Of a stretch of DNA of 64,000 nucleotides, positions 1 to 64,000 are shown piece after piece. How positions within the stretch are numbered: the first letter of the stretch is position 1; each line of letters begins with the position of its first letter. The translations under genes and the position numbers were made by a program. Source of the DNA: a candidate division KSB1 bacterium (GTDB lineage: Bacteria > Zhuqueibacterota > Zhuqueibacteria > Zhuqueibacterales > Zhuqueibacteraceae). The notes beneath the pieces are model-generated. The model saw nothing but the letters and a program-made list of their open reading frames with translations, was not told the origin of the DNA and did not search any database. The stretch spans positions 1 through 64,000 of the forward strand of contig JAPDQB010000009.1 of assembly GCA_034506175.1 (NCBI GenBank), read 5' to 3'.

Positions 1-2
1 TC

Positions 3-2630
3 TCCTGGGCGCGCGGCGTGAGTGGGGTTGCGGATGTCATGATTTTCCTCCTTGATGGGGTGAACATGAAGGAAAATACAAAATTCATCCGCCAAAGAAA
101 AGATGGACTTCACCGAGGGGATACGAATTACTGCCAGTTTTACTATGGCGGTCAAGGCTTTTATAGCGAGCCTGCTCCTTTCACCATTGATCCGAGAACC
201 CGACCCACTCTGACCAATTTAACATTTGCCAATAATACCAATAACGGTATCGACCTTTTGCCGGGTAATTTTAATTCAAACCTTTACCTGGATGCCCTCG
301 GGACGCCTTATACAATTCGCCGGGATGACATCATCATCTCTCCAGGCACACAAATGACAATCAGCCCGGGAGTGATCGTTAAGTTTAGCGGAGTGCGTGA
401 TCTGTACGTGCGTGGTGCACTCATTGCGAATGGCAGCGTCGATCGTCCGATCATCTTTACTTCATTGAAGAACGATGCCATCGGTGGCGACACCAACGGG
501 GATGGACCAAGCCTCGGTATTCCTGGGGACTGGGGTGGTATCCTTTTTTATGATACCAGCGATGATCTTCTCAGCAGTCTAAACTTTTGTCAAATTTCGT
601 TTGGTGGTCAGGGATTTTATTCCGAGGCCCACCCGTTGGTCTTTGACAACGCCAGTCCCAAGGTACAGAACACCACGATTTCTAAGTCTCGGTCTCACGG
701 CGTCTTCTGTCTTGGCACGGCGAGTCCAGATTTCGGCGGTGGCAGTCGCGGCAGCGTAGGGCAAAACCGGTTTCTTGGTTATGCCGAGGTGACCGACAAA
801 TACGCTTTTTACAACGATGGCACAGCTACGATCTATGCAAAATCTAATTACTGGGGAACCACTGATCTGAATACGATACGACGGACGATTTATGATTTCT
901 CCGATAATCCGCAGAAAGGGCGAGTCATTTTCGAACCCTTCACCACTGTCGAAGACACCGAAGCACCGCAAGTCTCGGTGCTTTTCCCCAATGGTGGTGA
1001 AACCTTGCTGCACGGCAGCACCGTTACGCTGCGCTGGAACGTGCGTGACAATGTCGGTGTATCAAAAATTGATGTTGCAATTTCACGGAATGGCGGACAG
1101 ACTTTCCAATTGCTCGCTTCATTGAGCACACCGCAAAATGAGTATCCCTGGACGGTAACCCCACCGTTTTCGGCACGTTGCCTTTTGAAAGTCATCGGCT
1201 ACGATGCAGCAGGCAATATGAGTTTCGATGTTTCTGATAGTTTCTTTGTCATCGATGATACCTCCGGTGGCGTCAATTATCCGCCATCAACCCCGATACC
1301 GCTGCGGCCTTTGGCTGGCGAGGAAATGTTCGGTCGTGATTTGCTCATCTGGCAGGCGAGTCTCGATCCCAATCCCTTCGACGAAATTCGCTATCGGCTG
1401 GAGATCGACAACAATGCCGATTTTTCTTCGCCCGAGCTGGTGGAGGAGAATATCGACAGTTCACGCACGAGCGCTATCCCCCAAAGCTTGAACATGATCG
1501 CAGCAATGGCGGGTCCTAATGTGCTGGCCATTCGACTCGACCGGCTCTCCGGTTTTGCGAATCTGCAAGATGATGTGATTTATCACTGGCGGTTGCGCGC
1601 CAGTGATAATCGCAACGCCACCTCGGCATTCTCCGATGGTACCGCCCGTTTCTTCATGAACAAAGTCAACACCCCACCACAGGCTGTAAATGCCGGCTTT
1701 TCTCCCGCCAACGGCATCGAAGTGCGCAGGGCCCGGCCGACCATTTCCTGGCAAGCGGCCCGCGACCCCGATTTGAGTGACACGCCGGATGTTTTGCACT
1801 ACCGCATACAATTAGACACCGACGGCGAGTTTGTCGTAAACGTAGCCATCGAAGCGCAAACCTCGTCTGGAATAACCTACTTTGTCCCAGCCGCCAATCT
1901 ACAAGAAAATGCGCGCTGGTTCTATCGGGTCAAAGCCATTGATGATGAGGGAAGTGCTTCGCCGTGGTCGGCAGTACAAAGCTTTTGGGTCAATGCGGTG
2001 AGAGAGCCGCCGAGGACTTTCACTGTCGTTGCTCCGGCAAATGATTTCGTGGCAAAGTCGGATACGGTGGTTTTTCAATGGCAGGCCACTTCTGATCCCG
2101 ATCCGTTCGATGGCTTGCGTTATGTTTTGGAATGGAGTGTGGACCAACAATTCTCTACCACCCAACGTTTAGCCTTTCCTTCCGCCGTCACTCAAACACA
2201 TTTTATTCGGCCAGATGCGGTGACGGAGATATTTTGGCGATTGAAAGCGGTGGATTCAGATAGCTTAGCGACTTTTGCCAGCAACACCGACCGGCAGCCA
2301 CGCCGCTTACGCTGGCAAACCACGAGCGTTTCAAGCAAAGAGACAATTCCGGTGGAGTTTTCCCTCAGCCAAAACTATCCCAACCCGTTCAACCCTGAGA
2401 CCACCATTGAATTTGCGCTGCCGAAATTTAGGCACGTCACGATTCGCATATTCAATTCCCTCGGGCAAGAGATTCGTACGCTGGTAGATACACCAATGCC
2501 AGCAGGCCACATGGTGGTAACCTGGGATGGAAAGGATGATAATGGGCACTCGGTACCCAGTGGGGTTTATATCTATCAAATGCGAGCAGGAAATTTTGTG
2601 GCCACGAAGAAATTGGTGGTGATGAGATAG
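3..2630 (+). CDS. Large secreted beta-helix/Ig-like protein with type IX-like sorting tail (5' partial)
   Basis: The reading frame is open to the window edge and no signal peptide is visible, so the true start lies upstream; GTG at 18 is only the first start codon in view. The first ~300 residues hold parallel-beta-helix-like repeats: the segment around YGGQGFYSE recurs as FGGQGFYSE about 150 residues later. Then come an Ig-like block opening with FPNGGE and several Fn3/Ig-like segments. The last ~90 residues carry NYPNPFNP and end in ATKKLVVMR, the FlgD-Ig-like C-terminal domain that directs export and surface anchoring in FCB bacteria. The role is probably cell-surface adhesion or matrix; no catalytic motif is seen. 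Confidence 0.85.
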   Translation, partial: SWARGVSGVADVMIFLLDGVNMKENTKFIRQRKDGLHRGDTNYCQFYYGGQGFYSEPAPFTIDPRTRPTLTNLTFANNTNNGIDLLPGNFNSNLYLDALGTPYTIRRDDIIISPGTQMTISPGVIVKFSGVRDLYVRGALIANGSVDRPIIFTSLKNDAIGGDTNGDGPSLGIPGDWGGILFYDTSDDLLSSLNFCQISFGGQGFYSEAHPLVFDNASPKVQNTTISKSRSHGVFCLGTASPDFGGGSRGSVGQNRFLGYAEVTDKYAFYNDGTATIYAKSNYWGTTDLNTIRRTIYDFSDNPQKGRVIFEPFTTVEDTEAPQVSVLFPNGGETLLHGSTVTLRWNVRDNVGVSKIDVAISRNGGQTFQLLASLSTPQNEYPWTVTPPFSARCLLKVIGYDAAGNMSFDVSDSFFVIDDTSGGVNYPPSTPIPLRPLAGEEMFGRDLLIWQASLDPNPFDEIRYRLEIDNNADFSSPELVEENIDSSRTSAIPQSLNMIAAMAGPNVLAIRLDRLSGFANLQDDVIYHWRLRASDNRNATSAFSDGTARFFMNKVNTPPQAVNAGFSPANGIEVRRARPTISWQAARDPDLSDTPDVLHYRIQLDTDGEFVVNVAIEAQTSSGITYFVPAANLQENARWFYRVKAIDDEGSASPWSAVQSFWVNAVREPPRTFTVVAPANDFVAKSDTVVFQWQATSDPDPFDGLRYVLEWSVDQQFSTTQRLAFPSAVTQTHFIRPDAVTEIFWRLKAVDSDSLATFASNTDRQPRRLRWQTTSVSSKETIPVEFSLSQNYPNPFNPETTIEFALPKFRHVTIRIFNSLGQEIRTLVDTPMPAGHMVVTWDGKDDNGHSVPSGVYIYQMRAGNFVATKKLVVMR

Positions 2631-2719
2631 TGCAAGGGACAAGGAGTAAAGTCGGGTTCGTCAGATAATATCACAAAGATCTTTTTAGCCCAAATCTACA
2701 AATCGGAAAGGAGGGAGCC

Positions 2720-3919
2720 ATGAAACTTCAAATCCTGGAAAACTTCGAGGAACGCTTCTATTTCAAAACCTCCCATCTCTTCTGGCATCTCCTAACCGGC
2801 ATTGGCGGTTTGGCGTTGGTCATTGGCATTCTGATTTTTCTCTGGGGCCTCACACCGTCATTTAAGCCGGGAGTCAAAAAAGCTGCTTATCCCGAGCCGG
2901 TTAAAGTTTACGCCGAAGAAATCAACCAGCGAATCCTGCCACCCATTGAAAAGAATGAAACCACCCCAAGACCTTCAGAACCTGCACCGCCGGTGGTAAG
3001 CGAGGCAAAGCCAGAGGTGATCATGACCAAAGACACGCTGGAAGCCGCTTATCTGGCAACCATCGACAGCCTGAAAAAACTATTGCCTCCCAAAAAGTTT
3101 AGCTGGGAAAGCACAGGCCATTGGGAGCAAACCTGGTGGGAAAGAAAATGGGTGGTGGAGGTGCTGGGAATCAACGATCGACTGAAATCGGCTTTTCAAA
3201 AGGTCAATGCGGGAGACTATGCCTCGAAAAAGCGATTGCTGGAAGCTTACATTTCTCTCATTGCCCTCTTCCCCGTGGAGCAAAGATTGGCGGTGCTAAA
3301 AGCCGCGATTGAATTCAGCAAAGATGAGGTGTCGGCTTCTGTTTACAATACCTCCCTGCTGCGAGCTGCGGTCGCCAATTTCTCCACCGATAAGGTGGAC
3401 TTCATCGAAACCTTAGCCACCTTTGGCCGAAAAAATCCCCGTGACGGCCGGCCGTTCATCGAATACGCCAACACGATCCTGCCAAAATTCAATCCCGAAA
3501 TACGCCGGCCTCTTCTCGCAACGCTGGTCAATTCCTATTACAACTATTTCAACGACATCAGCAAACAGCAGGAGGCCACCAATCTGTTTTTGGAAATGCT
3601 CAGTCATTTTGAGCCAGAAAATCAAGTGAAAGCCTTGAGCGAGTATTACCGCCTCTATCGTGACAAAAACCATGCGCGCGAACAGCAAATTCAACAGATT
3701 GAATACGCCTATCAGAGTGAACTGAGCCACGCCGAATCGGTTTTAGCACAAAAGAAAGCCAAGAAGGCTACTTATCGCGCCTTGGGTTGGAAGGTCATTG
3801 GAGGGAGCGTGATATTTATTGCCTTTGTTGCGATGTTTCTGGTATTATTATCAATTCAACGCAATGTGAAAATGATTCGAGAGATGGCGAAATCAGTTGG
3901 CGTTGTACAATCCTCGTAA
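2720..3919 (+). CDS. Membrane protein with N- and C-terminal TM helices, unknown function
   Basis: The start is set by an AAGGAGGGAG ribosome site just upstream. The protein has 399 residues: a TM helix at about 21-44, a Pro/Glu-rich linker at ~50-105, a mostly helical middle region, and a second TM helix at ~351-375 followed by a short tail. The likely topology is a large periplasmic domain held between two inner-membrane helices. No family is recognised. It is followed by two hairpins and a 340-bp gap, so it is probably the last gene of its transcript. Confidence 0.8.
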   Translation: MKLQILENFEERFYFKTSHLFWHLLTGIGGLALVIGILIFLWGLTPSFKPGVKKAAYPEPVKVYAEEINQRILPPIEKNETTPRPSEPAPPVVSEAKPEVIMTKDTLEAAYLATIDSLKKLLPPKKFSWESTGHWEQTWWERKWVVEVLGINDRLKSAFQKVNAGDYASKKRLLEAYISLIALFPVEQRLAVLKAAIEFSKDEVSASVYNTSLLRAAVANFSTDKVDFIETLATFGRKNPRDGRPFIEYANTILPKFNPEIRRPLLATLVNSYYNYFNDISKQQEATNLFLEMLSHFEPENQVKALSEYYRLYRDKNHAREQQIQQIEYAYQSELSHAESVLAQKKAKKATYRALGWKVIGGSVIFIAFVAMFLVLLSIQRNVKMIREMAKSVGVVQSS

Positions 3920-3966
3920 CTGCGGGCGTGTTTCAAGCTTTCCGGTTTTAATTCCCAAAATTAAAT

Positions 3967-3987
3967 GGCCTCGATCAGTGCGAGGCC
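3967..3987. repeat. Hairpin downstream of the two-TM protein
   Basis: GGCCTCG and CGAGGCC form a perfect 7-bp stem with a 7-nt loop. No T tract follows, so a terminator role is possible but unproven. Confidence 0.45.
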
Positions 3988-4023
3988 CTGATAAGCGCTG
4001 CCCTCTGTGAACGTCATCACTCC

Positions 4024-4051
4024 CCCGAGCCGCGAGAGGTGACGGCTCGGG
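4024..4051. terminator. Strong GC hairpin, possible terminator
   Basis: CCCGAGCCG pairs with CGGCTCGGG (9 bp) across a 10-nt loop. Together with the hairpin at 3967 it fills the 340-bp space after the gene ending at 3919. There is no T run, so it may be Rho-assisted or only an mRNA-stabilising structure. Nothing else is recognisable between 3920 and 4259. Confidence 0.4.
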
Positions 4052-4259
4052 AGGGTTGAGTCGATCAGTTGCCTGTTAATCAAACAAGTTTCGATACCGA
4101 CTCGCTGGTCTTCTTGATCAGATAAGAACGAGAAAATATAAACTCCTGGAGATTGGCGGTAGGTAATCTAATTGCGAAAAATCCAAAAGAGTAAAATGGA
4201 AACAAATCAGCAAGGATGCAATCGGCCTCCAAACATTGATATTGGCGCAAGGGAGTGCT

Positions 4260-5783
4260 ATGTACAGAATCTTCACAATAATCATGGTAGGGGCGAGCGC
4301 CACCTTCGCACAACAACTCCTGACCAGCCCTACCCATCTTTTTTCTTTCACTCTCCCCTCCGGTTGGACATATAATAAAGTCGATACCGTGAAGACGATC
4401 ATGCGGTACGAGTGTTTCAATCCGGACAGCACCGCCATGGTGGAAATTTTTGCGCTCAAGACGAAAAATGACATTGACCGCAAAAAATTCATCACCGTGA
4501 TGACTTCAGAAGAGGTTGCCGGGGAATCTTTTGGAAAGTTACTCCGCACCGACACCACGCAGGTGAGTGGGATCAAGGCAGTGGAGAAAGTTTACCGGCA
4601 ATATTCACGACGGGGAAGACAAATTGATGTCCGGATTTTATTGTTCACCAAAGCCAATTATGGCTACGCCATGACTTTTCGGGCGTTTCACGCCAAACGC
4701 GAGCCCTCAGGTTTTGCGGAAATCATTAATAGCTTTACTGTACATCCTGAACCCTCCAGAGCCGGCTGGTTCTGGCGATTGCTTTTCTTCGGCATTTGTC
4801 TTTACGGGTTGGGCAAAGGCATTAAGCGGGCAGCAGAATGGCTGGGGCCCTTGAATTTAAAGGCGATTGGCTATTCCAGTTTCGTTGTGCTCATGAGTGC
4901 AGCGAGCTTCACGGTTCCTTTTCGTTTTCAATCCAAGACTTGGATTTATGTGATCATCGCTCTTGCAATCGTGATTGCGGCGAAAAAGTTGCCGGATGCC
5001 AAGCCGGTAAAACAGGCTTTTCGTGAGGCCAAAAACAAAAATACGGCCGGTGCCTATCGCGCCTTCTGCCAGAAACATTCTTCGTCGCGGCGATATTTCA
5101 AAGAAGCGCGCCAGCTCATGCGGGTGATGGTGGAGGCCGCCGTCAAAAAATACAAAGCCTTGATTGCAAAACAGGACACGACCATCACGCGCGCCATTTT
5201 GGATATGTTCGAGTACATCAAAGCGACCGACAATTTTCAGGTGGCGGTATCCTATACCGCGGATAATCAAATTGTCGACAAGGCGGTTTATCATCAATTA
5301 TTCAATCGAAAAGTGCTGCCGGCCAATCCCTCCTTCACGCCGGAAAAAAACAAAAAGCGCGAAAGCCGGATTACGCAGATGCTGAGTCTCGCTTTTCATC
5401 AAATCACGCCGGAAGATGTTCTCAGCTTTGCAACATTCGAGAAACCGCTCACCACTCAGATTTGCTTCGCTGTTGATTACAAAGTCAAAACCAGTGGCGC
5501 CTATTACTATCCCACCAGCGAAAAGCATTTGCCCGAGGAGAAACGAACATGGGTCACCGGCGTGGAATTTCTATGGTCGCTGGCGGTTCGCATTCCGAAT
5601 CGGCCCAATCCATACAAAATCACCCTCGAATCGAAGCCGGCGCTTCAATTTACTGCGGAAGGAGAGGAAATTGACAAAGTCTACGATGCCATGGCCGATT
5701 CGGCTTTTGCCGATTTTTGTCAGGTTTTCATTCAACAATCAGGGCTTGCGCCGGCACCGGCGAGAACGGCGGTTACCGTTTGA
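4260..5783 (+). CDS. Exported/membrane protein of unknown function
   Basis: ATG at 4260 is preferred over the upstream in-frame TTG at 4236 because it has GGGAG 4 nt ahead and opens a good signal peptide (MYRIFTIIMVGASATFAQ). Mature residues ~20-165 form a compact alpha/beta domain that looks PsbP/lipocalin-like in its opening (FTLPSGWTY). Two or three TM helices follow at about 170-245, then a ~250-residue soluble C-terminal region containing many Lys and Tyr residues. No family is recognised. The TerB-like gene follows 43 bp later, so the two may be co-transcribed. Confidence 0.8.
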   Translation: MYRIFTIIMVGASATFAQQLLTSPTHLFSFTLPSGWTYNKVDTVKTIMRYECFNPDSTAMVEIFALKTKNDIDRKKFITVMTSEEVAGESFGKLLRTDTTQVSGIKAVEKVYRQYSRRGRQIDVRILLFTKANYGYAMTFRAFHAKREPSGFAEIINSFTVHPEPSRAGWFWRLLFFGICLYGLGKGIKRAAEWLGPLNLKAIGYSSFVVLMSAASFTVPFRFQSKTWIYVIIALAIVIAAKKLPDAKPVKQAFREAKNKNTAGAYRAFCQKHSSSRRYFKEARQLMRVMVEAAVKKYKALIAKQDTTITRAILDMFEYIKATDNFQVAVSYTADNQIVDKAVYHQLFNRKVLPANPSFTPEKNKKRESRITQMLSLAFHQITPEDVLSFATFEKPLTTQICFAVDYKVKTSGAYYYPTSEKHLPEEKRTWVTGVEFLWSLAVRIPNRPNPYKITLESKPALQFTAEGEEIDKVYDAMADSAFADFCQVFIQQSGLAPAPARTAVTV

Positions 5784-5825
5784 AATCACTATTATCAATT
5801 TTTACACTCACACGAGGAGGCCTGT

Positions 5826-6203
5826 ATGGATAAATTTCAAGCTGCTTTTGAAGTGCTCTACTTTCTGGCATCGGTCGATGGCTATGTCGACAAACGGGAA
5901 GTGGATGTCATTTTCGATTTCCTCAATGCCAATTTCGGCAAGATCAACTTCGACCCCAAGAAAGTCGTTGATGTCATTTCCAGCATGACGTCGGAAGGCA
6001 TGGTCGATGAGCTGGAGCATGCGGCACTGATTTTCAAAAATTCCAGCAGTGCCCAAGATCGAATGACTCTGCTGGATTTTGCCCTCGCGCTGGTCGCGGC
6101 GGATGGAAAAATCAAGGATCAGGAAAGAGATCTCTTTTTTATTTTGGGCAACACCTGGAATATCGATCTTGAAAGATATTTCAAAAGTAAAGGCCTCTCA
6201 TAA
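5826..6203 (+). CDS. TerB/DjlA-like helical protein
   Basis: 125 residues with a strong AGGAGG site 5 nt before the ATG. The two halves each carry the TerB-type signature, a hydrophobic helix followed by an acidic D-G loop and a conserved E: LASVDGYVDKREVD near the N-terminus and LVAADGKIKDQERD near residue 95. TerB-family proteins are small all-helical, often metal-binding proteins linked to tellurite and other envelope stress. The neighbour upstream is a membrane protein. Family assignment is by motif only. Confidence 0.75.
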   Translation: MDKFQAAFEVLYFLASVDGYVDKREVDVIFDFLNANFGKINFDPKKVVDVISSMTSEGMVDELEHAALIFKNSSSAQDRMTLLDFALALVAADGKIKDQERDLFFILGNTWNIDLERYFKSKGLS

Positions 6204-6359
6204 TGGGAAAGTATGAAATTAACCAGTTGCATGCAGAGTGCTAAACTTCAGTTTTGCCACTTCAGAGGATTGATTTATTACTTGGAAATGACAGTATTTT
6301 GGATGTTCTTCAATAACATTTTTGTATGAGTGATTCAACTTATGGAGAAGGGAGCGATC

Positions 6360-6542
6360 ATGGAATACAAAGTCGTACCTTTTATTGCAGATGTCATGGC
6401 GGGCGAGGGCGCCAACAAGGCTGCCCAACAATTGGCAGATTTGATTAATCGCCATGCTCAGGAGGGTTGGAAGTATGAGAGGCTGGAAACGCTGGTGACC
6501 ATGGTTACCACACCCGCAACGCCAGAACCTCCGGGTGTTTAG
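6360..6542 (+). CDS. Small DUF4177-like protein
   Basis: 60 residues. The start at 6360 is chosen over 6330 because GAAGGGAG lies just before it. The sequence MEYKVVPF...INRHAQEGWKYERLETL matches the pattern of DUF4177-type small proteins: an opening beta strand, a helix, then EGW and a closing strand. The C-terminus is Thr/Pro-rich. The function is unknown; similar proteins are often encoded near membrane genes. Confidence 0.65.
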   Translation: MEYKVVPFIADVMAGEGANKAAQQLADLINRHAQEGWKYERLETLVTMVTTPATPEPPGV

Positions 6543-6656
6543 GATTCGGCGCCACACCCGGCATTCCGGCTTCAACAAAAAGCACCGAAGTATACGTCGC
6601 GGTTTTCTCAAAATGAACCCTCCGCAAGCGCCGGGCAAAAATCGAGTAGAAAGATT

Positions 6657-6971
6657 ATGCGCCTTGTCATTATTGGGTTGATACGCATCTACCGTCAGCT
6701 TATATCACCGGAGCGCCGCCGGCGGTGTTTGTTTCGTGAATCTTGTTCCGCTTACGTTGAACGTTCGGCTAGGGAGGGCGGCAGTTTAGCAGCGATACGT
6801 GCCTTGAGGCGGAGATACCGCTGTTGTCGTCCAGGCTATGGTTTTCAATTCAAAGCCGAAACCAACAACTGGGAGTTGGTGTGCGCGGATGGCTCGCGAT
6901 TTTCGCCGTCGGAAGCGGCGTCACACCTCGCCAGCGAGTTTCATGTCATCATGCAGCAAATAAAAATTTAA
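6657..6971 (+). CDS. yidD: YidD-like membrane protein insertion factor
   Basis: 104 residues beginning MRLVIIGLIRIYRQLISPE, then CLFRESCSAY and a basic amphipathic helix ending RCCRPGYGF. This follows YidD (DUF37): an amphipathic N-terminal helix, the ISP turn, the C-x-x-x-x-S-C-x-x-Y cysteine motif and a C-terminal RC..PGY motif. YidD assists YidC in inserting inner-membrane proteins. It is not next to rnpA or yidC as in most genomes, and it has a ~30-residue extra C-terminal tail, so it is a divergent stand-alone copy. Confidence 0.75.
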   Translation: MRLVIIGLIRIYRQLISPERRRRCLFRESCSAYVERSAREGGSLAAIRALRRRYRCCRPGYGFQFKAETNNWELVCADGSRFSPSEAASHLASEFHVIMQQIKI

Positions 6972-6987
6972 GGGAAAAAAACCTCCT

Positions 6988-7239
6988 ATGTCCCTGATTG
7001 TCAAAGTTCAATGGGAAGACGGCAAGCCTTGCCGTGGCACGCGGGTGCAAGTGTGGATCAGCGGCGAAGGCCAAAAGTCAGTCTACACCGATGAGAATGG
7101 CGAAGCCCACTTCGATTACGGTCCGGGCACTGGCACCATTTATTGCGACGGCCAGGAAGTGGTGAGGGAACGCTCGCTTTCCCGGCGTGAGTTGATCACC
7201 TGCGAACCGTCCGGGTTGTTCAGTTATTCTTATTATTGA
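6988..7239 (+). CDS. Small carboxypeptidase-regulatory-like (Ig-fold) protein
   Basis: 83 residues with no signal peptide. The pattern VKVQWEDGKPCRGTRVQVW...TDENGEAHFDYGPGTGTIYCDG is a single transthyretin/carboxypeptidase-regulatory-like beta sandwich. The gene lies 16 bp after yidD and 12 bp before a zinc-ribbon gene, so the three probably form one transcript. The function is unknown. Confidence 0.65.
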   Translation: MSLIVKVQWEDGKPCRGTRVQVWISGEGQKSVYTDENGEAHFDYGPGTGTIYCDGQEVVRERSLSRRELITCEPSGLFSYSYY

Positions 7240-7251
7240 GGAAATATTATT

Positions 7252-7455
7252 ATGCCCAATTACATTCACGCCTGTCCCAATTGCGGCGCCGACAAACACG
7301 ACATCAGTTGGTCCGCCGCCTATTTCGATGTCTATGAATGCCGCGACTGCGGCGAAAGGTATTGTCACAAATGTCCTGGCAGCAATGGCGCACGCTACTG
7401 TCCGAATTGCAAGAGCACCTCGCGGAGTACTTACGGCAGAGTTTCAAAGCCTTAG
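7252..7455 (+). CDS. Small double zinc-ribbon protein
   Basis: 67 residues holding paired Cys motifs: CPNCG near residue 8, CRDCGERYCHKC near residue 32 and CPNC near residue 51. These are enough to bind two zinc ions. GAGG lies before the start. It follows the Ig-fold gene by 12 bp. No DNA-binding helix is visible, so a protein-binding or adaptor role is more likely, but this is inference. Confidence 0.65.
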   Translation: MPNYIHACPNCGADKHDISWSAAYFDVYECRDCGERYCHKCPGSNGARYCPNCKSTSRSTYGRVSKP

Positions 7456-7462
7456 TTTGAAA

Positions 7463-7636
7463 ATGCCCGTGACTGATTTTCACGAAACAGCCAGACGGCA
7501 GGCGCGAAACGCCACTTGGCTGGCGATGCTCCTTATTGGCGTTTACGGAAATGATGCAGAAGGCATGTGCATAAACTCATCAACCACAGATGGCACGAAT
7601 TTTCACGGATTAACGATTTTGAGAAAATCCGTGTAA
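7463..7636 (+). pseudogene. Duplicated 5' fragment of the SH3 membrane-protein gene
   Basis: The first ~25 codons copy those of the gene starting at 7714: both contain ETARRQARNATWLAMLL, and about 50 bp are nearly identical (around 7487-7537 and 7728-7778). After this the fragment runs into unrelated sequence and an ATCCGTG-type repeat. It is a truncated partial duplication, not a working gene. Confidence 0.7.
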
Positions 7637-7660
7637 TCTGTGAAATCCGTGGTTGATCTC
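7582..7660. repeat. ATCCGTG-family inverted repeat
   Basis: The element opens AACCACAGATGGCACG and closes ATCCGTGGTTG, with internal copies of CACGGATT and AATCCGTG, giving a long imperfect hairpin. It sits between the truncated duplicate at 7463 and the intact gene at 7714. Other copies lie near 11333, 11541, 13256 and 28993. Confidence 0.7.
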
Positions 7661-7713
7661 TTTGACGGTTTTACCGCTGCAAGAACAAGCCAAATTTAAA
7701 AACTCAATTGTCC

Positions 7714-8901
7714 ATGACCTGGCACGAAGAAACAGCCAGACGGCAGGCGCGGAACGCCACTTGGCTGGCGATGCTCCTCAGCGGCGCATACCTGATTTAT
7801 AATGTGCAGGATTTTCATTCCGCCATTGGCCGGGTGGTGGCACGCCCTTATGGGTATGTCATTGAAATCGCCGTGGCATTGTTGCTTGCCAGCGCCGGCT
7901 TGCTCGCCCTCAATAATGGGAAAAAGAGCGGGGCATTTTGGCTGATAGTGGGAGGGGCTTTGCTCTGGTACCTCTCGCCGTTGGCTTTCATGATTACACT
8001 TCCCGTGCCAATCGCCTGGATGATTGCCCGGTTGGTTTTTAAACACTATCCGACCAAAACCATTTGGGTCTTCATCATTCCTCTCTTCGCCTGTTTAGGC
8101 GGTTGGATAGGCGAACAATATCTCATGGAAGCAAGGCGCATATTCGTATCTCGCGCCGGGAAAATAATCAGTCAAACGCCCCCCAGCTTGCCGCAAGCCA
8201 AAGTCATTGCCCCGGAAGGAGCGCGACTGCGTGCCGGGCCCTCTACACAGGCGGCGACAGTTGGTGTAATTGGCGCCGGGGAGGTGATCACGATTTTGGG
8301 AGAGGAAAGCGGGTGGTATAAAGTACGGCATCAGCAAGCTGGCCAAACTCGCATCGGCTACCTCTATCACACATTGGCCAAAGTCGAGGGATTCATCCCC
8401 CCGAGGGCATTCCCATTCGTTGGGGAACAGGAATCAACGCTTCCGCCGCTTCCTGCCGAAATCTCGGGCACGATGGTGCTTGCGGAGCAGCAGACTCAGC
8501 TTGACAGTTCCTGCATCACGGCAGGCGGTAAGAACATCGGTTCTGATCTTATGCCTCAGTCCCGGCATTCATTGCTTGGCCGATGGGAAGGAACTCTTGG
8601 CAAACAATTGTTGCTTTTCGTCATCGAGTCATTTGAAGCGGGCTATGGGCTCGGCTACAGCGAAGCGCGATGGACGGACAGCTCGCCACCTTTGAGAATG
8701 GAGTTGCAAGTCCGGCTTAATCCGGCGACGCTGGAAGTCACGCTCACGCAAGAACAAAAGGGATCACTCGTCGGCACATTTACCGGCACGCTCTCTCCCG
8801 ACGGCAACGCCATGAGTGGCCAATGGATTTTTGCAGAGGATAGTGCCCAAAAGTTCGACTGGTCAGTGCGTCGTAGCGTCAACGTTTCAATTAAAAACTG
8901 A
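7714..8901 (+). CDS. Four-TM membrane protein with bacterial SH3 domain
   Basis: ATG at 7714 is preferred to the TTG two codons earlier. About 395 residues. Four TM helices fill residues ~12-140. A bacterial SH3 domain follows at ~163-230, recognisable by GARLRAGPSTQAATVGVIGAGE and ESGWYKVRH, the usual form of SH3_3 domains that bind cell-wall peptides. The C-terminal ~150 residues form a beta-rich domain of unknown type (LLGRWEGTLGKQLL... SGQWIF). It is probably an inner-membrane protein facing the wall. A truncated copy of its 5' end lies at 7463. Confidence 0.75.
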   Translation: MTWHEETARRQARNATWLAMLLSGAYLIYNVQDFHSAIGRVVARPYGYVIEIAVALLLASAGLLALNNGKKSGAFWLIVGGALLWYLSPLAFMITLPVPIAWMIARLVFKHYPTKTIWVFIIPLFACLGGWIGEQYLMEARRIFVSRAGKIISQTPPSLPQAKVIAPEGARLRAGPSTQAATVGVIGAGEVITILGEESGWYKVRHQQAGQTRIGYLYHTLAKVEGFIPPRAFPFVGEQESTLPPLPAEISGTMVLAEQQTQLDSSCITAGGKNIGSDLMPQSRHSLLGRWEGTLGKQLLLFVIESFEAGYGLGYSEARWTDSSPPLRMELQVRLNPATLEVTLTQEQKGSLVGTFTGTLSPDGNAMSGQWIFAEDSAQKFDWSVRRSVNVSIKN

Positions 8902-8913
8902 GGAAAGTTGCTC

Positions 8914-9177
8914 ATGCCCAAACGACACGGACTTTCCCATGGTTTGGCGACTTTCGTTTCGGTCATCGCGGCGGGATTGCTTATTGCCATATTGCGGTCC
9001 TACATTCCATTCTTCATTGGAATTTTCGATGACGTCGGCTTGTGGCTCAGCAATTGGCTTGTTGCCAAACTCGGCAAGCAGATTCCACCCTCGCTGCTTT
9101 CAACCGCCGTGTTTGCCTCGTTGCTGGCATTCGTGTGGGGCGTGGCATTTGCGGTGATGAATCGCCGGCGTTTGTAG
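8914..9177 (+). CDS. Small two-TM membrane protein
   Basis: 87 residues; ATG at 8914 follows GGAAAG by 6 nt and lies 12 bp after the SH3 gene, so co-transcription is likely. Two hydrophobic segments (about 10-35 and 60-82) are joined by an amphipathic stretch. The TAG stop codon is part of the GTAGCGC hairpin repeat that begins at 9174. No family is recognised. Confidence 0.6.
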   Translation: MPKRHGLSHGLATFVSVIAAGLLIAILRSYIPFFIGIFDDVGLWLSNWLVAKLGKQIPPSLLSTAVFASLLAFVWGVAFAVMNRRRL

Positions 9178-9216
9178 CGCAGACATCTTGTCTGCAGTCG
9201 GGAAGACTGCGCTACG
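9174..9216. repeat. GTAGCGC-family branched hairpin repeat
   Basis: GTAGCGCAG at 9174 pairs with CTGCGCTAC at 9207. Inside are two smaller hairpins, GCAGACA/TGTCTGC and AGTC/GACT, so the folded strand would form a three-way junction. The first TAG is the stop codon of the preceding gene. Confidence 0.75.
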
Positions 9217-9273
9217 ATTTTGCCCCTGTGATTGGGGCATTACTCGTAAACATTTTTCTGTCTTGATTTTCTT

Positions 9274-9290
9274 AAAAAGTTAGTGACATT
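9274..9290. mobile_element. Solo terminal inverted repeat of the IS4-type element
   Basis: AAAAAGTTAGTGACATT is identical over 17 bp to the right end of the IS4-type remnant at 49351-49939. No transposase sequence is attached, so this is either a scar from an excised or deleted copy or a chance match. It lies ~70 bp ahead of the caspase gene. Confidence 0.5.
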
Positions 9291-9361
9291 GTGCCGCCGG
9301 CCCCACGGTTGTCATAACTTTTCCGAAGTGATGTAAATCCAATTAGGTAAGGAGGGGAAAA

Positions 9362-11272
9362 ATGATCAGGTGCACAGGTTCCAAGAATCACAAAGCTTTT
9401 TTACAATTTGTTTTGCTATTAGCGCTTTGCCGGTTCGGTTCCGTTCACAGCCAGGAGCAGACGCCAGCGGAACCGTACGTCGTCCATGAATACAAACCCG
9501 GATTTTACACCGGGTTCGCCTTCGTCGGATATCAAGGCCGTGAAATCTCCAGCGACTTTTCCACCATCAGCTACCGCACCACGGCCACCGGCATGATGTG
9601 GAATTACGCCTCGCGCTATTTCGGGCTGAACCTGAATGTCTTTCGTGCTTTCGCCTTTCGAGAATTTATTTTCGATCGGGAGGCAGCGGTATTGATGAAT
9701 TGGGCCGAGGCGGGCATCAGTTTTCCGCTGTTGCGGCGCTGGCAAGGCAAGGGCTTCTTCTCGAAATATTCCTTGATGCTGACGGCGAACACCTCGCTTT
9801 TCAAAAAGCTCTATCGCCAACGCCGTGATGAAAACAGCGCCGGCAGTTCCAAATATATCGAAGAGACCTTTCCGCAGATTTATGATTTCGGGCTCGAGTT
9901 CCGCCGCAATTTGATCCTTTTTAAAGTCGGTTACCTCACTCAGATCCGTAAGTATACAGCCGCACATCCGGAGTTTGCGCAAGTGCCGAGCGACATGTCC
10001 GGCCCTTATTTTGAAATCGCCATGGGCTTGGGCTTTTGGAGCAAGCGCCAGGAAAGTCACATTCTTCATCAAAAGGAAAAGATCGAAGAACAAGCGTCGC
10101 CGGAAATGCACGCCGAGATTCAATTTACCGAACCTTCCGGTAATGGCAAGCTGGATGGTGGCGAAATCGGCGCCGTCAAAATCGCGCTCGAAAATTCCGG
10201 CAAGGGGCAGGCGCGAGGAATAGAAGTGAGGTTGCGCTATCTCAAGCGCAAGCATGAAAACCTCGCCTTCTCCCAGAGCATACGGGTAGATAATCTGGCG
10301 CCGAAGAGCAGCACCACTCTGGAAGTGCCGATCAGTGCGGATCGCGATGCACAGGACGATCAAGTCGAGATGGAAGTGGAGATTTCCGGAAGAAATTTCG
10401 ATCGCATCACCAAAGAAATCGGCTTTGCCGTGCAGGAGTATGATGCCACTGATGAGCCGCGTCACACCGACCTGCAAAATCCGGACGCCATCGCCGTGGT
10501 GATTGGCATTCGCGATTATCAAAATCCGCAAATCCCGGCCGTCGCCTATGCGGCCAACGATGCGAAAGTGTTTCGGGAATACCTGATCAATACCATGGGC
10601 GTGAAACCCGATAACATCCTGCCGAAAAATCCCGACGAGCCTCTCACTGCGGGCAGTTTTAAAACGCTTATTCGTCGAGTTCTGCCGAGTTATATCCACG
10701 AAGGGATTTCGGAAGTTTATTTTTACTACGCCGGTCACGGCGCGCCGGACCCCAATGCCAAAGATGCTTTTCTGGTGCCTTACGATTGCGACCCGAACTT
10801 CGTCAATGCCGACAATGCTTACCGTCTCGGCGAATTGTACTTCGATCTCGCCAATTTGAAAGCCAAGCATTTGACCATCATCATCGACGCCTGTTTCAGC
10901 GGCTATGGCGGCGATGGCAAAGCGATCATTCGCAACATCAGTCCTGTCCGGTTGCAGGTGCAGAACCCATTGATGTTACACCCGGCGGTGACCTTTTTCA
11001 CTTCGTCACAGATGGAGCAAGTCTCCAATTGGTATCCGGAAAAGCGTCACGGCCTGTTTACGTATTTCTTTCTCAAAGGTCTGCGGGGCAAAGCCGATGC
11101 GAATGGCGACCGCAAGATCACCGCGGGCGAGATGAAGGCCTTTCTGAAAGATCCGAACAACGGTGTGCCCTATTGGTCGAAGCGGGAATTTCAACGGCCA
11201 CAAGAACCGGTGGCATTTTCCTCCGATCCGGATAGAGTGATGGTGGATTATAGCGGGGTCGCTGTAAAATGA
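9362..11272 (+). CDS. Exported caspase-like (C14) protease with N-terminal barrel-like domain
   Basis: 636 residues with an AAGGAGGGG ribosome site. There is a signal peptide at 1-30 (cut near VHSQEQ). Residues ~35-225 are beta-rich with alternating aromatic strands, resembling an outer-membrane barrel fragment. Residues ~250-365 resemble a CARDB/Ig-like domain (GNGKLDGGE...). The peptidase C14 domain occupies ~375-600: VVIGIRDYQ, the catalytic His459 in YYAGHG, and the catalytic Cys511 in DACFSG, so the dyad is intact. It is the first gene of an envelope cluster with DUF4384, LPP20-like and CsgG/FlgO-like proteins. The substrate is unknown; metacaspase-like enzymes cut after Arg/Lys or Asp. 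Confidence 0.85.
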   Translation: MIRCTGSKNHKAFLQFVLLLALCRFGSVHSQEQTPAEPYVVHEYKPGFYTGFAFVGYQGREISSDFSTISYRTTATGMMWNYASRYFGLNLNVFRAFAFREFIFDREAAVLMNWAEAGISFPLLRRWQGKGFFSKYSLMLTANTSLFKKLYRQRRDENSAGSSKYIEETFPQIYDFGLEFRRNLILFKVGYLTQIRKYTAAHPEFAQVPSDMSGPYFEIAMGLGFWSKRQESHILHQKEKIEEQASPEMHAEIQFTEPSGNGKLDGGEIGAVKIALENSGKGQARGIEVRLRYLKRKHENLAFSQSIRVDNLAPKSSTTLEVPISADRDAQDDQVEMEVEISGRNFDRITKEIGFAVQEYDATDEPRHTDLQNPDAIAVVIGIRDYQNPQIPAVAYAANDAKVFREYLINTMGVKPDNILPKNPDEPLTAGSFKTLIRRVLPSYIHEGISEVYFYYAGHGAPDPNAKDAFLVPYDCDPNFVNADNAYRLGELYFDLANLKAKHLTIIIDACFSGYGGDGKAIIRNISPVRLQVQNPLMLHPAVTFFTSSQMEQVSNWYPEKRHGLFTYFFLKGLRGKADANGDRKITAGEMKAFLKDPNNGVPYWSKREFQRPQEPVAFSSDPDRVMVDYSGVAVK

Positions 11273-11332
11273 AGTCTCTCGTTACCAACGCGGGAAAATC
11301 GTAACGCGACACACTGCGGCAACCAAATTTTC

Positions 11333-11392
11333 TGGACGCTGATTGACGCTGATTTTTATCTATGGTAATCTGCGGAAATCTGTGTCCTAAAA
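11333..11392. repeat. Diverged ATCCGTG-family repeat
   Basis: This copy has GACGCTGATTGACGCTGATT on one side and AATCTGCGGAAATCTGTG on the other, the same layout as the ATCCGTG elements with altered words. It is part of a 372-bp gene-free stretch (11273-11644) filled almost wholly by repeats. Confidence 0.5.
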
Positions 11393-11467
11393 TCTTCGCG
11401 GTCATGATAGTTTTTGCGGAGTAATCGCCCATGCCTAATTGGGCACCCGATAATTATGAAAATGATA

Positions 11468-11516
11468 TTTCGTAGTAGTGCCTTCAGGCACCGACCCTGA
11501 AGGGTCTACTACGAAA
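11468..11516. repeat. Branched hairpin (TTTCGTAGTAG family)
   Basis: An 11-bp perfect outer stem (TTTCGTAGTAG with CTACTACGAAA) encloses two hairpins, TGCC-TTCA-GGCA and GACCC-TGAA-GGGTC. The layout matches the GTAGCGC elements although the sequence is unrelated. Confidence 0.7.
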
Positions 11517-11538
11517 GTTGTTTTCATATGAATACAAT

Positions 11539-11615
11539 AACCACGGATTTCTCGGATGTGCACGGATTTGTTCTCAATCACCAATCCGTGAAAATCCGTG
11601 TAATCCGTGGTGAAC
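11539..11615. repeat. ATCCGTG-family inverted repeat
   Basis: AACCACGGATT at the left pairs with AATCCGTGGT at the right. Further CGGATG, CACGGATTTG and AATCCGTG words lie between them. It ends just before the DUF4384 gene. Confidence 0.75.
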
Positions 11616-11644
11616 TTCTTTAGGATTGGCTCAAGATCAACTCT

Positions 11645-12550
11645 GTGCTCGTGAAGCATTTGCGCTCAAAAAAATTCGGGTTAATCCATTTCTTCTGTGT
11701 CCTGATGTTTCTCACTCCGGTGGAGTCGTCTGCTCAACACCATCCTCGGATCGATACGACCACGACCGTTGGTTTGGCGTTAATGGAAAACTTGACGCCA
11801 CAGCAAGCGCGCACTGCCGCCCTCAATGAGGCCCGCGCCGAGGCGGTGCGCATCGTTGCCGGCGTCAAAATACGCAGTGAGAGCATCGGGGTGAGAAGCG
11901 AAAGCATGCAGGAAGGAAAAACCACGGCGCTGCAGGATTTTTTCGCCTCGGTGAACCGGGATGTGGCGTACGGCCATGTTGTTCGGCAAGAGATTCTCTC
12001 TGAAGGCACGGTGACGCTGGCGACCATTGCCGGCAAACCACCGCAAGTCTATTACAAAGTGAGAATCCGCGCGCATGTGGCGGTTGAGCAAGGCGAGCCT
12101 GATCCGACTTTCAGCTTGCAGGTGAAGACCAACAAAGACATCTATCGCGAAAACGAGCTTATGACCATCGATATCAAAGCGACGCAGGATTGCTACGTGT
12201 ACGTCTTCAATGTCATGGCCAACGACAGCTTGTTGGTGCTGTTTCCCAATCTGTACATGCAAGACAATCGTTTGAAAGCGGACTCCACCTTGCACTTGAT
12301 GCCAAAAGGCCTCAGCTTGCAGGTGAGCTTGCTGCCGGGCATGCAGCGCGCGACGGAGTTGATTTACGTCGTCGCCACCAGGCAGCGCTACAAGTTTGCG
12401 CCGGAATGGCGGGAGGAAGACGAAGCTTTGCGCAGCACTGTAACCAAAAGCTTTGCCTTTATCGAACTGCCGCGCTGGCTGGCCAATATTCCGCCGGATC
12501 AACGCACGGATCGGGTGGCGGCGTATGAGGTGTATCGGCCGGGGAGGTGA
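11645..12550 (+). CDS. Exported DUF4384-domain protein
   Basis: 301 residues from a GTG start (GTG at 11651 is an equal candidate; no good ribosome site is seen). A signal peptide ends near SSAQ. Residues ~45-140 resemble the FlgT/LPP20-type N-terminal fold (ALNEARAEAVRIVAGVKI). Residues ~155-260 match DUF4384: LQVKTNKDIYRENELMTIDI, CYVYVFN and LLVLFPN. DUF4384 domains are repeatedly linked to caspase-like peptidases and CsgG-type secretion proteins, which fits the gene next door. The protein is probably a periplasmic or outer-membrane partner of the caspase. Confidence 0.75.
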   Translation: MLVKHLRSKKFGLIHFFCVLMFLTPVESSAQHHPRIDTTTTVGLALMENLTPQQARTAALNEARAEAVRIVAGVKIRSESIGVRSESMQEGKTTALQDFFASVNRDVAYGHVVRQEILSEGTVTLATIAGKPPQVYYKVRIRAHVAVEQGEPDPTFSLQVKTNKDIYRENELMTIDIKATQDCYVYVFNVMANDSLLVLFPNLYMQDNRLKADSTLHLMPKGLSLQVSLLPGMQRATELIYVVATRQRYKFAPEWREEDEALRSTVTKSFAFIELPRWLANIPPDQRTDRVAAYEVYRPGR

Positions 12551-12590
12551 ACTGCTGCTGTAGGATGAATTCCCACAGCTAAAAAGTGAA

Positions 12591-12629
12591 AGCCATCTGA
12601 AGATGGCTAACTAGGCGGCTTTAGCCGTC
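12591..12629. repeat. Paired hairpins (GCCATC family)
   Basis: AGCCATC-TGAA-GATGGCT is a perfect 7-bp hairpin, followed 5 bp later by a GGCGGCT/AGCCGTC hairpin. The TGAA loop is shared with the element at 11468. Both lie in the 226-bp gap after the DUF4384 gene. Confidence 0.65.
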
Positions 12630-12776
12630 ATTTACGTCTCAGCACGATGTTTTAGCATTGGGCGAATATTTATTTTATACTGGGCAAAGACCCCGATGAG
12701 GCATAAAGAATGGTTTTGTTCATCACTGACAAATTCATAGGTAGCGTAACGCAAAATCAGGAAAGGAGAATGAATT

Positions 12777-13210
12777 ATGAAGGAGAAGACGAATGGCATT
12801 GGTCAAGTAATAGGGGGTTGTATAGGGCAGGCAATAGGCGTTTTCATTTTTCTGGCTATTCTCCTTTGGATCGGTGGCATTACACGCACCGAAGTGACAT
12901 ATATGCCTGCCAACACCAAACAAGGTCAGAATCAGGTGTCCTTCGAGGAAAAACTGAATGCACGTCATTGGTAATGGGACTTGTCAAGGGCAAACAACCC
13001 GACATCAATTCTATACTCAGCAAATATGTAGAGGATGGTGATCAATTAGTCCGAATGACATTCATCATGAAACACTCCTGGACGGACGTACTGATATCGG
13101 GAATTACATTTGGAGTATACACGCCCGTAACGGTTATTATTAAGGGCACCGTGAACAAAAAAATCGAGAAAGCAAAAAGCGGCATAACGTCGAACAAACG
13201 CCGACGATGA
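12777..13210 (+). pseudogene. Frameshifted Bor/Iss-like membrane protein
   Basis: AAAGGAG precedes ATG 12777. The first frame encodes a TM helix (about 18-35) and TEVTYMPANTKQGQ, then stops at 12974. The next frame continues with CTSLVMGLVKGKQPDIN and LISGITFGVYTPVTVIIKG, which matches the C-terminal half of Bor/Iss lipoproteins (compare the family's GIYTP turn). Joining the frames at the A5 run near 12950 gives one sensible protein of about 144 residues, so a one-base change has split the gene, or the assembly has an error there. Bor-like proteins are outer-membrane lipoproteins linked to serum resistance; this one has a TM helix in place of a lipobox. Confidence 0.55.
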
Positions 13211-13255
13211 TGGGGGATAAGAGCAGGGTTTTTGTGAAGTACTGAAGTGGAGAGA

Positions 13256-13321
13256 ACCACGGATTGCACGGATTGACACGGAAAAAGAAATCCGTGCTCA
13301 TCCGTGTAATTTGTGGTTAAA
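13256..13321. repeat. ATCCGTG-family inverted repeat
   Basis: AACCACGGATTGCACGGATT at the left mirrors ATCCGTG...TGTGGTT at the right. It lies between the Bor-like pseudogene and the LPP20-like gene. Confidence 0.75.
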
Positions 13322-13370
13322 TGAAAGCAGACTTATTTTTTAACTTTTAAACTCATCTCAAGGAGGTCTT

Positions 13371-13940
13371 ATGAAGACAAGATTGCTTCTGCTGGCGCTC
13401 TCTGCTGTGTGCCTGCTGGTTTTGGCCTGTGGCGGCGCCAAGAAGTTGACCTCGGGCGAAGGCTCGACCGGCGCGACCAATCTCGCATCCCCACCGGCAT
13501 GGTTTTCCAGCGTTCCGTCTCACAAGGACACGTTATATGCGGCTGCCACGGCGACCTCCAAGGATTTGCAATTAGCCATCGATAAAGCGACTTTGCAGGC
13601 GCGAACCGGAATCGGCGAGCAAATAAGCTCTCGTCTAAAATCTATGGCTCAACGTCTGATCACGGAAGCGGGCGAAGGAGTGGAGTCGCAACTGAGCGCT
13701 GCCACAGAGAGAGTCATTCAGAATACGGTGAATGTGGAATTGGTCGGCTCAAAGGTGATGAAGCAAAACCAAACCATGGAGAACGGTTTATGGCGATGCT
13801 ACGTTCTTGTCAGTTATCCGATAGGCGCAGCCAATGCCGCTTTCGTTGAGAGCATGAAACGTGAACAGGTCGTGCGCGCCCGCCAGGATTTGCAAGATGC
13901 GGTGCAACGCATGCACGACGAAATTGCCAAGAATCAATAG
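13371..13940 (+). CDS. LPP20-like lipoprotein
   Basis: 189 residues with AAGGAGGT before the ATG. The lipobox LVLAC places the lipidated Cys near residue 20. The mature part opens PPAWF and has AAATATSKDLQLAIDKATLQARTGIGEQI, the conserved layout of LPP20-family lipoproteins (a W near the start, then a long helix with alternating Ala). The C-terminal helix is charged. LPP20, DUF4384 and FlgO/CsgG proteins often lie together and are thought to build outer-membrane-linked complexes. The next gene begins 113 bp downstream. Confidence 0.75.
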   Translation: MKTRLLLLALSAVCLLVLACGGAKKLTSGEGSTGATNLASPPAWFSSVPSHKDTLYAAATATSKDLQLAIDKATLQARTGIGEQISSRLKSMAQRLITEAGEGVESQLSAATERVIQNTVNVELVGSKVMKQNQTMENGLWRCYVLVSYPIGAANAAFVESMKREQVVRARQDLQDAVQRMHDEIAKNQ

Positions 13941-14053
13941 AGCGATTGGGTGTAGGGGACTGTCGAGTCGTTGGTAAAACAATGGCGAAGTCCTGGCAGT
14001 TCCCTTTTTCAAAAACAAGCGTATCGCGCAACAGTGCGATCCAGGAGACCATC

Positions 14054-15727
14054 ATGAAGTCATTTATCTTTGCCGTCGTCAGCCTTTTCCTTATTTCGGA
14101 AAAGACATTCCCGCAAGACTACCATTCTCGCATGCAAAGCTTGCTGGCGCAGATTGACGCGGAAGAGGTTCATCATCAAATCAATCTGATCACGACAAAA
14201 GTTGGCTCCGACCTTTCTCTTCGTCGCCTGCTCTCGGTTGCCATCCTGCCTTTTCGCGATGCCCAGAATCGTCGCACCGGCCTTGCCGAATATCTTGCTG
14301 CCGAGTTCGGCAAGAAACTCACCAGGCAGGAGATGCTCGAAGTCACAGCGGCAGACCAGACCGCGAGTATGCTGCGCAATGAAACAAGTCTGGCGGCGAT
14401 ACGCTGGCCGCAAGATGGCGCGGCGATAGCAGCAGCATTAGGCGTGCCGGCTCTATTGCGTGGCCGGATCATCGATGGCGCCGGGGAATTTGTTTTAGTG
14501 ATTGATATTTACAGCGTAGCAAAAAATCAAGTTGTTGGAACGCATCGCGCCAACTTGCCACGCACGGCGGGCCTCATTCGTCTAATGGAATTGGTGTTGG
14601 ATGAAAATACGACTACGAAAGCTGATGCTCCGCCAGCACTACCGGAAACTCCTACCACTGAAAAACCAAGAATCGAGCCGGCGCCATCTCCGAATATCTC
14701 TACCCCAACCGTGACGACCGCCCTCGAAATCGCGGTGCGCAACTTGGCGGACAAGCTCGCCGCACGGTTGATCGAAGCAAAACAATTCAAAGTCGGTGTG
14801 TTGGAGTTTTTGGATTTGCAAGGCCGCATTTCCCAGCTTGGCAAGTTCATGGCAGAAGATTTGACCACGGCCTTTTTTGAGAAAGGCAAGTTCTCGCTCG
14901 TGGAGCGCGGCCTGTTGCAGCAGGTGATGCGCGAGCATGCGTTGACGCAAACCGGCATCATCGACGTCACGCAGGCGCAGGAAATCGGCAAGGCCGTCGG
15001 CGCCGATGCGATTATCACCGGCTCGCTGAGTGACATTGGCAACGAGATCAAAGCCAACGCGCGGCTCATTGACGTGCGCGGCGGTGTTGTGCTCGCGGTA
15101 GCCGGCGAGAGCATCGCCAAGACGGAAAACGTCGCCAAGATGTTCAATACCATAATCTGGTCGCCCGGCGGCAAGACCAAACCGTTGCCACAACCGCCAA
15201 CGCCAATAACGACGCCATCCGCGCCGGGGAGCTACGTCTTTTTCGAGGACTTTCAAAACGTGCAGGAGGGCATGTTGCCGGAAGGCTGGCTGGGCGGCGA
15301 GAAGCTGATGGTCAAAAGCGATGGTCGCCAGAAGTTTGTCACCGATTTCGAGCGGCAGGAAACCCACAAAGTGCTCATCGACAACGTCGTCTTCCCGGAG
15401 AATTTTGAATTCATCACGATTTTTCAATTTGGCAACCAAGCCTATGGAACGCATTTGATTGCCTACCTCGGCTCGTTGACGATGACCATTGATGTCTATG
15501 GCTGGTACAAACTGAATAATACGCTGGTTGATAAACATATCGATTGGCGCAACAAGGTGGTGAAAACGGTGCTGACCAAAGACGGGCCGATCTTCAAGCT
15601 TTTTATCAATGGCGAAGAGGTGCTGTTGATACGTGATACCAACTACAAGCTGCCGCAGGCGGTGTCTTTGGAGATTCGGAATCAGAGCGGGTTCAAGTTG
15701 ATGCAGGTGGGTTTGCGGGCGCTGTGA
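14054..15727 (+). CDS. Exported FlgO/CsgG-like protein with C-terminal lectin-like domain
   Basis: ATG 14054 (GGAG 7 nt upstream, then a signal peptide ending near TFPQ) is preferred over the upstream in-frame start at 13946. About 557 residues. Two FlgO/CsgG-like modules follow: ~45-190 (VAILPFRDAQNRRTGLAEYLA) and ~230-365 (VGVLEFLDLQGRISQLGKFMAEDL, LVERGLLQQVMREH, GKAVGADAIITGSLSD). After a Pro-rich linker, residues ~400-557 form a LamG/concanavalin-like sandwich (FFEDFQN...). CsgG-like proteins sit at the outer membrane. It is the last gene of the caspase cluster. Confidence 0.8.
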   Translation: MKSFIFAVVSLFLISEKTFPQDYHSRMQSLLAQIDAEEVHHQINLITTKVGSDLSLRRLLSVAILPFRDAQNRRTGLAEYLAAEFGKKLTRQEMLEVTAADQTASMLRNETSLAAIRWPQDGAAIAAALGVPALLRGRIIDGAGEFVLVIDIYSVAKNQVVGTHRANLPRTAGLIRLMELVLDENTTTKADAPPALPETPTTEKPRIEPAPSPNISTPTVTTALEIAVRNLADKLAARLIEAKQFKVGVLEFLDLQGRISQLGKFMAEDLTTAFFEKGKFSLVERGLLQQVMREHALTQTGIIDVTQAQEIGKAVGADAIITGSLSDIGNEIKANARLIDVRGGVVLAVAGESIAKTENVAKMFNTIIWSPGGKTKPLPQPPTPITTPSAPGSYVFFEDFQNVQEGMLPEGWLGGEKLMVKSDGRQKFVTDFERQETHKVLIDNVVFPENFEFITIFQFGNQAYGTHLIAYLGSLTMTIDVYGWYKLNNTLVDKHIDWRNKVVKTVLTKDGPIFKLFINGEEVLLIRDTNYKLPQAVSLEIRNQSGFKLMQVGLRAL

Positions 15728-15802
15728 TGTTTGCTTTTGACGGGTAAGATGGCTGAATAGGAGGCTGGGAATCGGTGTCTTTACGCCATGAAATCATGTC
15801 TC

Positions 15803-17545
15803 TCACCTAAACTGCATCATCATCCTCAACCCTTCCGTCGCCGCAATCAGCTCCTCCGTGCTCATCTTGCGAAACCGCTCCGGCAGCAAAGCCGGATACG
15901 AGCAATGCAACGCTGCCACGTGCATCTGAAATTCGCGTTCACGAACAATTGACATGCCGGCGCGCCAGGAGTCGAGCACTTGCAGCACGCTGATTTGCGG
16001 ATTTTTGCGGCGCGCGTGCAGCATTTCGGCGGTGAGGTTGCGAAAGTCGCGCGCAGAGAAGTTGGCAGTTTTGGCGATGAGCGCATCCCAATCAGCAGGG
16101 GAGAGGGCATCCAGCGGCACGCCTTTGCGTTTGAACAATTCGCGGATGAAAGCAACGCGCTTTTCGCCTTCGGGATCAAAGACGGCGATTTGAATCGGGC
16201 TGCGGCTTTTTACATCGGGGTCAAGCTCGTCGGGACGCGACGTCATCAAGCCCCACAACACTTTCACGAGATTGCGCTCGTCGCCCATCATTTGAATGAT
16301 GTTGCCGGCAAGCTGCTTCTCCGCCTCGTGCGTCGTGGGAGAGTGTACCGAGCCAAACGCCGTATGCGCTTCATCGACGAGAATGAGAATTTTGCCAAAC
16401 GTCAGCACGTACCAGCGGAACAACTCGAACATCACCGAAGTCTGGCCGTAGTACATGCTGCGCAGATTTTTGATGCGAATCACCACGCGGCCGGATTTGC
16501 CGGCATAGGCTTGCAACAGAAAAGTTTTGCCGCCTCCGTTCGGCCCGGAAACCAGCACCGCGGACACCGCGGTATCACGATGCTCGCAGCGCTCGAACAC
16601 GTCGTCTAGAATCTGCTTGTGCTCATCGTTGCCGATCACCGCGTCGGGGCCGAAGGCGGGAATCTCGACTTCGATGATGTCACCCAGATGCTCGCGCAGC
16701 AAATTGTTGATCTCGGCCAACAGCATGGCGCGCGTCACCGGTTTTTTCTCACTGACCGCATCTTCAAAAAGATCTTTGAGCACCTCCAGCGTGAGTCCGG
16801 CGCTGTCCGCGATAAATCTCTCCTTACCGCCTTCGAGTTGTAGAGCCTCGCCAAATTTGGGGTTTTTCAAAAAATGCTCAACGAACTGCCGCCGCTGTTC
16901 CTCGTCTGGTAAGGGAATGGAAATGCTTGCCGTATGCGGCAGTGCGCGCAGCAGGCTGTTCACTTCGGAGTTGGTGCGGTTGAGCAGAATGAAAAAATCT
17001 TTCTCTTCGCGAAATTCGGGTTGCGTCAGCCAGGCATAAAAAAACGCCAACCGGTTCTTGTCCAATTCCGGCAACCGGTTGATCTCGCCTTCGGGAAATA
17101 ATGTTCCCGCCAAACGCACAATAATGGCCAGCGGCTTCAACTCGGCATGTTTTTTCCGAAAGCGCACCATGCGTTCGGTGAGATGCTTCAACATCACCAG
17201 CGCCGCGAGAGATTGAAAGGTGTTGTTGGCGACAGCGTTGCGAAATTCCTCAAGCTCCTGCTCGCGAAATCCCTCCGCAGGCAAAAGATGCTCGGCGGAT
17301 TTCCACACGCGCGCAAAATCCAATTCGTCTTCTGGACTCAAAAACGAGATGCCGGCCATGTCGACGAACACAATGGTGAAATGCCCGCGCAGCGCGCGAT
17401 AGAGCACTTGATCCATCGGCGCAAACTCGTTCGTTGTCACATCCCAAAACGAATCGTGGATGTTGCCCGTCATCAGAATGACGTTCTTTTTGCGCTGGCG
17501 GTAGAGGCGATTAAGATCGTTTAAGAAATTGGGTCGGGTTGACAT
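15803..17545 (-). CDS. AAA+ ATPase, associated with the PspA/ABC cluster
   Basis: 580 residues. The N-terminal ~300 residues are a non-catalytic AAA-like region (RKKNVILMTGNIHDSFWD). The active AAA+ module follows, with Walker A GPNGGGKT near residue 334 and Walker B ILILVDEAH near 390, then SRSP and a helical lid. It is the last gene of the 15-kb minus-strand set that holds PspA, an ABC importer and vWA and SBP/OmpA proteins. AAA+ partners of PspA (such as PspF, or MoxR with vWA proteins) are known, so a remodelling role is plausible, but this family is not PspF. Confidence 0.75.
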   Translation of the reverse strand: MSTRPNFLNDLNRLYRQRKKNVILMTGNIHDSFWDVTTNEFAPMDQVLYRALRGHFTIVFVDMAGISFLSPEDELDFARVWKSAEHLLPAEGFREQELEEFRNAVANNTFQSLAALVMLKHLTERMVRFRKKHAELKPLAIIVRLAGTLFPEGEINRLPELDKNRLAFFYAWLTQPEFREEKDFFILLNRTNSEVNSLLRALPHTASISIPLPDEEQRRQFVEHFLKNPKFGEALQLEGGKERFIADSAGLTLEVLKDLFEDAVSEKKPVTRAMLLAEINNLLREHLGDIIEVEIPAFGPDAVIGNDEHKQILDDVFERCEHRDTAVSAVLVSGPNGGGKTFLLQAYAGKSGRVVIRIKNLRSMYYGQTSVMFELFRWYVLTFGKILILVDEAHTAFGSVHSPTTHEAEKQLAGNIIQMMGDERNLVKVLWGLMTSRPDELDPDVKSRSPIQIAVFDPEGEKRVAFIRELFKRKGVPLDALSPADWDALIAKTANFSARDFRNLTAEMLHARRKNPQISVLQVLDSWRAGMSIVREREFQMHVAALHCSYPALLPERFRKMSTEELIAATEGLRMMMQFR

Positions 17546-17550
17546 TTTTT

Positions 17551-17634
17551 CGTGTAACGTGTGACGTGTAACGGTCTTGGTTTTGAGACTGTTTGTTGTT
17601 CAAGGGGCGTGTAACGTGAGACGTGTAACGGTCT
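17551..17634. repeat. GTTACACG-family repeat, two copies
   Basis: The words CGTGTAACGTGTGACGTGTA and CGTGTAACGTGAGACGTGTA occur about 55 bp apart. They flank the 3' side of the four-helix-bundle pseudogene; another copy flanks its 5' side at 18121. Confidence 0.7.
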
Positions 17635-18080
17635 ATGATTTGACGGTTTGTTTGTTGCCATTATTGGCCTTGTCATTGGTCGTTTTACCGTTTTTAGTTT
17701 TCGTCTTGCGGTCTGCGCTTTTTGTGAGTTTGGCGACCATTTGAATCACGCCGACTAATTCTTGTCGAAAACTGTGATGTTCATTTTCTGTTATCGCCTC
17801 GAGCGAACACGCCAATGCGAGAATCGGAACGCATTCACGCGCGGAATTAATTGTAGGAATATTTGTAATAACGCTTCTTTTGTGCCTTTGAATCCTGCCC
17901 GCTGCCCTCAGCAATGTTCGTCAAGATCGACAAACCGGCACGTCGCAACTGATCGCCGATTGATGACTGAAGCAACCGCCTAAATTTGAGGCTGCGTCTA
18001 AAAATGTCACGATTCCAACGAAACGCCTTTTGATAAGACTCCAACTCCTCAAAGTCAAAACGAAATTTCCCCTTTGCCAT
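17633..18080 (-). pseudogene. Four-helix-bundle (S23-type) protein, frameshifted
   Basis: The first frame (from 18080) reads FDFEELESYQKAF...GLSILTNIAEGSGQDSKAQKKRYY, the hallmark of the S23/four-helix-bundle family, and stops within helix 3. A second frame continues with SARECVPILALACSLEAITE, the expected second half. The break coincides with a tandem AATTAATT: removing four bases restores one frame. These proteins occur as inserts in 23S rRNA genes and as free genes of unknown function. GTTACACG repeats border the gene on both sides. Confidence 0.65.
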
Positions 18081-18120
18081 AACATCCTCCTTTCATGATT
18101 AAGAAAGTTTTTCAAACTAA

Positions 18121-18180
18121 GCACGTTACACGTTTCACGTTACACGTTACACGAAAAAAACACGTATCACGTTACACGTC
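18121..18180. repeat. GTTACACG-family repeat array
   Basis: Four copies of an ACGTTACACG-like word occur in 60 bp. The TAA stop codon of the ABC ATPase gene (18172-18174) lies inside it. Confidence 0.75.
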
Positions 18181-19059
18181 TTTCCATGAATCCGGATGCG
18201 ACAAATCAAACTCGCTGATGTGCTGTTTGTAGTCCTTGACAAAACCGCGCAATTTGACTTCTTCGAGAAGCTGGTTGAATTCCGGCGAATATTTGACCCG
18301 CGTGGCGGCCGGGCCGGGCAGTTTGCGATCCATCACGATTTTGGCGCCTTCGGCGGGGCCATCGTCTGTGGTGTAATAGGGCGACAGCACGATGATTCTG
18401 GTTCCGAGAAACAAAGCTTCTTCAAGGTCGTGGGTCACAAAGAAAATCGTCATCTCGAATTGTTCCCACAGCTCGAGCAGAAAGACTTGCATGTCTTCGC
18501 GCGTGCCGGGATCGAGCGCGCCGAACGGCTCGTCCATCAAAATGATTTTTGGTTTCATGATCAGCGCCTGCGCGATCGCCACGCGCTGCTGCATGCCGCC
18601 GGAAAGCTCGTGGGGATACTTGTTGGCGTGTTCGCTCAGTCGCATGCGTTCGAGAAATGTCGTGGCTTCGTTGACCCAGCTCTTATGGCGGCGCCGATAG
18701 CCGGGATACCAGAAATATTTTTCCAAGAAGTGAATTTGCTCCAGCTCCAAGCCGAAAATGATGTTTTCCAAAACCGTGAGGTGGGGAAAAAGCGAATATT
18801 TTTGAAAGACAATGCCGCGATCGCGATTGGGCGGACCGGCGATGATGTCGTCGATTCGCACCGTGCCGGATTTGGCGCGCTCCCAGCCGACAATGAGCCG
18901 CAACAGCGTGGTCTTGCCGCAACCGCTCGGCCCCACGACGGTGACAAACTCGTTGGGCCGGACTTTTAAATCAATATCGTTGAGAATCGTCGCCAGCTTG
19001 CCATCACGCGGATAGCGCTGGTACACGTCATCAAGTTTCACAACAAAGATATCGTTCAT
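18172..19059 (-). CDS. ABC importer ATP-binding subunit, nitrate/taurine/urea type
   Basis: 295 residues. Walker A is GPSGCGKTT (~43-51), the Q-loop is VFQKYSLFP, the signature LSGGMQQR, Walker B IILMDEP and the H-loop THD, all intact. The overall form is that of SsuB/TauB/NrtD ATPases, with an insertion of ~25 residues after the Q-loop (HFLEKYFWYPGYRRRHKS) and a ~45-residue C-terminal extension. It energises uptake through the permease encoded just upstream; the binding protein follows in the same transcript. The stop codon is contributed by a GTTACACG repeat. Confidence 0.9.
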   Translation of the reverse strand: MNDIFVVKLDDVYQRYPRDGKLATILNDIDLKVRPNEFVTVVGPSGCGKTTLLRLIVGWERAKSGTVRIDDIIAGPPNRDRGIVFQKYSLFPHLTVLENIIFGLELEQIHFLEKYFWYPGYRRRHKSWVNEATTFLERMRLSEHANKYPHELSGGMQQRVAIAQALIMKPKIILMDEPFGALDPGTREDMQVFLLELWEQFEMTIFFVTHDLEEALFLGTRIIVLSPYYTTDDGPAEGAKIVMDRKLPGPAATRVKYSPEFNQLLEEVKLRGFVKDYKQHISEFDLSHPDSWKDV

Positions 19060-19106
19060 GCCGCCGTCTACTTAATTCTTTTTCTCTTTTTTGTTTTTAT
19101 CTTTTT

Positions 19107-19925
19107 TTATTGCTGCTGCCAGCGAAACCCCTTTTTCACCCACAACCGTAAAAGAAAATCCATCAAAAATGCCAGCAAGGCAATCCAAATCACATACGGA
19201 ATGATGATGTCCATTGCCAAATAGCGCCGCACGACGAAGATGCGATAGCCGAGCCCTTCGGTGGCGGCGATGGATTCGGCGGCGATGAGAAACAGCCACG
19301 CGCCTTTGAGATTGAGCCGCACCGAGTCCAGCGCTTTGGGAAAAATTTGCGGCAGCACGACTTTGTATGTCGCCTCAAAATCCGAAGCACCGAGCGTGAA
19401 GGCTTTGACGAATTGCTCCCGCGGAATTTCTTTGGCGCGCAAATAGGTGTCGAGCGTAATTGTCGGCACGATGCCGATGAAAATCAGCGCGACTTTCGCC
19501 GTTTCTTCCAATCCCAAAAGAATGAACAGAATCGGCAGCAAAGCGAGCGCCGGTATCTTGTCAAGAAAGGTCACGAACTTCAGGAAATTCGCTTCAAAGA
19601 ACGGCATCACGCCGAGGTGCAGCCCAAACAAGATTCCAACAATAGCAGCGAGCAAAACGCCGATGGCCAAGCGCCGCAAGCTGGCAGCGGTATCCACCCA
19701 AAGCCGAATCTTGCCGTCACGATCCGGCTCCGTTGCGGTTCGCCAAAAACCTTCGGCAAGTTGTTGCGGCGTGGGCGTGACTTTGTCGTCCGGATTTTCC
19801 TGATGGCGTTTTTCCGCAATGGCAAGGTAGCCGGCAACGATCACGACAAACGGCAGAACCGCCAACACGGTTCGCAACCAGGCCGGAAGCTCGGCGTAGA
19901 TGCCGAAGATGTTGCGCAGTCGCAA
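19107..19925 (-). CDS. ABC importer permease subunit, nitrate/taurine/urea type
   Basis: 272 residues with five or six TM helices in the BPD_transp_1 layout. The coupling (EAA) loop is visible as AFTLGASDFEATYKVVLPQIFPKALDSV in short pieces around residues 170-200. Start TTG at 19925 is supported by AAGGAG nine nt upstream. The N-terminal periplasmic loop (EKRHQENPDDKVTPTPQQL) fits the SsuC/TauC group. It lies between the ATPase (47 bp downstream) and the binding-protein gene. Confidence 0.88.
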   Translation of the reverse strand: MRLRNIFGIYAELPAWLRTVLAVLPFVVIVAGYLAIAEKRHQENPDDKVTPTPQQLAEGFWRTATEPDRDGKIRLWVDTAASLRRLAIGVLLAAIVGILFGLHLGVMPFFEANFLKFVTFLDKIPALALLPILFILLGLEETAKVALIFIGIVPTITLDTYLRAKEIPREQFVKAFTLGASDFEATYKVVLPQIFPKALDSVRLNLKGAWLFLIAAESIAATEGLGYRIFVVRRYLAMDIIIPYVIWIALLAFLMDFLLRLWVKKGFRWQQQ

Positions 19926-19963
19926 AGCGGTCGTCTCCTTGTTGTTCGCTCTCTTTTGTAAGT

Positions 19964-20026
19964 CGTGTAACGTGAAACGTGTAACGCGCTTTCATCGTGA
20001 GACCGTTACACGTTCCACGTTACACG
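19964..20026. repeat. GTTACACG-family inverted repeat
   Basis: CGTGTAACGTGAAACGTGTA on the left faces GTTACACGTTCCACGTTACA on the right, forming a long hairpin between the permease and binding-protein genes. Confidence 0.75.
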
Positions 20027-20053
20027 AGAATTTCCAGGAAATTTTCTATCTTC

Positions 20054-21148
20054 TCAAAGTTTACCCTCTGCCGCCATCTGCATGTACTCCGTCGAGAAGC
20101 GCATCTTCACGTTTTTCGGATTGCCCAAAATTTTTCCGTCGGGAAATTGGATGCCGACTTGATCGGCCGAGGTGGCGTTCTCGCCGAGCAACTTGTGCTC
20201 GAAGCAGAATTTGCGGACGAAATCCATGCTGCGGTACAGCTCGGGTGATTGCGTGAATGCAACGGCATCTTGAGCGCGATAGTACATCGCCGTGGTTTTG
20301 AGCTGCTGCTTGAACGACGCCGGCGTGGCGCCGGACAATTCCGCCATGCGCGCAATGGCTTTTTCCGCTTCCGGGCTGCGAGTGGACATGATGCCCATGA
20401 TCTCGTACCACGCGCCAGCCAGCGCTTTACCGAGCTGTGGGTTCTTTTTCAGCACCTCGGTTTTTACCACCAGCAAGTCGAGAATCTCGCCGGGAATCGC
20501 CGCCGAGTCGAACACGCGCGTCACACCGGGCGTTTGCTCGATTTCCAAAGCCATGGGATTCCACGTGACCACGGCTTTTTGCGAGGGGTTGGAAATGAAC
20601 ACCGGCGCAATATCCGCATCGCTGGTGTTGAGAATCTTGACGTCTTTCTCAGTCAGGCCATTGCCTTTCAATTCCAGTGCGCGCACGAGCAAATAATGCG
20701 ACACCGACAACTCCACCAGCGCCACCTGTTTGCCGCGCAGTTGCGGCACCTGCAAATTGTCGCGCGTGTAGAGCACGTCGTTGCCGTTTGAGAAATCGCC
20801 AACGACGACGATGGTGTTGTCAATTCCGGAAGCTGCCGGCATGTCGAGACATTCCATATTGGTCATTACACAGGCATCCGCCTTGCCGGCAACATACGCT
20901 TCGATGGAGGGAATGTAATCGGCCTGGCGCACCTCGATCTCGATCCCGTATTTATCCGCCCATTTTTTGATGATGCCAGACTCCGCCGCATACGGCCACG
21001 GCATCCAGCCGACGTAGATTGACCACATCAAGGTGAATTTTGGTTTTTTGTTTTGGGCGAAGCCGGCCTGATTCAACATGCCGACGATGCCCGTGAGCAG
21101 GATCAAACCAACGGCAATCAAGGCAAAAAACAATTTACTACGCTTCAT
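20054..21148 (-). CDS. ABC substrate-binding protein, putative urea/taurine type
   Basis: 364 residues with AGGAG before the ATG. A signal peptide or membrane anchor at ~8-30 ends near GFAQ. The mature protein opens FTLMWSIYVGWMPWPYAAESG, then YGIEIEVRQADYIPSIEAYVAGKADA, which is the NMT1/SsuA-like fold of the group found in urea-carboxylase regions of proteobacteria. No urea carboxylase or allophanate hydrolase lies in this window, so the ligand is open. It feeds the permease and ATPase encoded downstream. It is one of three binding-protein-like genes in the cluster. Confidence 0.85.
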   Translation of the reverse strand: MKRSKLFFALIAVGLILLTGIVGMLNQAGFAQNKKPKFTLMWSIYVGWMPWPYAAESGIIKKWADKYGIEIEVRQADYIPSIEAYVAGKADACVMTNMECLDMPAASGIDNTIVVVGDFSNGNDVLYTRDNLQVPQLRGKQVALVELSVSHYLLVRALELKGNGLTEKDVKILNTSDADIAPVFISNPSQKAVVTWNPMALEIEQTPGVTRVFDSAAIPGEILDLLVVKTEVLKKNPQLGKALAGAWYEIMGIMSTRSPEAEKAIARMAELSGATPASFKQQLKTTAMYYRAQDAVAFTQSPELYRSMDFVRKFCFEHKLLGENATSADQVGIQFPDGKILGNPKNVKMRFSTEYMQMAAEGKL

Positions 21149-21258
21149 CTGCGTTTGCTCCTATAATAAAATTTTTCCTTTTCAAGAAATCTCTTTGTTT
21201 GAAAAAAGATCCCTACGGGATGACAAGTGGAATCACCACACATTTTCAAAGCAAGATC

Positions 21259-21281
21259 GTTACACGTCTCACGTTACACGA
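21259..21281. repeat. GTTACACG-family repeat, short copy
   Basis: CGTTACACGTCTCACGTTAC, a single unit just downstream of the pspA gene end. Confidence 0.6.
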
Positions 21282-21285
21282 AAAG

Positions 21286-22125
21286 TCAAATCTTCGGCCG
21301 GTCATTTCCGGTGCCCGCTGTTTGCTTGGCAGCCTCTTTTTCCGCCGGCGCGGCCTGTGCTTCCTTCTGTGCCTTGCGCGCGGCGAGCATCCTAGCGAAA
21401 ACATCGCCGCTTTCGGAAGAGCGGCCGGCCTCGGCATACATGGTGTCTTGCAATTCGACATTCGTGCCGGCCATTTTTTCCGTAACCCGCGCTTGCGCCG
21501 TCAGCCGGCGATTCTCTTCGAGCACCAGCGACACCGGCCCGTCTTCAAACGAAGTCTTGATGCCCATCAAACGATGATTGAGCTCGATGATGCGCTGCGC
21601 CGAGACGAAATCGGCAATCGCTTCGGCTTTCTTCGCCGGCAGCGACTGGATGTACGCCTGCATCTTGGTGAGCTGCAGCATGTATTTTTTCATGCTGTCT
21701 TCGTATTGCTTGATCTGCTCCGCCAGGCTTTTCTGCCGCTCTTCAACTTCGTTGATGCGGCTTTGAAAGCGCGTGAACGCGGCTTGATGCTGCGCAAAGG
21801 CGTCATTGTTGCCTTCGGCCTGCGCCTTTTCCGCCAGGGCCAGCGCCCCTTCGCGCTTTTTTAGCAGATCTTTTTCCTCGTTGTTCAGGCGCTCCAATTC
21901 GAGGCGCTTGGTTTCGATAACGTTCTCGACCTCGGCCACCGCAGACTCGAGCTGCTTGTATTCCTGCACCTTTTGATTCATCTCGATATCAAAGGCGTCG
22001 CGAATGCCGGAGGTCGAGCCGGTGAACTGTTTGTTGGCCGCGCGCACGAGGCCGAGCGCTTTGCGGACACGATAGAACGTGATGAAGCGCCACAACGCTT
22101 GTAGAATGCCAGGTTGTTCTTCCAT
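21286..22125 (-). CDS. pspA: PspA/IM30-family membrane-stress protein
   Basis: 279 residues, nearly all predicted helical with heptad-like charged/Ala patterns from ~45 to ~215 (EYKQLESAVAEVENVIETK, LAEKAQAEGNNDAFAQHQA). This is the PspA/IM30 (ESCRT-III-like) layout. The N-terminal segment is longer and less amphipathic than in E. coli PspA, and the C-terminus has an Ala/Lys/Glu-rich tail of ~40 residues. Such proteins coat and mend the inner membrane. Here it lies in one transcript with an ABC importer and SBP/OmpA proteins, not with pspBC or pspF. Confidence 0.75.
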   Translation of the reverse strand: MEEQPGILQALWRFITFYRVRKALGLVRAANKQFTGSTSGIRDAFDIEMNQKVQEYKQLESAVAEVENVIETKRLELERLNNEEKDLLKKREGALALAEKAQAEGNNDAFAQHQAAFTRFQSRINEVEERQKSLAEQIKQYEDSMKKYMLQLTKMQAYIQSLPAKKAEAIADFVSAQRIIELNHRLMGIKTSFEDGPVSLVLEENRRLTAQARVTEKMAGTNVELQDTMYAEAGRSSESGDVFARMLAARKAQKEAQAAPAEKEAAKQTAGTGNDRPKI

Positions 22126-22171
22126 CGGGATGTTGCTCCTTTCATATTCTCGTTTGGTAGGGTGATGCCAT

Positions 22172-23089
22172 TTACTTTCGATACAGAGTTACAATGAACT
22201 CCTCGCCGCTTTCAATGAAATCCGGTTCGCGCCCTCCCAATTTTTTCATTTCACGCACAACCATCGGAATGCCGCGACCGAGCTTTTCGACAAAGTGATA
22301 ATCCTGCAAAAATTTCATCAGAATCGGGTTGCGTGGAACGTGCGTTGATTCTTTCATTTTCTCGACCGTGACGCCATTCGGCAAGCGGCCTGGGCTGTGA
22401 ATTTCCAGACGATCCTCAAACAAAAAGATCCGCACATTGCCCATGAGGCCCCAACGACGATGCAGCAAGGCATTGACAATCAATTCGCGCAAAACTTTAT
22501 CTGGAAAAATGATTTGCTCCACTCGTTTCATGCCTTCAATTGTCGAAGCGCTTGGCAAATTCAAGCTCAACACGCGCTGCGCATCTTCGATGACTTGAGG
22601 CAATGGACCGCTTAAACTTTTTCGATCCAGCAGCTCGTCGCCAATCTCGTTTCCTTTAAAATGTGCAAACAAAACCTCACTTTGCGGCAAGAACCGTTCC
22701 GGTTGCAGGCCAAACATTAACATGCCCACGACAGTGGTCGAGTTGCCGGCTTGCGACAAAATGTCGAGATTTTCCAACAGCCGGTCGCGGGCTGTTTCAT
22801 CTTCGTCAGCGAGATTGATATGCGCCGGATGCAAATTGTGAAAATAATCGAGCAATTTTTGCCAATTCAAATCTTTCAGGCTTGTATTGGATATTGGCGT
22901 GGTCTCGTAATGAACCAGGCCGGAATCCTGAAACAGCCGCGAGAGTTCTTCGCCGAGCAAAATTTTGCCGCCTTGAAAATTGAGAAAAGAAACTATTTCC
23001 TTGGCTAAGTCCTCGGGCTTGACTTGCTCGGATTTAAATTCGAGATACGAGCTTTCGCCGGTCGCAATGAGATTTTTAAGTTCATTCAT
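22172..23089 (-). CDS. AlbA_2/Schlafen-like ATP-binding regulator with internal deletion
   Basis: The start at 23089 (MNELKNLIATGESSYLEFKSE) is preferred to the upstream in-frame start at 23116. The family begins with an AlbA_2 domain whose core runs from the ESxxLEFK motif through FxNxxGGxILxG and on to RxG. Here FLNFQGGKILLG is followed directly by EELSRLFQDSGLVHYE, which in relatives lies ~90 residues later; most of the nucleotide-binding domain is missing, yet the frame is kept. The rest (LRELIVNALLHRRW, GRLPNGVT, GRGIPMVVREM) is a normal HATPase_c_4 C-terminal domain. Activity is doubtful. Confidence 0.7.
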   Translation of the reverse strand: MNELKNLIATGESSYLEFKSEQVKPEDLAKEIVSFLNFQGGKILLGEELSRLFQDSGLVHYETTPISNTSLKDLNWQKLLDYFHNLHPAHINLADEDETARDRLLENLDILSQAGNSTTVVGMLMFGLQPERFLPQSEVLFAHFKGNEIGDELLDRKSLSGPLPQVIEDAQRVLSLNLPSASTIEGMKRVEQIIFPDKVLRELIVNALLHRRWGLMGNVRIFLFEDRLEIHSPGRLPNGVTVEKMKESTHVPRNPILMKFLQDYHFVEKLGRGIPMVVREMKKLGGREPDFIESGEEFIVTLYRK

Positions 23090-23132
23090 AAAGCACCCAA
23101 CGCGGACAAGCCGCAACCAAAAAGATTTGCTC

Positions 23133-23197
23133 GCTCACAGAAATGGAACGCTCACCGAAGTGATTTTTTTTCTGTGAGAGTTCCACTTCTGTGAGCC
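23133..23197. repeat. Inverted repeat, CTCACAGAA word family
   Basis: GCTCACAGAAATGGAACG on the left is mirrored by GTTCCACTTCTGTGAGCC on the right, with GTGAGAG/CTCACC words inside. The layout equals the repeat at 38436, in which the word is CCCACAGAA. Confidence 0.7.
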
Positions 23198-23258
23198 AAA
23201 AGTCTTTGCTTTTTTTTGTACATATTTTACTTGTTAGAGACCATTGCCATATTGGGAG

Positions 23259-24173
23259 CTAATTGGCCTTCTCGCCAGCCGCCAGGTAAATCTCATCTGC
23301 TGCACTCATATTTCTGATCCGCGTTTCCACCCGCCGCGCCGCTGCTACGGCCGTTTCCAGGCGCGTGATGGCATTATCGACGTTGGCTTTTGGCAAAGTC
23401 AGAGCGGATTCGGCGCCGGCAAATTGCATGTAGGCCTCTTCAAGGCTCGCTTCGCAGGCTTCCGCTTCGGCAAATAATTCAGCCAACGCGCTTTGACGCT
23501 GGCGATAAGAATTGATCCGCTGTTGATTCAACTCGATGCGGCGCTCCAGTGCGCTCGACTCACGATCGGTGGCGGTTTCTCGCAGCTTTTGTAATTGCTT
23601 CTGCCACTCCTGCACTTCGCGTTCGAGTTTTTCAGCGTTGATCTCCCGCAGCGCGCGCGTAATCTCCGCGGCGGTGCGCAGCACCTCGACGCCCTGAAAA
23701 TAGGTATCTTCGGCAAGTATCTGCAGCCGCATGGATTGCATGGACGCGCTTTGGGTTTCGCGCGCTTGCAAAAAGTTTTTGAACTTCTGATAAGCCTGGT
23801 GCAATTCCAGCGCGGCTTGCGCGCCGTCAGGATCATTTATCCGGCGAAACTCATCGCGAATGGCAACGATTTCGTTTTCGCGATTGGCGCGGCGCTGCGC
23901 CAATTGCGCGCGCACGTAATTTTGCGCCAGCTTTTCGCCGCGAATGAAATAGTTGAAGATGAAAGTTCCGACACTGAGAAAACCGGCGCCCACCGCGAGC
24001 AGGAGGGAGGCCTGATTGGCACCAAACGCCAGCATGTACAATCCGGACAAAACCGCGATCGCCGCGGAAAACGTCGTGAGCGGATGCTGCAAGGTTTCAG
24101 TCAAGATGTGTTTCTCGATGGCGCCGGGCGTCACATTTAAAGATTGAGATTTTGTCGGACTTTCAGAATTCAC
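23259..24173 (-). CDS. Two-TM coiled-coil membrane protein of the PspA cluster
   Basis: 304 residues. Two TM helices lie at about 35-75 (FSAAIAVLSGLYMLAFGA, LLLAVGAGFLSVGTFIFNYF). Residues ~80-300 form a long charged helix region with Glu/Arg/Gln heptads. No catalytic motif is seen. The position between the SBP-OmpA gene and pspA suggests a membrane anchor or docking partner for PspA. A short N-terminal tail faces the same side as the coiled coil, probably the cytoplasm. No named family is recognised. Confidence 0.7.
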   Translation of the reverse strand: MNSESPTKSQSLNVTPGAIEKHILTETLQHPLTTFSAAIAVLSGLYMLAFGANQASLLLAVGAGFLSVGTFIFNYFIRGEKLAQNYVRAQLAQRRANRENEIVAIRDEFRRINDPDGAQAALELHQAYQKFKNFLQARETQSASMQSMRLQILAEDTYFQGVEVLRTAAEITRALREINAEKLEREVQEWQKQLQKLRETATDRESSALERRIELNQQRINSYRQRQSALAELFAEAEACEASLEEAYMQFAGAESALTLPKANVDNAITRLETAVAAARRVETRIRNMSAADEIYLAAGEKAN

Positions 24174-24215
24174 GGCGGCTAAGTTTTATACAAAAGTGTT
24201 TTCAACGATTCTTCA

Positions 24216-24300
24216 GCCCGCCAAACACGCGGAAAAACGCGAAAGTTTTTTATTTTTCTTTTGACATGCTCTTTCGCGTTTTTAGTGTGTTTCGCAGGCG
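24216..24300. repeat. Long inverted repeat, ACACGCGAAA word family
   Basis: GCCCGCCAAACACGCGGAAA at the left is mirrored by GCGTTTTTAGTGTGTTTCGC at the right, with a second pair ACGCGAAAG/CTTTCGCGT inside. A half-length relative lies at 49187-49248. Confidence 0.75.
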
Positions 24301-24315
24301 AATAAGCTGCGCAGA

Positions 24316-25884
24316 TTAAAGCGTATTTTCTTCCACCAACACAAACTCGACGCGCGGCAGGCGATACTGATACGCACGCTCGGATTCATTCGGCAAGCGG
24401 GGGAGAGGCTGCGCTGAGCCCAGCCCCACGGCGCGCAAACGGTCGGGGTCGATGCCGTGCACCACTTCGAGATATTTTTTCACCGCTTCGGCGCGCTCTT
24501 GTGAGAGCTTGAGATCGGCCTCGGCGTCGTAACCGCGTGAGGTGTGGCCTTTGATCAAAACGCGATATTGTGGATAATTGTTGATGAGCGCCTGGGCGGC
24601 GGCATCGACTTCCAGCTTGCCGGCGAGAGCCAAGATGCCCGCGCTTTGCTGAAACGTTATCGGCCGGATCGCCATCGTGCCGATTTCGCGCAGCGCTTTC
24701 CATTGCCCATCGGAAAGCGAGGCGAAATCCTTTGGTGCGGTCGGTGGCGTGCCCAAGCTGGCGAGTCCGCCGCTCTGATAAAGCTCCGCCACAAAATCGC
24801 GGTTGGTGATGAGAAACGGATTGTTCTCCAGCGGATCGGCGCTCAGCTCGCCGTTGCGGATCATGATGTCGGTTATGGAGCGAATGGAGTTGATGATCTG
24901 CTCGTCACCGACAACGCCGCTGCTGCTGAGATTGAACCATTGCAGCGCATTCTCCGCGAGATCGGCATAATCGATTTTGTTCAGAATATGCTCGATGGCT
25001 TTCTCGTTGAAACCGGCGGATTTCGCAAACTCTTTGAGCATGCGCGGCCGGTCGTTGGTGTAAATCTGGATCGCGCGAAAATAGTCGCGATGAAACATTT
25101 TCACCAGTTCCGGACGCTTGCGGATGGCCTCGCGGCTGAACACGATGACGTCGATGATCAAGCCGCGCACCTGCTCGGAGCTGAAAATGACTTTGACGCC
25201 GTTGATTTGGAGCGCGCGCGACACATCCGGCTCCCAGAGAATCGCCACGTCGGCGAGCTTCTTTTGCAATTTTTCCAGCGCATCTTTTGAGCCTTGGGCT
25301 TCGACGCGCCATGGGCCGGAATAACGAAGCTGGTCGAGGCCGAAATGCACAACGGGAATGCTCAAGAGAAACGAGCTGGGCGAATCCGGCGTAAACGCGA
25401 TGCGCAGATTGGCGTTGTTCAGCGCATTAATTTTGATTTCATGGCCATTCGTGGCCGTTACGCGATCCGTATAGCCGACGATCGCATCCGCGCCTTTGGA
25501 CTCGCTGATGACGGCGGTGATGACGCCAGGAAATTTGTGTGCCGCGCCGTGAGTCAGATACGAGTTGATCGGCAGCACGATGAAATCATATTTGCCCGCG
25601 GCGAATTTTTGCAAGCGTTCGGCATACGCGCCGCCATCGTCCGTCCATTCGAGCAAAAAGCCCTGCTGCGCCAGCGCGCGTTTCATCTCGCTGGAGCGGA
25701 TGAATTCGTAGCCAATGTAATTGTCACCGGCGCCGGCAATTTTGCCTTGAATCTTCGCGGCATCCGAGGTGGCGACTTGGCCCTTGGCAAAAAAGCGGGG
25801 CGCGAGAAATTTCCACACCCCGATGGCCAATGCCCCTAAGATGAGCAGCAAAAAGACGCCGATGGTTGAGCGTTTGATGGGCAT
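24316..25884 (-). CDS. Membrane-anchored solute-binding protein fused to OmpA domain
   Basis: 522 residues. A single N-terminal TM helix (~10-30) with no cleavage site anchors the protein. Residues ~50-365 are a type-2 periplasmic binding fold (NMT1/PstS-like): GGAYAERLQKFAAGKYDFIVLPINSY, NANLRIAFTPDSPSSFLL, ADVAILWEP. Residues ~410-520 are an OmpA C-terminal domain with YRVLIKGHTSRG and LSQERAEAVKKYL, the peptidoglycan-binding signature. It probably links ligand sensing in the periplasm to the cell wall. A 115-bp copy of its 5' end lies at 27035, beyond the HEPN pair. Confidence 0.85.
   Translation of the reverse strand: MPIKRSTIGVFLLLILGALAIGVWKFLAPRFFAKGQVATSDAAKIQGKIAGAGDNYIGYEFIRSSEMKRALAQQGFLLEWTDDGGAYAERLQKFAAGKYDFIVLPINSYLTHGAAHKFPGVITAVISESKGADAIVGYTDRVTATNGHEIKINALNNANLRIAFTPDSPSSFLLSIPVVHFGLDQLRYSGPWRVEAQGSKDALEKLQKKLADVAILWEPDVSRALQINGVKVIFSSEQVRGLIIDVIVFSREAIRKRPELVKMFHRDYFRAIQIYTNDRPRMLKEFAKSAGFNEKAIEHILNKIDYADLAENALQWFNLSSSGVVGDEQIINSIRSITDIMIRNGELSADPLENNPFLITNRDFVAELYQSGGLASLGTPPTAPKDFASLSDGQWKALREIGTMAIRPITFQQSAGILALAGKLEVDAAAQALINNYPQYRVLIKGHTSRGYDAEADLKLSQERAEAVKKYLEVVHGIDPDRLRAVGLGSAQPLPRLPNESERAYQYRLPRVEFVLVEENTL
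25766..25884. repeat. Direct repeat, left copy (5' end of SBP-OmpA gene)
   Basis: This segment (first ~38 codons of the SBP-OmpA gene) is repeated at 27035-27149 with few changes; the middle ~75 bp look identical. The two copies bracket the HEPN pair. Confidence 0.85.
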
Positions 25885-25958
25885 GCTTGTTGCTTTTAAA
25901 AGTTAGCTTAAAAAAAATTGACTTACATAACATTGAACTATCATTGCAATTTATTATC

Positions 25959-26387
25959 TCAACTACGCAACCGGCGTTCATAATCGAGAATGCCCTGGCG
26001 AATCTTGTTGCATCGCGTTGGCGATTGGCGGGCGACGTCCAAATAATCAATTCCTATAGCAGCCGATTTAGCCAGCAAGGCACAAGTGTTGGTGTCGAGA
26101 AACGATTTATCCTCGAGATCATAATCCGCCGTCAAGCGATGTTTGTGCAACTGCGCCAGCAAGCGAGAAACCTCTTGCATCTGCTGATCGCCGCAATTGT
26201 TTAAGCGATGTCGAACTTCACCGTGAGCCTGCGGACCTTGGGAGCAAGGCACTTGTAAATCTTTGATAAAAGCTCGGCTTTCGTGAAAAAGAGCATAATA
26301 ACCGCGGCTTATTGCCGATCGCAGCAGCGCTTCCTCTTTGCGCTTCAAAAGATATTCAGAAGCCCTCAGAAATTCTCGTCCAGTCAT
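25959..26387 (-). CDS. HEPN-domain protein (UPF0332-like)
   Basis: 142 residues. SAISRGYYALFHESRAFI at ~24-41 is the core of HEPN proteins of the UPF0332 group (consensus SRxYYAxFHxAxA). A second helix pair carries LLAQLHKHRLTADYD, which includes the common HRxxADY turn. HEPN proteins are often ribonuclease toxins in two-gene modules. The partner gene lies 21 bp upstream in the same direction. The pair is bracketed by direct copies of the neighbouring core gene, so it looks like an inserted cassette. Confidence 0.8.
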   Translation of the reverse strand: MTGREFLRASEYLLKRKEEALLRSAISRGYYALFHESRAFIKDLQVPCSQGPQAHGEVRHRLNNCGDQQMQEVSRLLAQLHKHRLTADYDLEDKSFLDTNTCALLAKSAAIGIDYLDVARQSPTRCNKIRQGILDYERRLRS

Positions 26388-26408
26388 TTCTCAACTCTTT
26401 TAATGCGC

Positions 26409-26945
26409 TTATGCGGTGCCAAGCCCGCCGATGCCGAGTAGAATTTTATCGCTTTTGTCGGGCGGAAGTCGTTGAGCCATTAGACGATTAAAAAACAAAT
26501 ATTGTTCGAGAACGTTGTCAACCTTTCCGGAAACCTGGATGTTGATAGCGATCCAACTTTCATCTTCAACTTCCCAATCAAATTCATAAGCCAGTTTTAT
26601 CGTTTTTACCGAAGGAAAGCATTCGTGCACCAGGCGAAGCGCTGTTTCAAGGTGCGGGAAAAGCGCGTTTTTTCGGGCAAATTGCCAAACCGAATCAGGC
26701 ATTTCGACGCCGGCAATTTTTTTCGAAGCAGATAGCGGTCGCTCTTGCGTTTTGGATAAACGGCTTGAATAAGGCTTCAAGATTTTTGTGGCTTTTGCTT
26801 TGAGCGTTTGGGTGAGCACGCCATATTCCACCTGCGTCTCAGAAACCTTGTTCGGCCTCTGATGGATTTTTTCATCTCCCGCAGGATATCGTGACTTCTT
26901 TGCGGGCATTTCTTTATTTTTTCGCTGCATGGCAACGGGCTCCAT
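26409..26945 (-). CDS. Putative partner/antitoxin of the HEPN protein
   Basis: 178 residues. The first ~75 are basic and disordered in appearance (Lys/Arg/Pro/Ser-rich). Residues ~90-178 form an alpha/beta domain: FPSVKTIKLAYEFDWEVEDESWIAINIQVSG and VLEQYLFFNRLMAQRLP. Proteins with this domain frequently sit directly ahead of HEPN genes, as here. A role as antitoxin is inference from position. No DNA-binding motif is certain. Confidence 0.6.
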   Translation of the reverse strand: MEPVAMQRKNKEMPAKKSRYPAGDEKIHQRPNKVSETQVEYGVLTQTLKAKATKILKPYSSRLSKTQERPLSASKKIAGVEMPDSVWQFARKNALFPHLETALRLVHECFPSVKTIKLAYEFDWEVEDESWIAINIQVSGKVDNVLEQYLFFNRLMAQRLPPDKSDKILLGIGGLGTA

Positions 26946-27034
26946 TCACTCAATTTTGTTTTAGTTGATCACTCATCAAATGTAAAGAAATTCAACTGCA
27001 CATGCAACTAATCCCAAAATTTAGCGCATCGAAA

Positions 27035-27149
27035 GAGGCCGCTTGGCCCGTGGCAAAAAACCGGGTGCGAGAAATTTCCACACCCCGATGGCCAATGCCC
27101 CTAAGATGAGCAGCAAAAAGACGCCGATGGTTGAGCGTTTGATGGGCAT
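27035..27149 (-). pseudogene. Direct repeat, right copy: orphan 5' fragment of SBP-OmpA gene
   Basis: Read on the minus strand it still encodes MPIKRSTIGVFLLLILGALA, identical to the start of the gene at 25884, then runs into unrelated sequence. The 312-bp gap 26946-27257 holds this fragment and nothing else recognisable. Confidence 0.8.
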
Positions 27150-27257
27150 AACTGGTTGCCTGTTGCTGGTCGTTGGTTACAGATTACTTTAGGTTCGCCG
27201 AACCTTGAAAATCGCAGCGTTATCCTCGAAAATCATGCAGATCATCGCGGTTTATAT

Positions 27258-28094
27258 TCAGGTTGAATTCTCATTGAGATCATCTATGATAATTTGTTGA
27301 GTGTTTAGAAGACTGCGTGCCACAAGCTCTGTAAATGGGCTTAAATTCCCTGCATCGGCCAACCCCAGGGTTTCCAAATAAGCGCGTCTTTGCTCTTTTC
27401 TTATTATTGCCGGCACATAATGTTTTTTTATTAAAATGAGATTCATCAAAATTCTGGCACCGCGACCATTGCCATCATCAAAAGGATGAATCCGAACCAA
27501 ATTATAATGAGCCACTGCTGAAATCACAACGGGATGTTTGTGAACAAAAGATTCTTGTATCCATTTGAAAAGTTCGTTCATTTCTGCAGGGACATGTAAA
27601 GGTTCTGTATAGCGGTGGATAGTTCCGTCCGCTTGCAGTACATGGTTGGGTAATCGTTTATACTCTCCGGGGGTTGCAGGTTGTTGCACTCTTTGTCCCA
27701 TTTCATTGAGGGCTTCCGTATGGGTGATTCCTGACAACAATAATTTGTTAAATTCTTTCATCAATCCCGGTGTAATCGGACGTTCATCTTCAATAATTTG
27801 ATATAAATAGTCGATGGCCTCTGCATGGTTGCGTGCATCCAAGAAATCTTTGAAGGGTTTCCCTTCAACGGTCAAGCCTTCACGAAGAAAAAAATACGTT
27901 TCTCCTTTGGTTAATGTACTTCCTTCCAAGGCATTGGAATCGTAAGTCCACTCAATGCGTAATTTTTCCTGAATGGTCGACCAGATTGCTTCTTGAAAAG
28001 GCTTTTGTGAGTTGATTTTTTCTTGTAAGGTGTCAATCTCCTCGAGGAGTTGGGTCAATGACAAAGTCTCTTCAACATTGTAAAACTGCGCCAT
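27258..28094 (-). CDS. Fic-family AMP-transferase
   Basis: About 278 residues. ATG 28094 is chosen because AAAGGAGG lies 8 nt upstream; earlier in-frame starts overlap that site. The Fic motif HPFDDGNGRGAR is intact with catalytic His near residue 203. The N-terminal helix carries SNALEG (~residue 54), the (S/T)xxxE(G/N) inhibitory motif of class II Fic proteins, so the enzyme is self-inhibited. The Fic_N region EWTYDSNALEGSTLT is typical. Fic enzymes transfer AMP (or other groups) to target proteins, often acting as toxins. It interrupts the SBP/PspA gene set between the HEPN pair and the vWA gene. Confidence 0.88.
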   Translation of the reverse strand: MAQFYNVEETLSLTQLLEEIDTLQEKINSQKPFQEAIWSTIQEKLRIEWTYDSNALEGSTLTKGETYFFLREGLTVEGKPFKDFLDARNHAEAIDYLYQIIEDERPITPGLMKEFNKLLLSGITHTEALNEMGQRVQQPATPGEYKRLPNHVLQADGTIHRYTEPLHVPAEMNELFKWIQESFVHKHPVVISAVAHYNLVRIHPFDDGNGRGARILMNLILIKKHYVPAIIRKEQRRAYLETLGLADAGNLSPFTELVARSLLNTQQIIIDDLNENST

Positions 28095-28175
28095 CTTCAT
28101 CACCTCCTTTTTCAAGCAGATAAGATTTTGCCATACCCAGGGAATTCAAAGATCATCTGTGTCCTTGTGAATCAA

Positions 28176-28973
28176 TCACTGCTTCGATTCACTTGGCTGC
28201 CCCGCCAGCGCCTCAAACGCCTTCGCATCATAAAACTCCGTCTCCGCCACGGTCGCTTCGAGCGCTTTGGCCAAGTCTTCAAAATTATCCGCGGCGCGAT
28301 AAGAAACGGCGTATCGGCGCAGCGGATGATCTTCTTGGATGCACAAGCCGATGGCGTAAATCGGAATCGCTTTCTCGGTGGCAAATTCGGCAGCTTGTGG
28401 AAGGTCATCGGCGAGGCCGTCGGTGACGACGATGAGGCGGAACTCGCCGTAGCCGAGCTGCTTCTCGCGTTGGCGCGCCAAAACTTCGGCGCCGAAGCGG
28501 ATGGCTTCTGCCAATGGCGTGCCGCCGCCGGCTTCGACGGCGTTAATCGCCTGCAGGAAAGCGGCCATGTTATTCGATCCCAACGGCACGACTTCACGCT
28601 CGGCACGGCTGCGATGATTCTCGTCAAAAACATAGAGGCCGAGATTGACGTCTTCCGGCACTTTTTTGAGAAATTCCGCCACCGCCCATTTCGCGCCTTC
28701 GAGCTTGCGTTTGAAGGTTTGATCGCCGCCGCAGTCGCTGCTCAACGGATCGCGCATGCTGCCGCTGCCGTCGAAGATGAAATAGAAGTTGCGGGCTAAG
28801 GAAATTTGTCCGAGGTCTGAAGTTGCGATGTCCGAAGTCGGCCCGGTTTGCGCCGGGGTTTCGATTTTACCTGGATCGGCAGTCGAGGTTTGCTGATTTC
28901 GTTCTCGTCGTTCACAACCAACTGAAAGCAGAATCGCGAACAAGAAATAAACGAAATAGTTGAAGTTTTGCAT
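28176..28973 (-). CDS. vWA-domain lipoprotein
   Basis: 265 residues. The lipobox LLSVGC gives a lipidated Cys near residue 20. A Thr/Pro/Gln-rich linker runs to ~55. The vWA domain fills ~60-250 with an intact MIDAS: DGSGSM near residue 68, a Thr in GGTPLAEAI and TDGLADD later. MIDAS domains bind a metal and a protein partner. Lipidation puts it in the periplasm at the inner or outer membrane, near the two SBP-OmpA proteins of the same cluster, which could be its ligands. Confidence 0.85.
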   Translation of the reverse strand: MQNFNYFVYFLFAILLSVGCERRERNQQTSTADPGKIETPAQTGPTSDIATSDLGQISLARNFYFIFDGSGSMRDPLSSDCGGDQTFKRKLEGAKWAVAEFLKKVPEDVNLGLYVFDENHRSRAEREVVPLGSNNMAAFLQAINAVEAGGGTPLAEAIRFGAEVLARQREKQLGYGEFRLIVVTDGLADDLPQAAEFATEKAIPIYAIGLCIQEDHPLRRYAVSYRAADNFEDLAKALEATVAETEFYDAKAFEALAGQPSESKQ

Positions 28974-28992
28974 AATGTCATCAATGATTTTT

Positions 28993-29088
28993 TGAACGCG
29001 GATGACGCGGATAACACGGATTATTACGGATTTTTTAGAGGCGTTAATCCATGAAAATCCGAGTGATCTGCATCATCCGTGTTGAAAG
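28993..29088. repeat. ATCCGTG-family inverted repeat, diverged
   Basis: GACGCGGATAACACGGATTA on the left is mirrored by ATCCGAGTGATCTG and ATCATCCGTGTTG on the right. It fills most of the gap between the vWA gene and the small membrane protein. Confidence 0.65.
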
Positions 29089-29152
29089 CTCTTGCTGCCA
29101 TCGCGCAAACTCCATCAGCTCGGCTTCGATTTGTTTCAAGCGAAACAGTCCG

Positions 29153-29549
29153 TTACTCTTCCAGTAGTTTATCCCGAATTTGTTTAATGCTGGCTCTGGA
29201 CTTCTCTCGTTCTTCTGAGAGTCTTCGAACCTTCTCCTGGTTCACTGGTTTGTCCTCAAAGGCGTACAAATATTCGATGGTGCTTTTAATGTAATTCTGA
29301 ATTTCTGAATAGCTTTCTTCTCCAAGCCAAAATCTGTTTTTATTAGCCAAATCTATGAGTTCGCTCTGGAGGCTGTCGCTTTGCCTGAAAAGAGTTTTGA
29401 AAAATTTTCGATCTTCCTTCAAAACTCGTTATTTTTTCAACTACATTCGTCGCAAAGCTCCCCATCAATATCAAAAGTATGCCAATCAAAAACTTGTCGA
29501 CTGAAACCTTTATGAGTTCATCCTTTAGATTTTTATTGATGAATGGCAT
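29153..29549 (-). pseudogene. Small membrane protein with coiled-coil tail, apparently frameshifted
   Basis: The first frame (from 29549) encodes a TM helix (FLIGILLILMGSFATNVVEKI) and then becomes nonsense-like. The second frame (from ~29422) continues KFFKTLFRQSDSLQSELIDLANKNRFWLGEESY and ends in a charged helix. NNRFWLGEE-type sequences follow a TM helix and coiled coil in known single proteins, so one gene of ~130 residues with a one-base shift near 29420 is the best reading. Two overlapping genes remain possible. Confidence 0.5.
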
Positions 29550-29594
29550 TCAATTCATCCTCCTCAGCATGGCGTCGCGCCTTAATTGTCAAAC

Positions 29595-31331
29595 TCACTG
29601 AATCGGCATAAACTCGGTTGCTTCCGCTTCCACCTGTTTGAGGCGAAAAACGACGCGGCGATTGGCGGCCCATTCTTCGCGAGTTTTGGGCGGATTGTGT
29701 TTCGGATTCGAGATTCCCATTCCGGCTGCAACAAGGCGAGACTCGTCGAGCACGATGCCGCGTTTCTTGGCATAAGCCAAAAAACTTTGTATAACCGACT
29801 GGGCTCTTTCATACGAAAGATTCTTTGAAGCTTGAATCATTTGATTGATCACCGGTTGCGGCGAACCCTTTGCACGTTCTTGTAAAATCCGCTGCGGGTC
29901 GGAGTGTCCTTCAACAATAAAAAGCGCGCCGGCATACGTTTGCGCCAACTCCAGTGCTTTTTGGAAATCCGCGGCATATTTGCTCTCGGGAAAATCGTTC
30001 TGGTTCGGCTCGAAATTGATTTCGGTAAGAAAGAGCGTGCCTTCTTCGGCCCAGGTTTCGGTTTCGACAGCGAGCTTCTTTTCAACTTTCTTCGGATCGA
30101 AGGCGGGTTTGGCAAGCGTGACACCCGCAGTATTTTTCAGGCCAACAGCGAGTTTCGCATAATCCCAATTAGCGTGATTGAGCGGCGCTTTGGCGGAGAG
30201 CAGCCCGAGGCTTAGCAGTGAGCTTTGAATTTCATTGGTGAGGCGCTCGAAATTTCGCAGCGTGCCCTGGCCGGTGAAGAAGGCGACGTTGCCGGGATAG
30301 CCGACAAATTCGCAGTCGCCAAGCAACGCTTCGGCATCGGCGGTGGCTTGTGGGCTGCCGAGCAGAATGTCGGCGGCTTTGCCGAGCAGTTGCAGGTTTT
30401 CGGCTTGGCGGGAGGATTTTTGCTGCTGTAATTGTTGCAGCGCTTCTTGCGCGCGCAGCAGGCCATGCGTGAGTTTTTCGACTTCGCTGCGGTTGCGCTC
30501 GAGATAATCCGAGCGCACGGCGTAAACATCCGCGATGATGCGCGAGGCGGTTTTCGTTGTGAGCAAAATTTTGGCGCCCTTGACCGACATTTCCGCGCCG
30601 GTGCCGACGTTGCCGCCGGAGGTGAGCGCGAGCGCATCGGGAATGATGACCATCGCCGCGTCGATGGTTGGATCGACCCGCATGGCGCTGGCCGGATCGG
30701 TGGCAACGCCCTTGGTGTCGTAGGGAGGAAGCGTGAGATCGGGAAGCCAGGCGAGGGTGACATCACGAAATGAAAGGCCGTCGTCGGCTAATACTTTGCC
30801 GAGGTATTCAAGATGCGGACCATACGCTTGCAGCGCAATTTTTTTGCCGCGCAGGTCGCGCACGCGTTTGATGTTGCCGCGCACGACCATCGCATCGCCG
30901 CCGGTCGACCAGGTCAGTTGATAAAACGGCACAAGGTTGACGCCCTTCGCCGCGAAAGCCGCGCCTGCCAAGTTAATCATGCCCATGGTGCCGCGCAGAT
31001 ACGGCGTTTCGCCGTCCAAACATTTTTGTGCCTGGGTGACGAAATTGTCTTCGCGAAAAATTTCAATCGCCAGGCCTGCGTCATCAAAGATTGAGCCTTT
31101 TTGTGTCGAGGCGGCGCCATTCGCATAGATCGTGGCGATATCGCCGCCCCAGGTAATCACCGGCAGCTTCACCGCGCCAGCGCTGCGCACGGATTTGGCG
31201 GAACCGGCGAGGATGGCGCTCAACGATTTCGGCGTGTCAAGATACTTTGCTCGTTGCGCGAATGCTTCAGGCGCCGTAAAGCTACAGAGCAACATGACCA
31301 CCGCGAAATGATAAAAAAGCATGCGTTTCAT
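29595..31331 (-). CDS. Exported solute-binding protein fused to OmpA domain
   Basis: 578 residues. A cleavable signal peptide ends near EAFAQ. Residues ~50-400 are an NMT1-like binding fold: LPVITWGGDIATIYANG, YQLTWSTGGDAMVVRG, RDLRGKKIALQAYGPH. Residues ~440-575 are an OmpA-like domain: FIVEGHSDPQ, LSYERAQSVIQSFLAYAKK, NRRVVFRL. The layout equals the protein at 24316 but with a signal peptide in place of a TM anchor. It is the first gene of the minus-strand set, so promoter elements for the set may lie just upstream. Confidence 0.85.
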   Translation of the reverse strand: MKRMLFYHFAVVMLLCSFTAPEAFAQRAKYLDTPKSLSAILAGSAKSVRSAGAVKLPVITWGGDIATIYANGAASTQKGSIFDDAGLAIEIFREDNFVTQAQKCLDGETPYLRGTMGMINLAGAAFAAKGVNLVPFYQLTWSTGGDAMVVRGNIKRVRDLRGKKIALQAYGPHLEYLGKVLADDGLSFRDVTLAWLPDLTLPPYDTKGVATDPASAMRVDPTIDAAMVIIPDALALTSGGNVGTGAEMSVKGAKILLTTKTASRIIADVYAVRSDYLERNRSEVEKLTHGLLRAQEALQQLQQQKSSRQAENLQLLGKAADILLGSPQATADAEALLGDCEFVGYPGNVAFFTGQGTLRNFERLTNEIQSSLLSLGLLSAKAPLNHANWDYAKLAVGLKNTAGVTLAKPAFDPKKVEKKLAVETETWAEEGTLFLTEINFEPNQNDFPESKYAADFQKALELAQTYAGALFIVEGHSDPQRILQERAKGSPQPVINQMIQASKNLSYERAQSVIQSFLAYAKKRGIVLDESRLVAAGMGISNPKHNPPKTREEWAANRRVVFRLKQVEAEATEFMPIQ

Positions 31332-31538
31332 TTTATTGTCTCTCCAAAAGTTTTTGAACCATTCGACATGAAATTACGAGAGCGATCGCACAAAAGTTTT
31401 ATGCCGGAAATCAAATCGAAAAAATTTTTGACGTGTGTTATGATCGCCGGCATAAATAACTCAGTCGCAGCGCCTAAAAAATTCTGGAGCGGCGTCCTTT
31501 TAAGATCAATATAATAGGATTTGAGAAGATTTTCAATT

Positions 31539-31588
31539 GAAAAAAGAAAACCCCAGGCTTCCGCGTTGCCAGCGGAGGCGACTGGGGC
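31539..31588 (-). terminator. Rho-independent terminator of the DNRLRE-protein gene
   Basis: On the minus strand CCCCAG and CTGGGG close a GC-rich stem with an inner CCTCCGC/GCGGAAG pairing, followed by TTTTCTTTTTT. It lies ~22 bp after the stop codon at 31610. It also separates this gene from the SBP-OmpA operon; the rest of the 278-bp gap shows nothing else. Confidence 0.85.
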
Positions 31589-31609
31589 TATATTGAAAAG
31601 CGATCGTTC

Positions 31610-32650
31610 TTATCGTATGAACATGAGCTTTCGCGTTGCCGTAAAAGCGCCGGCTTCGAGGCGATACAAGTACACGCCGCTGGCCACCCTTTCTCCGGCG
31701 TCATTTGCGCCGTTCCAGGTGATTTGTTTTAATCCCGCGGCTTCAGGCGCATCGATGAGCGTCCGGATTTTTTCGCCGCGAAGGTTGTAAATCACCAGCT
31801 TGACGTTCGCTTGCTGCGGCAGTTCATATCGAAAAAGCGTTTGCGAATTGAAGGAAGAGGCAGCAAAAGGGTTGGGGAAATTTTCGTGCAGCGCAAATAC
31901 TGTCGGCTGGCTCGGATGATCTTTGACGGCGACGGTGGGAGTGTAACTTACAGTTAGAAACGGGCGAACACTGGTGTCAGGATTTTCCCGGGTGTCAAAC
32001 CGTTTGGAATTTGCTGCTACATTTTCAGTGCCACGCAACAGCCAGCCAAAGTTGGTTGAGGGCGCATTCAGCCAGCTTTGCACGTCGTTCACCATTTGCG
32101 GCGTCGAACCCCAGGTATAAAAACCAATACTCGACACCATCTGGCTATCGCTGGCCGTGGCGGCGAAGTCGCCGCCAGCAGTCGTCCAAAAAACCGTGTT
32201 GAAAAACCGATGTATCCACGTCGCGTCGCCGGTTGTCGACGCCGCCCCGCTGCCTTCTTGGCTGGCGGCGTTCGACGAGCCTTCACCCCAATCCGCCAGC
32301 ACGCGATGCAGTTTGACGAATTGCACACCGGAGATGGTCCGCGACATGTGAAGCCTGAGCGTGACGCTGTGGATGGTGGAACCCGCAGGGATATTGCCGG
32401 CGATGTCAAACGCCAACAAACCACGCCGACGTTCTGCCCTGGCCGTGCTGCCCACAAAAAAGTGCTGCCCCGCGCCGTTGCTGAACGCGCCGGTGCTGCT
32501 TTCGTAAAGAGTGTTATCTTTGCGGGCGGGAATCTGGATTTGAGTCTGCGCCGAAGCGGTTGGCGCGATGAGACCGGTGACGGTGGTTACTTTGATTATC
32601 AGGGAAAAAATTTTTGCGATTGGCGATCTTTTGCTTTGGGGGTTGCGCAT
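31610..32650 (-). CDS. Secreted DNRLRE-domain protein with type IX-like sorting tail
   Basis: The start at 32650 gives a signal peptide (MRNPQSKRSPIAKIFSLI... ending SAQ); the in-frame start at 32728 would bury it. About 346 residues. Residues ~40-225 form a DNRLRE-type beta sandwich: ARKDNTLYES, RRGLLAFDIAG, SVTLRLHMS and a conserved W in DWGEG. The last ~90 residues carry ENFPNPF and end TRKLMFIR, the sorting domain. DNRLRE domains are surface carbohydrate- or matrix-binding modules. A terminator follows. Confidence 0.85.
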   Translation of the reverse strand: MRNPQSKRSPIAKIFSLIIKVTTVTGLIAPTASAQTQIQIPARKDNTLYESSTGAFSNGAGQHFFVGSTARAERRRGLLAFDIAGNIPAGSTIHSVTLRLHMSRTISGVQFVKLHRVLADWGEGSSNAASQEGSGAASTTGDATWIHRFFNTVFWTTAGGDFAATASDSQMVSSIGFYTWGSTPQMVNDVQSWLNAPSTNFGWLLRGTENVAANSKRFDTRENPDTSVRPFLTVSYTPTVAVKDHPSQPTVFALHENFPNPFAASSFNSQTLFRYELPQQANVKLVIYNLRGEKIRTLIDAPEAAGLKQITWNGANDAGERVASGVYLYRLEAGAFTATRKLMFIR

Positions 32651-32782
32651 AACTTTCGTCTGCTCAATAATAGTTGCTTGGAGAAAGAATCTTGTTGGCG
32701 ATGAAATACTGACCGGCCACTTTTGCACGATTTGTTGGACAGCTAAATTGTGTCATTGTGACCGGCCAGTCATGGTGAGGCA

Positions 32783-35671
32783 TTATCTCATCAAAATCAT
32801 TTTGCGTGTCATGGAAAAATCGCCGGCCTCGACTCGATAGAGGTAGACGCCGCTGACCACGCGAACGCCGGCATCGCTGGCGCCATCCCAAGTGATGTGC
32901 TTGAATCCTGCGGCTTCTTCCGCATCCACCAACGTCCGAACTTTTTTGCCGAGCAGGTCGTAGATAGCAAGCTTGACGTGAACGTTTCTCGGCAAATCAT
33001 AGCGGATGGTGGTGGCCGGATTAAACGGGTTCGGATAGTTCGCCAGCAAGGCAAATTGCCGGGGCAGCGGCGTAGACTCACTTGCGACGCCAGTTCTGAG
33101 CAGAATATCGGTGGTGTCAACCGGCGTTAATTGATAGTCACCCCGAAAATCGCCCAACACGCCTTCAAAATCAAAAAGACCGGGAGGAACGGGCCGGCCG
33201 ATGACTCTTGAATCACCGCTGTTGCCAATGCGAAAAGTTGCGGTGTCGCCTTCATCGCGAACCATATAACTCGTGGCGGCCCTAAAGGTCGCGTCTGTGG
33301 TCGGCAGGAGGAACAAACTGTTGACGCGGATCAGCTCGCTTTCATATTGCTCGCCGTTGCGAGCCACCTCTGTCAGCGTTACCACTTGTGGGGCTGGCAA
33401 GGGGTTGTTGCGAGATAACACTTGAAAGACGAAAGGCTGTGCGGAGGTCGCGGTAAGCTCCTTTAAATTGTTAAATTCGGCGAGCACACCGGAAACCCGC
33501 AGACGGTCTCCCTTGCGCACATCGCCATTAGTGATGGCTGTGCGCAACGGCCCGCTGGTTTGAAAAGTCGGAATGGCGGCGGTGGCGTCTTGAATGTAGG
33601 CAAATCGGCCTAATGCGCGAGTGACAATGCCCTCCACAGTGACAGTTGTGCTATTGCTCTTGACTCGTGCCGCGGCGATGTTGATGGGAACACCTCCTCG
33701 TCGCAGCACTAGCGAGTCGCTTGCGGAAGCTTTCTGCAAGCTTCCGTCCGAGCTATAAACCCGATGATACAGGCGCGCCGAGTCTCCCACAGCGACATTG
33801 GCAAGAGCCAATAAGGAATCCAAGATTGCAAAATTGGTCGTGAACGATGTCGCATTTCCAACATTGCGATTCACCAAAATATTGGAAAACTGCCGATCAC
33901 CGGAAAGCTGCCAGATATAGACGACCAGATTGCGGTTCGGATCTGTCACCGCATTCCAGGTCGCAGAAAGTGTGGTGCTACCAGAACCTTCAATCTTTAT
34001 GGAAGCGCCTGAAGGCGGGCCGGTAATCATGGTTTGGCCTGGAAAGGCGTTGGGATCAAACAAGAGCTGGCCGCGCAGTTCACCGCCTGGGAAGCCCGTG
34101 GTATGAACATTTGCATAAAGCTCGCCGGCTTGAAAGGCGGCGGCTTGCTGGGCCGTTAAGGCAAAAAAATTGCCCGCGGCTTCAAAGACGCCACTGCGTT
34201 TATTCGCTGCCACCACTGGAACCAAGCCGATGGCGATGCTACCGTTTTGACCGGCAGGGGCCAAATGCAAATGTGAGCCGCCGGCGACATTGGGATTAAA
34301 ATCATTTGCCAAGTTGTTGAACGATCCCGTCACAACCAGCCGCGTGCCACTGACTTCTGCAATCACTCCGCCATTGCCCGAGCTGGTCACGGGTTGGACT
34401 TCATTTCTCCCACTTAACCAGGCATGATAATACGAATAATTCTCAGGCAAAACTTGCCCGCGTATTTCGCCGCCCGGCGAGGTGGTGGTGTGAATGTTGG
34501 CGTAGAGCTTGCGCGCCCGCAAGGCCACGATCTGAGAATCCACCAGGGCAAATTTGTTTTTTGCGGCCTCAAAGATGCCACTGCGAAGTCCCGCATCCAC
34601 CGTGGCCATCAAAGGAATGAGAATGCCGCCATTTCGTCCGGCCGGCGCGAGGTGAAGATGCGCGCCGCCGGCAATATTGAAATTGAAATCTCCCGCCAAG
34701 CCGCTGAACGACCCGGATACCGTCAGATCGTCGCCGTCCAGCTCGAAGATGAGCGCGCCTCGAGCCGAGGTTTCAACCGGCGGCACTTCCTGGCTTCCGG
34801 TCAAGTTGGTGCGGAATAAGTCAGAGTCCATGGGCACTATTTGGCCGCGCAATTCACCGCCGGGATATGCCGTCGTGTGAACGTTGGCATAAAGCCGGCG
34901 GGCTTCCAGAGCGTCTTTTAGCGCCGAGGTTAAAATGATTTTGTTGGCGGCCGCCTCAAAAATGCCGCTGCGGTTGTCCGAAGCTACACTTGGCACGAGC
35001 CCAAATTGAATGGGGCCATTCTGCCCGGCGTATCCGAGATGGATGTGCGAACCGCCGGCAACAGCCGGATTGAAATCGCTCGTGAGATTGTTAAATGAGC
35101 CGGACAAGGTGAGCGTGTCGCCTTTTAACTCGCCAACGAGCGCGCCAAAACCAGTACTGTTGATTGCCGGCACCTCGTTGCTTCCCGCCAAATTAACGCG
35201 ATAATAAGCATCCGCCTGTGGAAGGAGCTGGCCGCGTATTTCACCACCGGGATAGAGCAACGTATGAATATTGGCGTAGAGCTTGCGCTCATGCAGCGCG
35301 ACGTACTGTGCCGGTGTGAGCTTGAAAGTATTTTGCGCCGCCACGAAACTGCCGCTGCGGTGATCGAGTCCCAGCGTGACCACCAACTCGATCACGATGC
35401 CGCCGTTTCGACCTGCCGGAGCGAGATGCAAATGTGCTCCTCCCCGAACGCCGTGATTAAAATCCGATAACAGACCGCTGAAGGTTCCGGTGACAACCAG
35501 TTGGCTGTCGGATAGCGTTGCAGTGATCTGGCCACTGGCCGGTGTATTTACCGGCGGTACCTCCTGCGAGCCATTTAACTTTGCGATGAACTGAACTTGC
35601 GCTTGTGAACTTTGGTAAGCAAACAAAAACATCGCAAAGGCGAAAAAAAACCATAGCATTTTTTTCATCAT
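32783..35671 (-). CDS. Secreted protein with four CHRD domains and sorting tail
   Basis: 962 residues; AAAGGAGG precedes the paired ATG codons at 35671/35668. A signal peptide ends near SQAQ. Four CHRD (chordin) domains of ~130 residues occupy ~25-545, each with the pattern GSxEVPPV...GGAHLHLAPAG...LYANIHT...PGGEIRGQ. Next come an Fn3-like segment (~555-650), an OB-like/DUF5689-type domain (~665-800), and the NYPNPFNP sorting domain ending MTRKMILMR. The CHRD repeats keep paired His residues that could bind metal. The function is a surface or extracellular one; the role of bacterial CHRD is unknown. Confidence 0.9.
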   Translation of the reverse strand: MMKKMLWFFFAFAMFLFAYQSSQAQVQFIAKLNGSQEVPPVNTPASGQITATLSDSQLVVTGTFSGLLSDFNHGVRGGAHLHLAPAGRNGGIVIELVVTLGLDHRSGSFVAAQNTFKLTPAQYVALHERKLYANIHTLLYPGGEIRGQLLPQADAYYRVNLAGSNEVPAINSTGFGALVGELKGDTLTLSGSFNNLTSDFNPAVAGGSHIHLGYAGQNGPIQFGLVPSVASDNRSGIFEAAANKIILTSALKDALEARRLYANVHTTAYPGGELRGQIVPMDSDLFRTNLTGSQEVPPVETSARGALIFELDGDDLTVSGSFSGLAGDFNFNIAGGAHLHLAPAGRNGGILIPLMATVDAGLRSGIFEAAKNKFALVDSQIVALRARKLYANIHTTTSPGGEIRGQVLPENYSYYHAWLSGRNEVQPVTSSGNGGVIAEVSGTRLVVTGSFNNLANDFNPNVAGGSHLHLAPAGQNGSIAIGLVPVVAANKRSGVFEAAGNFFALTAQQAAAFQAGELYANVHTTGFPGGELRGQLLFDPNAFPGQTMITGPPSGASIKIEGSGSTTLSATWNAVTDPNRNLVVYIWQLSGDRQFSNILVNRNVGNATSFTTNFAILDSLLALANVAVGDSARLYHRVYSSDGSLQKASASDSLVLRRGGVPINIAAARVKSNSTTVTVEGIVTRALGRFAYIQDATAAIPTFQTSGPLRTAITNGDVRKGDRLRVSGVLAEFNNLKELTATSAQPFVFQVLSRNNPLPAPQVVTLTEVARNGEQYESELIRVNSLFLLPTTDATFRAATSYMVRDEGDTATFRIGNSGDSRVIGRPVPPGLFDFEGVLGDFRGDYQLTPVDTTDILLRTGVASESTPLPRQFALLANYPNPFNPATTIRYDLPRNVHVKLAIYDLLGKKVRTLVDAEEAAGFKHITWDGASDAGVRVVSGVYLYRVEAGDFSMTRKMILMR

Positions 35672-35897
35672 GAGCCTCCTTTCTGTGGGGTGGATTTATT
35701 GGTAGAAAATCGTTGATTGGCTTCGAAACAACTTGTTCGTCACATCAAAACCGATGCCGCAGAAGTAGAAACCTTGAAATTGCTAAATTTGGAAAGGAAG
35801 CCCCTCAAACAAATGGGAGAAATTGATCAAGTGTTTGTAGAATTTAAAAACATGCCTACCAAGGAATTGTATAAAATACAACCGTTATTACCTGCGG

Positions 35898-36692
35898 CTA
35901 ATTCGTCACCGCAGAATCCGCTTGGCCCGCAGTTGTCGAGTCGTCCGGAAACCATTTCAGCAAGAGTTCATTTTTTCCGCTGGCTTCGACCGCAACAATT
36001 TGGCGTTTGGCGCCGAGTGATTCGTGCCACATCACCAAATCATAGCGCCCGAGCGGCAGTTTGGGCAATTCGAATTTGCCTTGGGCATCAGTGACGGCAA
36101 AATAACGATGCGGCATCACCAAAATGTAGCCGCGCATCCAATCGTGCCCGACATCCGAGCGCAATTGCAGCAGCCCCGGCTTGTCGAGCTTTTGCAGCGC
36201 GGCATGATCTTGTCGGTGAAAGACAAAATGAAAATAGGTTTCTTGCTCCGAACCAAAAATGTTTAGCGTGCTGGTTTCATTCCATCCGCCGGCAAATGGC
36301 CGCCAGCGCGCGTGCACATCGTGCAAAATCGGATCGCCGTTGCGAATCAGCAAATGGCCGCCGGCGCCGAGCGCCAAAACCCGCGGTTGAAAACGGCAGG
36401 CTTTGATATCCAAATTCAGCGTGGCCGCCGGCAAAGCTTCGGCCTTGATATTCGCCAAAAAAATCAAAACGTTTTGCAGACCGCCTTTGGCGTGAACGAT
36501 CAGCGTCTCATCGGGAATGTTTTCGCCGCAGGCGGCGCGGTCTCGAGTGACGGCGAGCGGCTTCACAACCGGAGCCGGGCGGTTGTAAAGAACCACGCCT
36601 TTGAGAGCCGCAGAGGGGGGATTGTTTGCAGCGACGAGTAAAACAAAAATCGTGGAAAAAAACAAGACGGAAAAAAACTTCCTCATAGTCAA
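35898..36692 (-). CDS. Exported carboxypeptidase-regulatory-like/cupredoxin-like protein
   Basis: 264 residues with an uncleaved-looking signal segment at 5-25. The middle region (RNGDPILHDVHARW) and the C-terminal region (DWMRGYILVMPHRYFAVTDAQGKFELPKLPLGRYDLVMWHE) match the family annotated as methylamine-utilisation-like plastocyanin/carboxypeptidase-regulatory proteins. In relatives the segment before W-M-R reads C-D-V-H-P-W-M; here it reads S-D-V-G-H-D-W-M, so the Cys expected as copper ligand is absent. Copper binding is therefore doubtful. It is a single-gene transcript by its spacing. Confidence 0.7.
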   Translation of the reverse strand: MTMRKFFSVLFFSTIFVLLVAANNPPSAALKGVVLYNRPAPVVKPLAVTRDRAACGENIPDETLIVHAKGGLQNVLIFLANIKAEALPAATLNLDIKACRFQPRVLALGAGGHLLIRNGDPILHDVHARWRPFAGGWNETSTLNIFGSEQETYFHFVFHRQDHAALQKLDKPGLLQLRSDVGHDWMRGYILVMPHRYFAVTDAQGKFELPKLPLGRYDLVMWHESLGAKRQIVAVEASGKNELLLKWFPDDSTTAGQADSAVTN

Positions 36693-36918
36693 AACTCCTG
36701 TTCATCCAAGAGCCGTTTGAGATTAAACTGCATCCTGAGTTGTCTTGCGAGGACTGCTTGCGGAGAAGGACGTTGATAGTATAAAAAAATTTTTGAAAAA
36801 TTCCAAGCAAGAATTTTTGTTAATTTTGTTTTGTTTCATGAAAAAACGCCTTTATCTTATCAGTAGTTTTTTATTCGCATTCATGAGCGTCTATTCGCAG
36901 TTTAAATCAGGAGGTGTC

Positions 36919-37638
36919 ATGGAATTGAAAAACAAAATTGCCCTGGTGACCGGCGCCGGGCGCGGCATTGGCCGGGCGATTGCGCTGGCGTTGGCGCAAG
37001 AAGGCGCGAAGGTGGCGCTGGCGGCGCGCAGTGAAAATGAATTGGAAAATGTCGCCCAGGAGATTCGCGCCATCAAAAGCGAGGCTTTGGTTGTTCCGGC
37101 CGACATGCGGAGTGAACAGCAAATTCGCGCGATGACGGCGAAAGTGGTGTCGCAGTTCGGCGGTCTGCACATTCTCGTCAACAACGCCGGGTTGGCTTAT
37201 TTCAAGCTGGTTGCTGAGCTGGCAACCGCAGAATGGGACGAAATGTTCGACGTCAACCTGCGCGGCGTTTTTCTCGCCACGCGTGAGGCCATTCCGTATT
37301 TGCGCCAAGCCAAAGAGAGTTTCATCATCAATGTCGCTTCGCTGGCGGGAAAAAATACTTTTGTCAAAGGCGGCGGCTATACCGCCACGAAATGGGGCTT
37401 GCGTGCTTTTAGCCACTGTCTGATGCTGGAAGAACGGCAACACGGCGTTCGCGTCTTGGTGGTCTGTCCAGGCTCGGTGGATACCGAGTTTGCGGCTGCC
37501 GGCCGCGCCAACTCGCCGCATTCCAGGAAAAAAGAAATCATTCTGCCGCAAGACGTCGCCGAAACCATCATCATGTCGATCAAAATGCCGCAACGCACGA
37601 TGGTGAGTGAGATTGATATCCGGCCTACCAATCCTTGA
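36919..37638 (+). CDS. Short-chain dehydrogenase/reductase
   Basis: 239 residues from ATG 36919, set by AGGAGG 5 nt upstream. NAD(P)-binding TGAGRGIG lies at ~12-19, NNAG near 90, catalytic Ser in NVASLAG near 140 and YTATK near 154. The closing ILPQDVAETIIMSI is typical of 3-oxoacyl-ACP-reductase-like SDRs. The substrate cannot be told. The frame stays open upstream and encodes a signal-peptide-like leader from ATG 36838, noted as a finding. Confidence 0.88.
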   Translation: MELKNKIALVTGAGRGIGRAIALALAQEGAKVALAARSENELENVAQEIRAIKSEALVVPADMRSEQQIRAMTAKVVSQFGGLHILVNNAGLAYFKLVAELATAEWDEMFDVNLRGVFLATREAIPYLRQAKESFIINVASLAGKNTFVKGGGYTATKWGLRAFSHCLMLEERQHGVRVLVVCPGSVDTEFAAAGRANSPHSRKKEIILPQDVAETIIMSIKMPQRTMVSEIDIRPTNP

Positions 37639-37770
37639 GTTTTTTTGTTGCAGCTCTCTTTTGGTTGCGACAACCATATTGACTTTTTATCCGAAATTTG
37701 CGATATTGAAATGGTCATTAATTCGCATCAATTTTCAATTTACCAAAAAAAAGGAAATAGGAGGTTGCTT

Positions 37771-38397
37771 ATGGCTTACGAGTATAAACTCACCCCGCGC
37801 CCGTACTCCGACGAAGAGGCCAAGACGTTGCTCAAAAACGTCGTCAGCCCGGAGACGACGGATTGGCATTACAACACGCATCACAAAGGCTATGTCACCG
37901 CGCTGAACAACATCGAGAAAGCGCTGGAAACCGCCGATCGCGCTGGCGCCAATGGCAATTACAGTCAAATTGGCGAATTGAAACGCCGTTACACCTGGAA
38001 TCACGCCGGTGCGCTTCTACATGATGTGTATTGGGAAGTCATGGGCGGCGACGGCGATGCTTCAAAAGGCGCCGACGTCAAGGCTGCCATTGAAAAGGAG
38101 TTCGGCTCGTTTGATAATTGGAAGGCGGATTTCAAAGCCTGCTGCGTCTCCGCCAAGCTGAGCGGCTGGGGGCTTTTGGTTTACGACGCGCTGTGGAGCA
38201 AGCGCCTGCTCAATATTCTCGTCGACGAACATCATTACGGCGCGATTTGGGGTGGTGTTCCGCTTATCGCCTGCGACGTGTTCGAGCATGCGTATTATCA
38301 CAAAGACGGCCCCGGCCGCGCGAAATACATTGACAATTTCATCGCCAACTTGCATTGGGGCCGCATCAACGAGCGCTATAAGAAATTTGCGAAATAG
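37771..38397 (+). CDS. sodB: Iron/manganese superoxide dismutase
   Basis: 208 residues with GGAGG upstream. The Fe/Mn-SOD layout is clear: HYNTHHKGYV (ligand and active-site His, ~30-40), HAGALLHDVYWEVM (~75), SGWGLLVYD (~135) and CDVFEHAYYHKDG (~170) with the Asp and His ligands. The W normally following the ligand Asp (DVWEHAYY) is Phe here, and the second motif departs from NAGxxWNHxFYW, so this is a divergent branch. It converts superoxide to peroxide in the cytoplasm. No signal peptide. Confidence 0.88.
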   Translation: MAYEYKLTPRPYSDEEAKTLLKNVVSPETTDWHYNTHHKGYVTALNNIEKALETADRAGANGNYSQIGELKRRYTWNHAGALLHDVYWEVMGGDGDASKGADVKAAIEKEFGSFDNWKADFKACCVSAKLSGWGLLVYDALWSKRLLNILVDEHHYGAIWGGVPLIACDVFEHAYYHKDGPGRAKYIDNFIANLHWGRINERYKKFAK

Positions 38398-38435
38398 CGC
38401 TTCGGGAATTTTGAAAGTTTGCGGCAGGCTTTTTT

Positions 38436-38506
38436 GCCCACCGAATGAGAAATCCCACAGAAATAAAATCTGAAAACATTTCTGTGGGATTTCAAATTCT
38501 GTGGGC
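38436..38506. repeat. Inverted repeat, CCCACAGAA word family
   Basis: GCCCACC...AAATCCCACAGAAAT on the left is mirrored by ATTTCTGTGGGATTT...CTGTGGGC on the right. The loop is ~18 nt. It fills the gap before the isocitrate dehydrogenase gene and has the same layout as the repeat at 23133. Confidence 0.75.
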
Positions 38507-38551
38507 TGATTTTTACTCGTCGTTCAAATTGAAAGGAAATGTTTTCGTAAC

Positions 38552-39571
38552 GTGTCAGAATCCAAAACAATTCAGCGTGTCACCCTCATTCCCGGCGATG
38601 GCATCGGGCCGGAAGTGAGCCGCGCCGCCGTGAAGGTGATCGATGCCGCCGGTGCAAATCTGGAATGGGATGAAGTTGAAGCCGGCATCGCCGTCGCCGA
38701 AAAATACGGCAAACCGCTGCCTGATCATGTTCTCGACAAAATTAAAAAGAACCGGGTGGCGCTTAAAGGCCCGTTGACCACAATCGTCGGCAAAGGCTTT
38801 GCGAGTGTCAATGTCGAGCTGCGCAAAACCCTCGATTTGTACGCCAACCTGCGGCCGGTGCAAAATCTTCCCGGCATTCAATCGCGTTTTGGCGATATCG
38901 ATCTCGTCGTGGTGCGTGAAAACACCGAAGATTTGTACTCCGGTCTCGAGCACAAAGTCGCCCCGGGCGTTACGCAAAGCCTGAAGATTATCACGAAAAA
39001 AGCCTCGGCGCGCATTGTCAAATTTGCGTTCGACTATGCGATGAAGCATCATCGCAAAAAAGTCACGGCGGTGCACAAGGCCAATATCATGAAGATCAGC
39101 GACGGCTTGTTTCTCGAAACCGCCCAAAAAGTCGCGAGAGACTATCCCCAGATTCAATACCAGGAAGTCATCGTCGATAACCTCTGCATGCAGCTGGTGA
39201 TGAAGCCGCAGCAATATGACGTGCTGGTGCTTACTAATTTGTATGGCGACATCGTCTCGGATTTGTGCGCCGGCTTGGTTGGAGGCTTGGGGCTTGTGCC
39301 CGGGGCCAATATCGGCGACAAATACGCGGTTTTTGAAGCAGTTCACGGCAGCGCGCCCGATATCGCGGGAAAAGGCATCGCCAATCCGCTGGCGATCATC
39401 TTGTCCGGTATATTGATGTTGGAGCACATTGGACAAATGAAAACCGCCGATAAAATCCGCCAGGCTGTCCATCGTGTCACCGAGAAAGGGAAAGTACTCA
39501 CGCCCGATCTCGGTGGCAAGGCTTCGACGATGGAGATGGCGGAGGCGATTATTGCAGCAATGAACCCGTAG
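38552..39571 (+). CDS. NAD-type isocitrate dehydrogenase (isocitrate/isopropylmalate family)
   Basis: 339 residues from a GTG start with GAAAGGAAA ~14 nt upstream. LIPGDGIGPEV opens the fold. RENTEDLYSGLEH (~130), KANIMKISDGLF (~180), NLYGDIVSDLCAGLVGGLGLVPGAN in short pieces (~225-250) and HGSAPDIAGKGIANP (~265) are the substrate- and cofactor-binding motifs of NAD-dependent isocitrate dehydrogenases. 3-isopropylmalate or homoisocitrate activity cannot be fully excluded. The TAG stop is also the start of a GTAGCGC repeat fragment. Confidence 0.88.
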   Translation: MSESKTIQRVTLIPGDGIGPEVSRAAVKVIDAAGANLEWDEVEAGIAVAEKYGKPLPDHVLDKIKKNRVALKGPLTTIVGKGFASVNVELRKTLDLYANLRPVQNLPGIQSRFGDIDLVVVRENTEDLYSGLEHKVAPGVTQSLKIITKKASARIVKFAFDYAMKHHRKKVTAVHKANIMKISDGLFLETAQKVARDYPQIQYQEVIVDNLCMQLVMKPQQYDVLVLTNLYGDIVSDLCAGLVGGLGLVPGANIGDKYAVFEAVHGSAPDIAGKGIANPLAIILSGILMLEHIGQMKTADKIRQAVHRVTEKGKVLTPDLGGKASTMEMAEAIIAAMNP

Positions 39572-39592
39572 CGCAGACTTCCAGTCGGCAAA
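39568..39592. repeat. GTAGCGC-family repeat, partial copy
   Basis: GTAGCGCAGACTTCCAGTCG is the left half of the element seen at 9174 and 49312, with a small GACT-TCC-AGTC hairpin. Its TAG is the stop codon of the isocitrate dehydrogenase gene. Confidence 0.65.
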
Positions 39593-39635
39593 GTTTTTTC
39601 AAGAACCGATTTACTCTTTGTTCATGAGGCAAATT

Positions 39636-39900
39636 ATGGAAGTTACGTTGCAACTTTCTCCGCCGCTATCCGAATCAATTCGCGAGGTTGCCAGCAAGCA
39701 ATTTAAAGGCAACTTAACGGCAGCTCTCACTGCGGCGCTCGAGTTTTATTTGGATAAGCAAAGCCGAAAACACCGGCACCTCAAGAAACTGATTCAGGAG
39801 ATTCAACAGGAAAGTGCAAGCACGCGGCGGTATTGATGAGAAGGACTTAGATCGGCGCATCCGCGAGTATCGGCGCGCGAAATACGCCAAAACCCGTTAA
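39636..39900 (+). pseudogene. Antitoxin of the PIN module, frameshifted near its C-terminus
   Basis: ATG 39636 (ATGAGG upstream) opens VTLQLSPPLSESIREVASKQ, a ribbon-helix-helix/VapB-like small protein, which stops at 39836. The +1 frame of the last part reads VQARGGIDEKDLDRRIREYRRAKYAKTR (in pieces) and stops at 39900, four bp before the PIN gene. Only the shifted reading gives the basic C-terminus and tight spacing expected of an antitoxin gene. So either one base has been lost or gained near 39800-39815, or the consensus is wrong there. Confidence 0.5.
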
Positions 39901-39904
39901 GGGT

Positions 39905-40321
39905 ATGATCATTAAAACCGTTGTGGACACGAACATTCTTGTTTCCGGCCTCGGGAATCCCTCGGGCGCTCCGGCAAAACTCCTTCTTCGCTGGTCTGAC
40001 GCTCAATTCGTTTTGCTGTTTTCAGAACCAATCATCGAGGAATATTCGAGCATTCTGCTCAACCACCCGAAGGTGCCGACAGAGAAGGCAGGAGCTTTTC
40101 TCAAGGAGTTGGCAGAAGTGGCGGAAAACGTTCCGATTTCAGAAACACTGAACGTTTGCAAAGATCCAAGCGATAATGTTTTTCTCGAAACAGCCATAGA
40201 TGAAAACGCCAGGTATCTGGTCACCCAAAACATCAAACATTTTCCATTCAAGCGTTATCAGCAAGTAGAAATCGTGCGTGTTTCAAGATTTCTCTCCCGC
40301 TTGGAAAAAGAGTTTGGGTAA
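39905..40321 (+). CDS. PIN-domain ribonuclease toxin
   Basis: 138 residues. VVDTNILVSGL gives the first catalytic Asp near residue 8; IIEEYSSIL the Glu near 44; CKDPSDNVFLETAI the third acidic cluster near 98. The usual fourth acidic residue (SGDxH) reads TQNIKHF here, so one metal ligand may be missing. It belongs to the PIN subfamily whose members are annotated as putative TA toxins (COG1569-like). It is paired with the upstream antitoxin, which appears broken. Confidence 0.8.
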   Translation: MIIKTVVDTNILVSGLGNPSGAPAKLLLRWSDAQFVLLFSEPIIEEYSSILLNHPKVPTEKAGAFLKELAEVAENVPISETLNVCKDPSDNVFLETAIDENARYLVTQNIKHFPFKRYQQVEIVRVSRFLSRLEKEFG

Positions 40322-40468
40322 GAAAAGTCATATCGACATTCGAACATTGCCCTGTTTGCTGTTTGCAATGGTGAGTTGGTAAAAAAAGAAATTATTGTTT
40401 TACCGTTATCGTTTTTACTGTTACTGCAATTTAGGATTCCGTACCACTTCAGGAGGAAATTTCACATC

Positions 40469-40951
40469 ATGATTTTCGACCGGATTTCGTTGTATTTCTA
40501 TTTATTGATCCTCGCCCTGTGGGTGGGAGGCGCTTTCGTGCTTGCCTTCGTCGTCACCCCGAAAACCTTCCAAACTGTCCCGTCTCAAAGCCGCGCAGGC
40601 ACGCTGGTTGGCACGTACTTGAAAACGTTTGACATTTGGAAAATATTTTTTATATTGGGATTGGTAACGTTCAGTTTAGTCCGAACTTCCGAGGGTTTAT
40701 TGCCTGCGCCCTCGCCGGTGGAAGTTGCGGCGATTTTGTTCCTGTCTTGCAGTTGGATGGGCCAATATTTTTTTCTTAATCCACGGATGGAAGAACTGCG
40801 TCAAGCCATCGGCTACTTTGACAATGCGCCGGCCGACTCGCCGCTGCGCGCGCGCTTTGCGCTGCTGCATCGCCTGGCGATCTTTCTTACCCTCGGCGAT
40901 TTGGCCGCCGGCTTGTTTTTGTTGTTTTACGTGGTTTTTCGGTTGAATTAA
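40469..40951 (+). CDS. DUF4149-like four-TM membrane protein
   Basis: 160 residues from ATG 40469, set by AGGAGGAAA 8 nt upstream (an in-frame start at 40376 lacks one). Four TM helices are visible: LYFYLLILALWVGGAFVLAF, IWKIFFILGLVTFSLV, VEVAAILFLSCSWMGQYFF and FLTLGDLAAGLFLLFYVVF. The G-G-x-F near the first helix and the P-x-x-F after it fit DUF4149/TMEM205-type proteins. The function is unknown. Confidence 0.75.
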   Translation: MIFDRISLYFYLLILALWVGGAFVLAFVVTPKTFQTVPSQSRAGTLVGTYLKTFDIWKIFFILGLVTFSLVRTSEGLLPAPSPVEVAAILFLSCSWMGQYFFLNPRMEELRQAIGYFDNAPADSPLRARFALLHRLAIFLTLGDLAAGLFLLFYVVFRLN

Positions 40952-40960
40952 AAAAGTTTG

Positions 40961-41018
40961 GCCGTTGGACGGTTAGACAGTTCAACGGTTAAACTGTCAA
41001 AAGGTCTAACGGCTTTTG
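40961..41018. repeat. Inverted repeat, GGTTAGAC word family
   Basis: GCCGTTGGACGGTTAGACAG faces CTGTCAAAAGGTCTAACGGC, with CAACGGTTAAACTG between. It fills the gap before the Mrp gene and would make a misleading upstream start for it. Confidence 0.65.
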
Positions 41019-41026
41019 AAAAACTC

Positions 41027-41911
41027 ATGCCAGATTTTCAACCCAAAGGTTTACCCGTTTTTACTCCGCCTGCTCCGGCGCCGCCCAAACCGGCGATGCC
41101 TCATGCAAAACATATCATTGCTGTTGCCAGCGGCAAGGGTGGCGTTGGCAAATCCACTGTTGCGGTGAATTTCGCGATTGCTTTGGCGCAAACCGGCGCC
41201 AAAGTCGGCCTGCTCGATGCCGATATTTACGGCCCCAACGTGCCGATGATGACCGGCACCGAAGGCAGGCAGCTCACCGGCGCGCCCTCCGGAAAAATCG
41301 CGCCGATTGAAAAATACGGCTTGAAAATCGTTTCCATCGGCTTCGTCAATCAGGGCGATACCGCCGTGATTTGGCGCGGGCCGCTGGTTGGCCGCATGAT
41401 TCAACAATTTCTCACCGAAGTGGAGTGGGGCGAGCTGGATTATCTGATCGTCGATCTGCCGCCCGGCACCGGCGACGCGCAGCTCACGCTTTCACAATCT
41501 GTCGCGCTCACCGGCGCGGTGATCGTGACCACGCCGCAGGATGTCGCCCTCAGCGACGTCAAAAAAGGCATCAACATGTTTCGAAAAGTTGAGGTGCCGG
41601 TGCTGGGGTTGATTGAAAACATGAGTTATTTTGCCTGCCCGCATTGTGGCGAGCGCTCGGAGATTTTTTCGCATGGCGGCGGCAAAGCCGCGGCAGAGCA
41701 ATTCGGGGTGCCTTTTCTTGGAGAAGTTCCCATTGATTTGAAAATCCGCCAAGGTGGTGACTGCGGCGAGCCGATCGTCGTGCAAAAAGAGGAATCACCG
41801 GCGAAAGCGGCTTTTCACCGGATTGCCGCGCAACTGGCAGCGCAAATCGCCGCCCTGAGCGAAGACGGCAAGGAACAAAGCATTCTCGGCAGAGTCTTTA
41901 AATTTTCATGA
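41027..41911 (+). CDS. mrp: Mrp/ApbC-type iron-sulfur carrier P-loop ATPase
   Basis: 294 residues from ATG 41027; the longer frame from 40958 runs through a repeat and is rejected. The deviant Walker A SGKGGVGKST lies near residue 35, DADIYGPNVP near 68, and the FeS-binding CPHCGE near 210. The usual N-terminal DUF59 (MIP18) domain is absent and replaced by a short Pro-rich leader (PPAPAPPKPA). Mrp/ApbC proteins carry 4Fe-4S clusters to target enzymes in the cytoplasm. Confidence 0.92.
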   Translation: MPDFQPKGLPVFTPPAPAPPKPAMPHAKHIIAVASGKGGVGKSTVAVNFAIALAQTGAKVGLLDADIYGPNVPMMTGTEGRQLTGAPSGKIAPIEKYGLKIVSIGFVNQGDTAVIWRGPLVGRMIQQFLTEVEWGELDYLIVDLPPGTGDAQLTLSQSVALTGAVIVTTPQDVALSDVKKGINMFRKVEVPVLGLIENMSYFACPHCGERSEIFSHGGGKAAAEQFGVPFLGEVPIDLKIRQGGDCGEPIVVQKEESPAKAAFHRIAAQLAAQIAALSEDGKEQSILGRVFKFS

Positions 41912-41986
41912 GGCAACCTGGTGCGGGAGGAAAATGTTCAGCAAGTGGATTAACCTTGATTTTTCCGTGCATTTTAAGAGGAACTT

Positions 41987-43042
41987 ATGGCCAATAGCAA
42001 CCTCCCTTCGGAAAAGACTCCGAAGAAGGGTTCTGCTCAGGACGACTCGCGCGTAACAAACAAAGCCCGGAAGGGAATGACTCCATCCTCGGCGAGTGAG
42101 AAAAGTCATTCGCCGAGCCAGCTCGTGATCAAGTTTTGGGGTGTGCGTGGAAGTTATCCCGTGCCCGGCCCCAAGACGGTAAAGTATGGCGGTAACACCT
42201 CGTGCGTTGAGGTGCGCAACGATAATCATCGGATTATTTTTGATGCCGGCACCGGCATCATCGGCCTCGGCGACCAAATTATGACGGAATACCGCACCCA
42301 CAACGGCGACGCCTCCAGCCCGCTTGTCTTTTCGATTCTGTTGAGCCACACCCATTATGATCACATTCATGCCTTGCCTTTTTTTCAGCCGGCTTATCTT
42401 AGCGAGGCCTCCATGCACGTCTTTGGCCCGAAGCTGTTGGGCTATGATTTGCGCGAAAGCATTTCAGAAACGATGACGGCGCGTTATTGCCCGGTGCGGT
42501 TGGAGGAAATGAATTCGCACAAGGTCATCGTCAACATCGCCGACACCGATCGCCTGTTGTTTCGAAATTCTCACAAAGTGCCGCGGGTTATAAACGCGCA
42601 CGACGAAATGACGGCCTTGCATCACGATGATTTGCTGGTGAGCGTGATGCACAGCTACGCACACCCCAAAGATGGCGTGTTTGTTTATAAAGTGCAAAAT
42701 AACGGACAGTCAGTGGTTTACGCCACAGACACTGAAGGGTATCGCGGCGGCGATTCTCGGCTGGTCAAATTTGCGCAAAACGCCGATGTGCTGATTCACG
42801 ATTCGCAATACACCACTGCCGAATACACCGACGTTCAGGATCCCAAGCAAGGTTTCGGCCACAGCACGGTCGACATGGCCTGCGAAGTCGCTGAAAAGGC
42901 CAATGTCAAACAGCTCGTGCTTTTTCATCACGACCCGCGCCATGATGATGATATGATGAGGCGCGTTGAAGAACACGCGCGCCGGCTTTTTAAAAACGTC
43001 ATTGCCGCTTACGAAGGCCTGGAAATTTACCTTGGTGAATGA
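41987..43042 (+). CDS. MBL-fold metal-dependent hydrolase
   Basis: 351 residues with AGAGGAAC before the ATG. The first ~45 residues are Ser/Lys-rich and disordered in appearance. The MBL fold starts at VIKFWGVRGSYPVPGP, with the metal motif HTHYDH near residue 120, later His in HSYAHP, the bridging Asp in YATDTEG and a last His in LFHHDP. The opening WGVRGS and TKYGGNT-like segment matches the group of MBL proteins linked to cAMP phosphodiesterases or two-component receivers; the substrate is unknown. Confidence 0.85.
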   Translation: MANSNLPSEKTPKKGSAQDDSRVTNKARKGMTPSSASEKSHSPSQLVIKFWGVRGSYPVPGPKTVKYGGNTSCVEVRNDNHRIIFDAGTGIIGLGDQIMTEYRTHNGDASSPLVFSILLSHTHYDHIHALPFFQPAYLSEASMHVFGPKLLGYDLRESISETMTARYCPVRLEEMNSHKVIVNIADTDRLLFRNSHKVPRVINAHDEMTALHHDDLLVSVMHSYAHPKDGVFVYKVQNNGQSVVYATDTEGYRGGDSRLVKFAQNADVLIHDSQYTTAEYTDVQDPKQGFGHSTVDMACEVAEKANVKQLVLFHHDPRHDDDMMRRVEEHARRLFKNVIAAYEGLEIYLGE

Positions 43043-43060
43043 AAATTGTCGAGGCTTGGA

Positions 43061-43738
43061 GTGAACATCGCCAAACTTTGTCTCGGCCTGTTCTTGCTGG
43101 GCGCGGTTGCACTTCGCGCCGGTGATTTGGAAAAACGTTCCCGATTTGCGCTGACATTCGGAAGATGGCAGCAGGGAAGGGAGAGCCGTCAATTCAATCA
43201 AGTTGGTCCTTATTTGATTCAAACGACAGCCCCCAAAGGCAGCACGCTTGGCGCGTTGAGTTATGCTTATTGGATCAAAGAAAATCTATCCTTCAATTTC
43301 ACGCTGGCTCTGATTTCTTTTAAGGCGCGTTCGCAGGTTGAATTTGCCGGCGCTTCCTCGCCGCGCTTCGTCGGCCTCAGCCGGCACGCGGTTCGGGTGT
43401 TTCCGATGTTGTTCGGAATAAGATACTATTTGCCGCTGCCCGGCGCCGGCAAAATCTTCCGGCCCCATCTCGCTGTCTCCGCCGGCCCTTATTTCGCGGT
43501 TGAGGGCACTCATGAAGTCGAAGGCCAAGTCGTGCAAAATTCACGGACGATGACGGCGCTGGGTAGCCATGTCGGCGGCGGCATGGATATTCAATTGAAC
43601 CGCCGCGTGATGGTTGGCGCCCATGCCGGTTATAATTTTTTGTCAGGATATTCCAGATCGTTGAGCGGGCGCGATAATTACAGCGGGCCGGAAATCAGCG
43701 CTGGCGTGAGTTTGTTGTTTGGCAAAGGCACGCGATAA
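43061..43738 (+). CDS. Outer-membrane beta-barrel-like protein
   Basis: About 225 residues; the start is uncertain (GTG 43061 or TTG 43046, both giving a signal peptide ending near LRAGD). The mature protein alternates hydrophobic and polar residues in strands (YAYWIKENLSFNFTLALI, VRVFPMLFGIRYYLPL, VGGGMDIQLNRRVMVGAHAGYNF) and ends in a hydrophobic strand (AGVSLLFGKGTR), as OmpA-type small barrels do. It follows the MBL gene by less than 20 bp, so co-transcription is likely. Confidence 0.7.
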   Translation: MNIAKLCLGLFLLGAVALRAGDLEKRSRFALTFGRWQQGRESRQFNQVGPYLIQTTAPKGSTLGALSYAYWIKENLSFNFTLALISFKARSQVEFAGASSPRFVGLSRHAVRVFPMLFGIRYYLPLPGAGKIFRPHLAVSAGPYFAVEGTHEVEGQVVQNSRTMTALGSHVGGGMDIQLNRRVMVGAHAGYNFLSGYSRSLSGRDNYSGPEISAGVSLLFGKGTR

Positions 43739-43756
43739 TCTGTCGCCAACTTGGCG

Positions 43757-44302
43757 ATGAGCGAAACAACCGACAGCACGATGTGCTCACCTCCGTTCGT
43801 TTTTATGAAAGATACCGTTTCTGTTTTTGCCGCCGCGCCGACCGCCGAAATGATGGAGATGGTCTTGCCCAACGACGCCAACATATTGGGCAATATCCTC
43901 GGCGGCAAGGTCATGCACCTCGTCGATATTTGTGCTGCCACCGCCGCATCTCGCCATTGCCGCCGCCCGGTGGTCACGGCCAGCATCGATTATCTCGAAT
44001 TTCGCCATCCGATCAAAGTCGGCGAAATGATCATCGTCAAAGCCGCACTGAATCGCGCGTTTAAAACGTCCATGGAAATCGGCGCCAAAGTCTGGTCGGA
44101 GAATTTGCTCACCGGCGAGCGCCGGCACACCAGCTCCGCGTATCTCACGTTTGTCGCGCTCGACGATCACGGCAAGCCTACGCAGGCGCTACCGTATCAA
44201 CCCCTCACGCCCGAAGAAACGCGCCGTTGGCACGATGCCGGCGTCCGCCGCGAGCATCGCCTGGCGATCAAGGCGAGGTTGTCGCAGCGGAAGGAAGGGT
44301 GA
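43757..44302 (+). CDS. Acyl-CoA thioesterase (hotdog fold)
   Basis: 181 residues from ATG 43757 (ATG 43805 is a possible shorter start). VLPNDANILGNILGGKVMHLVD (in pieces, ~38-58) is the active-site region of YciA/ACOT-type thioesterases, with the catalytic Asp in the LVD turn and the helix that follows (ICAATAASRHC). VTASIDYLEFRHPIKVGEMI is the conserved second strand. It cleaves medium- or long-chain acyl-CoA in the cytoplasm. The next gene starts 4 bp downstream. Confidence 0.88.
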   Translation: MSETTDSTMCSPPFVFMKDTVSVFAAAPTAEMMEMVLPNDANILGNILGGKVMHLVDICAATAASRHCRRPVVTASIDYLEFRHPIKVGEMIIVKAALNRAFKTSMEIGAKVWSENLLTGERRHTSSAYLTFVALDDHGKPTQALPYQPLTPEETRRWHDAGVRREHRLAIKARLSQRKEG

Positions 44303-44306
44303 ATCA

Positions 44307-44663
44307 ATGATGAACTCAACGGAACATGTTCACAATGTCATTCCGCTTCTTGTGGAAAGAATCAAAGAGAAGTATCAGCCGGACAAGGTCATTCTCTTTG
44401 GCTCGTATGCCTATGGTGAACCGAATGCGAGCAGCGACGTTGATCTCCTGATCATTAAAGAGACGGATAAGGCCTTTTATAAACGCTGGGCTGAAGTTTG
44501 CCGTATGGTTTCTGACCTGCGTCACCGTATTCCTTTCTCACCGTTTGTTTTGACGCCGAAAGAATGGCAATCCCGATTGGATAGGCGCGATCCATTTATC
44601 AAAGAAATTCTTGCGAAAGGAAAAGTTCTTTATGCCCAGCAAAGAATCACTCGTGCCGCATGA
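44307..44663 (+). CDS. MNT-type nucleotidyltransferase (antitoxin of HEPN/MNT module)
   Basis: 118 residues; start ATG 44307 follows AAGGAAGGG. The pattern ILFGSYAYGEPNASSDVDLLII has the G-S-x-x-x-G and the D-x-D of polymerase-beta-like minimal nucleotidyltransferases. In HEPN/MNT systems this protein inactivates the HEPN toxin by adding AMP to a Tyr residue. The HEPN gene overlaps its 3' end by 32 bp. A long frame from 44151 overlapping the thioesterase gene is rejected. Confidence 0.85.
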   Translation: MMNSTEHVHNVIPLLVERIKEKYQPDKVILFGSYAYGEPNASSDVDLLIIKETDKAFYKRWAEVCRMVSDLRHRIPFSPFVLTPKEWQSRLDRRDPFIKEILAKGKVLYAQQRITRAA

Positions 44664-45069
44664 TTGGTTTCGTAAAGCCGACGCGGACGTGCAAACGGTT
44701 GAAATTCTTCTCGCTCATGGCGGTAATTTGGAAGTAGCCGCCATGCACATTCAACAGACGGTTGAAAAATATCTCAAAGGTTATCTGCTTTCTACCGGAT
44801 GGGAATTAGATCGCATCCATGATCTGCCTGTATTGTTGGACGAGGCTGTGACTCGCAGCGCCGCTTTCGATCAGTTCCGTGAATTTTGTGAAACTGTCAA
44901 CGCCTTTTACTTCGAGGCGCGTTATCCTTTCATGGTTGAGCCGCCACCGGAAGAAGAAGTGAGAAGCTTCTTGGAGCGAACCAAACAGTTCATCGAGTTT
45001 GTTCTAGCTGAACTTTCAAGTTCGCAGCAGCAACTGAAAAATCCGGATGAAGGCGAAAAAGTTGAATGA
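44632..45069 (+). CDS. HEPN-domain toxin of HEPN/MNT module
   Basis: 145 residues from ATG 44632 (GAAAGGAAAAG upstream). HDWFRKADADVQTVEILLAHGG and AAMHIQQTVEKYLKGYLLSTGWELDRIHDLPVL are the standard HEPN helices: a charged first helix, the QQxVEKxLKxxL helix, then HDL. An aromatic-rich stretch (AFYFEARYPFMV) includes the RYP segment and a Tyr that could be AMPylated by the MNT partner. The family acts on RNA. Confidence 0.85.
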   Translation: MPSKESLVPHDWFRKADADVQTVEILLAHGGNLEVAAMHIQQTVEKYLKGYLLSTGWELDRIHDLPVLLDEAVTRSAAFDQFREFCETVNAFYFEARYPFMVEPPPEEEVRSFLERTKQFIEFVLAELSSSQQQLKNPDEGEKVE

Positions 45070-45091
45070 ATTAAGCAGCAACTTTTTTGTC

Positions 45092-46264
45092 ATGAAAACT
45101 TCCGTCGCCTCACTTACTGAACGCATCAAATCCTTCGCTCGCGACTTGGGCTGTGAGCTGGTTGGCGTCGCACCACTCGCCCAATTGCAAGAGCTTGGGT
45201 TTTATCCGCAATGGCTGCAAGAGGGCCACGCCGGCGAGATGCATTATATGGAGCGGCAGTTGCCCGCGCGCCTCGATCCGCGGCAAATTTTGCCCGAAGC
45301 GCAGTCGGTGATTGTCATCGGTATCGTTTATCATACGCCGCATCCTTTATCGACAGAAATTAAAGATTCGCGGCGCGGCTGGATTTCGCGTTATGCGTGG
45401 GGCGATGATTATCACGATATCCTGCGCGAGAAATTGGCAGCGCTACACAAATTTCTCGAACAGGAGGTAGGGCCGGATTACAAAGGGCGCTATTACGTTG
45501 ACACCGGCCCGGTGCTCGACCGTGTGTTTGCCAAATATGCCGGACTCGGCTGGTTCGGCAAAAATACCAACTTGATCAACCAGCGCCTCGGCAGTTGGTT
45601 TTTCATCGGTGAGCTGATCACCAACCTCGTGCTCGAATTTGATGCGCCGCCACCGGATCGCTGCGGCACGTGCCGGCGTTGCCTCGATGCGTGTCCGACC
45701 GACGCTTTCGTCGCGCCGTATGTGCTCGACGCGCAGCGCTGCATTTCATATTTGACCATCGAGCTGCGCGGCGAAATTCCCGAAGCGCTGCGGCCGCAAA
45801 TGGGCCAGCACGTTTTCGGCTGCGACATTTGCCAGGATGTTTGCCCGTGGAATCGCAAAGCTGCCGTTGCCAGCAGCTCGGCTTTCGCGCCGCGCCCGGA
45901 GATGGTGGCGCCGAAACTGGATCGACTGGCTGAGTTGGATGAAGAAGCCTTTCGCGCCACATTCCGCCGCTCACCGGTGAAGCGCGCGAAGTGGCGTGGC
46001 TTCATGCGCAATGTGTTGGTCGCCATCGGCAACAGCGGCGTGAGAGAGTATATACCCATCGTTGCAAAATTTTTGCAGCATCCTGATGAATTGCTGCGAG
46101 AACATGGGCGTTGGGCTTATGAAAAGCTAAGACAAACCTCGCCTCATTTCAGGAAGGAGAAGAATGATGAAAAAGCGCACAAACAGCCTGCGGAAAATTC
46201 CCATTTTACCGCTGCCAAACGTCGTTTTTTTTCCAAAAGTTTTTCTGCCGCTGCATATTTTTGA
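45092..46264 (+). CDS. queG: Epoxyqueuosine reductase QueG
   Basis: About 390 residues from ATG 45092; ATG 45047 overlaps the HEPN gene and is less likely. A corrinoid-binding N-terminal domain includes RYYVDTGPVLDR and GLGWFGKNTN (~135-165). Two 4Fe-4S motifs follow: CGTCRRCLDACPTDA (~190) and CDICQDVCPWN (~245). A HEAT-like C-terminal part ends the protein. QueG reduces epoxyqueuosine to queuosine in tRNA. The last ~35 residues overlap the next gene (46164) by 101 bp, an unusual length, so the true stop might have been displaced by a mutation. Confidence 0.92.
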   Translation: MKTSVASLTERIKSFARDLGCELVGVAPLAQLQELGFYPQWLQEGHAGEMHYMERQLPARLDPRQILPEAQSVIVIGIVYHTPHPLSTEIKDSRRGWISRYAWGDDYHDILREKLAALHKFLEQEVGPDYKGRYYVDTGPVLDRVFAKYAGLGWFGKNTNLINQRLGSWFFIGELITNLVLEFDAPPPDRCGTCRRCLDACPTDAFVAPYVLDAQRCISYLTIELRGEIPEALRPQMGQHVFGCDICQDVCPWNRKAAVASSSAFAPRPEMVAPKLDRLAELDEEAFRATFRRSPVKRAKWRGFMRNVLVAIGNSGVREYIPIVAKFLQHPDELLREHGRWAYEKLRQTSPHFRKEKNDEKAHKQPAENSHFTAAKRRFFSKSFSAAAYF

Positions 46265-46856
46265 AGATCGCTACAAAGCAATGATCATCGACGCCCTGCG
46301 CGGCAGCCAGAAAATCGGTATGATCTTGTTGCAAGAGGGCTGGGAACGCGATTATTTTGGCGCGCCGCCGGTGTATCAAATCGGCTGCATCGGCAAAATC
46401 GAAGCCCACGAAAAATTGCCGCAAGGCCGCTTCAATATTTTGCTGCGTGGGCTGCACCGCTTCGAGATCGTCGATTTCGTGCAGCACGAGCCGTATCGCG
46501 TCGCACGCGTCCGGTTGCTGGATGACGATCCGTTTCTCCTGGAAACCGACCAGCAGATGTCCGAGCGCAAGGCTTTTCTCAATCAATTCCTGCGTTATCT
46601 GAATGAAGTGCTCGGCATCGAGCTGGAAGAACAAAAGCTGGATCGCGCCACCTCGCTCGAATCCGTCGTCAACCAGGTCGCGGCCACCATCGACATTCCA
46701 ATCACGCAAAAACAGCAACTGCTGGAAATGCCCGGCGTCGCCAAGCGCTACGGCATCATCCGCGGCATCATCGATCAGCGCCTGCATCACGCCGAAAAAC
46801 TCCGCAACGTCGTGCGCCAAATTAAATTTGTGCCGGATGATCCCAGTTTGAATTAG
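46164..46856 (+). CDS. Lon N-terminal (LON substrate-binding) domain protein
   Basis: 230 residues; AAGGAGAAG lies just upstream of paired ATG codons. IPILPLPNVVFFPKVFLPLHIFEDRYKAMI opens the LON domain, with QIGCIGKIEAHEKLPQGRFNILLRGLHRF (in pieces) as its second block. The C-terminal ~100 residues are the helical LAN/LON lid. No AAA or protease domain is present. Stand-alone LON-domain proteins are common and bind unfolded protein; the role is unproven. It overlaps queG. Confidence 0.85.
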   Translation: MMKKRTNSLRKIPILPLPNVVFFPKVFLPLHIFEDRYKAMIIDALRGSQKIGMILLQEGWERDYFGAPPVYQIGCIGKIEAHEKLPQGRFNILLRGLHRFEIVDFVQHEPYRVARVRLLDDDPFLLETDQQMSERKAFLNQFLRYLNEVLGIELEEQKLDRATSLESVVNQVAATIDIPITQKQQLLEMPGVAKRYGIIRGIIDQRLHHAEKLRNVVRQIKFVPDDPSLN

Positions 46857-46953
46857 TTTTGTCATGACGCCTTCTCCGCCCCGCGTTCACAAGCAAATAA
46901 GGCGTACCTGCAAACACATTTGTTGTTTGATTATTTTTGACGAAACAAAAAAT

Positions 46954-47379
46954 ATGACCGTCGAATTTATCTGCCCACATTGCAGCGTCGAGCAAAAAAC
47001 GGATTGGACTCCGGAATCAGGCTTATCCTGCCGCGCGTGCCACGTGAATTTGTCCCACTTCACCTCCGCAAAAACCCATATCGTCGAGCGCTGCGCCGTT
47101 TGCGCTCACGACAAATTTTATCTGCAAAAAGATTTCAACCCGCGCCTCGGCTTGTTCATTTTTGCCCTCGGCGTGATTTTCAGTTATCATACCAAATTCA
47201 TCAGCTTGTTCGTCGCCACGGCGATTGATTTTATTCTTTATTACATCATCTCGACCGTAACGATTTGCTACCAGTGCCGCGCCATCTATCGCGGTTTCAA
47301 AGAAAATCCGGCGCATCAGGGATACAACCATGTCCATGCTTTGAAATATGTCCCGAAGCCAAAAGAAGAAAAAATTTGA
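46954..47379 (+). CDS. Zinc-ribbon membrane protein
   Basis: 141 residues from ATG 46954; the longer frame from 46864 has no ribosome site. CPHCSVEQKTDW (~7) and CRAC (~25) form a first zinc ribbon; CAVCAHDKFYLQKDF a second (~46); two TM helices follow (LGLFIFALGVIFSYHTKF, FISLFVATAIDFILYYIIS) and a last Cys pair CYQC. It overlaps the moaD start by one base. The function is unknown. Confidence 0.7.
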   Translation: MTVEFICPHCSVEQKTDWTPESGLSCRACHVNLSHFTSAKTHIVERCAVCAHDKFYLQKDFNPRLGLFIFALGVIFSYHTKFISLFVATAIDFILYYIISTVTICYQCRAIYRGFKENPAHQGYNHVHALKYVPKPKEEKI

Positions 47380-47624
47380 TGCAAATTACCATACAACTTT
47401 TTGCCATCCTGCGAGAGTTCGCCGGCGCCAGCCAATTGCGTTTGGAAGCACCTTCCGGAACAACGGCGCTGCAAGCCGCTCAACTTTTGGCTGAACGCTT
47501 TCCTAAAATTCGCGGCCATCTCGGCACGCTCTCGTTTGCGATCAACGGCGAAATCGTTCCGGCGCAAACCGTATTACTGGATTCGTGCGAATTGGCACTA
47601 TTGCCGCCGGTAAGCGGTGGTTAG
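47379..47624 (+). CDS. moaD: Molybdopterin synthase small subunit MoaD
   Basis: 81 residues; ATG 47379 overlaps the previous stop codon (TGATG). The ubiquitin-like fold is clear (ITIQLFAILREFAGASQL) and the protein ends PPVSGG; the double glycine is the thiocarboxylated sulfur carrier end. With MoaE it converts cyclic pyranopterin to molybdopterin. No moaA, moaC, moeA or mobA lies in the window. Confidence 0.9.
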   Translation: MQITIQLFAILREFAGASQLRLEAPSGTTALQAAQLLAERFPKIRGHLGTLSFAINGEIVPAQTVLLDSCELALLPPVSGG

Positions 47625-47643
47625 AAATCAGCAACCAGCAACG

Positions 47644-48066
47644 ATGATCAAACTTACCGATCAACCCATCAACCCCGCAGATATCCTCGCCCAAGTCGGC
47701 GACGACGGTACCGGCGGCGTCGTGCTCTTTCTCGGCCAAACGCGGGATAATTCGCGTGGCGAAAAAGTGAGCGCTCTCGAGTATGAGGCTTACGAGAGCC
47801 TGGCGTTGAAGCAAATGGAAAAAATCGCCGCCGAAGCCAAAAAACGCTGGCCGGTTCGCGCGCTGGCGATCGTGCATCGCACCGGCCATCTCCAAATCGG
47901 CGAAATCAGCGTCGCCATCGCCGTCGCCTGCGCCCACCGCGGCGAAGCGTTTGAAGCGTGCCGCTTTGCGATTGACACACTAAAGAAAACTGTGCCGATC
48001 TGGAAAAAAGAATTCCGTCCGGATGGAAGCTTTTGGGTGGAGGGGGTGCCGATAGAAAATTCTTGA
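47644..48066 (+). CDS. moaE: Molybdopterin synthase large subunit MoaE
   Basis: 140 residues from ATG 47644, 19 bp after moaD. GGVVLFLGQTRDNSRGEKVSALEYEAYE (in pieces), HRTGHLQIGEISVAIAVACAHRGEAFEAC and VPIWKKEFRPDGSFWVEG are the standard MoaE motifs including the conserved Lys of the active site (KKE). It forms a heterotetramer with MoaD. The close pairing supports one transcript. Confidence 0.93.
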   Translation: MIKLTDQPINPADILAQVGDDGTGGVVLFLGQTRDNSRGEKVSALEYEAYESLALKQMEKIAAEAKKRWPVRALAIVHRTGHLQIGEISVAIAVACAHRGEAFEACRFAIDTLKKTVPIWKKEFRPDGSFWVEGVPIENS

Positions 48067-48091
48067 CAACGTCTTGAAGATTTTGTATTGT
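48063..48091 (+). promoter_or_regulatory. Putative promoter of the VapBC-type module
   Basis: TTGACA at 48063 and TATTGT at 48086 are separated by 17 bp; TATACT at 48091 is a second possible -10 box. The -35 hexamer begins within the moaE stop region. Confidence 0.45.
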
Positions 48092-48133
48092 ATACTTATG
48101 ATTCCTTCGCGAGCTTGAGTAACCTCAAATTTA

Positions 48134-48358
48134 ATGGAACAGCCAATGGAAGCAAATAACATGACATTAGAAGAGAGAGTGGCGATGCTGGAAAAAGAAT
48201 TCGCTATTCTCAAAGCTCAGCTTTTAGCAAAACCACCACGCGTGTGGTGGAAAGATAATGCTGGTATGTTCGCGGACAGCCCCATCTTTGATGAAATCGT
48301 AGCTTTGGGTCAGGCCATTCGCGAAAAGGAAAGAGCCGAGGCTGAGGCCGCGCCATGA
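48134..48358 (+). CDS. Putative VapB-type antitoxin
   Basis: 74 residues (starts at 48146 or 48161 are also possible; GGAAG favours 48161). A short helical coil (LEERVAMLEKEFAILKAQLL) is followed by a Trp-rich linker and a C-terminal helix containing FADSPIFDEIVALGQAIREKERAE. The FxDSPxFxEIVxxGxxIR pattern is common to antitoxins preceding PIN toxins. The stop overlaps the toxin start (ATGA). Confidence 0.75.
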   Translation: MEQPMEANNMTLEERVAMLEKEFAILKAQLLAKPPRVWWKDNAGMFADSPIFDEIVALGQAIREKERAEAEAAP

Positions 48359-48786
48359 ATTATTATGTTTTGGATACAGATCATCTCAGTATTCTCCAGC
48401 GACGTTCTGAACCCGCATTCAGCAAGTTGTCTGCAAAATTGTCGCGCTATTCTCCCGATCTCATCTTTGTTACAATTGTTAGTTTCCAAGAACAATTCCA
48501 AGGCTGGATGGCGCGTATCAATCAAGTTGCTTCTGTGGCAGAATTGATATTTGCCTACCGTGAGATGGAGCGACTGATTCAGTATTTCGGTACAACTCAA
48601 ATTCTTCCCTATGACCAGAAAGCCGCTGATATAGCGGAAAACCTGAAACACCAACGCATTCGTATCGGAACTTTAGATTTGAGGATTGCAAGTATTGTTT
48701 TGTCGGAAAACGCAATTTTACTCACTCGGAATCAGCGGGATTTTGGCAAGGTACCCAATTTGCGAATTGAAGATTGGACGTTGTAG
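48355..48786 (+). CDS. VapC-type PIN ribonuclease toxin
   Basis: 143 residues. YVLDTDHLSIL carries the first catalytic Asp near residue 7, VSFQEQFQGW the Glu near 44, and GTLDLRIASI the Asp near 103; TRNQRDFGKVPNLRIEDW closes the domain as in VapC/FitB proteins. All catalytic positions except the last (N for D in the RNQRD turn, with D two residues later) are normal. The antitoxin gene overlaps its start. Confidence 0.85.
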   Translation: MNYYVLDTDHLSILQRRSEPAFSKLSAKLSRYSPDLIFVTIVSFQEQFQGWMARINQVASVAELIFAYREMERLIQYFGTTQILPYDQKAADIAENLKHQRIRIGTLDLRIASIVLSENAILLTRNQRDFGKVPNLRIEDWTL

Positions 48787-48799
48787 AACAAAGTTTAAA

Positions 48800-48837
48800 A
48801 GCGAGTACGAGTAGGAGAAAGAGTACGAGTAGCTCCA
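48800..48837. repeat. Tandem GAGTACGAGTAG word repeat
   Basis: GAGTACGAGTAG occurs twice, 9 bp apart, with GAGAAAGAG between. It is a short direct, not inverted, word repeat in the gap after the VapC gene. Confidence 0.55.
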
Positions 48838-48856
48838 AGGAGAGTAGCCAGCAGTC

Positions 48857-49162
48857 ATGATGGTCGAATTCAGCATCCTGCCCATCGGTGAAGAATCCCA
48901 CATTAGCAAATACATCGCCGCAGCGGTGAAAGTTGTCCACGAGAGCGGCATGGAATATCGCTTGACCCCAATGGGAACGATTTTAATTGGAGAATGGGAC
49001 CCAGCGATGGCCGTCGTCCGCAAATGCCATGAAGCCGTGCGGCAAATGTCGGATCGTGTGATGACCAAAATTAAAATCGACGATTTCAAAGACGGCGAAC
49101 GTTTGCCGGAGGACAAGATCAAGTCGGTGGAAAATTTGCTCGGTTTTGTCGTTAAAAAATAG
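48857..49162 (+). CDS. MTH1187-type thiamine-binding protein
   Basis: 101 residues. VEFSILPIGEESHISKYIAAAVKVV (in pieces), SGMEYRLTPMGTILIGEWDPAMAVV and VMTKIKIDDFKDG match the MTH1187/YkoF-like ferredoxin-fold proteins that bind thiamine or its parts in the cytoplasm. It stands alone after the TA pair. The start is ATG 48857 or 48860; no clear ribosome site is seen. Confidence 0.85.
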   Translation: MMVEFSILPIGEESHISKYIAAAVKVVHESGMEYRLTPMGTILIGEWDPAMAVVRKCHEAVRQMSDRVMTKIKIDDFKDGERLPEDKIKSVENLLGFVVKK

Positions 49163-49186
49163 CCGTAGTATTTCCCACTTTTCAAC

Positions 49187-49248
49187 AGCCCATGGAACAC
49201 ACGAAATCACATGAAAATTTTTAGCGTCATTCGCGTGTTTCGCGGGCT
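49187..49248. repeat. ACACGCGAAA-family inverted repeat
   Basis: AGCCCATGGAACACACGAAA on the left is mirrored by TTCGCGTGTTTCGCGGGCT on the right. It is a shorter relative of the repeat at 24216. Confidence 0.6.
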
Positions 49249-49311
49249 AATTTTTTATGGTTTTCTCCTTTGATCGTATCCTTTAGTGATATCGTATACC
49301 ACGAAAATGCC

Positions 49312-49350
49312 GTAGCGCAGGCTTCCAGCCTGCATGCAGACAAGATGTCC
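49312..49350. repeat. GTAGCGC-family repeat truncated by the IS4-type element
   Basis: GTAGCGCAGGCTTCCAGCCT forms the outer-arm start and first inner hairpin; GCAGACAAGATGTC begins the second hairpin. The expected closing TGCGCTAC is missing, and the IS left end begins directly after it. Confidence 0.7.
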
Positions 49351-49939
49351 AATGTCACTAACTTTTCACGACAGGCGCCTGGGCTTTGAGTTCTTGCATA
49401 TATTTTTTTCGGGCCTTTTTTCGATCGCCGACGAGAACGGGACAAGGTCGTGGACGTGTTCTCACCGCTCGCGGCTCGAATCGCTGGACTTTGCGCTATG
49501 GCAGTTTGCATTTTCGTAAGCGCGCCAGAAGACACCGCAGCACCTCTGCAAGATATTCCGGACCATCTGTCGTGCGGAGTTTAATGAGTTCAGGACGCAG
49601 CCGCCGCCAACAACTCGTAAAATTCAGTTTTAATGGTGAAATCTTTGCTTCGGCGGCGGCGGCGGCCATGGTTGCCCGAATCAAATTGTAAGTGAGCAGG
49701 CCGCTGTAAAGCTCGTTACGCATACCATCGGGAGATTTACCCCTGAGCTCTGGATCGAGTTGTTCTTTCACAGCGCGCAAATTCAATTCCACATGCGAGC
49801 GCAAGCCATACCGTTGGCATAATTCCTCGGCGGTGTAAAGCGTTGGGTCCAGAAGCGTGGTAAACAGAAAAATCTTCCAAAGATCGTCCCATCGTCCTCA
49901 TGTTTTGTTAATTAACGCCGACAAAAAGTTAGTGACATT
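49351..49939 (-). mobile_element. IS4-type element, internal-deletion derivative with both ends
   Basis: Both ends carry the 16-bp inverted repeat AATGTCACTAACTTTT (left end 49351; right end on the complement at 49939). Between them, on the minus strand, only the C-terminal third of an IS4-family transposase remains: RWDDLWKIFLFTTLLDPTLY, then QRYGLRSHVELNLRAVKEQL and the LTYNLIRATMAAAA helix. The catalytic DDE region is gone, so it cannot move by itself but could be moved in trans. A solo copy of the end sequence lies at 9274. Confidence 0.85.
49496..49896 (-). pseudogene. IS4-family transposase, C-terminal remnant
   Basis: The frame begins just after a TGA next to the right end of the element and encodes ~130 residues equal to the last third of IS4 transposases, including the conserved Y-x(2)-R-x(3)-E-x(6)-K-like motif as YGLRSHVELNLRAVK. 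The Glu of the DDE triad may be the E in HVELN. The two Asp residues are absent. Confidence 0.8.
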
Positions 49940-49960
49940 TCTTTTTTGCATTTTTTCTTT

Positions 49961-50344
49961 TTACAATTCGTATGTCGTCAACTCCAGCCGGTGCCCGTCC
50001 GGATCGCTGAAATAAATCGAGTGCGAGATATCATGATCCTCGAATTCGAATGGAATGCCGCGCCGGTGCAGCTCGATTTGCGCCTGCTCGAAATTTTTTC
50101 GACTGACGCGAAACGCCAGGTGCCGCATCGCAATCGTGTCGTCATCCGGCGCCGGCTTGGGTTCCTGCGTTTTGGTGGGAAAGAGTGCGATGCAAGTATT
50201 TCCTGCACACATCATGGTCGGCACCTCACCCCATACCTCTGCGTAGCGCCGTTCCAACCCCAACACTTCTTGATACCATTGCCTCGAGCGCTTGAGGTCT
50301 TTCACCGCCAGCGCCACGTGGTCGATGTGATCGATTTTAAACAT
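49961..50344 (-). CDS. VOC/glyoxalase-fold protein
   Basis: 127 residues. IDHIDHVALAVKDLKRSRQWYQEVLGLE opens the first beta-alpha-beta-beta-beta module (His near residue 9); MRHLAFRVSRKNFEQAQIEL and ISHSIYFSDPDGHRLELTTYEL form the second (His near 74, Glu near 123). The metal ligands His/His/Glu are in place. It could be a lyase, dioxygenase or resistance-type enzyme; the substrate is unknown. It ends right beside the IS right end. Confidence 0.85.
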   Translation of the reverse strand: MFKIDHIDHVALAVKDLKRSRQWYQEVLGLERRYAEVWGEVPTMMCAGNTCIALFPTKTQEPKPAPDDDTIAMRHLAFRVSRKNFEQAQIELHRRGIPFEFEDHDISHSIYFSDPDGHRLELTTYEL

Positions 50345-50381
50345 GGCTGATTTCCATATTTAAAACTTTAAAATTCGTCAC

Positions 50382-50458
50382 TGCGAGCGTTTATTGGCGA
50401 AGCAGCCTCTTGCCTGCGAGAAGATCGCTTCGGTAAAAAGCGCCTCGTGATGACAGGT
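50382..50458. repeat. GTCACTGCGAGCG-type repeat
   Basis: CGTCACTGCGAGCG at the left faces CGCCTCGTGATGACAG at the right, with GCGAAGCAG/CTTGCCTGCGAG and GATCGCTTCGG words between. It occupies part of the 274-bp gap before the marC gene; nothing else is recognised there. Confidence 0.6.
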
Positions 50459-50618
50459 GGTTTCTTGTTTTCAGCAAAAGCAGAATTATCGTAACCAATG
50501 TATAAATTGCTATCCGAGATGTCAACAAAAGAAATCACTTGAGTTTGTGAGCACGCTGCATTATTTTACTACACCGTTTCTTTTTCGTTGCGGTTCCCTT
50601 TTCGTTGCAAGTTGAAAA

Positions 50619-51248
50619 ATGCTCACTTTCACCTTGAACGCTTTCGTTGCGGTGCTGGTGATTGTCGATCCGCTCGGCAACGTGCCGATTTTTGCCAGCC
50701 TGCTGAATCACTATTCTCCGCCAGAGCGCCAGGCCATGATTCGCCGCGCCTGCCTGGTTGGCGTGACCATTCTCATTTTATTCACGCTCATGGGCGGCGC
50801 GATTTTAAAAGTCTTCGGCATCACCATCGGCGCCTTTCGCATCGCCGGCGGCTTGATTCTTTTCGGCATTGCCATGAGCATGCTTTCGGCGCAGAAATCC
50901 CGCGTGCGCATCACCCCCGGCGAAGAGGTGGAAGCGCAGGGCAAAGACGACATTTCCATCGTGCCGCTGGCCATTCCGCTGATCAGCGGGCCTGGCGCCA
51001 TTGCAACGGTCATGGCCTTGCAAACTCAGGCCGACAGTTATTTGAAAACCGGCATCATCATTCTCGCTATTCTTACCGCCGGCGTGATTTCTTACTTCAC
51101 GTACCGGTACGCCAGCACCTTTCTGGTGAAAATCGGCGAGACCGGCCTGAACATCATGACGCGCCTGCTCGGCCTCATCCTCGCCGTCATGGCAGTGCAG
51201 TTTGTCATCAACGGCATTCGGGATTCGTTTCCGGAGATATTTCAATGA
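50619..51248 (+). CDS. MarC/NAAT-family membrane protein
   Basis: 209 residues with six TM helices in the MarC layout. VIVDPLGNVPIFASL near residue 15 and VPLAIPLISGPGAIATVMAL near residue 110 are the paired MarC signatures. The C-terminal helix runs IMTRLLGLILAVMAVQFVINGI. MarC proteins are inner-membrane proteins once linked to multiple-drug resistance; their transport role is unproven. Confidence 0.9.
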   Translation: MLTFTLNAFVAVLVIVDPLGNVPIFASLLNHYSPPERQAMIRRACLVGVTILILFTLMGGAILKVFGITIGAFRIAGGLILFGIAMSMLSAQKSRVRITPGEEVEAQGKDDISIVPLAIPLISGPGAIATVMALQTQADSYLKTGIIILAILTAGVISYFTYRYASTFLVKIGETGLNIMTRLLGLILAVMAVQFVINGIRDSFPEIFQ

Positions 51249-51448
51249 ACGAAGCAATTCTTGATCAAACCCAGGTCATCCGCGCTGCAGAGGAAATGAG
51301 CATCGCCGCAAAAGTTAAAACCGCGCACGATATGGCGCGAGAATACCGAATTCTTTGGAGCTTAAAAGGGTTTTCGGCTCATGTCAAAACCAGAAATAAT
51401 TTCCCGGATGGCGCTCGTCATGGGCGCATTTATCTTCACCGCCTGTAG
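51245..51448 (+). CDS. Possible small helical protein
   Basis: The ATG overlaps the MarC stop codon (ATGA), and the first ~50 residues (MNEAILDQTQVIRAAEEM, AAKVKTAHDMAREYRILWSL) look like genuine helical coding sequence, but the frame then runs into the signal peptide of the next gene in another frame. It may be a short real gene, or the 5' half of a gene truncated by the arylsulfotransferase-like gene. No family is recognised. Confidence 0.25.
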   Translation: MNEAILDQTQVIRAAEEMSIAAKVKTAHDMAREYRILWSLKGFSAHVKTRNNFPDGARHGRIYLHRL

Positions 51449-52559
51449 TCACGACTCGCCGGTCGATCCGAACGGATCGGCAATTCTTCCAACTTTTACA
51501 AAACTCAGCGCCAATGGCAACGTGTATAACGTGTTGAGCGCGATTGTAAGCGTTCACACGCGCGATGCCGCTGCAGTGTCTGTTGAGTTTGGAGACGATT
51601 CGCTTTTCAAACGACACACGCCGGTCGTGCCGGTGAATGGAGATTCTGCCCGCCTTCCGGTTCTCGGCTTGGAGACGAACCGGTCTTATGCGATGCGCGT
51701 CGTGGCGATTTCGCGCACCGGCCATCAAGCCAAAAGCACGCCCTTTTCTTTCAACACGCAAAAGCTTCCGGACGATTTGCCGCGCCTTTCGGTTTTATCC
51801 AGCCGTTCACCGGCTGATGATTTCGTCCTGTTGGGATTTACCGGCTCTGAGTTTGCGAACAAATTTTATGCGCTCATCCTCGACAATAGCGGGAGAGTCG
51901 TGTGGTACAGGAGATTTCCGAGCGCCATTGCCGATTTCCAAAAACAGGCAAACGGACGTTATACCGTTTTTTCATCTGACGATGGATCGCCATTGCATTT
52001 TTATGAGTTGGATGTCTTGGGAAGCATCACGCGGAAATTTCGCGCTGTCAATGGAAGTGATACCGGCCCGCACGAATTGCGGCTGCTCGACGACAGCTAC
52101 TGCCTCTTTGGCATTCAATTTCATGAGATGAATCTTTCCGCTCTTGGCGGCGCGCAAAATGCCCGCAACCGCTGCACGGTTGTTGAATACCATCGCGGCA
52201 GCGCCCAAGCTTTGCTGTGGAATCCCCTCGAACATTTTCAAGTCACCGACGCCGCCCCGCACGTTTCGGTGTCTGCTCTCAACATCAACCCCTGGCATGG
52301 TAACGCCATCGAAATTGATCGCGACGGCAATTTGCTCGTTTCATTTCGCAACAGCGACGAGATTACCAAAATCAATTCGCGCACCGGAGAGATTATTTGG
52401 CGATTGCGTGGCAAGAAAAATCAGTTCACCTTTGTCAACGATCCTTTGCGAGGCTTTTCCCACCAGCACGGCATTCGACGCTTGCAAAATGGCAATGTCA
52501 TTCTCTTCGACAACGGCAATTTGCACTCGCCGCCGGAAAGCCGCGCCGTTGAATTATGA
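51381..52559 (+). CDS. Arylsulfotransferase-like lipoprotein, C-terminally truncated
   Basis: 392 residues. The lipobox FTACS gives a lipid-modified Cys near residue 22. An Fn3-like domain follows (~38-130), then an ASST-type beta-propeller: LILDNSGRVVWYRRF, GSDTGPHELRLLDDSY, NPWHGNAIEIDRDGNLLVSFRNSDEI and GFSHQHGIRRLQNGNVILFDNGN. In relatives the propeller continues for ~80-100 residues after SRAVEY; here it stops at SRAVEL with a TGA that overlaps the next start. The propeller is incomplete, so activity is doubtful. Conserved His residues in the kept part are present. Confidence 0.75.
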   Translation: MSKPEIISRMALVMGAFIFTACSHDSPVDPNGSAILPTFTKLSANGNVYNVLSAIVSVHTRDAAAVSVEFGDDSLFKRHTPVVPVNGDSARLPVLGLETNRSYAMRVVAISRTGHQAKSTPFSFNTQKLPDDLPRLSVLSSRSPADDFVLLGFTGSEFANKFYALILDNSGRVVWYRRFPSAIADFQKQANGRYTVFSSDDGSPLHFYELDVLGSITRKFRAVNGSDTGPHELRLLDDSYCLFGIQFHEMNLSALGGAQNARNRCTVVEYHRGSAQALLWNPLEHFQVTDAAPHVSVSALNINPWHGNAIEIDRDGNLLVSFRNSDEITKINSRTGEIIWRLRGKKNQFTFVNDPLRGFSHQHGIRRLQNGNVILFDNGNLHSPPESRAVEL

Positions 52560-53617
52560 AATTTTTTTCGCGCTGCCGTAAGAATTTTTCTTCCGCCGCC
52601 GACATTTTCGCCAACTTCGGCGTTTGGCTTGTCATGGCCGGTTGCGAGCGACTGCCAACGGCGCCAGCGCCATCCAACCCGGCACAAATTCACGGCATCA
52701 CCTTCGCGGATTGGACAGCAAATGGCTATCGTCAAATCTCGGCTGATCGCGCGCTCGGCGCCATCGCGGCAACCGGCGCCACCCATCTCGCGATTATTGT
52801 AACCGCCTATCAAGCCAGTCCGCGAGCGAACGAACTTCGTCCGGCCAACGCGCGCACCGGCGCTCGAACACCAACCTTGATCGCCGTGCAACACGCGTTA
52901 AATCACGCCAAATCCCTCGGCCTGCACGTCGTCATCAAACCGCACGTTGATTTGGACGATGGAACCTGGCGCGGCAACATCACGCCGTCCGATCCGAACG
53001 CCTGGTTCAAATCTTATCGCGATTTCATTTTGCCGTGGGCGGAATTAGCCGCAACCGTTGGCGCGGTTCAATTCATTATTGGAACCGAACTGGCCGGCAC
53101 GATTCAACACCAGCAACTTTGGAGAGAGACGATCAAACAAACCCTCGCCATTTTTCCTGGAAAAATAGTTTACGCCGCCTCCTGGGACGAAGCGTTCAAA
53201 GTTCCATTTTGGCAGGAGCTTGATTTTGTCGGCGTGGATTTTTATTTTCCCGTCACCACGCGCAACGATCCGGGCCGTTTTGAAATTCTCGCGGGCTGGC
53301 AGCCGTGGCTCGAGCGCTTGCGATGGTTGCATCAACAAACCGGCCGCCAAATCATTCTCACTGAAATCGGCTACCGCAGCGTCGATGGCGCCGGCATGAG
53401 GCCATACGAATTTGGCCAGGCCGCGGCGCTGGATTTGCAAGAACAGGCCGATCTTTACTGGGCGGCGCTGCAAGCAACGGCTGATGAATCCTGGTTCGCC
53501 GGATTGTATTGGTGGAATTGGCTGGCGAATGGAGAGGGAGGGGTGAACAACACTGATTATACACCCAGCGGCAAGCCGGCTGAAATGGAATTGCAAAAGT
53601 CGTGGAGGGGACGATGA
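52556..53617 (+). CDS. Lipoprotein glycoside hydrolase-like TIM barrel (GH113-like)
   Basis: 353 residues; the ATG overlaps the preceding stop (ATGA). A lipobox-like VMAGC lies near residue 30 after an unusually polar leader. The barrel includes HGITFADWTANGY, HVVIKPHVDLDDGTWRG, FIIGTELAGT (candidate acid/base Glu), VGVDFYFPV and IILTEIGYRS (candidate nucleophile Glu), then YWWNWLANGEGG. This is the arrangement of GH113-like mannanases and related putative hydrolases. Whether it acts on sugar has not been shown. Confidence 0.7.
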   Translation: MKFFSRCRKNFSSAADIFANFGVWLVMAGCERLPTAPAPSNPAQIHGITFADWTANGYRQISADRALGAIAATGATHLAIIVTAYQASPRANELRPANARTGARTPTLIAVQHALNHAKSLGLHVVIKPHVDLDDGTWRGNITPSDPNAWFKSYRDFILPWAELAATVGAVQFIIGTELAGTIQHQQLWRETIKQTLAIFPGKIVYAASWDEAFKVPFWQELDFVGVDFYFPVTTRNDPGRFEILAGWQPWLERLRWLHQQTGRQIILTEIGYRSVDGAGMRPYEFGQAAALDLQEQADLYWAALQATADESWFAGLYWWNWLANGEGGVNNTDYTPSGKPAEMELQKSWRGR

Positions 53618-54144
53618 AACGAATCCTGCTTCTCATCGCCATATTTTTAAGTTTTGCGCCAAATGTTTTGGCGCAAGCCCATGACAGCAGCGCTATATCA
53701 ATCAAACCCGGTGCGATGGAATTGGGGCTGGACGGATCGATGACCATTGTTGAAGGCAGCTCCCGTACAACTTTGGCCATCCGCGCTGGTTTTTTCACAA
53801 TGGCACCACGTGGCTTGTTCGGATTTGAAACGAGTCTCTCATATTCTCACCTCAACGCACTCGACTGGCTTGACATGGAAGGCGCACTTTCCTGGCAAAC
53901 AAAATTTGGAAATAGCACGGTTTATCCGTTTCTCGCCCTCGGCGGTGGATTCCGCCATGAATGGCTCGGCAGTTTTCGGCAAATCAGGTATCCGCTCGGA
54001 TTGAATTCGGGGATTCGTGCTTTAGTCGCTTCACAAGCCGCGTTTCGCGCCGAATACAAATTTCGCCGGATTCTTCACGATCCGGTAGAAAATTTTTCCG
54101 AGCATCAAATTGTGATTGGCATCTCGATACTCTTGAAAAATTGA
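53614..54144 (+). CDS. Small outer-membrane barrel-like protein
   Basis: 176 residues from ATG 53614 (TGGAGGGG upstream); it overlaps the glycosidase-like gene by 4 bp. A signal peptide ends near VLAQAH. The remainder is short strands: GAMELGLDGSMTIVEG, LAIRAGFFTMAPRGLFGFETSLSY, YPFLALGGGFRHEW, and it ends in IVIGISILLKN. It resembles eight-stranded barrels of the OmpX/OmpA size. No function is known. Confidence 0.7.
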   Translation: MKRILLLIAIFLSFAPNVLAQAHDSSAISIKPGAMELGLDGSMTIVEGSSRTTLAIRAGFFTMAPRGLFGFETSLSYSHLNALDWLDMEGALSWQTKFGNSTVYPFLALGGGFRHEWLGSFRQIRYPLGLNSGIRALVASQAAFRAEYKFRRILHDPVENFSEHQIVIGISILLKN

Positions 54145-54168
54145 AACTTTTTCGTAGCGGAGAAAATC

Positions 54169-55614
54169 ATGCAATCGCGTCGCTATCATGTCGTCCATTT
54201 ATTTTTCTTTTTTCTCGTTTTACCTTTTTGGCCTTCCTTTGCTGGCGGTCTCAAGAAAAAATCCGCCGCCGTTGCTTCCATCGAAAAACACCAACCCGAA
54301 CTCATCCAACTCAGCGACCAAATCTGGGCCTTCGCCGAAACGGCGTTAAAAGAAACGAAATCATCGAAACTCCTCGCGGATTACGCCGAACAACAAGGCT
54401 TCAAAGTCGAACGCGGCGTTGCCGGCATGCCAACGGCATTTGTTGCCACTTACGGCGAAGGCAAGCCGATCATTGGCGTTCTCGGTGAGTTCGATGCGTT
54501 ACCAGGCATTTCGCAAAAAGCTTCGCCCGTAAAAGAAGCTTACGAAGCAGGTGCAGCGGGCCATGGTTGCGGGCATAATCTCTTCGGCGCGGGCAGTCTC
54601 GGTGCGGCGGTTGCGATCAAAGAACTAATTGCCGCCGGCAAGCTCAAGGGCACGATTCGATTTTATGGCACGCCGGCGGAAGAATCCATCGGCGGCAAAA
54701 TCTACATGGCGCGCGATGGGCTGTTCAACGATCTCGACGTGTGCCTCGCATGGCATCCCGATGAGAAGACAAAAGCGGACGTGCAAAGCTCGCAGGCGCT
54801 GGTTGATTTTATCGTCGAGTTTCACGGCAAAGCCGCGCATGCAGCATTCGATCCGTGGAATGGCCGCAGCGCGGTGGATGGGCTTGAACTCTTCACGCAC
54901 GGCCTCAATATGTTGCGCGAGCACGTGAAGCCCTCGGTGCGCATTCATTACACGATTCAAAAAGGCGGGGACGTGCCGAATGTGATTCCCGAGTACGCCA
55001 AAATCTGGTGCTGGGTGCGTGACTCCAAACGCACCGGCGTCGAAGAAGTTTTGGCGCGCGTGCGCGAGATCGCCAAAGGCGCCGCGATGATGGCCGGCGT
55101 CGAATCGAAGCTCACGATTCAAACCGGCGATTACGAAATGCTCGTCAACATGGCCGGCGCGAAATTGCTGCAAGCGAATCTCGAATGGCTTGGCCCGATT
55201 AAATACACCGAAGAAGAACAAAATTTCGCTCGTGCCATTCAACGCGCAACGGGTGTTGAGGAGAAAGGCCTCAACGGCGCGATTCAACCGCTCGAAGAGC
55301 CGAAGCCCGATCCGCCCGGCGGCTCCACGGACGTAGCCGATGTGAGTTGGATCGTACCGACGTTGCACGTCTCCGTCACAACCGCCGCCGAAGGCGCGCC
55401 GTGGCATGCGTGGCCGGTTGTGGCGTGCGGCGGCATGTCCATTGGTCACAAAGGCATGTTGCACGCCGCCAAAGTTCTTGCTGCTACAATGGTGGATTTG
55501 TTTGATGACGTCAAAACGCGCGAGGCGATTAAAGCCGAGTTTAAAGAGAAGACGAAAGGCCATGTTTACAAACCGTATATTCCCGACGGCCCGCCGCCGG
55601 TAACAACGAATTGA
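54169..55614 (+). CDS. M20-family amidohydrolase (AbgB-like), exported
   Basis: 481 residues. A signal peptide (VVHLFFFFLVLPFWPSFAGG) precedes the enzyme. LGEFDALPG near residue 107, GHGCGHNLFGAGSLGAA near 128, TPAEESIGGK near 167, AWHPDE near 195 and HGKAAHAAFDPWNGRSA near 225 are the M20D metal and dimer motifs. AbgB-type members cleave p-aminobenzoyl-glutamate or other N-acyl amino acids. Export implies a periplasmic substrate. It is the first of three amide hydrolases in this region. Confidence 0.9.
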   Translation: MQSRRYHVVHLFFFFLVLPFWPSFAGGLKKKSAAVASIEKHQPELIQLSDQIWAFAETALKETKSSKLLADYAEQQGFKVERGVAGMPTAFVATYGEGKPIIGVLGEFDALPGISQKASPVKEAYEAGAAGHGCGHNLFGAGSLGAAVAIKELIAAGKLKGTIRFYGTPAEESIGGKIYMARDGLFNDLDVCLAWHPDEKTKADVQSSQALVDFIVEFHGKAAHAAFDPWNGRSAVDGLELFTHGLNMLREHVKPSVRIHYTIQKGGDVPNVIPEYAKIWCWVRDSKRTGVEEVLARVREIAKGAAMMAGVESKLTIQTGDYEMLVNMAGAKLLQANLEWLGPIKYTEEEQNFARAIQRATGVEEKGLNGAIQPLEEPKPDPPGGSTDVADVSWIVPTLHVSVTTAAEGAPWHAWPVVACGGMSIGHKGMLHAAKVLAATMVDLFDDVKTREAIKAEFKEKTKGHVYKPYIPDGPPPVTTN

Positions 55615-55766
55615 AATTAGCAACTAAAACGAACCTGCTGGCCGCAGCCGCAACGAAAACATCAATTAAAGGGAAGTATTTTGCAATTGACTTTTAGCGC
55701 AATTTTTTTTACCATAATTTGTACACTGCTCGTAGGCCGAGAACTTTCGTTATTCGGACGATTATT

Positions 55767-56051
55767 ATGTACATTGATGATTTTATTTGACTGCCTGATA
55801 TTCTTGAGAAGATCGTCGTCGAGCATCACGTCTCTCAAGACGAGGCAGAAGAGATATTTTTCAATAAGCCAAAATATCGTTTTGTCGAATTAGGGCATAG
55901 GCCAAATGAAGATGTATACTCGGCCAGTGGACAGACAGACGCCGGCCGCTATTTGATCGTGTTTTTCATTCTCAAGCCATCGAACACCGCGTTGATTTTG
56001 AGCGCACGCGATATGGACGACAAAGAACGGAGACGTTATGAGCGAAAATAA
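55767..56051 (+). pseudogene. BrnT-type toxin with premature stop codon
   Basis: The frame from ATG 55767 reads MYIDDFI, then TGA (55788-55790), then LPDILEKIVVEHHVSQDEAEEIFFNKPKYRFVE (in pieces) and ends SARDMDDKERRRYERK at 56051. The whole matches BrnT (DUF497) toxins; in relatives the position of the TGA is usually Trp (a TGG-to-TGA change would explain it). The downstream part has no good start codon, so the toxin is probably not made. It overlaps the antitoxin gene by 14 bp. Confidence 0.7.
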
Positions 56052-56307
56052 TGACACACAAGTCACCAGTATTTCGAAGGCACGCACGCTGGAAGAAATT
56101 GCCGAATTTTGGGATACCCATAGCCTGGCCGACTACTGGGACCAGACTCGCGAAGTTGAGTTCGAGGTCAGAGCCAAACGCAGAAGGCGCGTGATGCTTG
56201 ATCCAGACATCTTCACTCGAATTGAGTCGCAGGCTCGCGTGCGAGGTATTTTGCCGGAGACATTGGTTAATCTCTGGTTAGCTGAACGATTACAAGCGGC
56301 ACCGTAG
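56038..56307 (+). CDS. BrnA/CopG-type antitoxin
   Basis: 89 residues. LEEIAEFWDTHSLADYWDQTREVEFEV is the N-terminal block seen in antitoxins of BrnT-type toxins; the C-terminal part (RRRVMLDPDIFTRIESQARVRGILPETLVNLWLAERL) is a ribbon-helix-helix DNA-binding region. It overlaps the toxin gene by 14 bp, as in brnTA operons. It appears intact while the toxin is broken, so it may persist as an orphan regulator. Confidence 0.8.
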   Translation: MSENNDTQVTSISKARTLEEIAEFWDTHSLADYWDQTREVEFEVRAKRRRRVMLDPDIFTRIESQARVRGILPETLVNLWLAERLQAAP

Positions 56308-56678
56308 GTCACACCAAAAGATTCGCCGACGAAAGAGTGCTAACCGCCAATTTTCTTGGATTCATATTGCTGTGCGCCGGCTCTTCTTTTAGGGAAAAGA
56401 CGATAATTTTCACGCAAACGGCCGTGCGGCTTATTGTCGAAGAAGCCATCGTCAACAACCCCAAAGCCTGCCGCGAGTTGGGATATACCGGCGCAGTGTC
56501 AATTGAATCGGGGCTGGTAGAAATAACCCAATCGTAACCCCGTCGGCCCGACTGGGCTTTTGACCTTGCCTTGATAAAAAGCTTTAAAATCTCCTTGCAT
56601 TTTTGCCGCTGGGAAGTTATCATAATTATACTTTCAAGTATTATACTTTAAAGTATATCTTTTTTCCAGGAGAGGCTG
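56308..56678. other. Gene-poor stretch with palindromic control sites
   Basis: No convincing gene is present. A 66-codon frame at 56337 has a hydrophobic N-terminus and SIESGLVEITQS at its end, but no ribosome site. The right part holds the tandem ATACTT palindromes at 56628-56656. Confidence 0.45.
56628..56656. promoter_or_regulatory. Tandem ATACTT/AAGTAT palindromes, putative operator
   Basis: ATACTTTAAAGTAT (56643) is a perfect 14-bp palindrome and ATACTTTCAAGTAT (56628) a near copy, with centres 15 bp apart. They lie 23 bp before the start codon of the ATPase gene, where a repressor could act. Confidence 0.5.
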
Positions 56679-58079
56679 GTGCCTTTTTTTAACCGCGAGC
56701 AAGAGCTCGAATTTCTCAACAACAAATATCGCGAGCCCGGTTCGCAGCTCATCGTGATCTACGGCAAGCGCCGCGTCGGCAAGACCGAGCTCGTCAAACA
56801 GTTTTTTGAAGATAAACCGCATTTATATTTTCTCGCCGACAAGCTGCCAGAGCCGGTTCAACTCGTCGATTTGGCAGGAAAAGTCGGCGGGCATTTTCGC
56901 GACCCGCTGCTGGCCGAACGCGGTTTTGGCCGATGGGAGCAATTCTTTGCCTATCTGAAAACCAAAACGGTTGGCAAAAGGCTGACGATCATCATTGATG
57001 AATTTCCCTATTTGGTCGAAAGCAATCCCGCTGTTCCCTCTTTATTTCAAAAAGGTTGGGACGAGTATTTAAAGGATACACGTGTCTTTCTGATTTTGCT
57101 CGGATCGAGCATTTCGATGATGGAAAGCCAGGTCCTCGGCCAGAAGGCGCCGCTTTATGGCCGGCGCACCGGCCAATTGAACGTCCAACCCTTTTCCTTT
57201 CGCGAACTCGCGGCGATGTTTCCGAAGAAAAACTTTGAAGAGCGGCTTTCCTATTGGAGTGTGCTCGGTGGTATACCTTTATATCTTTCAAGGTTTGATC
57301 CCAAGTGGCGCTTCTTCGAGAATATTCGCCGATTTATGTTGAGCAAGGGCGAGCTGCTCTATGAAGAGGTGGAGTTCATTCTCCGCGAGGAACTCAAGGA
57401 GCCGCGCAACTATTTTTCCATTCTGCGCGCCATCGCTCTGGGCAAACGCAAAATGGCGGAAATCGTCAATGAAACGGGATTGCCCCAAAACGTCCTCAGC
57501 AAATATCTTTCCGTTCTCCGTGATTTGCGCATCGTAACAAAAGAAATTCCTGTCACTGAGCTGCAGCCCGAGAAAAGCAAGCAGGGGCTTTACTCCATCA
57601 CCGACAACTTTTTCAAGTTCTGGTTCCGCTTCATCTTTCTGAACAAGAGTCTTTTGGAAGAAGGGCAAACGGATTTTGTGCTCAAAAAAATTCGGAACGC
57701 GTTTCCAAAGTTTTTATCGATGGCTTACGAAGAAATCCTTCCCGAGGTTTTAAAACACGCCATCCAAGAATCACATGTGCCGCTCTATTTTCCGCACGCC
57801 GGACGTTGGTGGCAGGGCAATCAGGAGATCGACTTGGTCGCTTTAAATCCGGAGGAAAAAATGATTTTGTTTGGCGAAGCCAAGTGGACAACGAAGCCGG
57901 TGGGCACGAATGTCTTTGAAGAACTGGTTGCCAAAAGCGAGCTGGTTGAATGGCAGAAGAAAAAGCGAAAGCCGTATTTTGCCTTATTCAGCAAAAGAGG
58001 CTTTACCCCCGCCATGCTAAAATTAGCCAAAGAACGAGGAGTGTTTCTTTTTCATGGAGAAAAGCCAACGAATTTATAA
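56679..58079 (+). CDS. Archaeal-type ATPase with DUF234-like nuclease domain
   Basis: 466 residues from GTG 56679 (CCAGGAGAGG upstream). FNREQELEFLNNKY and IVIYGKRRVGKTELVKQF (Walker A, ~25-42), then IIIDEFPYLVES (Walker B, ~105) and LLGSSISMMES (sensor) define the archaeal ATPase (PF01637) fold. A winged-helix region follows (KMAEIVNETGLPQNVLSKYLSVLRDL). The C-terminal part has FKFWFRFIFLN and GNQEIDLVALN...FGEAKW, which is a restriction-endonuclease-like D-x(n)-E-x-K core (DUF234). Such genes are found singly in mobile or defence regions. Their role is unproven. Confidence 0.9.
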   Translation: MPFFNREQELEFLNNKYREPGSQLIVIYGKRRVGKTELVKQFFEDKPHLYFLADKLPEPVQLVDLAGKVGGHFRDPLLAERGFGRWEQFFAYLKTKTVGKRLTIIIDEFPYLVESNPAVPSLFQKGWDEYLKDTRVFLILLGSSISMMESQVLGQKAPLYGRRTGQLNVQPFSFRELAAMFPKKNFEERLSYWSVLGGIPLYLSRFDPKWRFFENIRRFMLSKGELLYEEVEFILREELKEPRNYFSILRAIALGKRKMAEIVNETGLPQNVLSKYLSVLRDLRIVTKEIPVTELQPEKSKQGLYSITDNFFKFWFRFIFLNKSLLEEGQTDFVLKKIRNAFPKFLSMAYEEILPEVLKHAIQESHVPLYFPHAGRWWQGNQEIDLVALNPEEKMILFGEAKWTTKPVGTNVFEELVAKSELVEWQKKKRKPYFALFSKRGFTPAMLKLAKERGVFLFHGEKPTNL

Positions 58080-58115
58080 AAATTTGTTCATTGAGACCAC
58101 CGAGAGGAGGAAATC

Positions 58116-59840
58116 ATGTTTCGATTTCGCCGCTTTATTCCATCGTGCTTGCTGCTACTGCTTCTGCCGCTGCTTCTCATCCCAGCCTGCTCCCCCAAAA
58201 TCGAATACGATCTCATTATCCGCAACGGCACGATCTACGACGGCAGCGGCGCCGCGCCCCTCACCGGCGATGTCGCGATCAACGCCGATACGATTGCCGC
58301 AATTGGCAAGTTGAACAACGCAGCCGGCAAACAGGAGATCGACGCCAAAGGCATGGCGGTCGCGCCCGGCTTCATCAACATGCTGAGTTGGGCTACTACG
58401 AGTCTCATCGAAGATGGCCGCTCACAAAGCGATATTCGCCAGGGCGTGACGCTCGAAGTTTTTGGCGAGGGCTGGTCCGAAGGCCCTTTGAATGAAAAGA
58501 TGAAGCAAGAGATCATCGAGAATCAGGGCGATATCAAATATGAGGTGACTTGGACGACGCTCGGCGAGTATCTCGATCATTTAACCAACGTTGGTATTTC
58601 CACCAATATCGCCTCTTTTGTCGGCGCGACGACGGTACGCATACATGAGCTTGGTTACGAGAATCGCCCGCCGACTCCCGAAGAGTTGGAAAGAATGAAA
58701 GCGCTGGTGCGGCAGGCGATGGAAGAAGGCGCGCTCGGCGTTGGCTCCTCGCTCATTTACGCGCCGGCATTTTATGCCAGAACCGACGAGCTAATCGAGC
58801 TGTGCAAAGTCGCGGCAGAATACGGCGGCATGTACATTTCGCATATCCGCAGCGAAGGCAATCGCCTGCTCGAATCGGTTGATGAACTGATCACCATCGC
58901 GCGTGAGGCCAACATTCCCGCCGAAATTTATCATCTCAAAGCCGCGGGCCGATCCAATTGGGGGAAGATAGATGAAGTCATTGCCAAAGTTGAATCCGCC
59001 CGCGCGCAGGGTCTGCGCATAACAGCCGATATGTACACGTACACCGCCGGCGCCACCGGACTCGACGCCTCGATGCCGCCGTGGGTGCAGGAAGGCGGCT
59101 ATAAAGAATGGGTGAGACGTTTGCAGGACCCCGCGATTCGCAAGCGTGTGATCAAGGAAATGACCGCGCCAACCGACGATTGGGAAAATCTTTTTTTGCA
59201 CGCGGGGCCGGAAAATATTTTGCTGATCGGATTCAAATCTGATTCGCTGAAGCCGCTCACTGGAAAATCTCTTGCAGACGTTGCGAAATTGCGTGGCTCG
59301 ACGCCGCCAGAAACGGCGATTGATTTGGTGATTCAAGACGGCAGCAGGGTGGAGGCGGTTTATTTTCTGATGTCCGAAGAAAATGTGAAGAAGCAAATCG
59401 CGCTGCCGTGGGTGAGCTTTGATTCGGACGCGCCCTCGCAAGCGCCGGAAGGTGTGTTTCTCAAATCCAGCACGCACCCGCGCGCGTATGGAAATTTCGC
59501 CCGCCTGCTCGGCAAATATGTGCGTGATGAAAAAGTCATTTCGCTCGAAGAAGCGATTCGCAAATTGACATCGCTGCCGGCGACGAATCTCGGCATCGCT
59601 CGCCGCGGCGCTTTGCAAGCCGGCTATTTTGCCGACGTGGTGATTTTTGATCCAGCGAAAATTCAGGATCATGCCACGTTTGAAAACCCGCAGCAATATG
59701 CCACCGGCGTGATTCACGTTTTCGTCAACGGCACACAAGTTTTGAAGGACGGCGAGCATACTGGCGCGATGCCTGGAAGGGTGGTGCGAGGCAAAGGCGT
59801 AACCCGGACGGCCCGTCTGGCAAGGAGCCAACAAAGATAA
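58116..59840 (+). CDS. N-acyl-D-amino-acid deacylase-like lipoprotein
   Basis: 574 residues; GAGGAGG precedes the ATG. The lipobox LIPACS gives a lipid-modified Cys near residue 25. The amidohydrolase fold includes YDLIIRNGTIYDGSG and APGFINMLSWATTSLIEDGRSQSDIRQGVTLEVFGEGWSEG (in pieces), then GGMYISHIRSEGNRL, IYHLKAAGRSNWG and FDSDAPSQAP. The usual H-x-H of the amidohydrolase family reads N-M-L here, as in a known branch of the D-aminoacylase group; the remaining metal ligands (C or K, H, H, D) are partly visible. It probably acts on N-acyl-D-amino acids in the periplasm. Confidence 0.85.
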   Translation: MFRFRRFIPSCLLLLLLPLLLIPACSPKIEYDLIIRNGTIYDGSGAAPLTGDVAINADTIAAIGKLNNAAGKQEIDAKGMAVAPGFINMLSWATTSLIEDGRSQSDIRQGVTLEVFGEGWSEGPLNEKMKQEIIENQGDIKYEVTWTTLGEYLDHLTNVGISTNIASFVGATTVRIHELGYENRPPTPEELERMKALVRQAMEEGALGVGSSLIYAPAFYARTDELIELCKVAAEYGGMYISHIRSEGNRLLESVDELITIAREANIPAEIYHLKAAGRSNWGKIDEVIAKVESARAQGLRITADMYTYTAGATGLDASMPPWVQEGGYKEWVRRLQDPAIRKRVIKEMTAPTDDWENLFLHAGPENILLIGFKSDSLKPLTGKSLADVAKLRGSTPPETAIDLVIQDGSRVEAVYFLMSEENVKKQIALPWVSFDSDAPSQAPEGVFLKSSTHPRAYGNFARLLGKYVRDEKVISLEEAIRKLTSLPATNLGIARRGALQAGYFADVVIFDPAKIQDHATFENPQQYATGVIHVFVNGTQVLKDGEHTGAMPGRVVRGKGVTRTARLARSQQR

Positions 59841-59929
59841 GGAGCCAAGAATAAACCAGCCGGACTTTCGCAACCGAAGCATCAGAAAACTCAACGGACT
59901 TCCTGCCAGAGCCCAGCTTGACAAGGAGC

Positions 59930-59958
59930 TTGACAAGCCACCAACAAATTCGTATCTT
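59930..59958 (+). promoter_or_regulatory. Putative promoter of the Uma2 gene
   Basis: TTGACA at 59930 and TATCTT at 59953 are separated by 17 bp; a second TTGACA lies at 59918. The start codon is 47 bp after the -10 box. Confidence 0.55.
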
Positions 59959-60004
59959 GTACAGCGAGAATCTTTTCCCTTATCCAATCAAAAGAGAAAA
60001 AACG

Positions 60005-60634
60005 ATGTCAACTGTTGCTGAACAATTGGCTGCTCGTGAAGAAGAGAGCTTGATGACAGAGCTCATGGCGCCACCGAAGCCAACGCCGCCAACTAAATTA
60101 ACTTTGGAACAGGCCAACAAACTGGCAGGAGGACGGCCTTTTGAGCTCATTCAGGGAAGGATGGTTTTTAAAATGCCGGACAACCCGCACGCAGAATCGC
60201 ATGCGTTACTTGGCGCGGAATTGGTCAACTATTTCAAAGCCAATCCGATCGGTCGAGTCCGCATTGAATCTACTGTTCGTCTTTGGCCGGATAACCCGCA
60301 CGAGGGACGCGTGCCTGACATTGCCGTCGTTCTTAATCAGAATATCCGTGCAGGGGAACGATACGACACTCGTGCGCCAGACTTGGCAATCGAAATTATC
60401 TCACGCGACGACGCCTGGAGCGAGCTTTTTGACAAGGCGGATTTGTATTTTGAGAAGGGCAGCCGCGTGGTTTGGTTTGTCGATCCTTATCGCAAGGGGG
60501 TGTTGGTCGTTACGCCTGATGGCCAGCTTTGGGTGAAAGACACGCTGACCTGCCCCGAGCTCCTGCCAGGGTTTGCGGTCAACGTGCAGGATATTTTTGT
60601 ATGGCCGACGGCCCCCACAAAGGCTGGCAAATGA
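60005..60634 (+). CDS. Uma2-family (DUF820) endonuclease-like protein
   Basis: 209 residues from ATG 60005; the frame is open to 59918 but that part holds a promoter. ELIQGRMVFKMPDNPHAESHALLGAEL, GRVPDIAVVLNQ, APDLAIEIISRDD and KADLYFEKGSRVVWFVDP are the Uma2 motifs, with the E, D, E-x-K like restriction-fold residues in place. Uma2 proteins are very numerous in cyanobacteria and other environmental bacteria; their target is unknown. Confidence 0.88.
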   Translation: MSTVAEQLAAREEESLMTELMAPPKPTPPTKLTLEQANKLAGGRPFELIQGRMVFKMPDNPHAESHALLGAELVNYFKANPIGRVRIESTVRLWPDNPHEGRVPDIAVVLNQNIRAGERYDTRAPDLAIEIISRDDAWSELFDKADLYFEKGSRVVWFVDPYRKGVLVVTPDGQLWVKDTLTCPELLPGFAVNVQDIFVWPTAPTKAGK

Positions 60635-60778
60635 GTTTCTTTTGCACTACTTGCAAAGACTAATCTTGATGGGGAATTGCCATCCCACCTGCTTTCAGCA
60701 CTCTATCAAGCGTTCGCGTTTTCGCTTCAAGTCATGAAAGGCTGAGAAACGGTATCCATCAACCTCTGAGGAGGAGAA

Positions 60779-61681
60779 ATGAAAATTACCCTGTTCCGAA
60801 CAATATTTTTTATTGCCGTATTTGTCCTCGCCATTTCTGGAAATTCCCAATCCAAACTCAAACTCTATATCTCCGCCGACATGGAAGGCGTCGTCGGGGT
60901 CGTGACGAATGATCAGCTTGGCCCGGACGGATTTGAGTATCAGCGCGCCCGTGAGTTCATGACTGCCGAGGTGAATGCTGCCATCGAAGCGGCGTTCGCT
61001 GCAGGTGCGACCGAAATTCTCGTCGGCGATTCGCATGGTAATGGGCAGAATTTGCTCATCGACAAGCTGCCGAAGAACGTGCAAGTCGTGCGTTCTTGGC
61101 CGCGTCCGCTGATGATGGTGCAAGGCATCGATGAAACTTTCGATGGCGTCATTTTTCTTGGCTACCACACGAGCACGACGAATCCCGAAGGCGTGCGCGC
61201 GCATACGATTTCCAGCGCCACGCTTGCCGATGTGCGGTTGAACGGCATTTCCATGCCGGAAGCCGGCATCAACGCGGCGATTGCCGGCCATTTCAACGTG
61301 CCGGTGATCATGATCTCCGGCGACGACGCGATTGTGAAAGAAGCCACGGCGTTGTTGGGCAACATCGAAGGCGCAACGGTGAAATGGGCGTACAGTTTTC
61401 ATTCAGCAAAAACGATGACGCCCGAGGCGGCGTATGATCTGATTCGCGAGAAAGTTAAAACGGCGGTTGGGAGAATCAAAGATTTCAAGCCCTACAAACT
61501 GAAGACCCCGATTCAGTTGGAAGTGCGTTTCAAGAATTATCGCCCTTCGGAAATTCTGAGTTATCTGCCCATCGTTCAGCGCGCTGATGCGCACAGCATC
61601 AAGTTCACCGGCAAAGACATGATCGAGGTGTCGAAATTTTTGGAGTTCGTTGTGACGTATAGCCCGGCGCTGGCGCCGTGA
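60779..61681 (+). CDS. dppA: M55-family D-aminopeptidase, exported
   Basis: 300 residues with GAGGAGGAG before the ATG. A signal peptide ends near ISGNSQ. KLYISADMEGVVGVV (~29) has the D-x-E metal ligands, EILVGDSHGNGQNL (~80) the H, and GYHTS near 129 and MISGDDAIVKEA near 182 further sites of DppA. DppA removes N-terminal D-amino acids from peptides. Export is unusual for the family and points to use of D-Ala-containing cell-wall peptides. It fits with the two amide hydrolases upstream. Confidence 0.9.
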   Translation: MKITLFRTIFFIAVFVLAISGNSQSKLKLYISADMEGVVGVVTNDQLGPDGFEYQRAREFMTAEVNAAIEAAFAAGATEILVGDSHGNGQNLLIDKLPKNVQVVRSWPRPLMMVQGIDETFDGVIFLGYHTSTTNPEGVRAHTISSATLADVRLNGISMPEAGINAAIAGHFNVPVIMISGDDAIVKEATALLGNIEGATVKWAYSFHSAKTMTPEAAYDLIREKVKTAVGRIKDFKPYKLKTPIQLEVRFKNYRPSEILSYLPIVQRADAHSIKFTGKDMIEVSKFLEFVVTYSPALAP

Positions 61682-61715
61682 AGTTCGTAGTTGTGCCAGA
61701 CGTTCAAAATTTTCG

Positions 61716-62042
61716 CTAAACGGCAAGGACGTCAATCCCTTTGGCTTTAAGCTCATCGGCGTCGGCGAAAACGAGGTGAGGCAGGCGGCGCAATTGTTCC
61801 TCGACGACACGCACCATGGCGTCGCGCGGCGTGGCATAAACCAAATCCAAATTCTCATCCAACTCGATCTTGCCGGCAGGCAAAACGCCTTGTGGGGTTT
61901 CGCACATGATGGCAATAATCCAGCGCCGGCGATCTTCGTCAAAACGCGGCCATCCGCATACTGCTCTCTCACCGATGTGTTCGAGCAAATAGATTTCAGC
62001 TATCTCTTTGACTTTGGAAGAAATGTTTTTTCGACGGGCCAT
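61716..62042 (-). CDS. Hypothetical protein, second gene of the C39-peptidase pair
   Basis: 108 residues. WPRFDEDRRRWIIAIMCETPQGVLPAGKIELDENLDLVYATPRDAMVRVVEEQLRRL (in pieces) suggests a small alpha/beta protein with a strand-turn-strand and a helix. No family is recognised. Its start overlaps the 3' end of the broken C39-peptidase gene by 43 bp, so the two were probably made together. It faces the M55 gene tail to tail with a 34-bp gap. Confidence 0.6.
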   Translation of the reverse strand: MARRKNISSKVKEIAEIYLLEHIGERAVCGWPRFDEDRRRWIIAIMCETPQGVLPAGKIELDENLDLVYATPRDAMVRVVEEQLRRLPHLVFADADELKAKGIDVLAV

Positions 62043-62499
62043 ATCAAGATCACCTCGCTTTTCGCTTGTTGCCAGGCCTTTTTAAAAATGTCCGGCGGCG
62101 CGGATAAAGTTGAGCCGACGTCGGGATCGTGGTAAATAATCTCGTTTCGTTTGATTTCCAGCAAGACAATATCATGTGTGTTGTAAAGCGCCTCTTGTAA
62201 TTGATACAGAATCGGAGCGTTCACTGAAACAATAGGCGGAATAGCATTCTGCACGGCGTTGCCCAACAATGAATATCGGCTCTTGAACTGGTATTCACAT
62301 TAAAACCCAAGCGCTGTGCAGCGCTGGCGAGCTGCTTTGCCGACGTACCAAATACATTTGTGCCACACAACATCGAAAGACTGACCTCATCCGCCTCGTA
62401 ACCCCAATAGGCCAGCACCATTCTCAGGCAGACAGGCCCACAGGTATAATCACGGTTTTGACTGAAATAGGGTACCTGTAGCATCGCGGCCTCGTTCAA
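62000..62499 (-). pseudogene. C39-like peptidase, frameshifted
   Basis: The first frame (from 62499) holds VPYFSQNRDYTCGPVCLRMVLAYWG with the catalytic Cys in CGPVC, then GTSAKQLASAAQRLGFN, and stops at 62221 after nonsense. The second frame takes over from about 62265: LLGNAVQNAIPPIVSVNAPIL and HDIVLLEIKRNEIIYHDPD with the expected His. A one-base indel near 62262 splits the gene. C39 peptidases cut leader peptides after GG or act as stand-alone cell-wall-linked proteases; here it is free, not part of a transporter. Confidence 0.7.
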
Positions 62500-62609
62500 C
62501 TGAAAATATACAAGGAACTTCCATCAAAGTCAAATGGAATATTTGATTGACTTTTTGGCGCTTTGTTTTAAATTGAAGATTAAACTAAAGTGCATTCCAA
62601 ATTTCCTAT

Positions 62610-62897
62610 TTGCGTTCCAAAAACATCCCTGCCGAGTGCATTAACAGCGAGCAGGAGACGGCGGCGAATCGCGCCATTCTCGAGCGTGCGAAAAAGGGAC
62701 AACTCAAAGTGCTTTATATCGCGCCGGAGCGGCAGGAAGATCAGGCGTGGCTCGAGGCGGTGCGCCGAATCAACCTCGCGATGGTGGTGATCGACGAGGC
62801 GCATTGCATTTCGGTTTGGGAGCACGATTTCCGCCCCGCCTTTCGCCGCATCATCAACCTCGTGCGCTTGCTGACAAAAAACTTTCCTGGAAAATGA
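62610..62897 (+). pseudogene. RecQ-family helicase fragment
   Basis: About 95 residues matching the middle of a RecQ helicase domain 1: RSKNIPAECINSEQ, LKVLYIAPERQEDQAWL, VVIDEAHCISVW (motif II DEAH) and FRPAFRRIINLVRLL. Neither the Walker A part nor the rest of the helicase is present. It stops where the next gene begins, so it is a remnant of a deleted gene. Confidence 0.7.
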
Positions 62898-62899
62898 CT

Positions 62900-63784
62900 A
62901 TGCAACAATGCTTCATAACTTTCTTCATCGTTTTTATTTGTACACGGGCTCTAAGCCAAACCGCGCCACCCGCGGCTGATATTTTCCTCATCGATATGAA
63001 AATTCGCAGCGGCAAAATCGAGCTTGGCAAGCCGGTGCAAATCACCGAATGGAAAGGTTACGACAACCAACCATCATTTTTGCCAGACGGAAAGAGCCTG
63101 CTTTACACGTCGATCCGCGACGATGGCCAAGCCGACACCTATCGTTACAATATTACGGACAACACGATCACGAGAATAACCCAAACGCCCGAAAGCGAGT
63201 TTTCGCCCACGATGATGCCGGATGGCAAACATTTTTCCGTCGTCCGCGTCGAGCCGGATTCGACGCAGCGCTTGTGGAAATTCCCCATCAACGGCGGCGA
63301 GCCGGCTTTGGTTTTGGAGAATTTGAAACCCGTTGGTTATCACGCTTGGGCGGATGCCAATACCGTCGCGCTTTTTATTTTGGGAAATCCGCTGACTTTG
63401 CAAATCGCCGACCTGCGCACGAGCAAAGCCGAAGTCGTTGCCGAAAACATCGGCCGTTCACTGCACAAAATTCCCAAACAGGAGGTGATTAGCTTCGTTC
63501 ACAAAGTTGGTGAAAATGAATGGCTCATCAAGCGGCTGGATTTGAAAACGCGCGCTATCACCACGCTCGTCAAAACACTGCCCGGCAGTGAAGATTGTGC
63601 ATGGACGCCGCAAGGCATTTTGCTGATGGGAAAAGATTCCAAGCTCTTTCAGCACGATCCGAAGAAAAATGGCGAGTGGCAGGAAATTGCGGACTTTTCC
63701 AGCGCCGGTTTGAAGAGCATCACGCGGTTGGCTGTGAGTCCCAAAGGCGATCGGTTGGCAATAGTAGCTATCGCCACGAATTAG
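62900..63784 (+). CDS. Exported TolB-like beta-propeller protein
   Basis: About 294 residues; ATG 62900 or 62894, both giving a signal peptide ending near RALSQ. WD40-like PD40 blades recur: YDNQPSFLPDGKSLLYTSIRDDGQADTYRYN (in pieces), EFSPTMMPDGKHFSVVRVE, and later KSITRLAVSPKGDRLAIVA. No catalytic motif is seen. The gene starts inside the RecQ remnant; sequence before the ATG is helicase-derived, so the promoter region may have come from the deletion event. Confidence 0.75.
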   Translation: MQQCFITFFIVFICTRALSQTAPPAADIFLIDMKIRSGKIELGKPVQITEWKGYDNQPSFLPDGKSLLYTSIRDDGQADTYRYNITDNTITRITQTPESEFSPTMMPDGKHFSVVRVEPDSTQRLWKFPINGGEPALVLENLKPVGYHAWADANTVALFILGNPLTLQIADLRTSKAEVVAENIGRSLHKIPKQEVISFVHKVGENEWLIKRLDLKTRAITTLVKTLPGSEDCAWTPQGILLMGKDSKLFQHDPKKNGEWQEIADFSSAGLKSITRLAVSPKGDRLAIVAIATN

Positions 63785-63809
63785 GGAGAATACCAATCAC
63801 CGAAAAGAT

Positions 63810-63838
63810 TTGACAAAGCCGCTTAGTTGGGTTATATT
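63810..63838 (+). promoter_or_regulatory. Putative promoter of the last gene
   Basis: TTGACA at 63810 and TATATT at 63833 are separated by 17 bp, a near-consensus sigma-70 arrangement. The start codon lies 36 bp downstream with GGAGG at 63864. Confidence 0.7.
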
Positions 63839-63873
63839 GATATGAGAAAAAAAGTCAATTTGCTGGAGGCCTT

Positions 63874-64000
63874 ATGGCTGCTGAAGAAAAAATGCAAGCA
63901 TTTCGCCTTAATCAAGCCAACTTTGAAAAGCATCTTGATGAATTGCTTGCCAAACATCTGAACCAGTATGTGGCAATCTGGCAGGAAAAAGTAGTTGATC
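63874..64000 (+). CDS. DUF5678-like small protein (3' partial)
   Basis: The visible 42 residues run MAAEEKMQAFRLNQANFEKH, LDELLAKHLNQYVAIWQEKVVD and continue past the window. The segment QYVAIWQEKVVD matches small proteins of the DUF5678 type (x-WVAIxxGxVV) that often precede aspartyl-protease-like genes. A strong promoter and GCTGGAGGCC support the start. What follows is outside the window. Confidence 0.6.
   Translation, partial: MAAEEKMQAFRLNQANFEKHLDELLAKHLNQYVAIWQEKVVD

What the first reader, a model, noticed from the sequence alone, without database searches (positions are those of the whole stretch)
15803..31331. PspA-ABC importer-SBP/OmpA-vWA-AAA gene set: candidate undescribed envelope-sensing system
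Seen: on one strand lie two SBP-OmpA fusion genes, a vWA lipoprotein, a two-TM coiled-coil protein, PspA, a complete ABC importer (binding protein, permease, ATPase) and an AAA+ ATPase. Known: PspA/IM30 coats damaged inner membrane; OmpA C-terminal domains bind peptidoglycan; vWA MIDAS domains bind partners; taurine/urea-type SBPs bind small molecules. Inference: ligand binding in the periplasm, wall contact and membrane repair may be joined in one machine, with the AAA+ protein as its motor. There is no pspB, pspC or pspF, so this is not the classical phage-shock operon.
Basis: partly seen in the sequence, partly recalled or inferred. Interest (0 to 1): 0.8.

Follow-up and report, generated by a model that had tools for sequence, protein, structure and literature searches.

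The report
PspA/TelA-linked ABC importer envelope operon
This is a real, widely shared bacterial gene set that joins a nutrient-type importer, wall-gripping binding proteins and an inner-membrane remodelling protein; part of it was noted in 2024, but relatives from many phyla show that the membrane protein (PspA) can be swapped for TelA, a protein of unclear function, in the same place.

Summary
Nine same-strand core genes lie at 15803-31331 in a candidate division KSB1 genome: SBP-OmpA1, vWA lipoprotein, SBP-OmpA2, TM-hairpin/coiled-coil protein (CC), PspA-family protein, TIGR03427 binding protein, permease, ABC ATPase and AAA+. Fic-, HEPN- and AlbA-type genes are interspersed. The clustering is not chance: 80 contigs from about 16 phyla keep the order OMPA1-VWA-OMPA2-CC-X-SBP-PERM-ABC, with the transporter block sometimes moved or missing. 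Slot X is PspA or TelA (PF05816), never both: 11 PspA, 37 TelA and 3 neither among 51 contigs with enough sequence. The tree needs at least two swaps. PspA-type operons carry a specific AAA+ with a degenerate AAA-like N-half and an intact C-half (15 of 16). "PspA" is right but divergent: it has no direct Pfam hit and is linked to PF04012 only through intermediates. "Undescribed" is only partly right: Ravi et al. 2024 noted PspA, double AAA+, ABC ATPase, permease and PBPB-OmpA together and proposed membrane remodelling linked to transport. I found no vWA or TelA in its main text. Best reading: a trans-envelope importer/sensor coupled to a PspA or TelA membrane effector. Function is inferred, not shown.

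The parts
29595..31331 (-). SBP-OmpA fusion 1 (first gene of the conserved order; Sec signal, OmpA domain with the Asp/Arg pair)
   Evidence: NMT1 36.2 bits; OmpA-type matches of NCBIfam over the C-terminus; Asp 79/81 and Arg 79/81 conserved in relatives
28176..28973 (-). vWA lipoprotein with intact MIDAS motif
   Evidence: VWA_2 46.7 bits; MIDAS D-x-S-x-S, T, D conserved in 79-80 of 80; lipobox LSVGC seen in sequence
24316..25884 (-). SBP-OmpA fusion 2 (hydrophobic N-terminal anchor; OmpA domain has lost the Asp, kept the Arg)
   Evidence: OmpA 52.7 bits, TIGR03427 35 bits over the SBP part; Asp position G/S/A in 65 of 69, Arg 69/69
23259..24173 (-). CC: TM hairpin followed by a helical, coiled-coil-rich domain, probably cytoplasmic
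   Evidence: no Pfam family; same family as the Vibrio 257-aa protein; in 66 loci, 49 of 51 with enough sequence
21286..22125 (-). divergent PspA/IM30-family protein (slot X)
   Evidence: linked to PF04012 through intermediates, hhalign 95.9%, E 6e-9; AlphaFold helical architecture; Foldseek weak
20054..21148 (-). ABC substrate-binding protein, TIGR03427 ('putative urea' type)
   Evidence: 490.6 bits, cut-off 333.9; only full-length copy in the genome
19107..19925 (-). TauC/SsuC-like ABC permease
   Evidence: PF00528 55.6 bits; TauC model 113 bits, below its equivalog cut-off
18172..19059 (-). ABC ATPase with intact Walker A, signature and Walker B motifs
   Evidence: PF00005 114 bits; motifs conserved in 49 aligned members
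15803..17545 (-). AAA+ ATPase: N-terminal half a degenerate AAA-like domain without Walker A, C-terminal half intact
   Evidence: PF00004 47.3 bits on residues 330-454; N-half vs C-half hhalign 78.7%, E 1.7e-5, reversed control 0.1%
22172..23116 (-). AlbA_2/HATPase_c_4 gene inside the operon, not core
   Evidence: PF04326 and PF13749; longer homologue (407 aa) in the same position in the sister KSB1 genome, not elsewhere
25790..28115 (-). insert region with Fic, unknown and HEPN-like genes; 95-bp copy of the SBP-OmpA2 start at both 25790-25884 and 27055-27149
   Evidence: Fic 65.6 bits, HEPN 18.7 bits, below its cut-off; direct repeat 97%

Best explanation
The genes encode one trans-envelope machine. 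SHOWN: conserved co-inheritance and order, intact active motifs of the ABC ATPase and of the AAA+ C-half, intact vWA MIDAS, an intact peptidoglycan-binding pair in OmpA1 only, and PspA or TelA in one slot. INFERRED: SBP-OmpA1 (wall-bound) and SBP-OmpA2 (membrane-anchored) with the vWA lipoprotein sample a small ligand and/or wall-membrane spacing in the periplasm and work with the TIGR03427 binding protein and the single-permease ABC importer. CC, a membrane hairpin with a helical domain on the cytoplasmic side, is the docking site for the cytoplasmic effector. In the window that effector is a divergent PspA, which would polymerise on or stabilise the inner membrane, and the companion AAA+ would disassemble it, as Vps4 does for ESCRT-III. 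In most relatives TelA fills the same role with no such AAA+. The output is protection or remodelling of the inner membrane around, or in response to, the importer complex.
For: Order conserved in contigs of about 16 phyla. With at least 4.5 kb downstream, vWA follows in 62/63 and SBP-OmpA2 in 62/63; with at least 8 kb, CC is present in 49/51 and PspA or TelA in 48/51, never both (with L062 and L074 corrected to TelA). TelA confirmed by PF05816 in 34/34 scanned. At least two PspA/TelA swaps on the tree. The degenerate-N AAA+ is in 15 of 16 PspA-type loci with enough sequence; degenerate N-half supported. Motif conservation. PspA assignment. No enzyme family recurs in more than a few flanks, so a dedicated nutrient pathway is unlikely. 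TelA and PspA are both linked to envelope stress: pspA and xpaC-yaaN are in the B. subtilis sigma-W regulon (PMC3498285); a Listeria telA disruption raises nisin sensitivity (cited in PMC12791056). PspA is an ESCRT-III superfamily member (PMC8281802, listed).
Against: No expression, interaction or phenotype data. Ligand unknown; TIGR03427 is named as a putative urea binding protein, so the importer could be ordinary uptake. The PspA fold test was weak: no Foldseek hit at E<=0.001. CC showed no homology to XpaC, PspA or TelA. Three of 51 loci have neither PspA nor TelA, and 10 of 45 lack a complete SBP/PERM/ABC set in the stretch held, so the transporter may be dispensable.
Confidence: 0.55

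Rival explanations
1. A dedicated uptake system for one nitrogen- or sulfur-containing small molecule (urea/guanidine/taurine type). The OmpA fusions keep binding proteins near the wall; PspA or TelA only protects against the membrane load of the transporter.
For: Binding protein over the TIGR03427 cut-off; importer motifs intact; two further SBP-type domains in the operon.
Against: No catabolic enzyme family recurs in the flanks of the loci; no second full-length TIGR03427 copy in the genome; no riboswitch in the window; the most constant genes are OmpA1, vWA, OmpA2 and CC, not the transporter.
Confidence: 0.25
2. A conflict or defence system: a wall-anchored sensor with a membrane effector (compare ZorB's MotB/OmpA-type part), lying in a patch that also gained Fic, HEPN and AlbA-type genes.
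For: Patchy distribution, 2 of 82 genomes of the phylum; presence on Vibrio megaplasmids; defence-type genes inserted; weak ZorB hits on the OmpA parts.
Against: PADLOC gives no specific hit to any core gene; a complete importer is unusual for defence; inserted genes are particular to the KSB1 pair; flanks of the other loci show no widely shared defence gene.
Confidence: 0.1
3. The PspA/TelA slot is a loose passenger: both are general stress genes that happened to be captured, and the working unit is only OmpA1-vWA-OmpA2-CC with the importer.
For: At least two replacements on the tree; 3 of 51 loci have neither.
Against: 48 of 51 loci keep one of the two; the slot gene is nearly always next to CC, the exceptions being a few loci with TelA at the operon end; the PspA version travels with its own AAA+.
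Confidence: 0.1

Closest known systems
PspA/Snf7 + double-AAA+ + ABC ATPase + permease + PBPB-OmpA operons (Ravi et al. 2024, mSystems, PMC11237479)
   Same: PspA-family protein, AAA+ with degenerate N-terminal copy, ABC ATPase, permease, SBP-OmpA protein in one operon; same proposed link of membrane remodelling with solute transport. A short form like this was found in L137.
   Different: The main text mentions no vWA, TelA or XpaC (word search of main text only) and speaks of one PBPB-OmpA protein. Here there are two distinct ones, a vWA lipoprotein, a constant CC protein, and a TelA-bearing majority form without this AAA+.
XpaC-TelA (YaaN) pair of Bacillota and Alphaproteobacteria
   Same: TelA encoded beside a membrane protein with a helical domain; TelA seen next to XpaC in five of eight loci.
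   Different: CC is not detectably homologous to XpaC (hhalign 20.5%, 46 columns); no SBP-OmpA, vWA or importer is part of that pair as far as known.
Classical psp (pspABC-F) and B. subtilis pspA-ydjGHI
   Same: A PspA-family effector on the cytoplasmic face of the membrane.
   Different: No PspB, PspC or PspF among the operon genes scanned; PspA is highly divergent and paired with an AAA+ and an importer.
Tau/Ssu/TIGR03427 ABC importers
   Same: Binding protein, permease and ATPase of that superfamily with intact motifs.
   Different: Two extra SBP domains fused to OmpA; no recurrent catabolic enzyme.
ESCRT-III/Vps4 (Cdv)
   Same: An ESCRT-III-superfamily protein paired with an AAA+ ATPase.
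   Different: The AAA+ is not Vps4: no MIT domain was recognised, and it has a degenerate AAA-like N-half.

Membership tests
PspA/IM30 (PF04012) | direct match to the family profile above its cut-off | tested here: not met
   no hit for the window protein or any of 11 close members
PspA/IM30 (PF04012) | homology through intermediates | tested here: met
   A4 profile finds L129-L132 in Acidobacteriota (E 1.6e-29 to 8e-7); the protein in L137 scores 66.3 bits with PF04012; hhalign of the extended family without L137 vs PF04012 95.9%, E 6e-9, reversed control 14%, E 0.002
PspA/IM30 (PF04012) | ESCRT-III-like long helical hairpin fold | tested here: inconclusive
   AlphaFold pLDDT 74, pTM 0.60, helices 38-103 and 107-161; Vipp1 and ESCRT-III among the top 50 Foldseek hits but none at E<=0.001
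PspA/IM30 (PF04012) | polymerises on and remodels membranes | not testable with these tools
   needs biochemistry
Ravi 2024 PspA-AAA-ABC-PBPB/OmpA neighbourhood | PspA/Snf7-family gene with ABC ATPase, permease and SBP-OmpA in one operon | tested here: met
Ravi 2024 PspA-AAA-ABC-PBPB/OmpA neighbourhood | AAA+ with two AAA domains, N-terminal one inactive | tested here: met
   Walker A/B only in the C-half; N-half vs C-half hhalign 78.7%, E 1.7e-5, reversed 0.1%
Ravi 2024 PspA-AAA-ABC-PBPB/OmpA neighbourhood | homology to their named example OGG56892.1 | not tested
   that record was not available by accession here; supplementary tables could not be read
Classical psp operon | pspB, pspC, pspF with pspA | tested here: not met
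   none among the operon proteins scanned with Pfam
TIGR03427 ABC importer | binding protein above the curated cut-off | tested here: met
   490.6 vs 333.9 bits
TIGR03427 ABC importer | urea/guanidine carboxylase pathway nearby | tested here: inconclusive
   no large recurrent enzyme family among unassigned neighbours of the loci and none among the window genes scanned; a direct search for the carboxylase was not made
OmpA C-terminal peptidoglycan-binding domain | conserved Asp and Arg of the diaminopimelate-binding pair (from general knowledge of OmpA) | tested here: met
   SBP-OmpA1: Asp 79/81, Arg 79/81; SBP-OmpA2 lacks the Asp in most (Arg 69/69), so for OmpA2 it is only half met
vWA MIDAS | DxSxS...T...D metal-binding motif | tested here: met
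   D 80/80, S 79/80, S 79/80, T 80/80, D 79/80
XpaC (PF10112) | CC protein homologous to PF10112 | tested here: not met
   no Pfam hit in 37 members; hhalign 20.5% over 46 columns

The most novel reading that the evidence does not exclude
PspA and TelA are interchangeable effectors of one conserved trans-envelope importer/sensor (OmpA1-vWA-OmpA2-CC core). This would mean that TelA, known mainly for tellurite and bacteriocin tolerance, is a functional stand-in for PspA at the inner membrane, recruited by a membrane-hairpin protein, and that the PspA form needs its own AAA+ recycler while the TelA form does not.
Probability: 0.4. Interest if true: 0.75.

Novelty: new variant of a known kind. Interest (0 to 1): 0.5.

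Why it matters
PspA homologues without pspBC have no known sensor, and TelA has no established mechanism. A conserved operon in which PspA and TelA take the same place beside a wall-contacting binding-protein array and an importer gives a concrete sensor-to-effector chain and a direct hypothesis for TelA: that it acts like PspA. It occurs in cultured species of both types (Acanthopleuribacter pedis and Sulfidibacter corallicola with PspA; Pleionea sediminis and environmental Vibrio with TelA), so it can be tested.

Tried and rejected
(1) TelA as a PspA homologue: hhalign 0.3-0.7%; AlphaFold model of low confidence (pLDDT 65) and no ESCRT-III or PspA among its top 50 PDB hits. So a non-homologous replacement is the default reading. 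(2) CC as XpaC, PspA or TelA: rejected. The first XpaC alignment used wrong ORFs for several loci and was redone. (3) Direct PDB sequence matches for PspA-like, TelA and CC: none useful. (4) My iterated AAA+ profile drifted: the AAA+ proteins next to about 17 TelA-type operons are of other subtypes by alignment, so they are not counted as the same gene. (5) The profile for the free binding protein also draws in the SBP-OmpA proteins; assignment was by best score. (6) Riboswitch, tRNA: none. Promoter/terminator scans are not informative. (8) A PADLOC scan of the inserted genes failed on a wrong coordinate and was not repeated.
Full report
OBSERVATION. In transcription order: SBP-OmpA1 29595-31331, vWA lipoprotein 28176-28973, SBP-OmpA2 24316-25884, a TM-hairpin/coiled-coil protein here called CC 23259-24173, PspA-like 21286-22125, TIGR03427 binding protein 20054-21148, permease 19107-19925, ABC ATPase 18172-19059, AAA+ 15803-17545. 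Between them lie genes that are not core: Fic, an unknown 178-aa protein, a HEPN-like protein, and an AlbA_2/HATPase_c_4 protein.

HOST AND DISTRIBUTION. The nearest relative is a candidate division KSB1 MAG (L007 = G002; 95% identity for the PspA-like protein). Of the 82 genomes of the window's phylum, only two, the window's own and this sister of the same genus, carry the SBP-OmpA2 gene, so the operon is patchy and probably horizontally spread. A tblastn search found the same gene order on Vibrio megaplasmids: ABC ATPase, SBP-OmpA1, vWA, SBP-OmpA2, a hypothetical 257-aa protein, 'toxic anion resistance protein' (TelA), 'putative urea' binding protein, permease.

RECURRENCE. One scan of 84,980 species' genomes with an SBP-OmpA1 alignment gave 80 loci from KSB1, Acidobacteriota, Aminicenantes, Poribacteria, Bacteroidota, Chloroflexota, Melainabacteria, Parcubacteria, Thermodesulfobacteriota, Pseudomonadota, Myxococcota, Bdellovibrionota, Nitrospinota, Nitrospirota, Spirochaetota and Verrucomicrobiota. 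Many are MAGs, so single placements may be wrong; cultured species include Sulfidibacter corallicola, Acanthopleuribacter pedis, Pleionea sediminis and Vibrio. Home-made profiles mapped every gene. Among loci with at least 4.5 kb downstream of SBP-OmpA1, vWA follows in 62/63 and SBP-OmpA2 in 62/63. Among 51 with at least 8 kb, CC is present in 49, TelA in 35, PspA-like in 11, both in none. Two of the five with 'neither' hold a divergent TelA (71.7 and 32.7 bits against PF05816), giving 37 TelA, 11 PspA, 3 neither. A complete binding protein, permease and ATPase set is in 35 of 45 with at least 9.5 kb; it may sit upstream, downstream or be missing.

SLOT X. The Vibrio 257-aa protein and the window CC are one family. 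After CC comes PspA-like or TelA. A tree of OmpA1+vWA+OmpA2 (quick method, SH-aLRT support) needs at least two changes between the two states: a TelA-bearing set (L015, L077, L080) lies inside the PspA-bearing set, and starred branches force two. TelA membership was verified for 34 of 34 scanned. TelA and PspA-like are not detectably homologous.

IS IT PspA? Directly, no profile sees it: no PF04012 match in the whole window genome or in 11 close relatives, although other host genomes do carry standard PspA genes elsewhere (20 of 30). A search in Acidobacteriota with the family profile found four divergent members; their surroundings show the full operon in L134 and L136 and a short form, AAA-unknown-PspA-SBP/OmpA-permease-ABC, in L137. 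L137's protein is a PF04012 member (66.3 bits). With the intermediates but without L137, hhalign against PF04012 gives 95.9% and E 6e-9, reversed control 14% and E 0.002; with L137, 97.3% and E 2e-11. The AlphaFold model has the expected long helical hairpin; Foldseek is only suggestive (Vipp1 at ranks 3, 9, 15 and 42 and Asgard ESCRT-IIIB at rank 37, none at E<=0.001). I accept a divergent PspA-family member.

AAA+. Walker A and B occur only in the C-terminal half; the N-terminal half aligns to the C-terminal half over 144 columns (78.7%, E 1.7e-5; reversed control 0.1%). This AAA+ is in 15 of 16 PspA-type loci with sequence available (L016 is the exception). AAA+ genes near about 17 TelA-type operons are other subtypes.

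MOTIFS. The ABC ATPase motifs, the vWA MIDAS and the OmpA1 Asp/Arg pair are nearly invariant; OmpA2 keeps Arg (69/69) but has Gly/Ser/Ala for Asp in most. So the two OmpA domains are not equivalent: OmpA1 is the likely peptidoglycan binder (inference from the known OmpA pair). OmpA2 has an N-terminal hydrophobic segment in 67/69 and no lipobox; in the window it looks like an uncleaved anchor (inference).

MECHANISM. See Best explanation. Steps shown: linkage, order, alternation, motif integrity. Steps inferred: ligand or spacing sensing, docking of PspA/TelA on CC, AAA+ as PspA recycler, membrane protection. Envelope-stress links of both effectors come from papers: pspA and xpaC-yaaN in the sigma-W regulon (PMC3498285); telA/lmo1967 disruption and nisin sensitivity (cited in PMC12791056).

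KNOWN OR NEW. Ravi et al. 2024 (PMC11237479, section 18) describe PspA or TM-bearing Snf7 homologues with a two-domain AAA+ (N-terminal copy inactive), ABC ATPase, permease and a PBPB-OmpA protein, and suggest that membrane remodelling is linked to solute transport. The words vWA, TelA, toxic anion, tellurite and XpaC do not occur in that main text; its supplements could not be read, and searches of the held library found no other description. What seems new is the larger constant core (two non-equivalent SBP-OmpA proteins, vWA, CC), the TelA majority form, and the PspA/TelA alternation tied to presence of the AAA+.

SCORE. Real and conserved: about 0.97. Mechanism as stated: 0.55. New variant of a known kind; interest 0.5.

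Noticed in passing
window 25790-25884 and 27055-27149: A 95-bp direct repeat (97%) of the start of SBP-OmpA2, 1265 bp apart, brackets a HEPN-like gene and an unknown gene, a duplication scar inside the operon; the sister genome L007 has a partly different cargo at the same spot and a duplicated vWA fragment at 13694-13839.
   Followed up: partly
window 22172-23116: AlbA_2/HATPase_c_4 gene between CC and PspA; about 240 bp shorter inside than the 407-aa copy in the sister genome.
   Followed up: partly
window 9362-11272: Caspase-fold (Peptidase C14, 42.2 bits) protein upstream on the plus strand, near DUF4384 (11645-12550) and LPP20-type lipoprotein (13371-13940) genes.
   Followed up: no
L017 and L021: Acanthopleuribacter pedis carries the operon on two scaffolds with identical sequence in the tree genes; true duplication or assembly artefact.
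   Followed up: no
L028:10480-11520, also L024, L040, L062, L073, L075, L083, L086: A 340-aa protein family without a Pfam match in two members scanned (motif CRWSRCLGC) recurs beside eight operons, mostly Thermodesulfobacteriota and Spirochaetota.
   Followed up: partly
L137:6671-13282: Short operon AAA-u228-PspA-SBP/OmpA-permease-ABC in an Acidobacteriota genome; its PspA is a clear PF04012 member.
   Followed up: yes
G000 whole genome: The KSB1 genome has no standard PspA (PF04012) at all and no TelA above cut-off; the operon copy is its only PspA-like gene found.
   Followed up: yes
L033, L041, L042, L050, L054, L059, L061, L067, L070: AAA+ genes of other subtypes, several Ycf46-like by eye, are divergently transcribed next to TelA-type operons.
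   Followed up: partly
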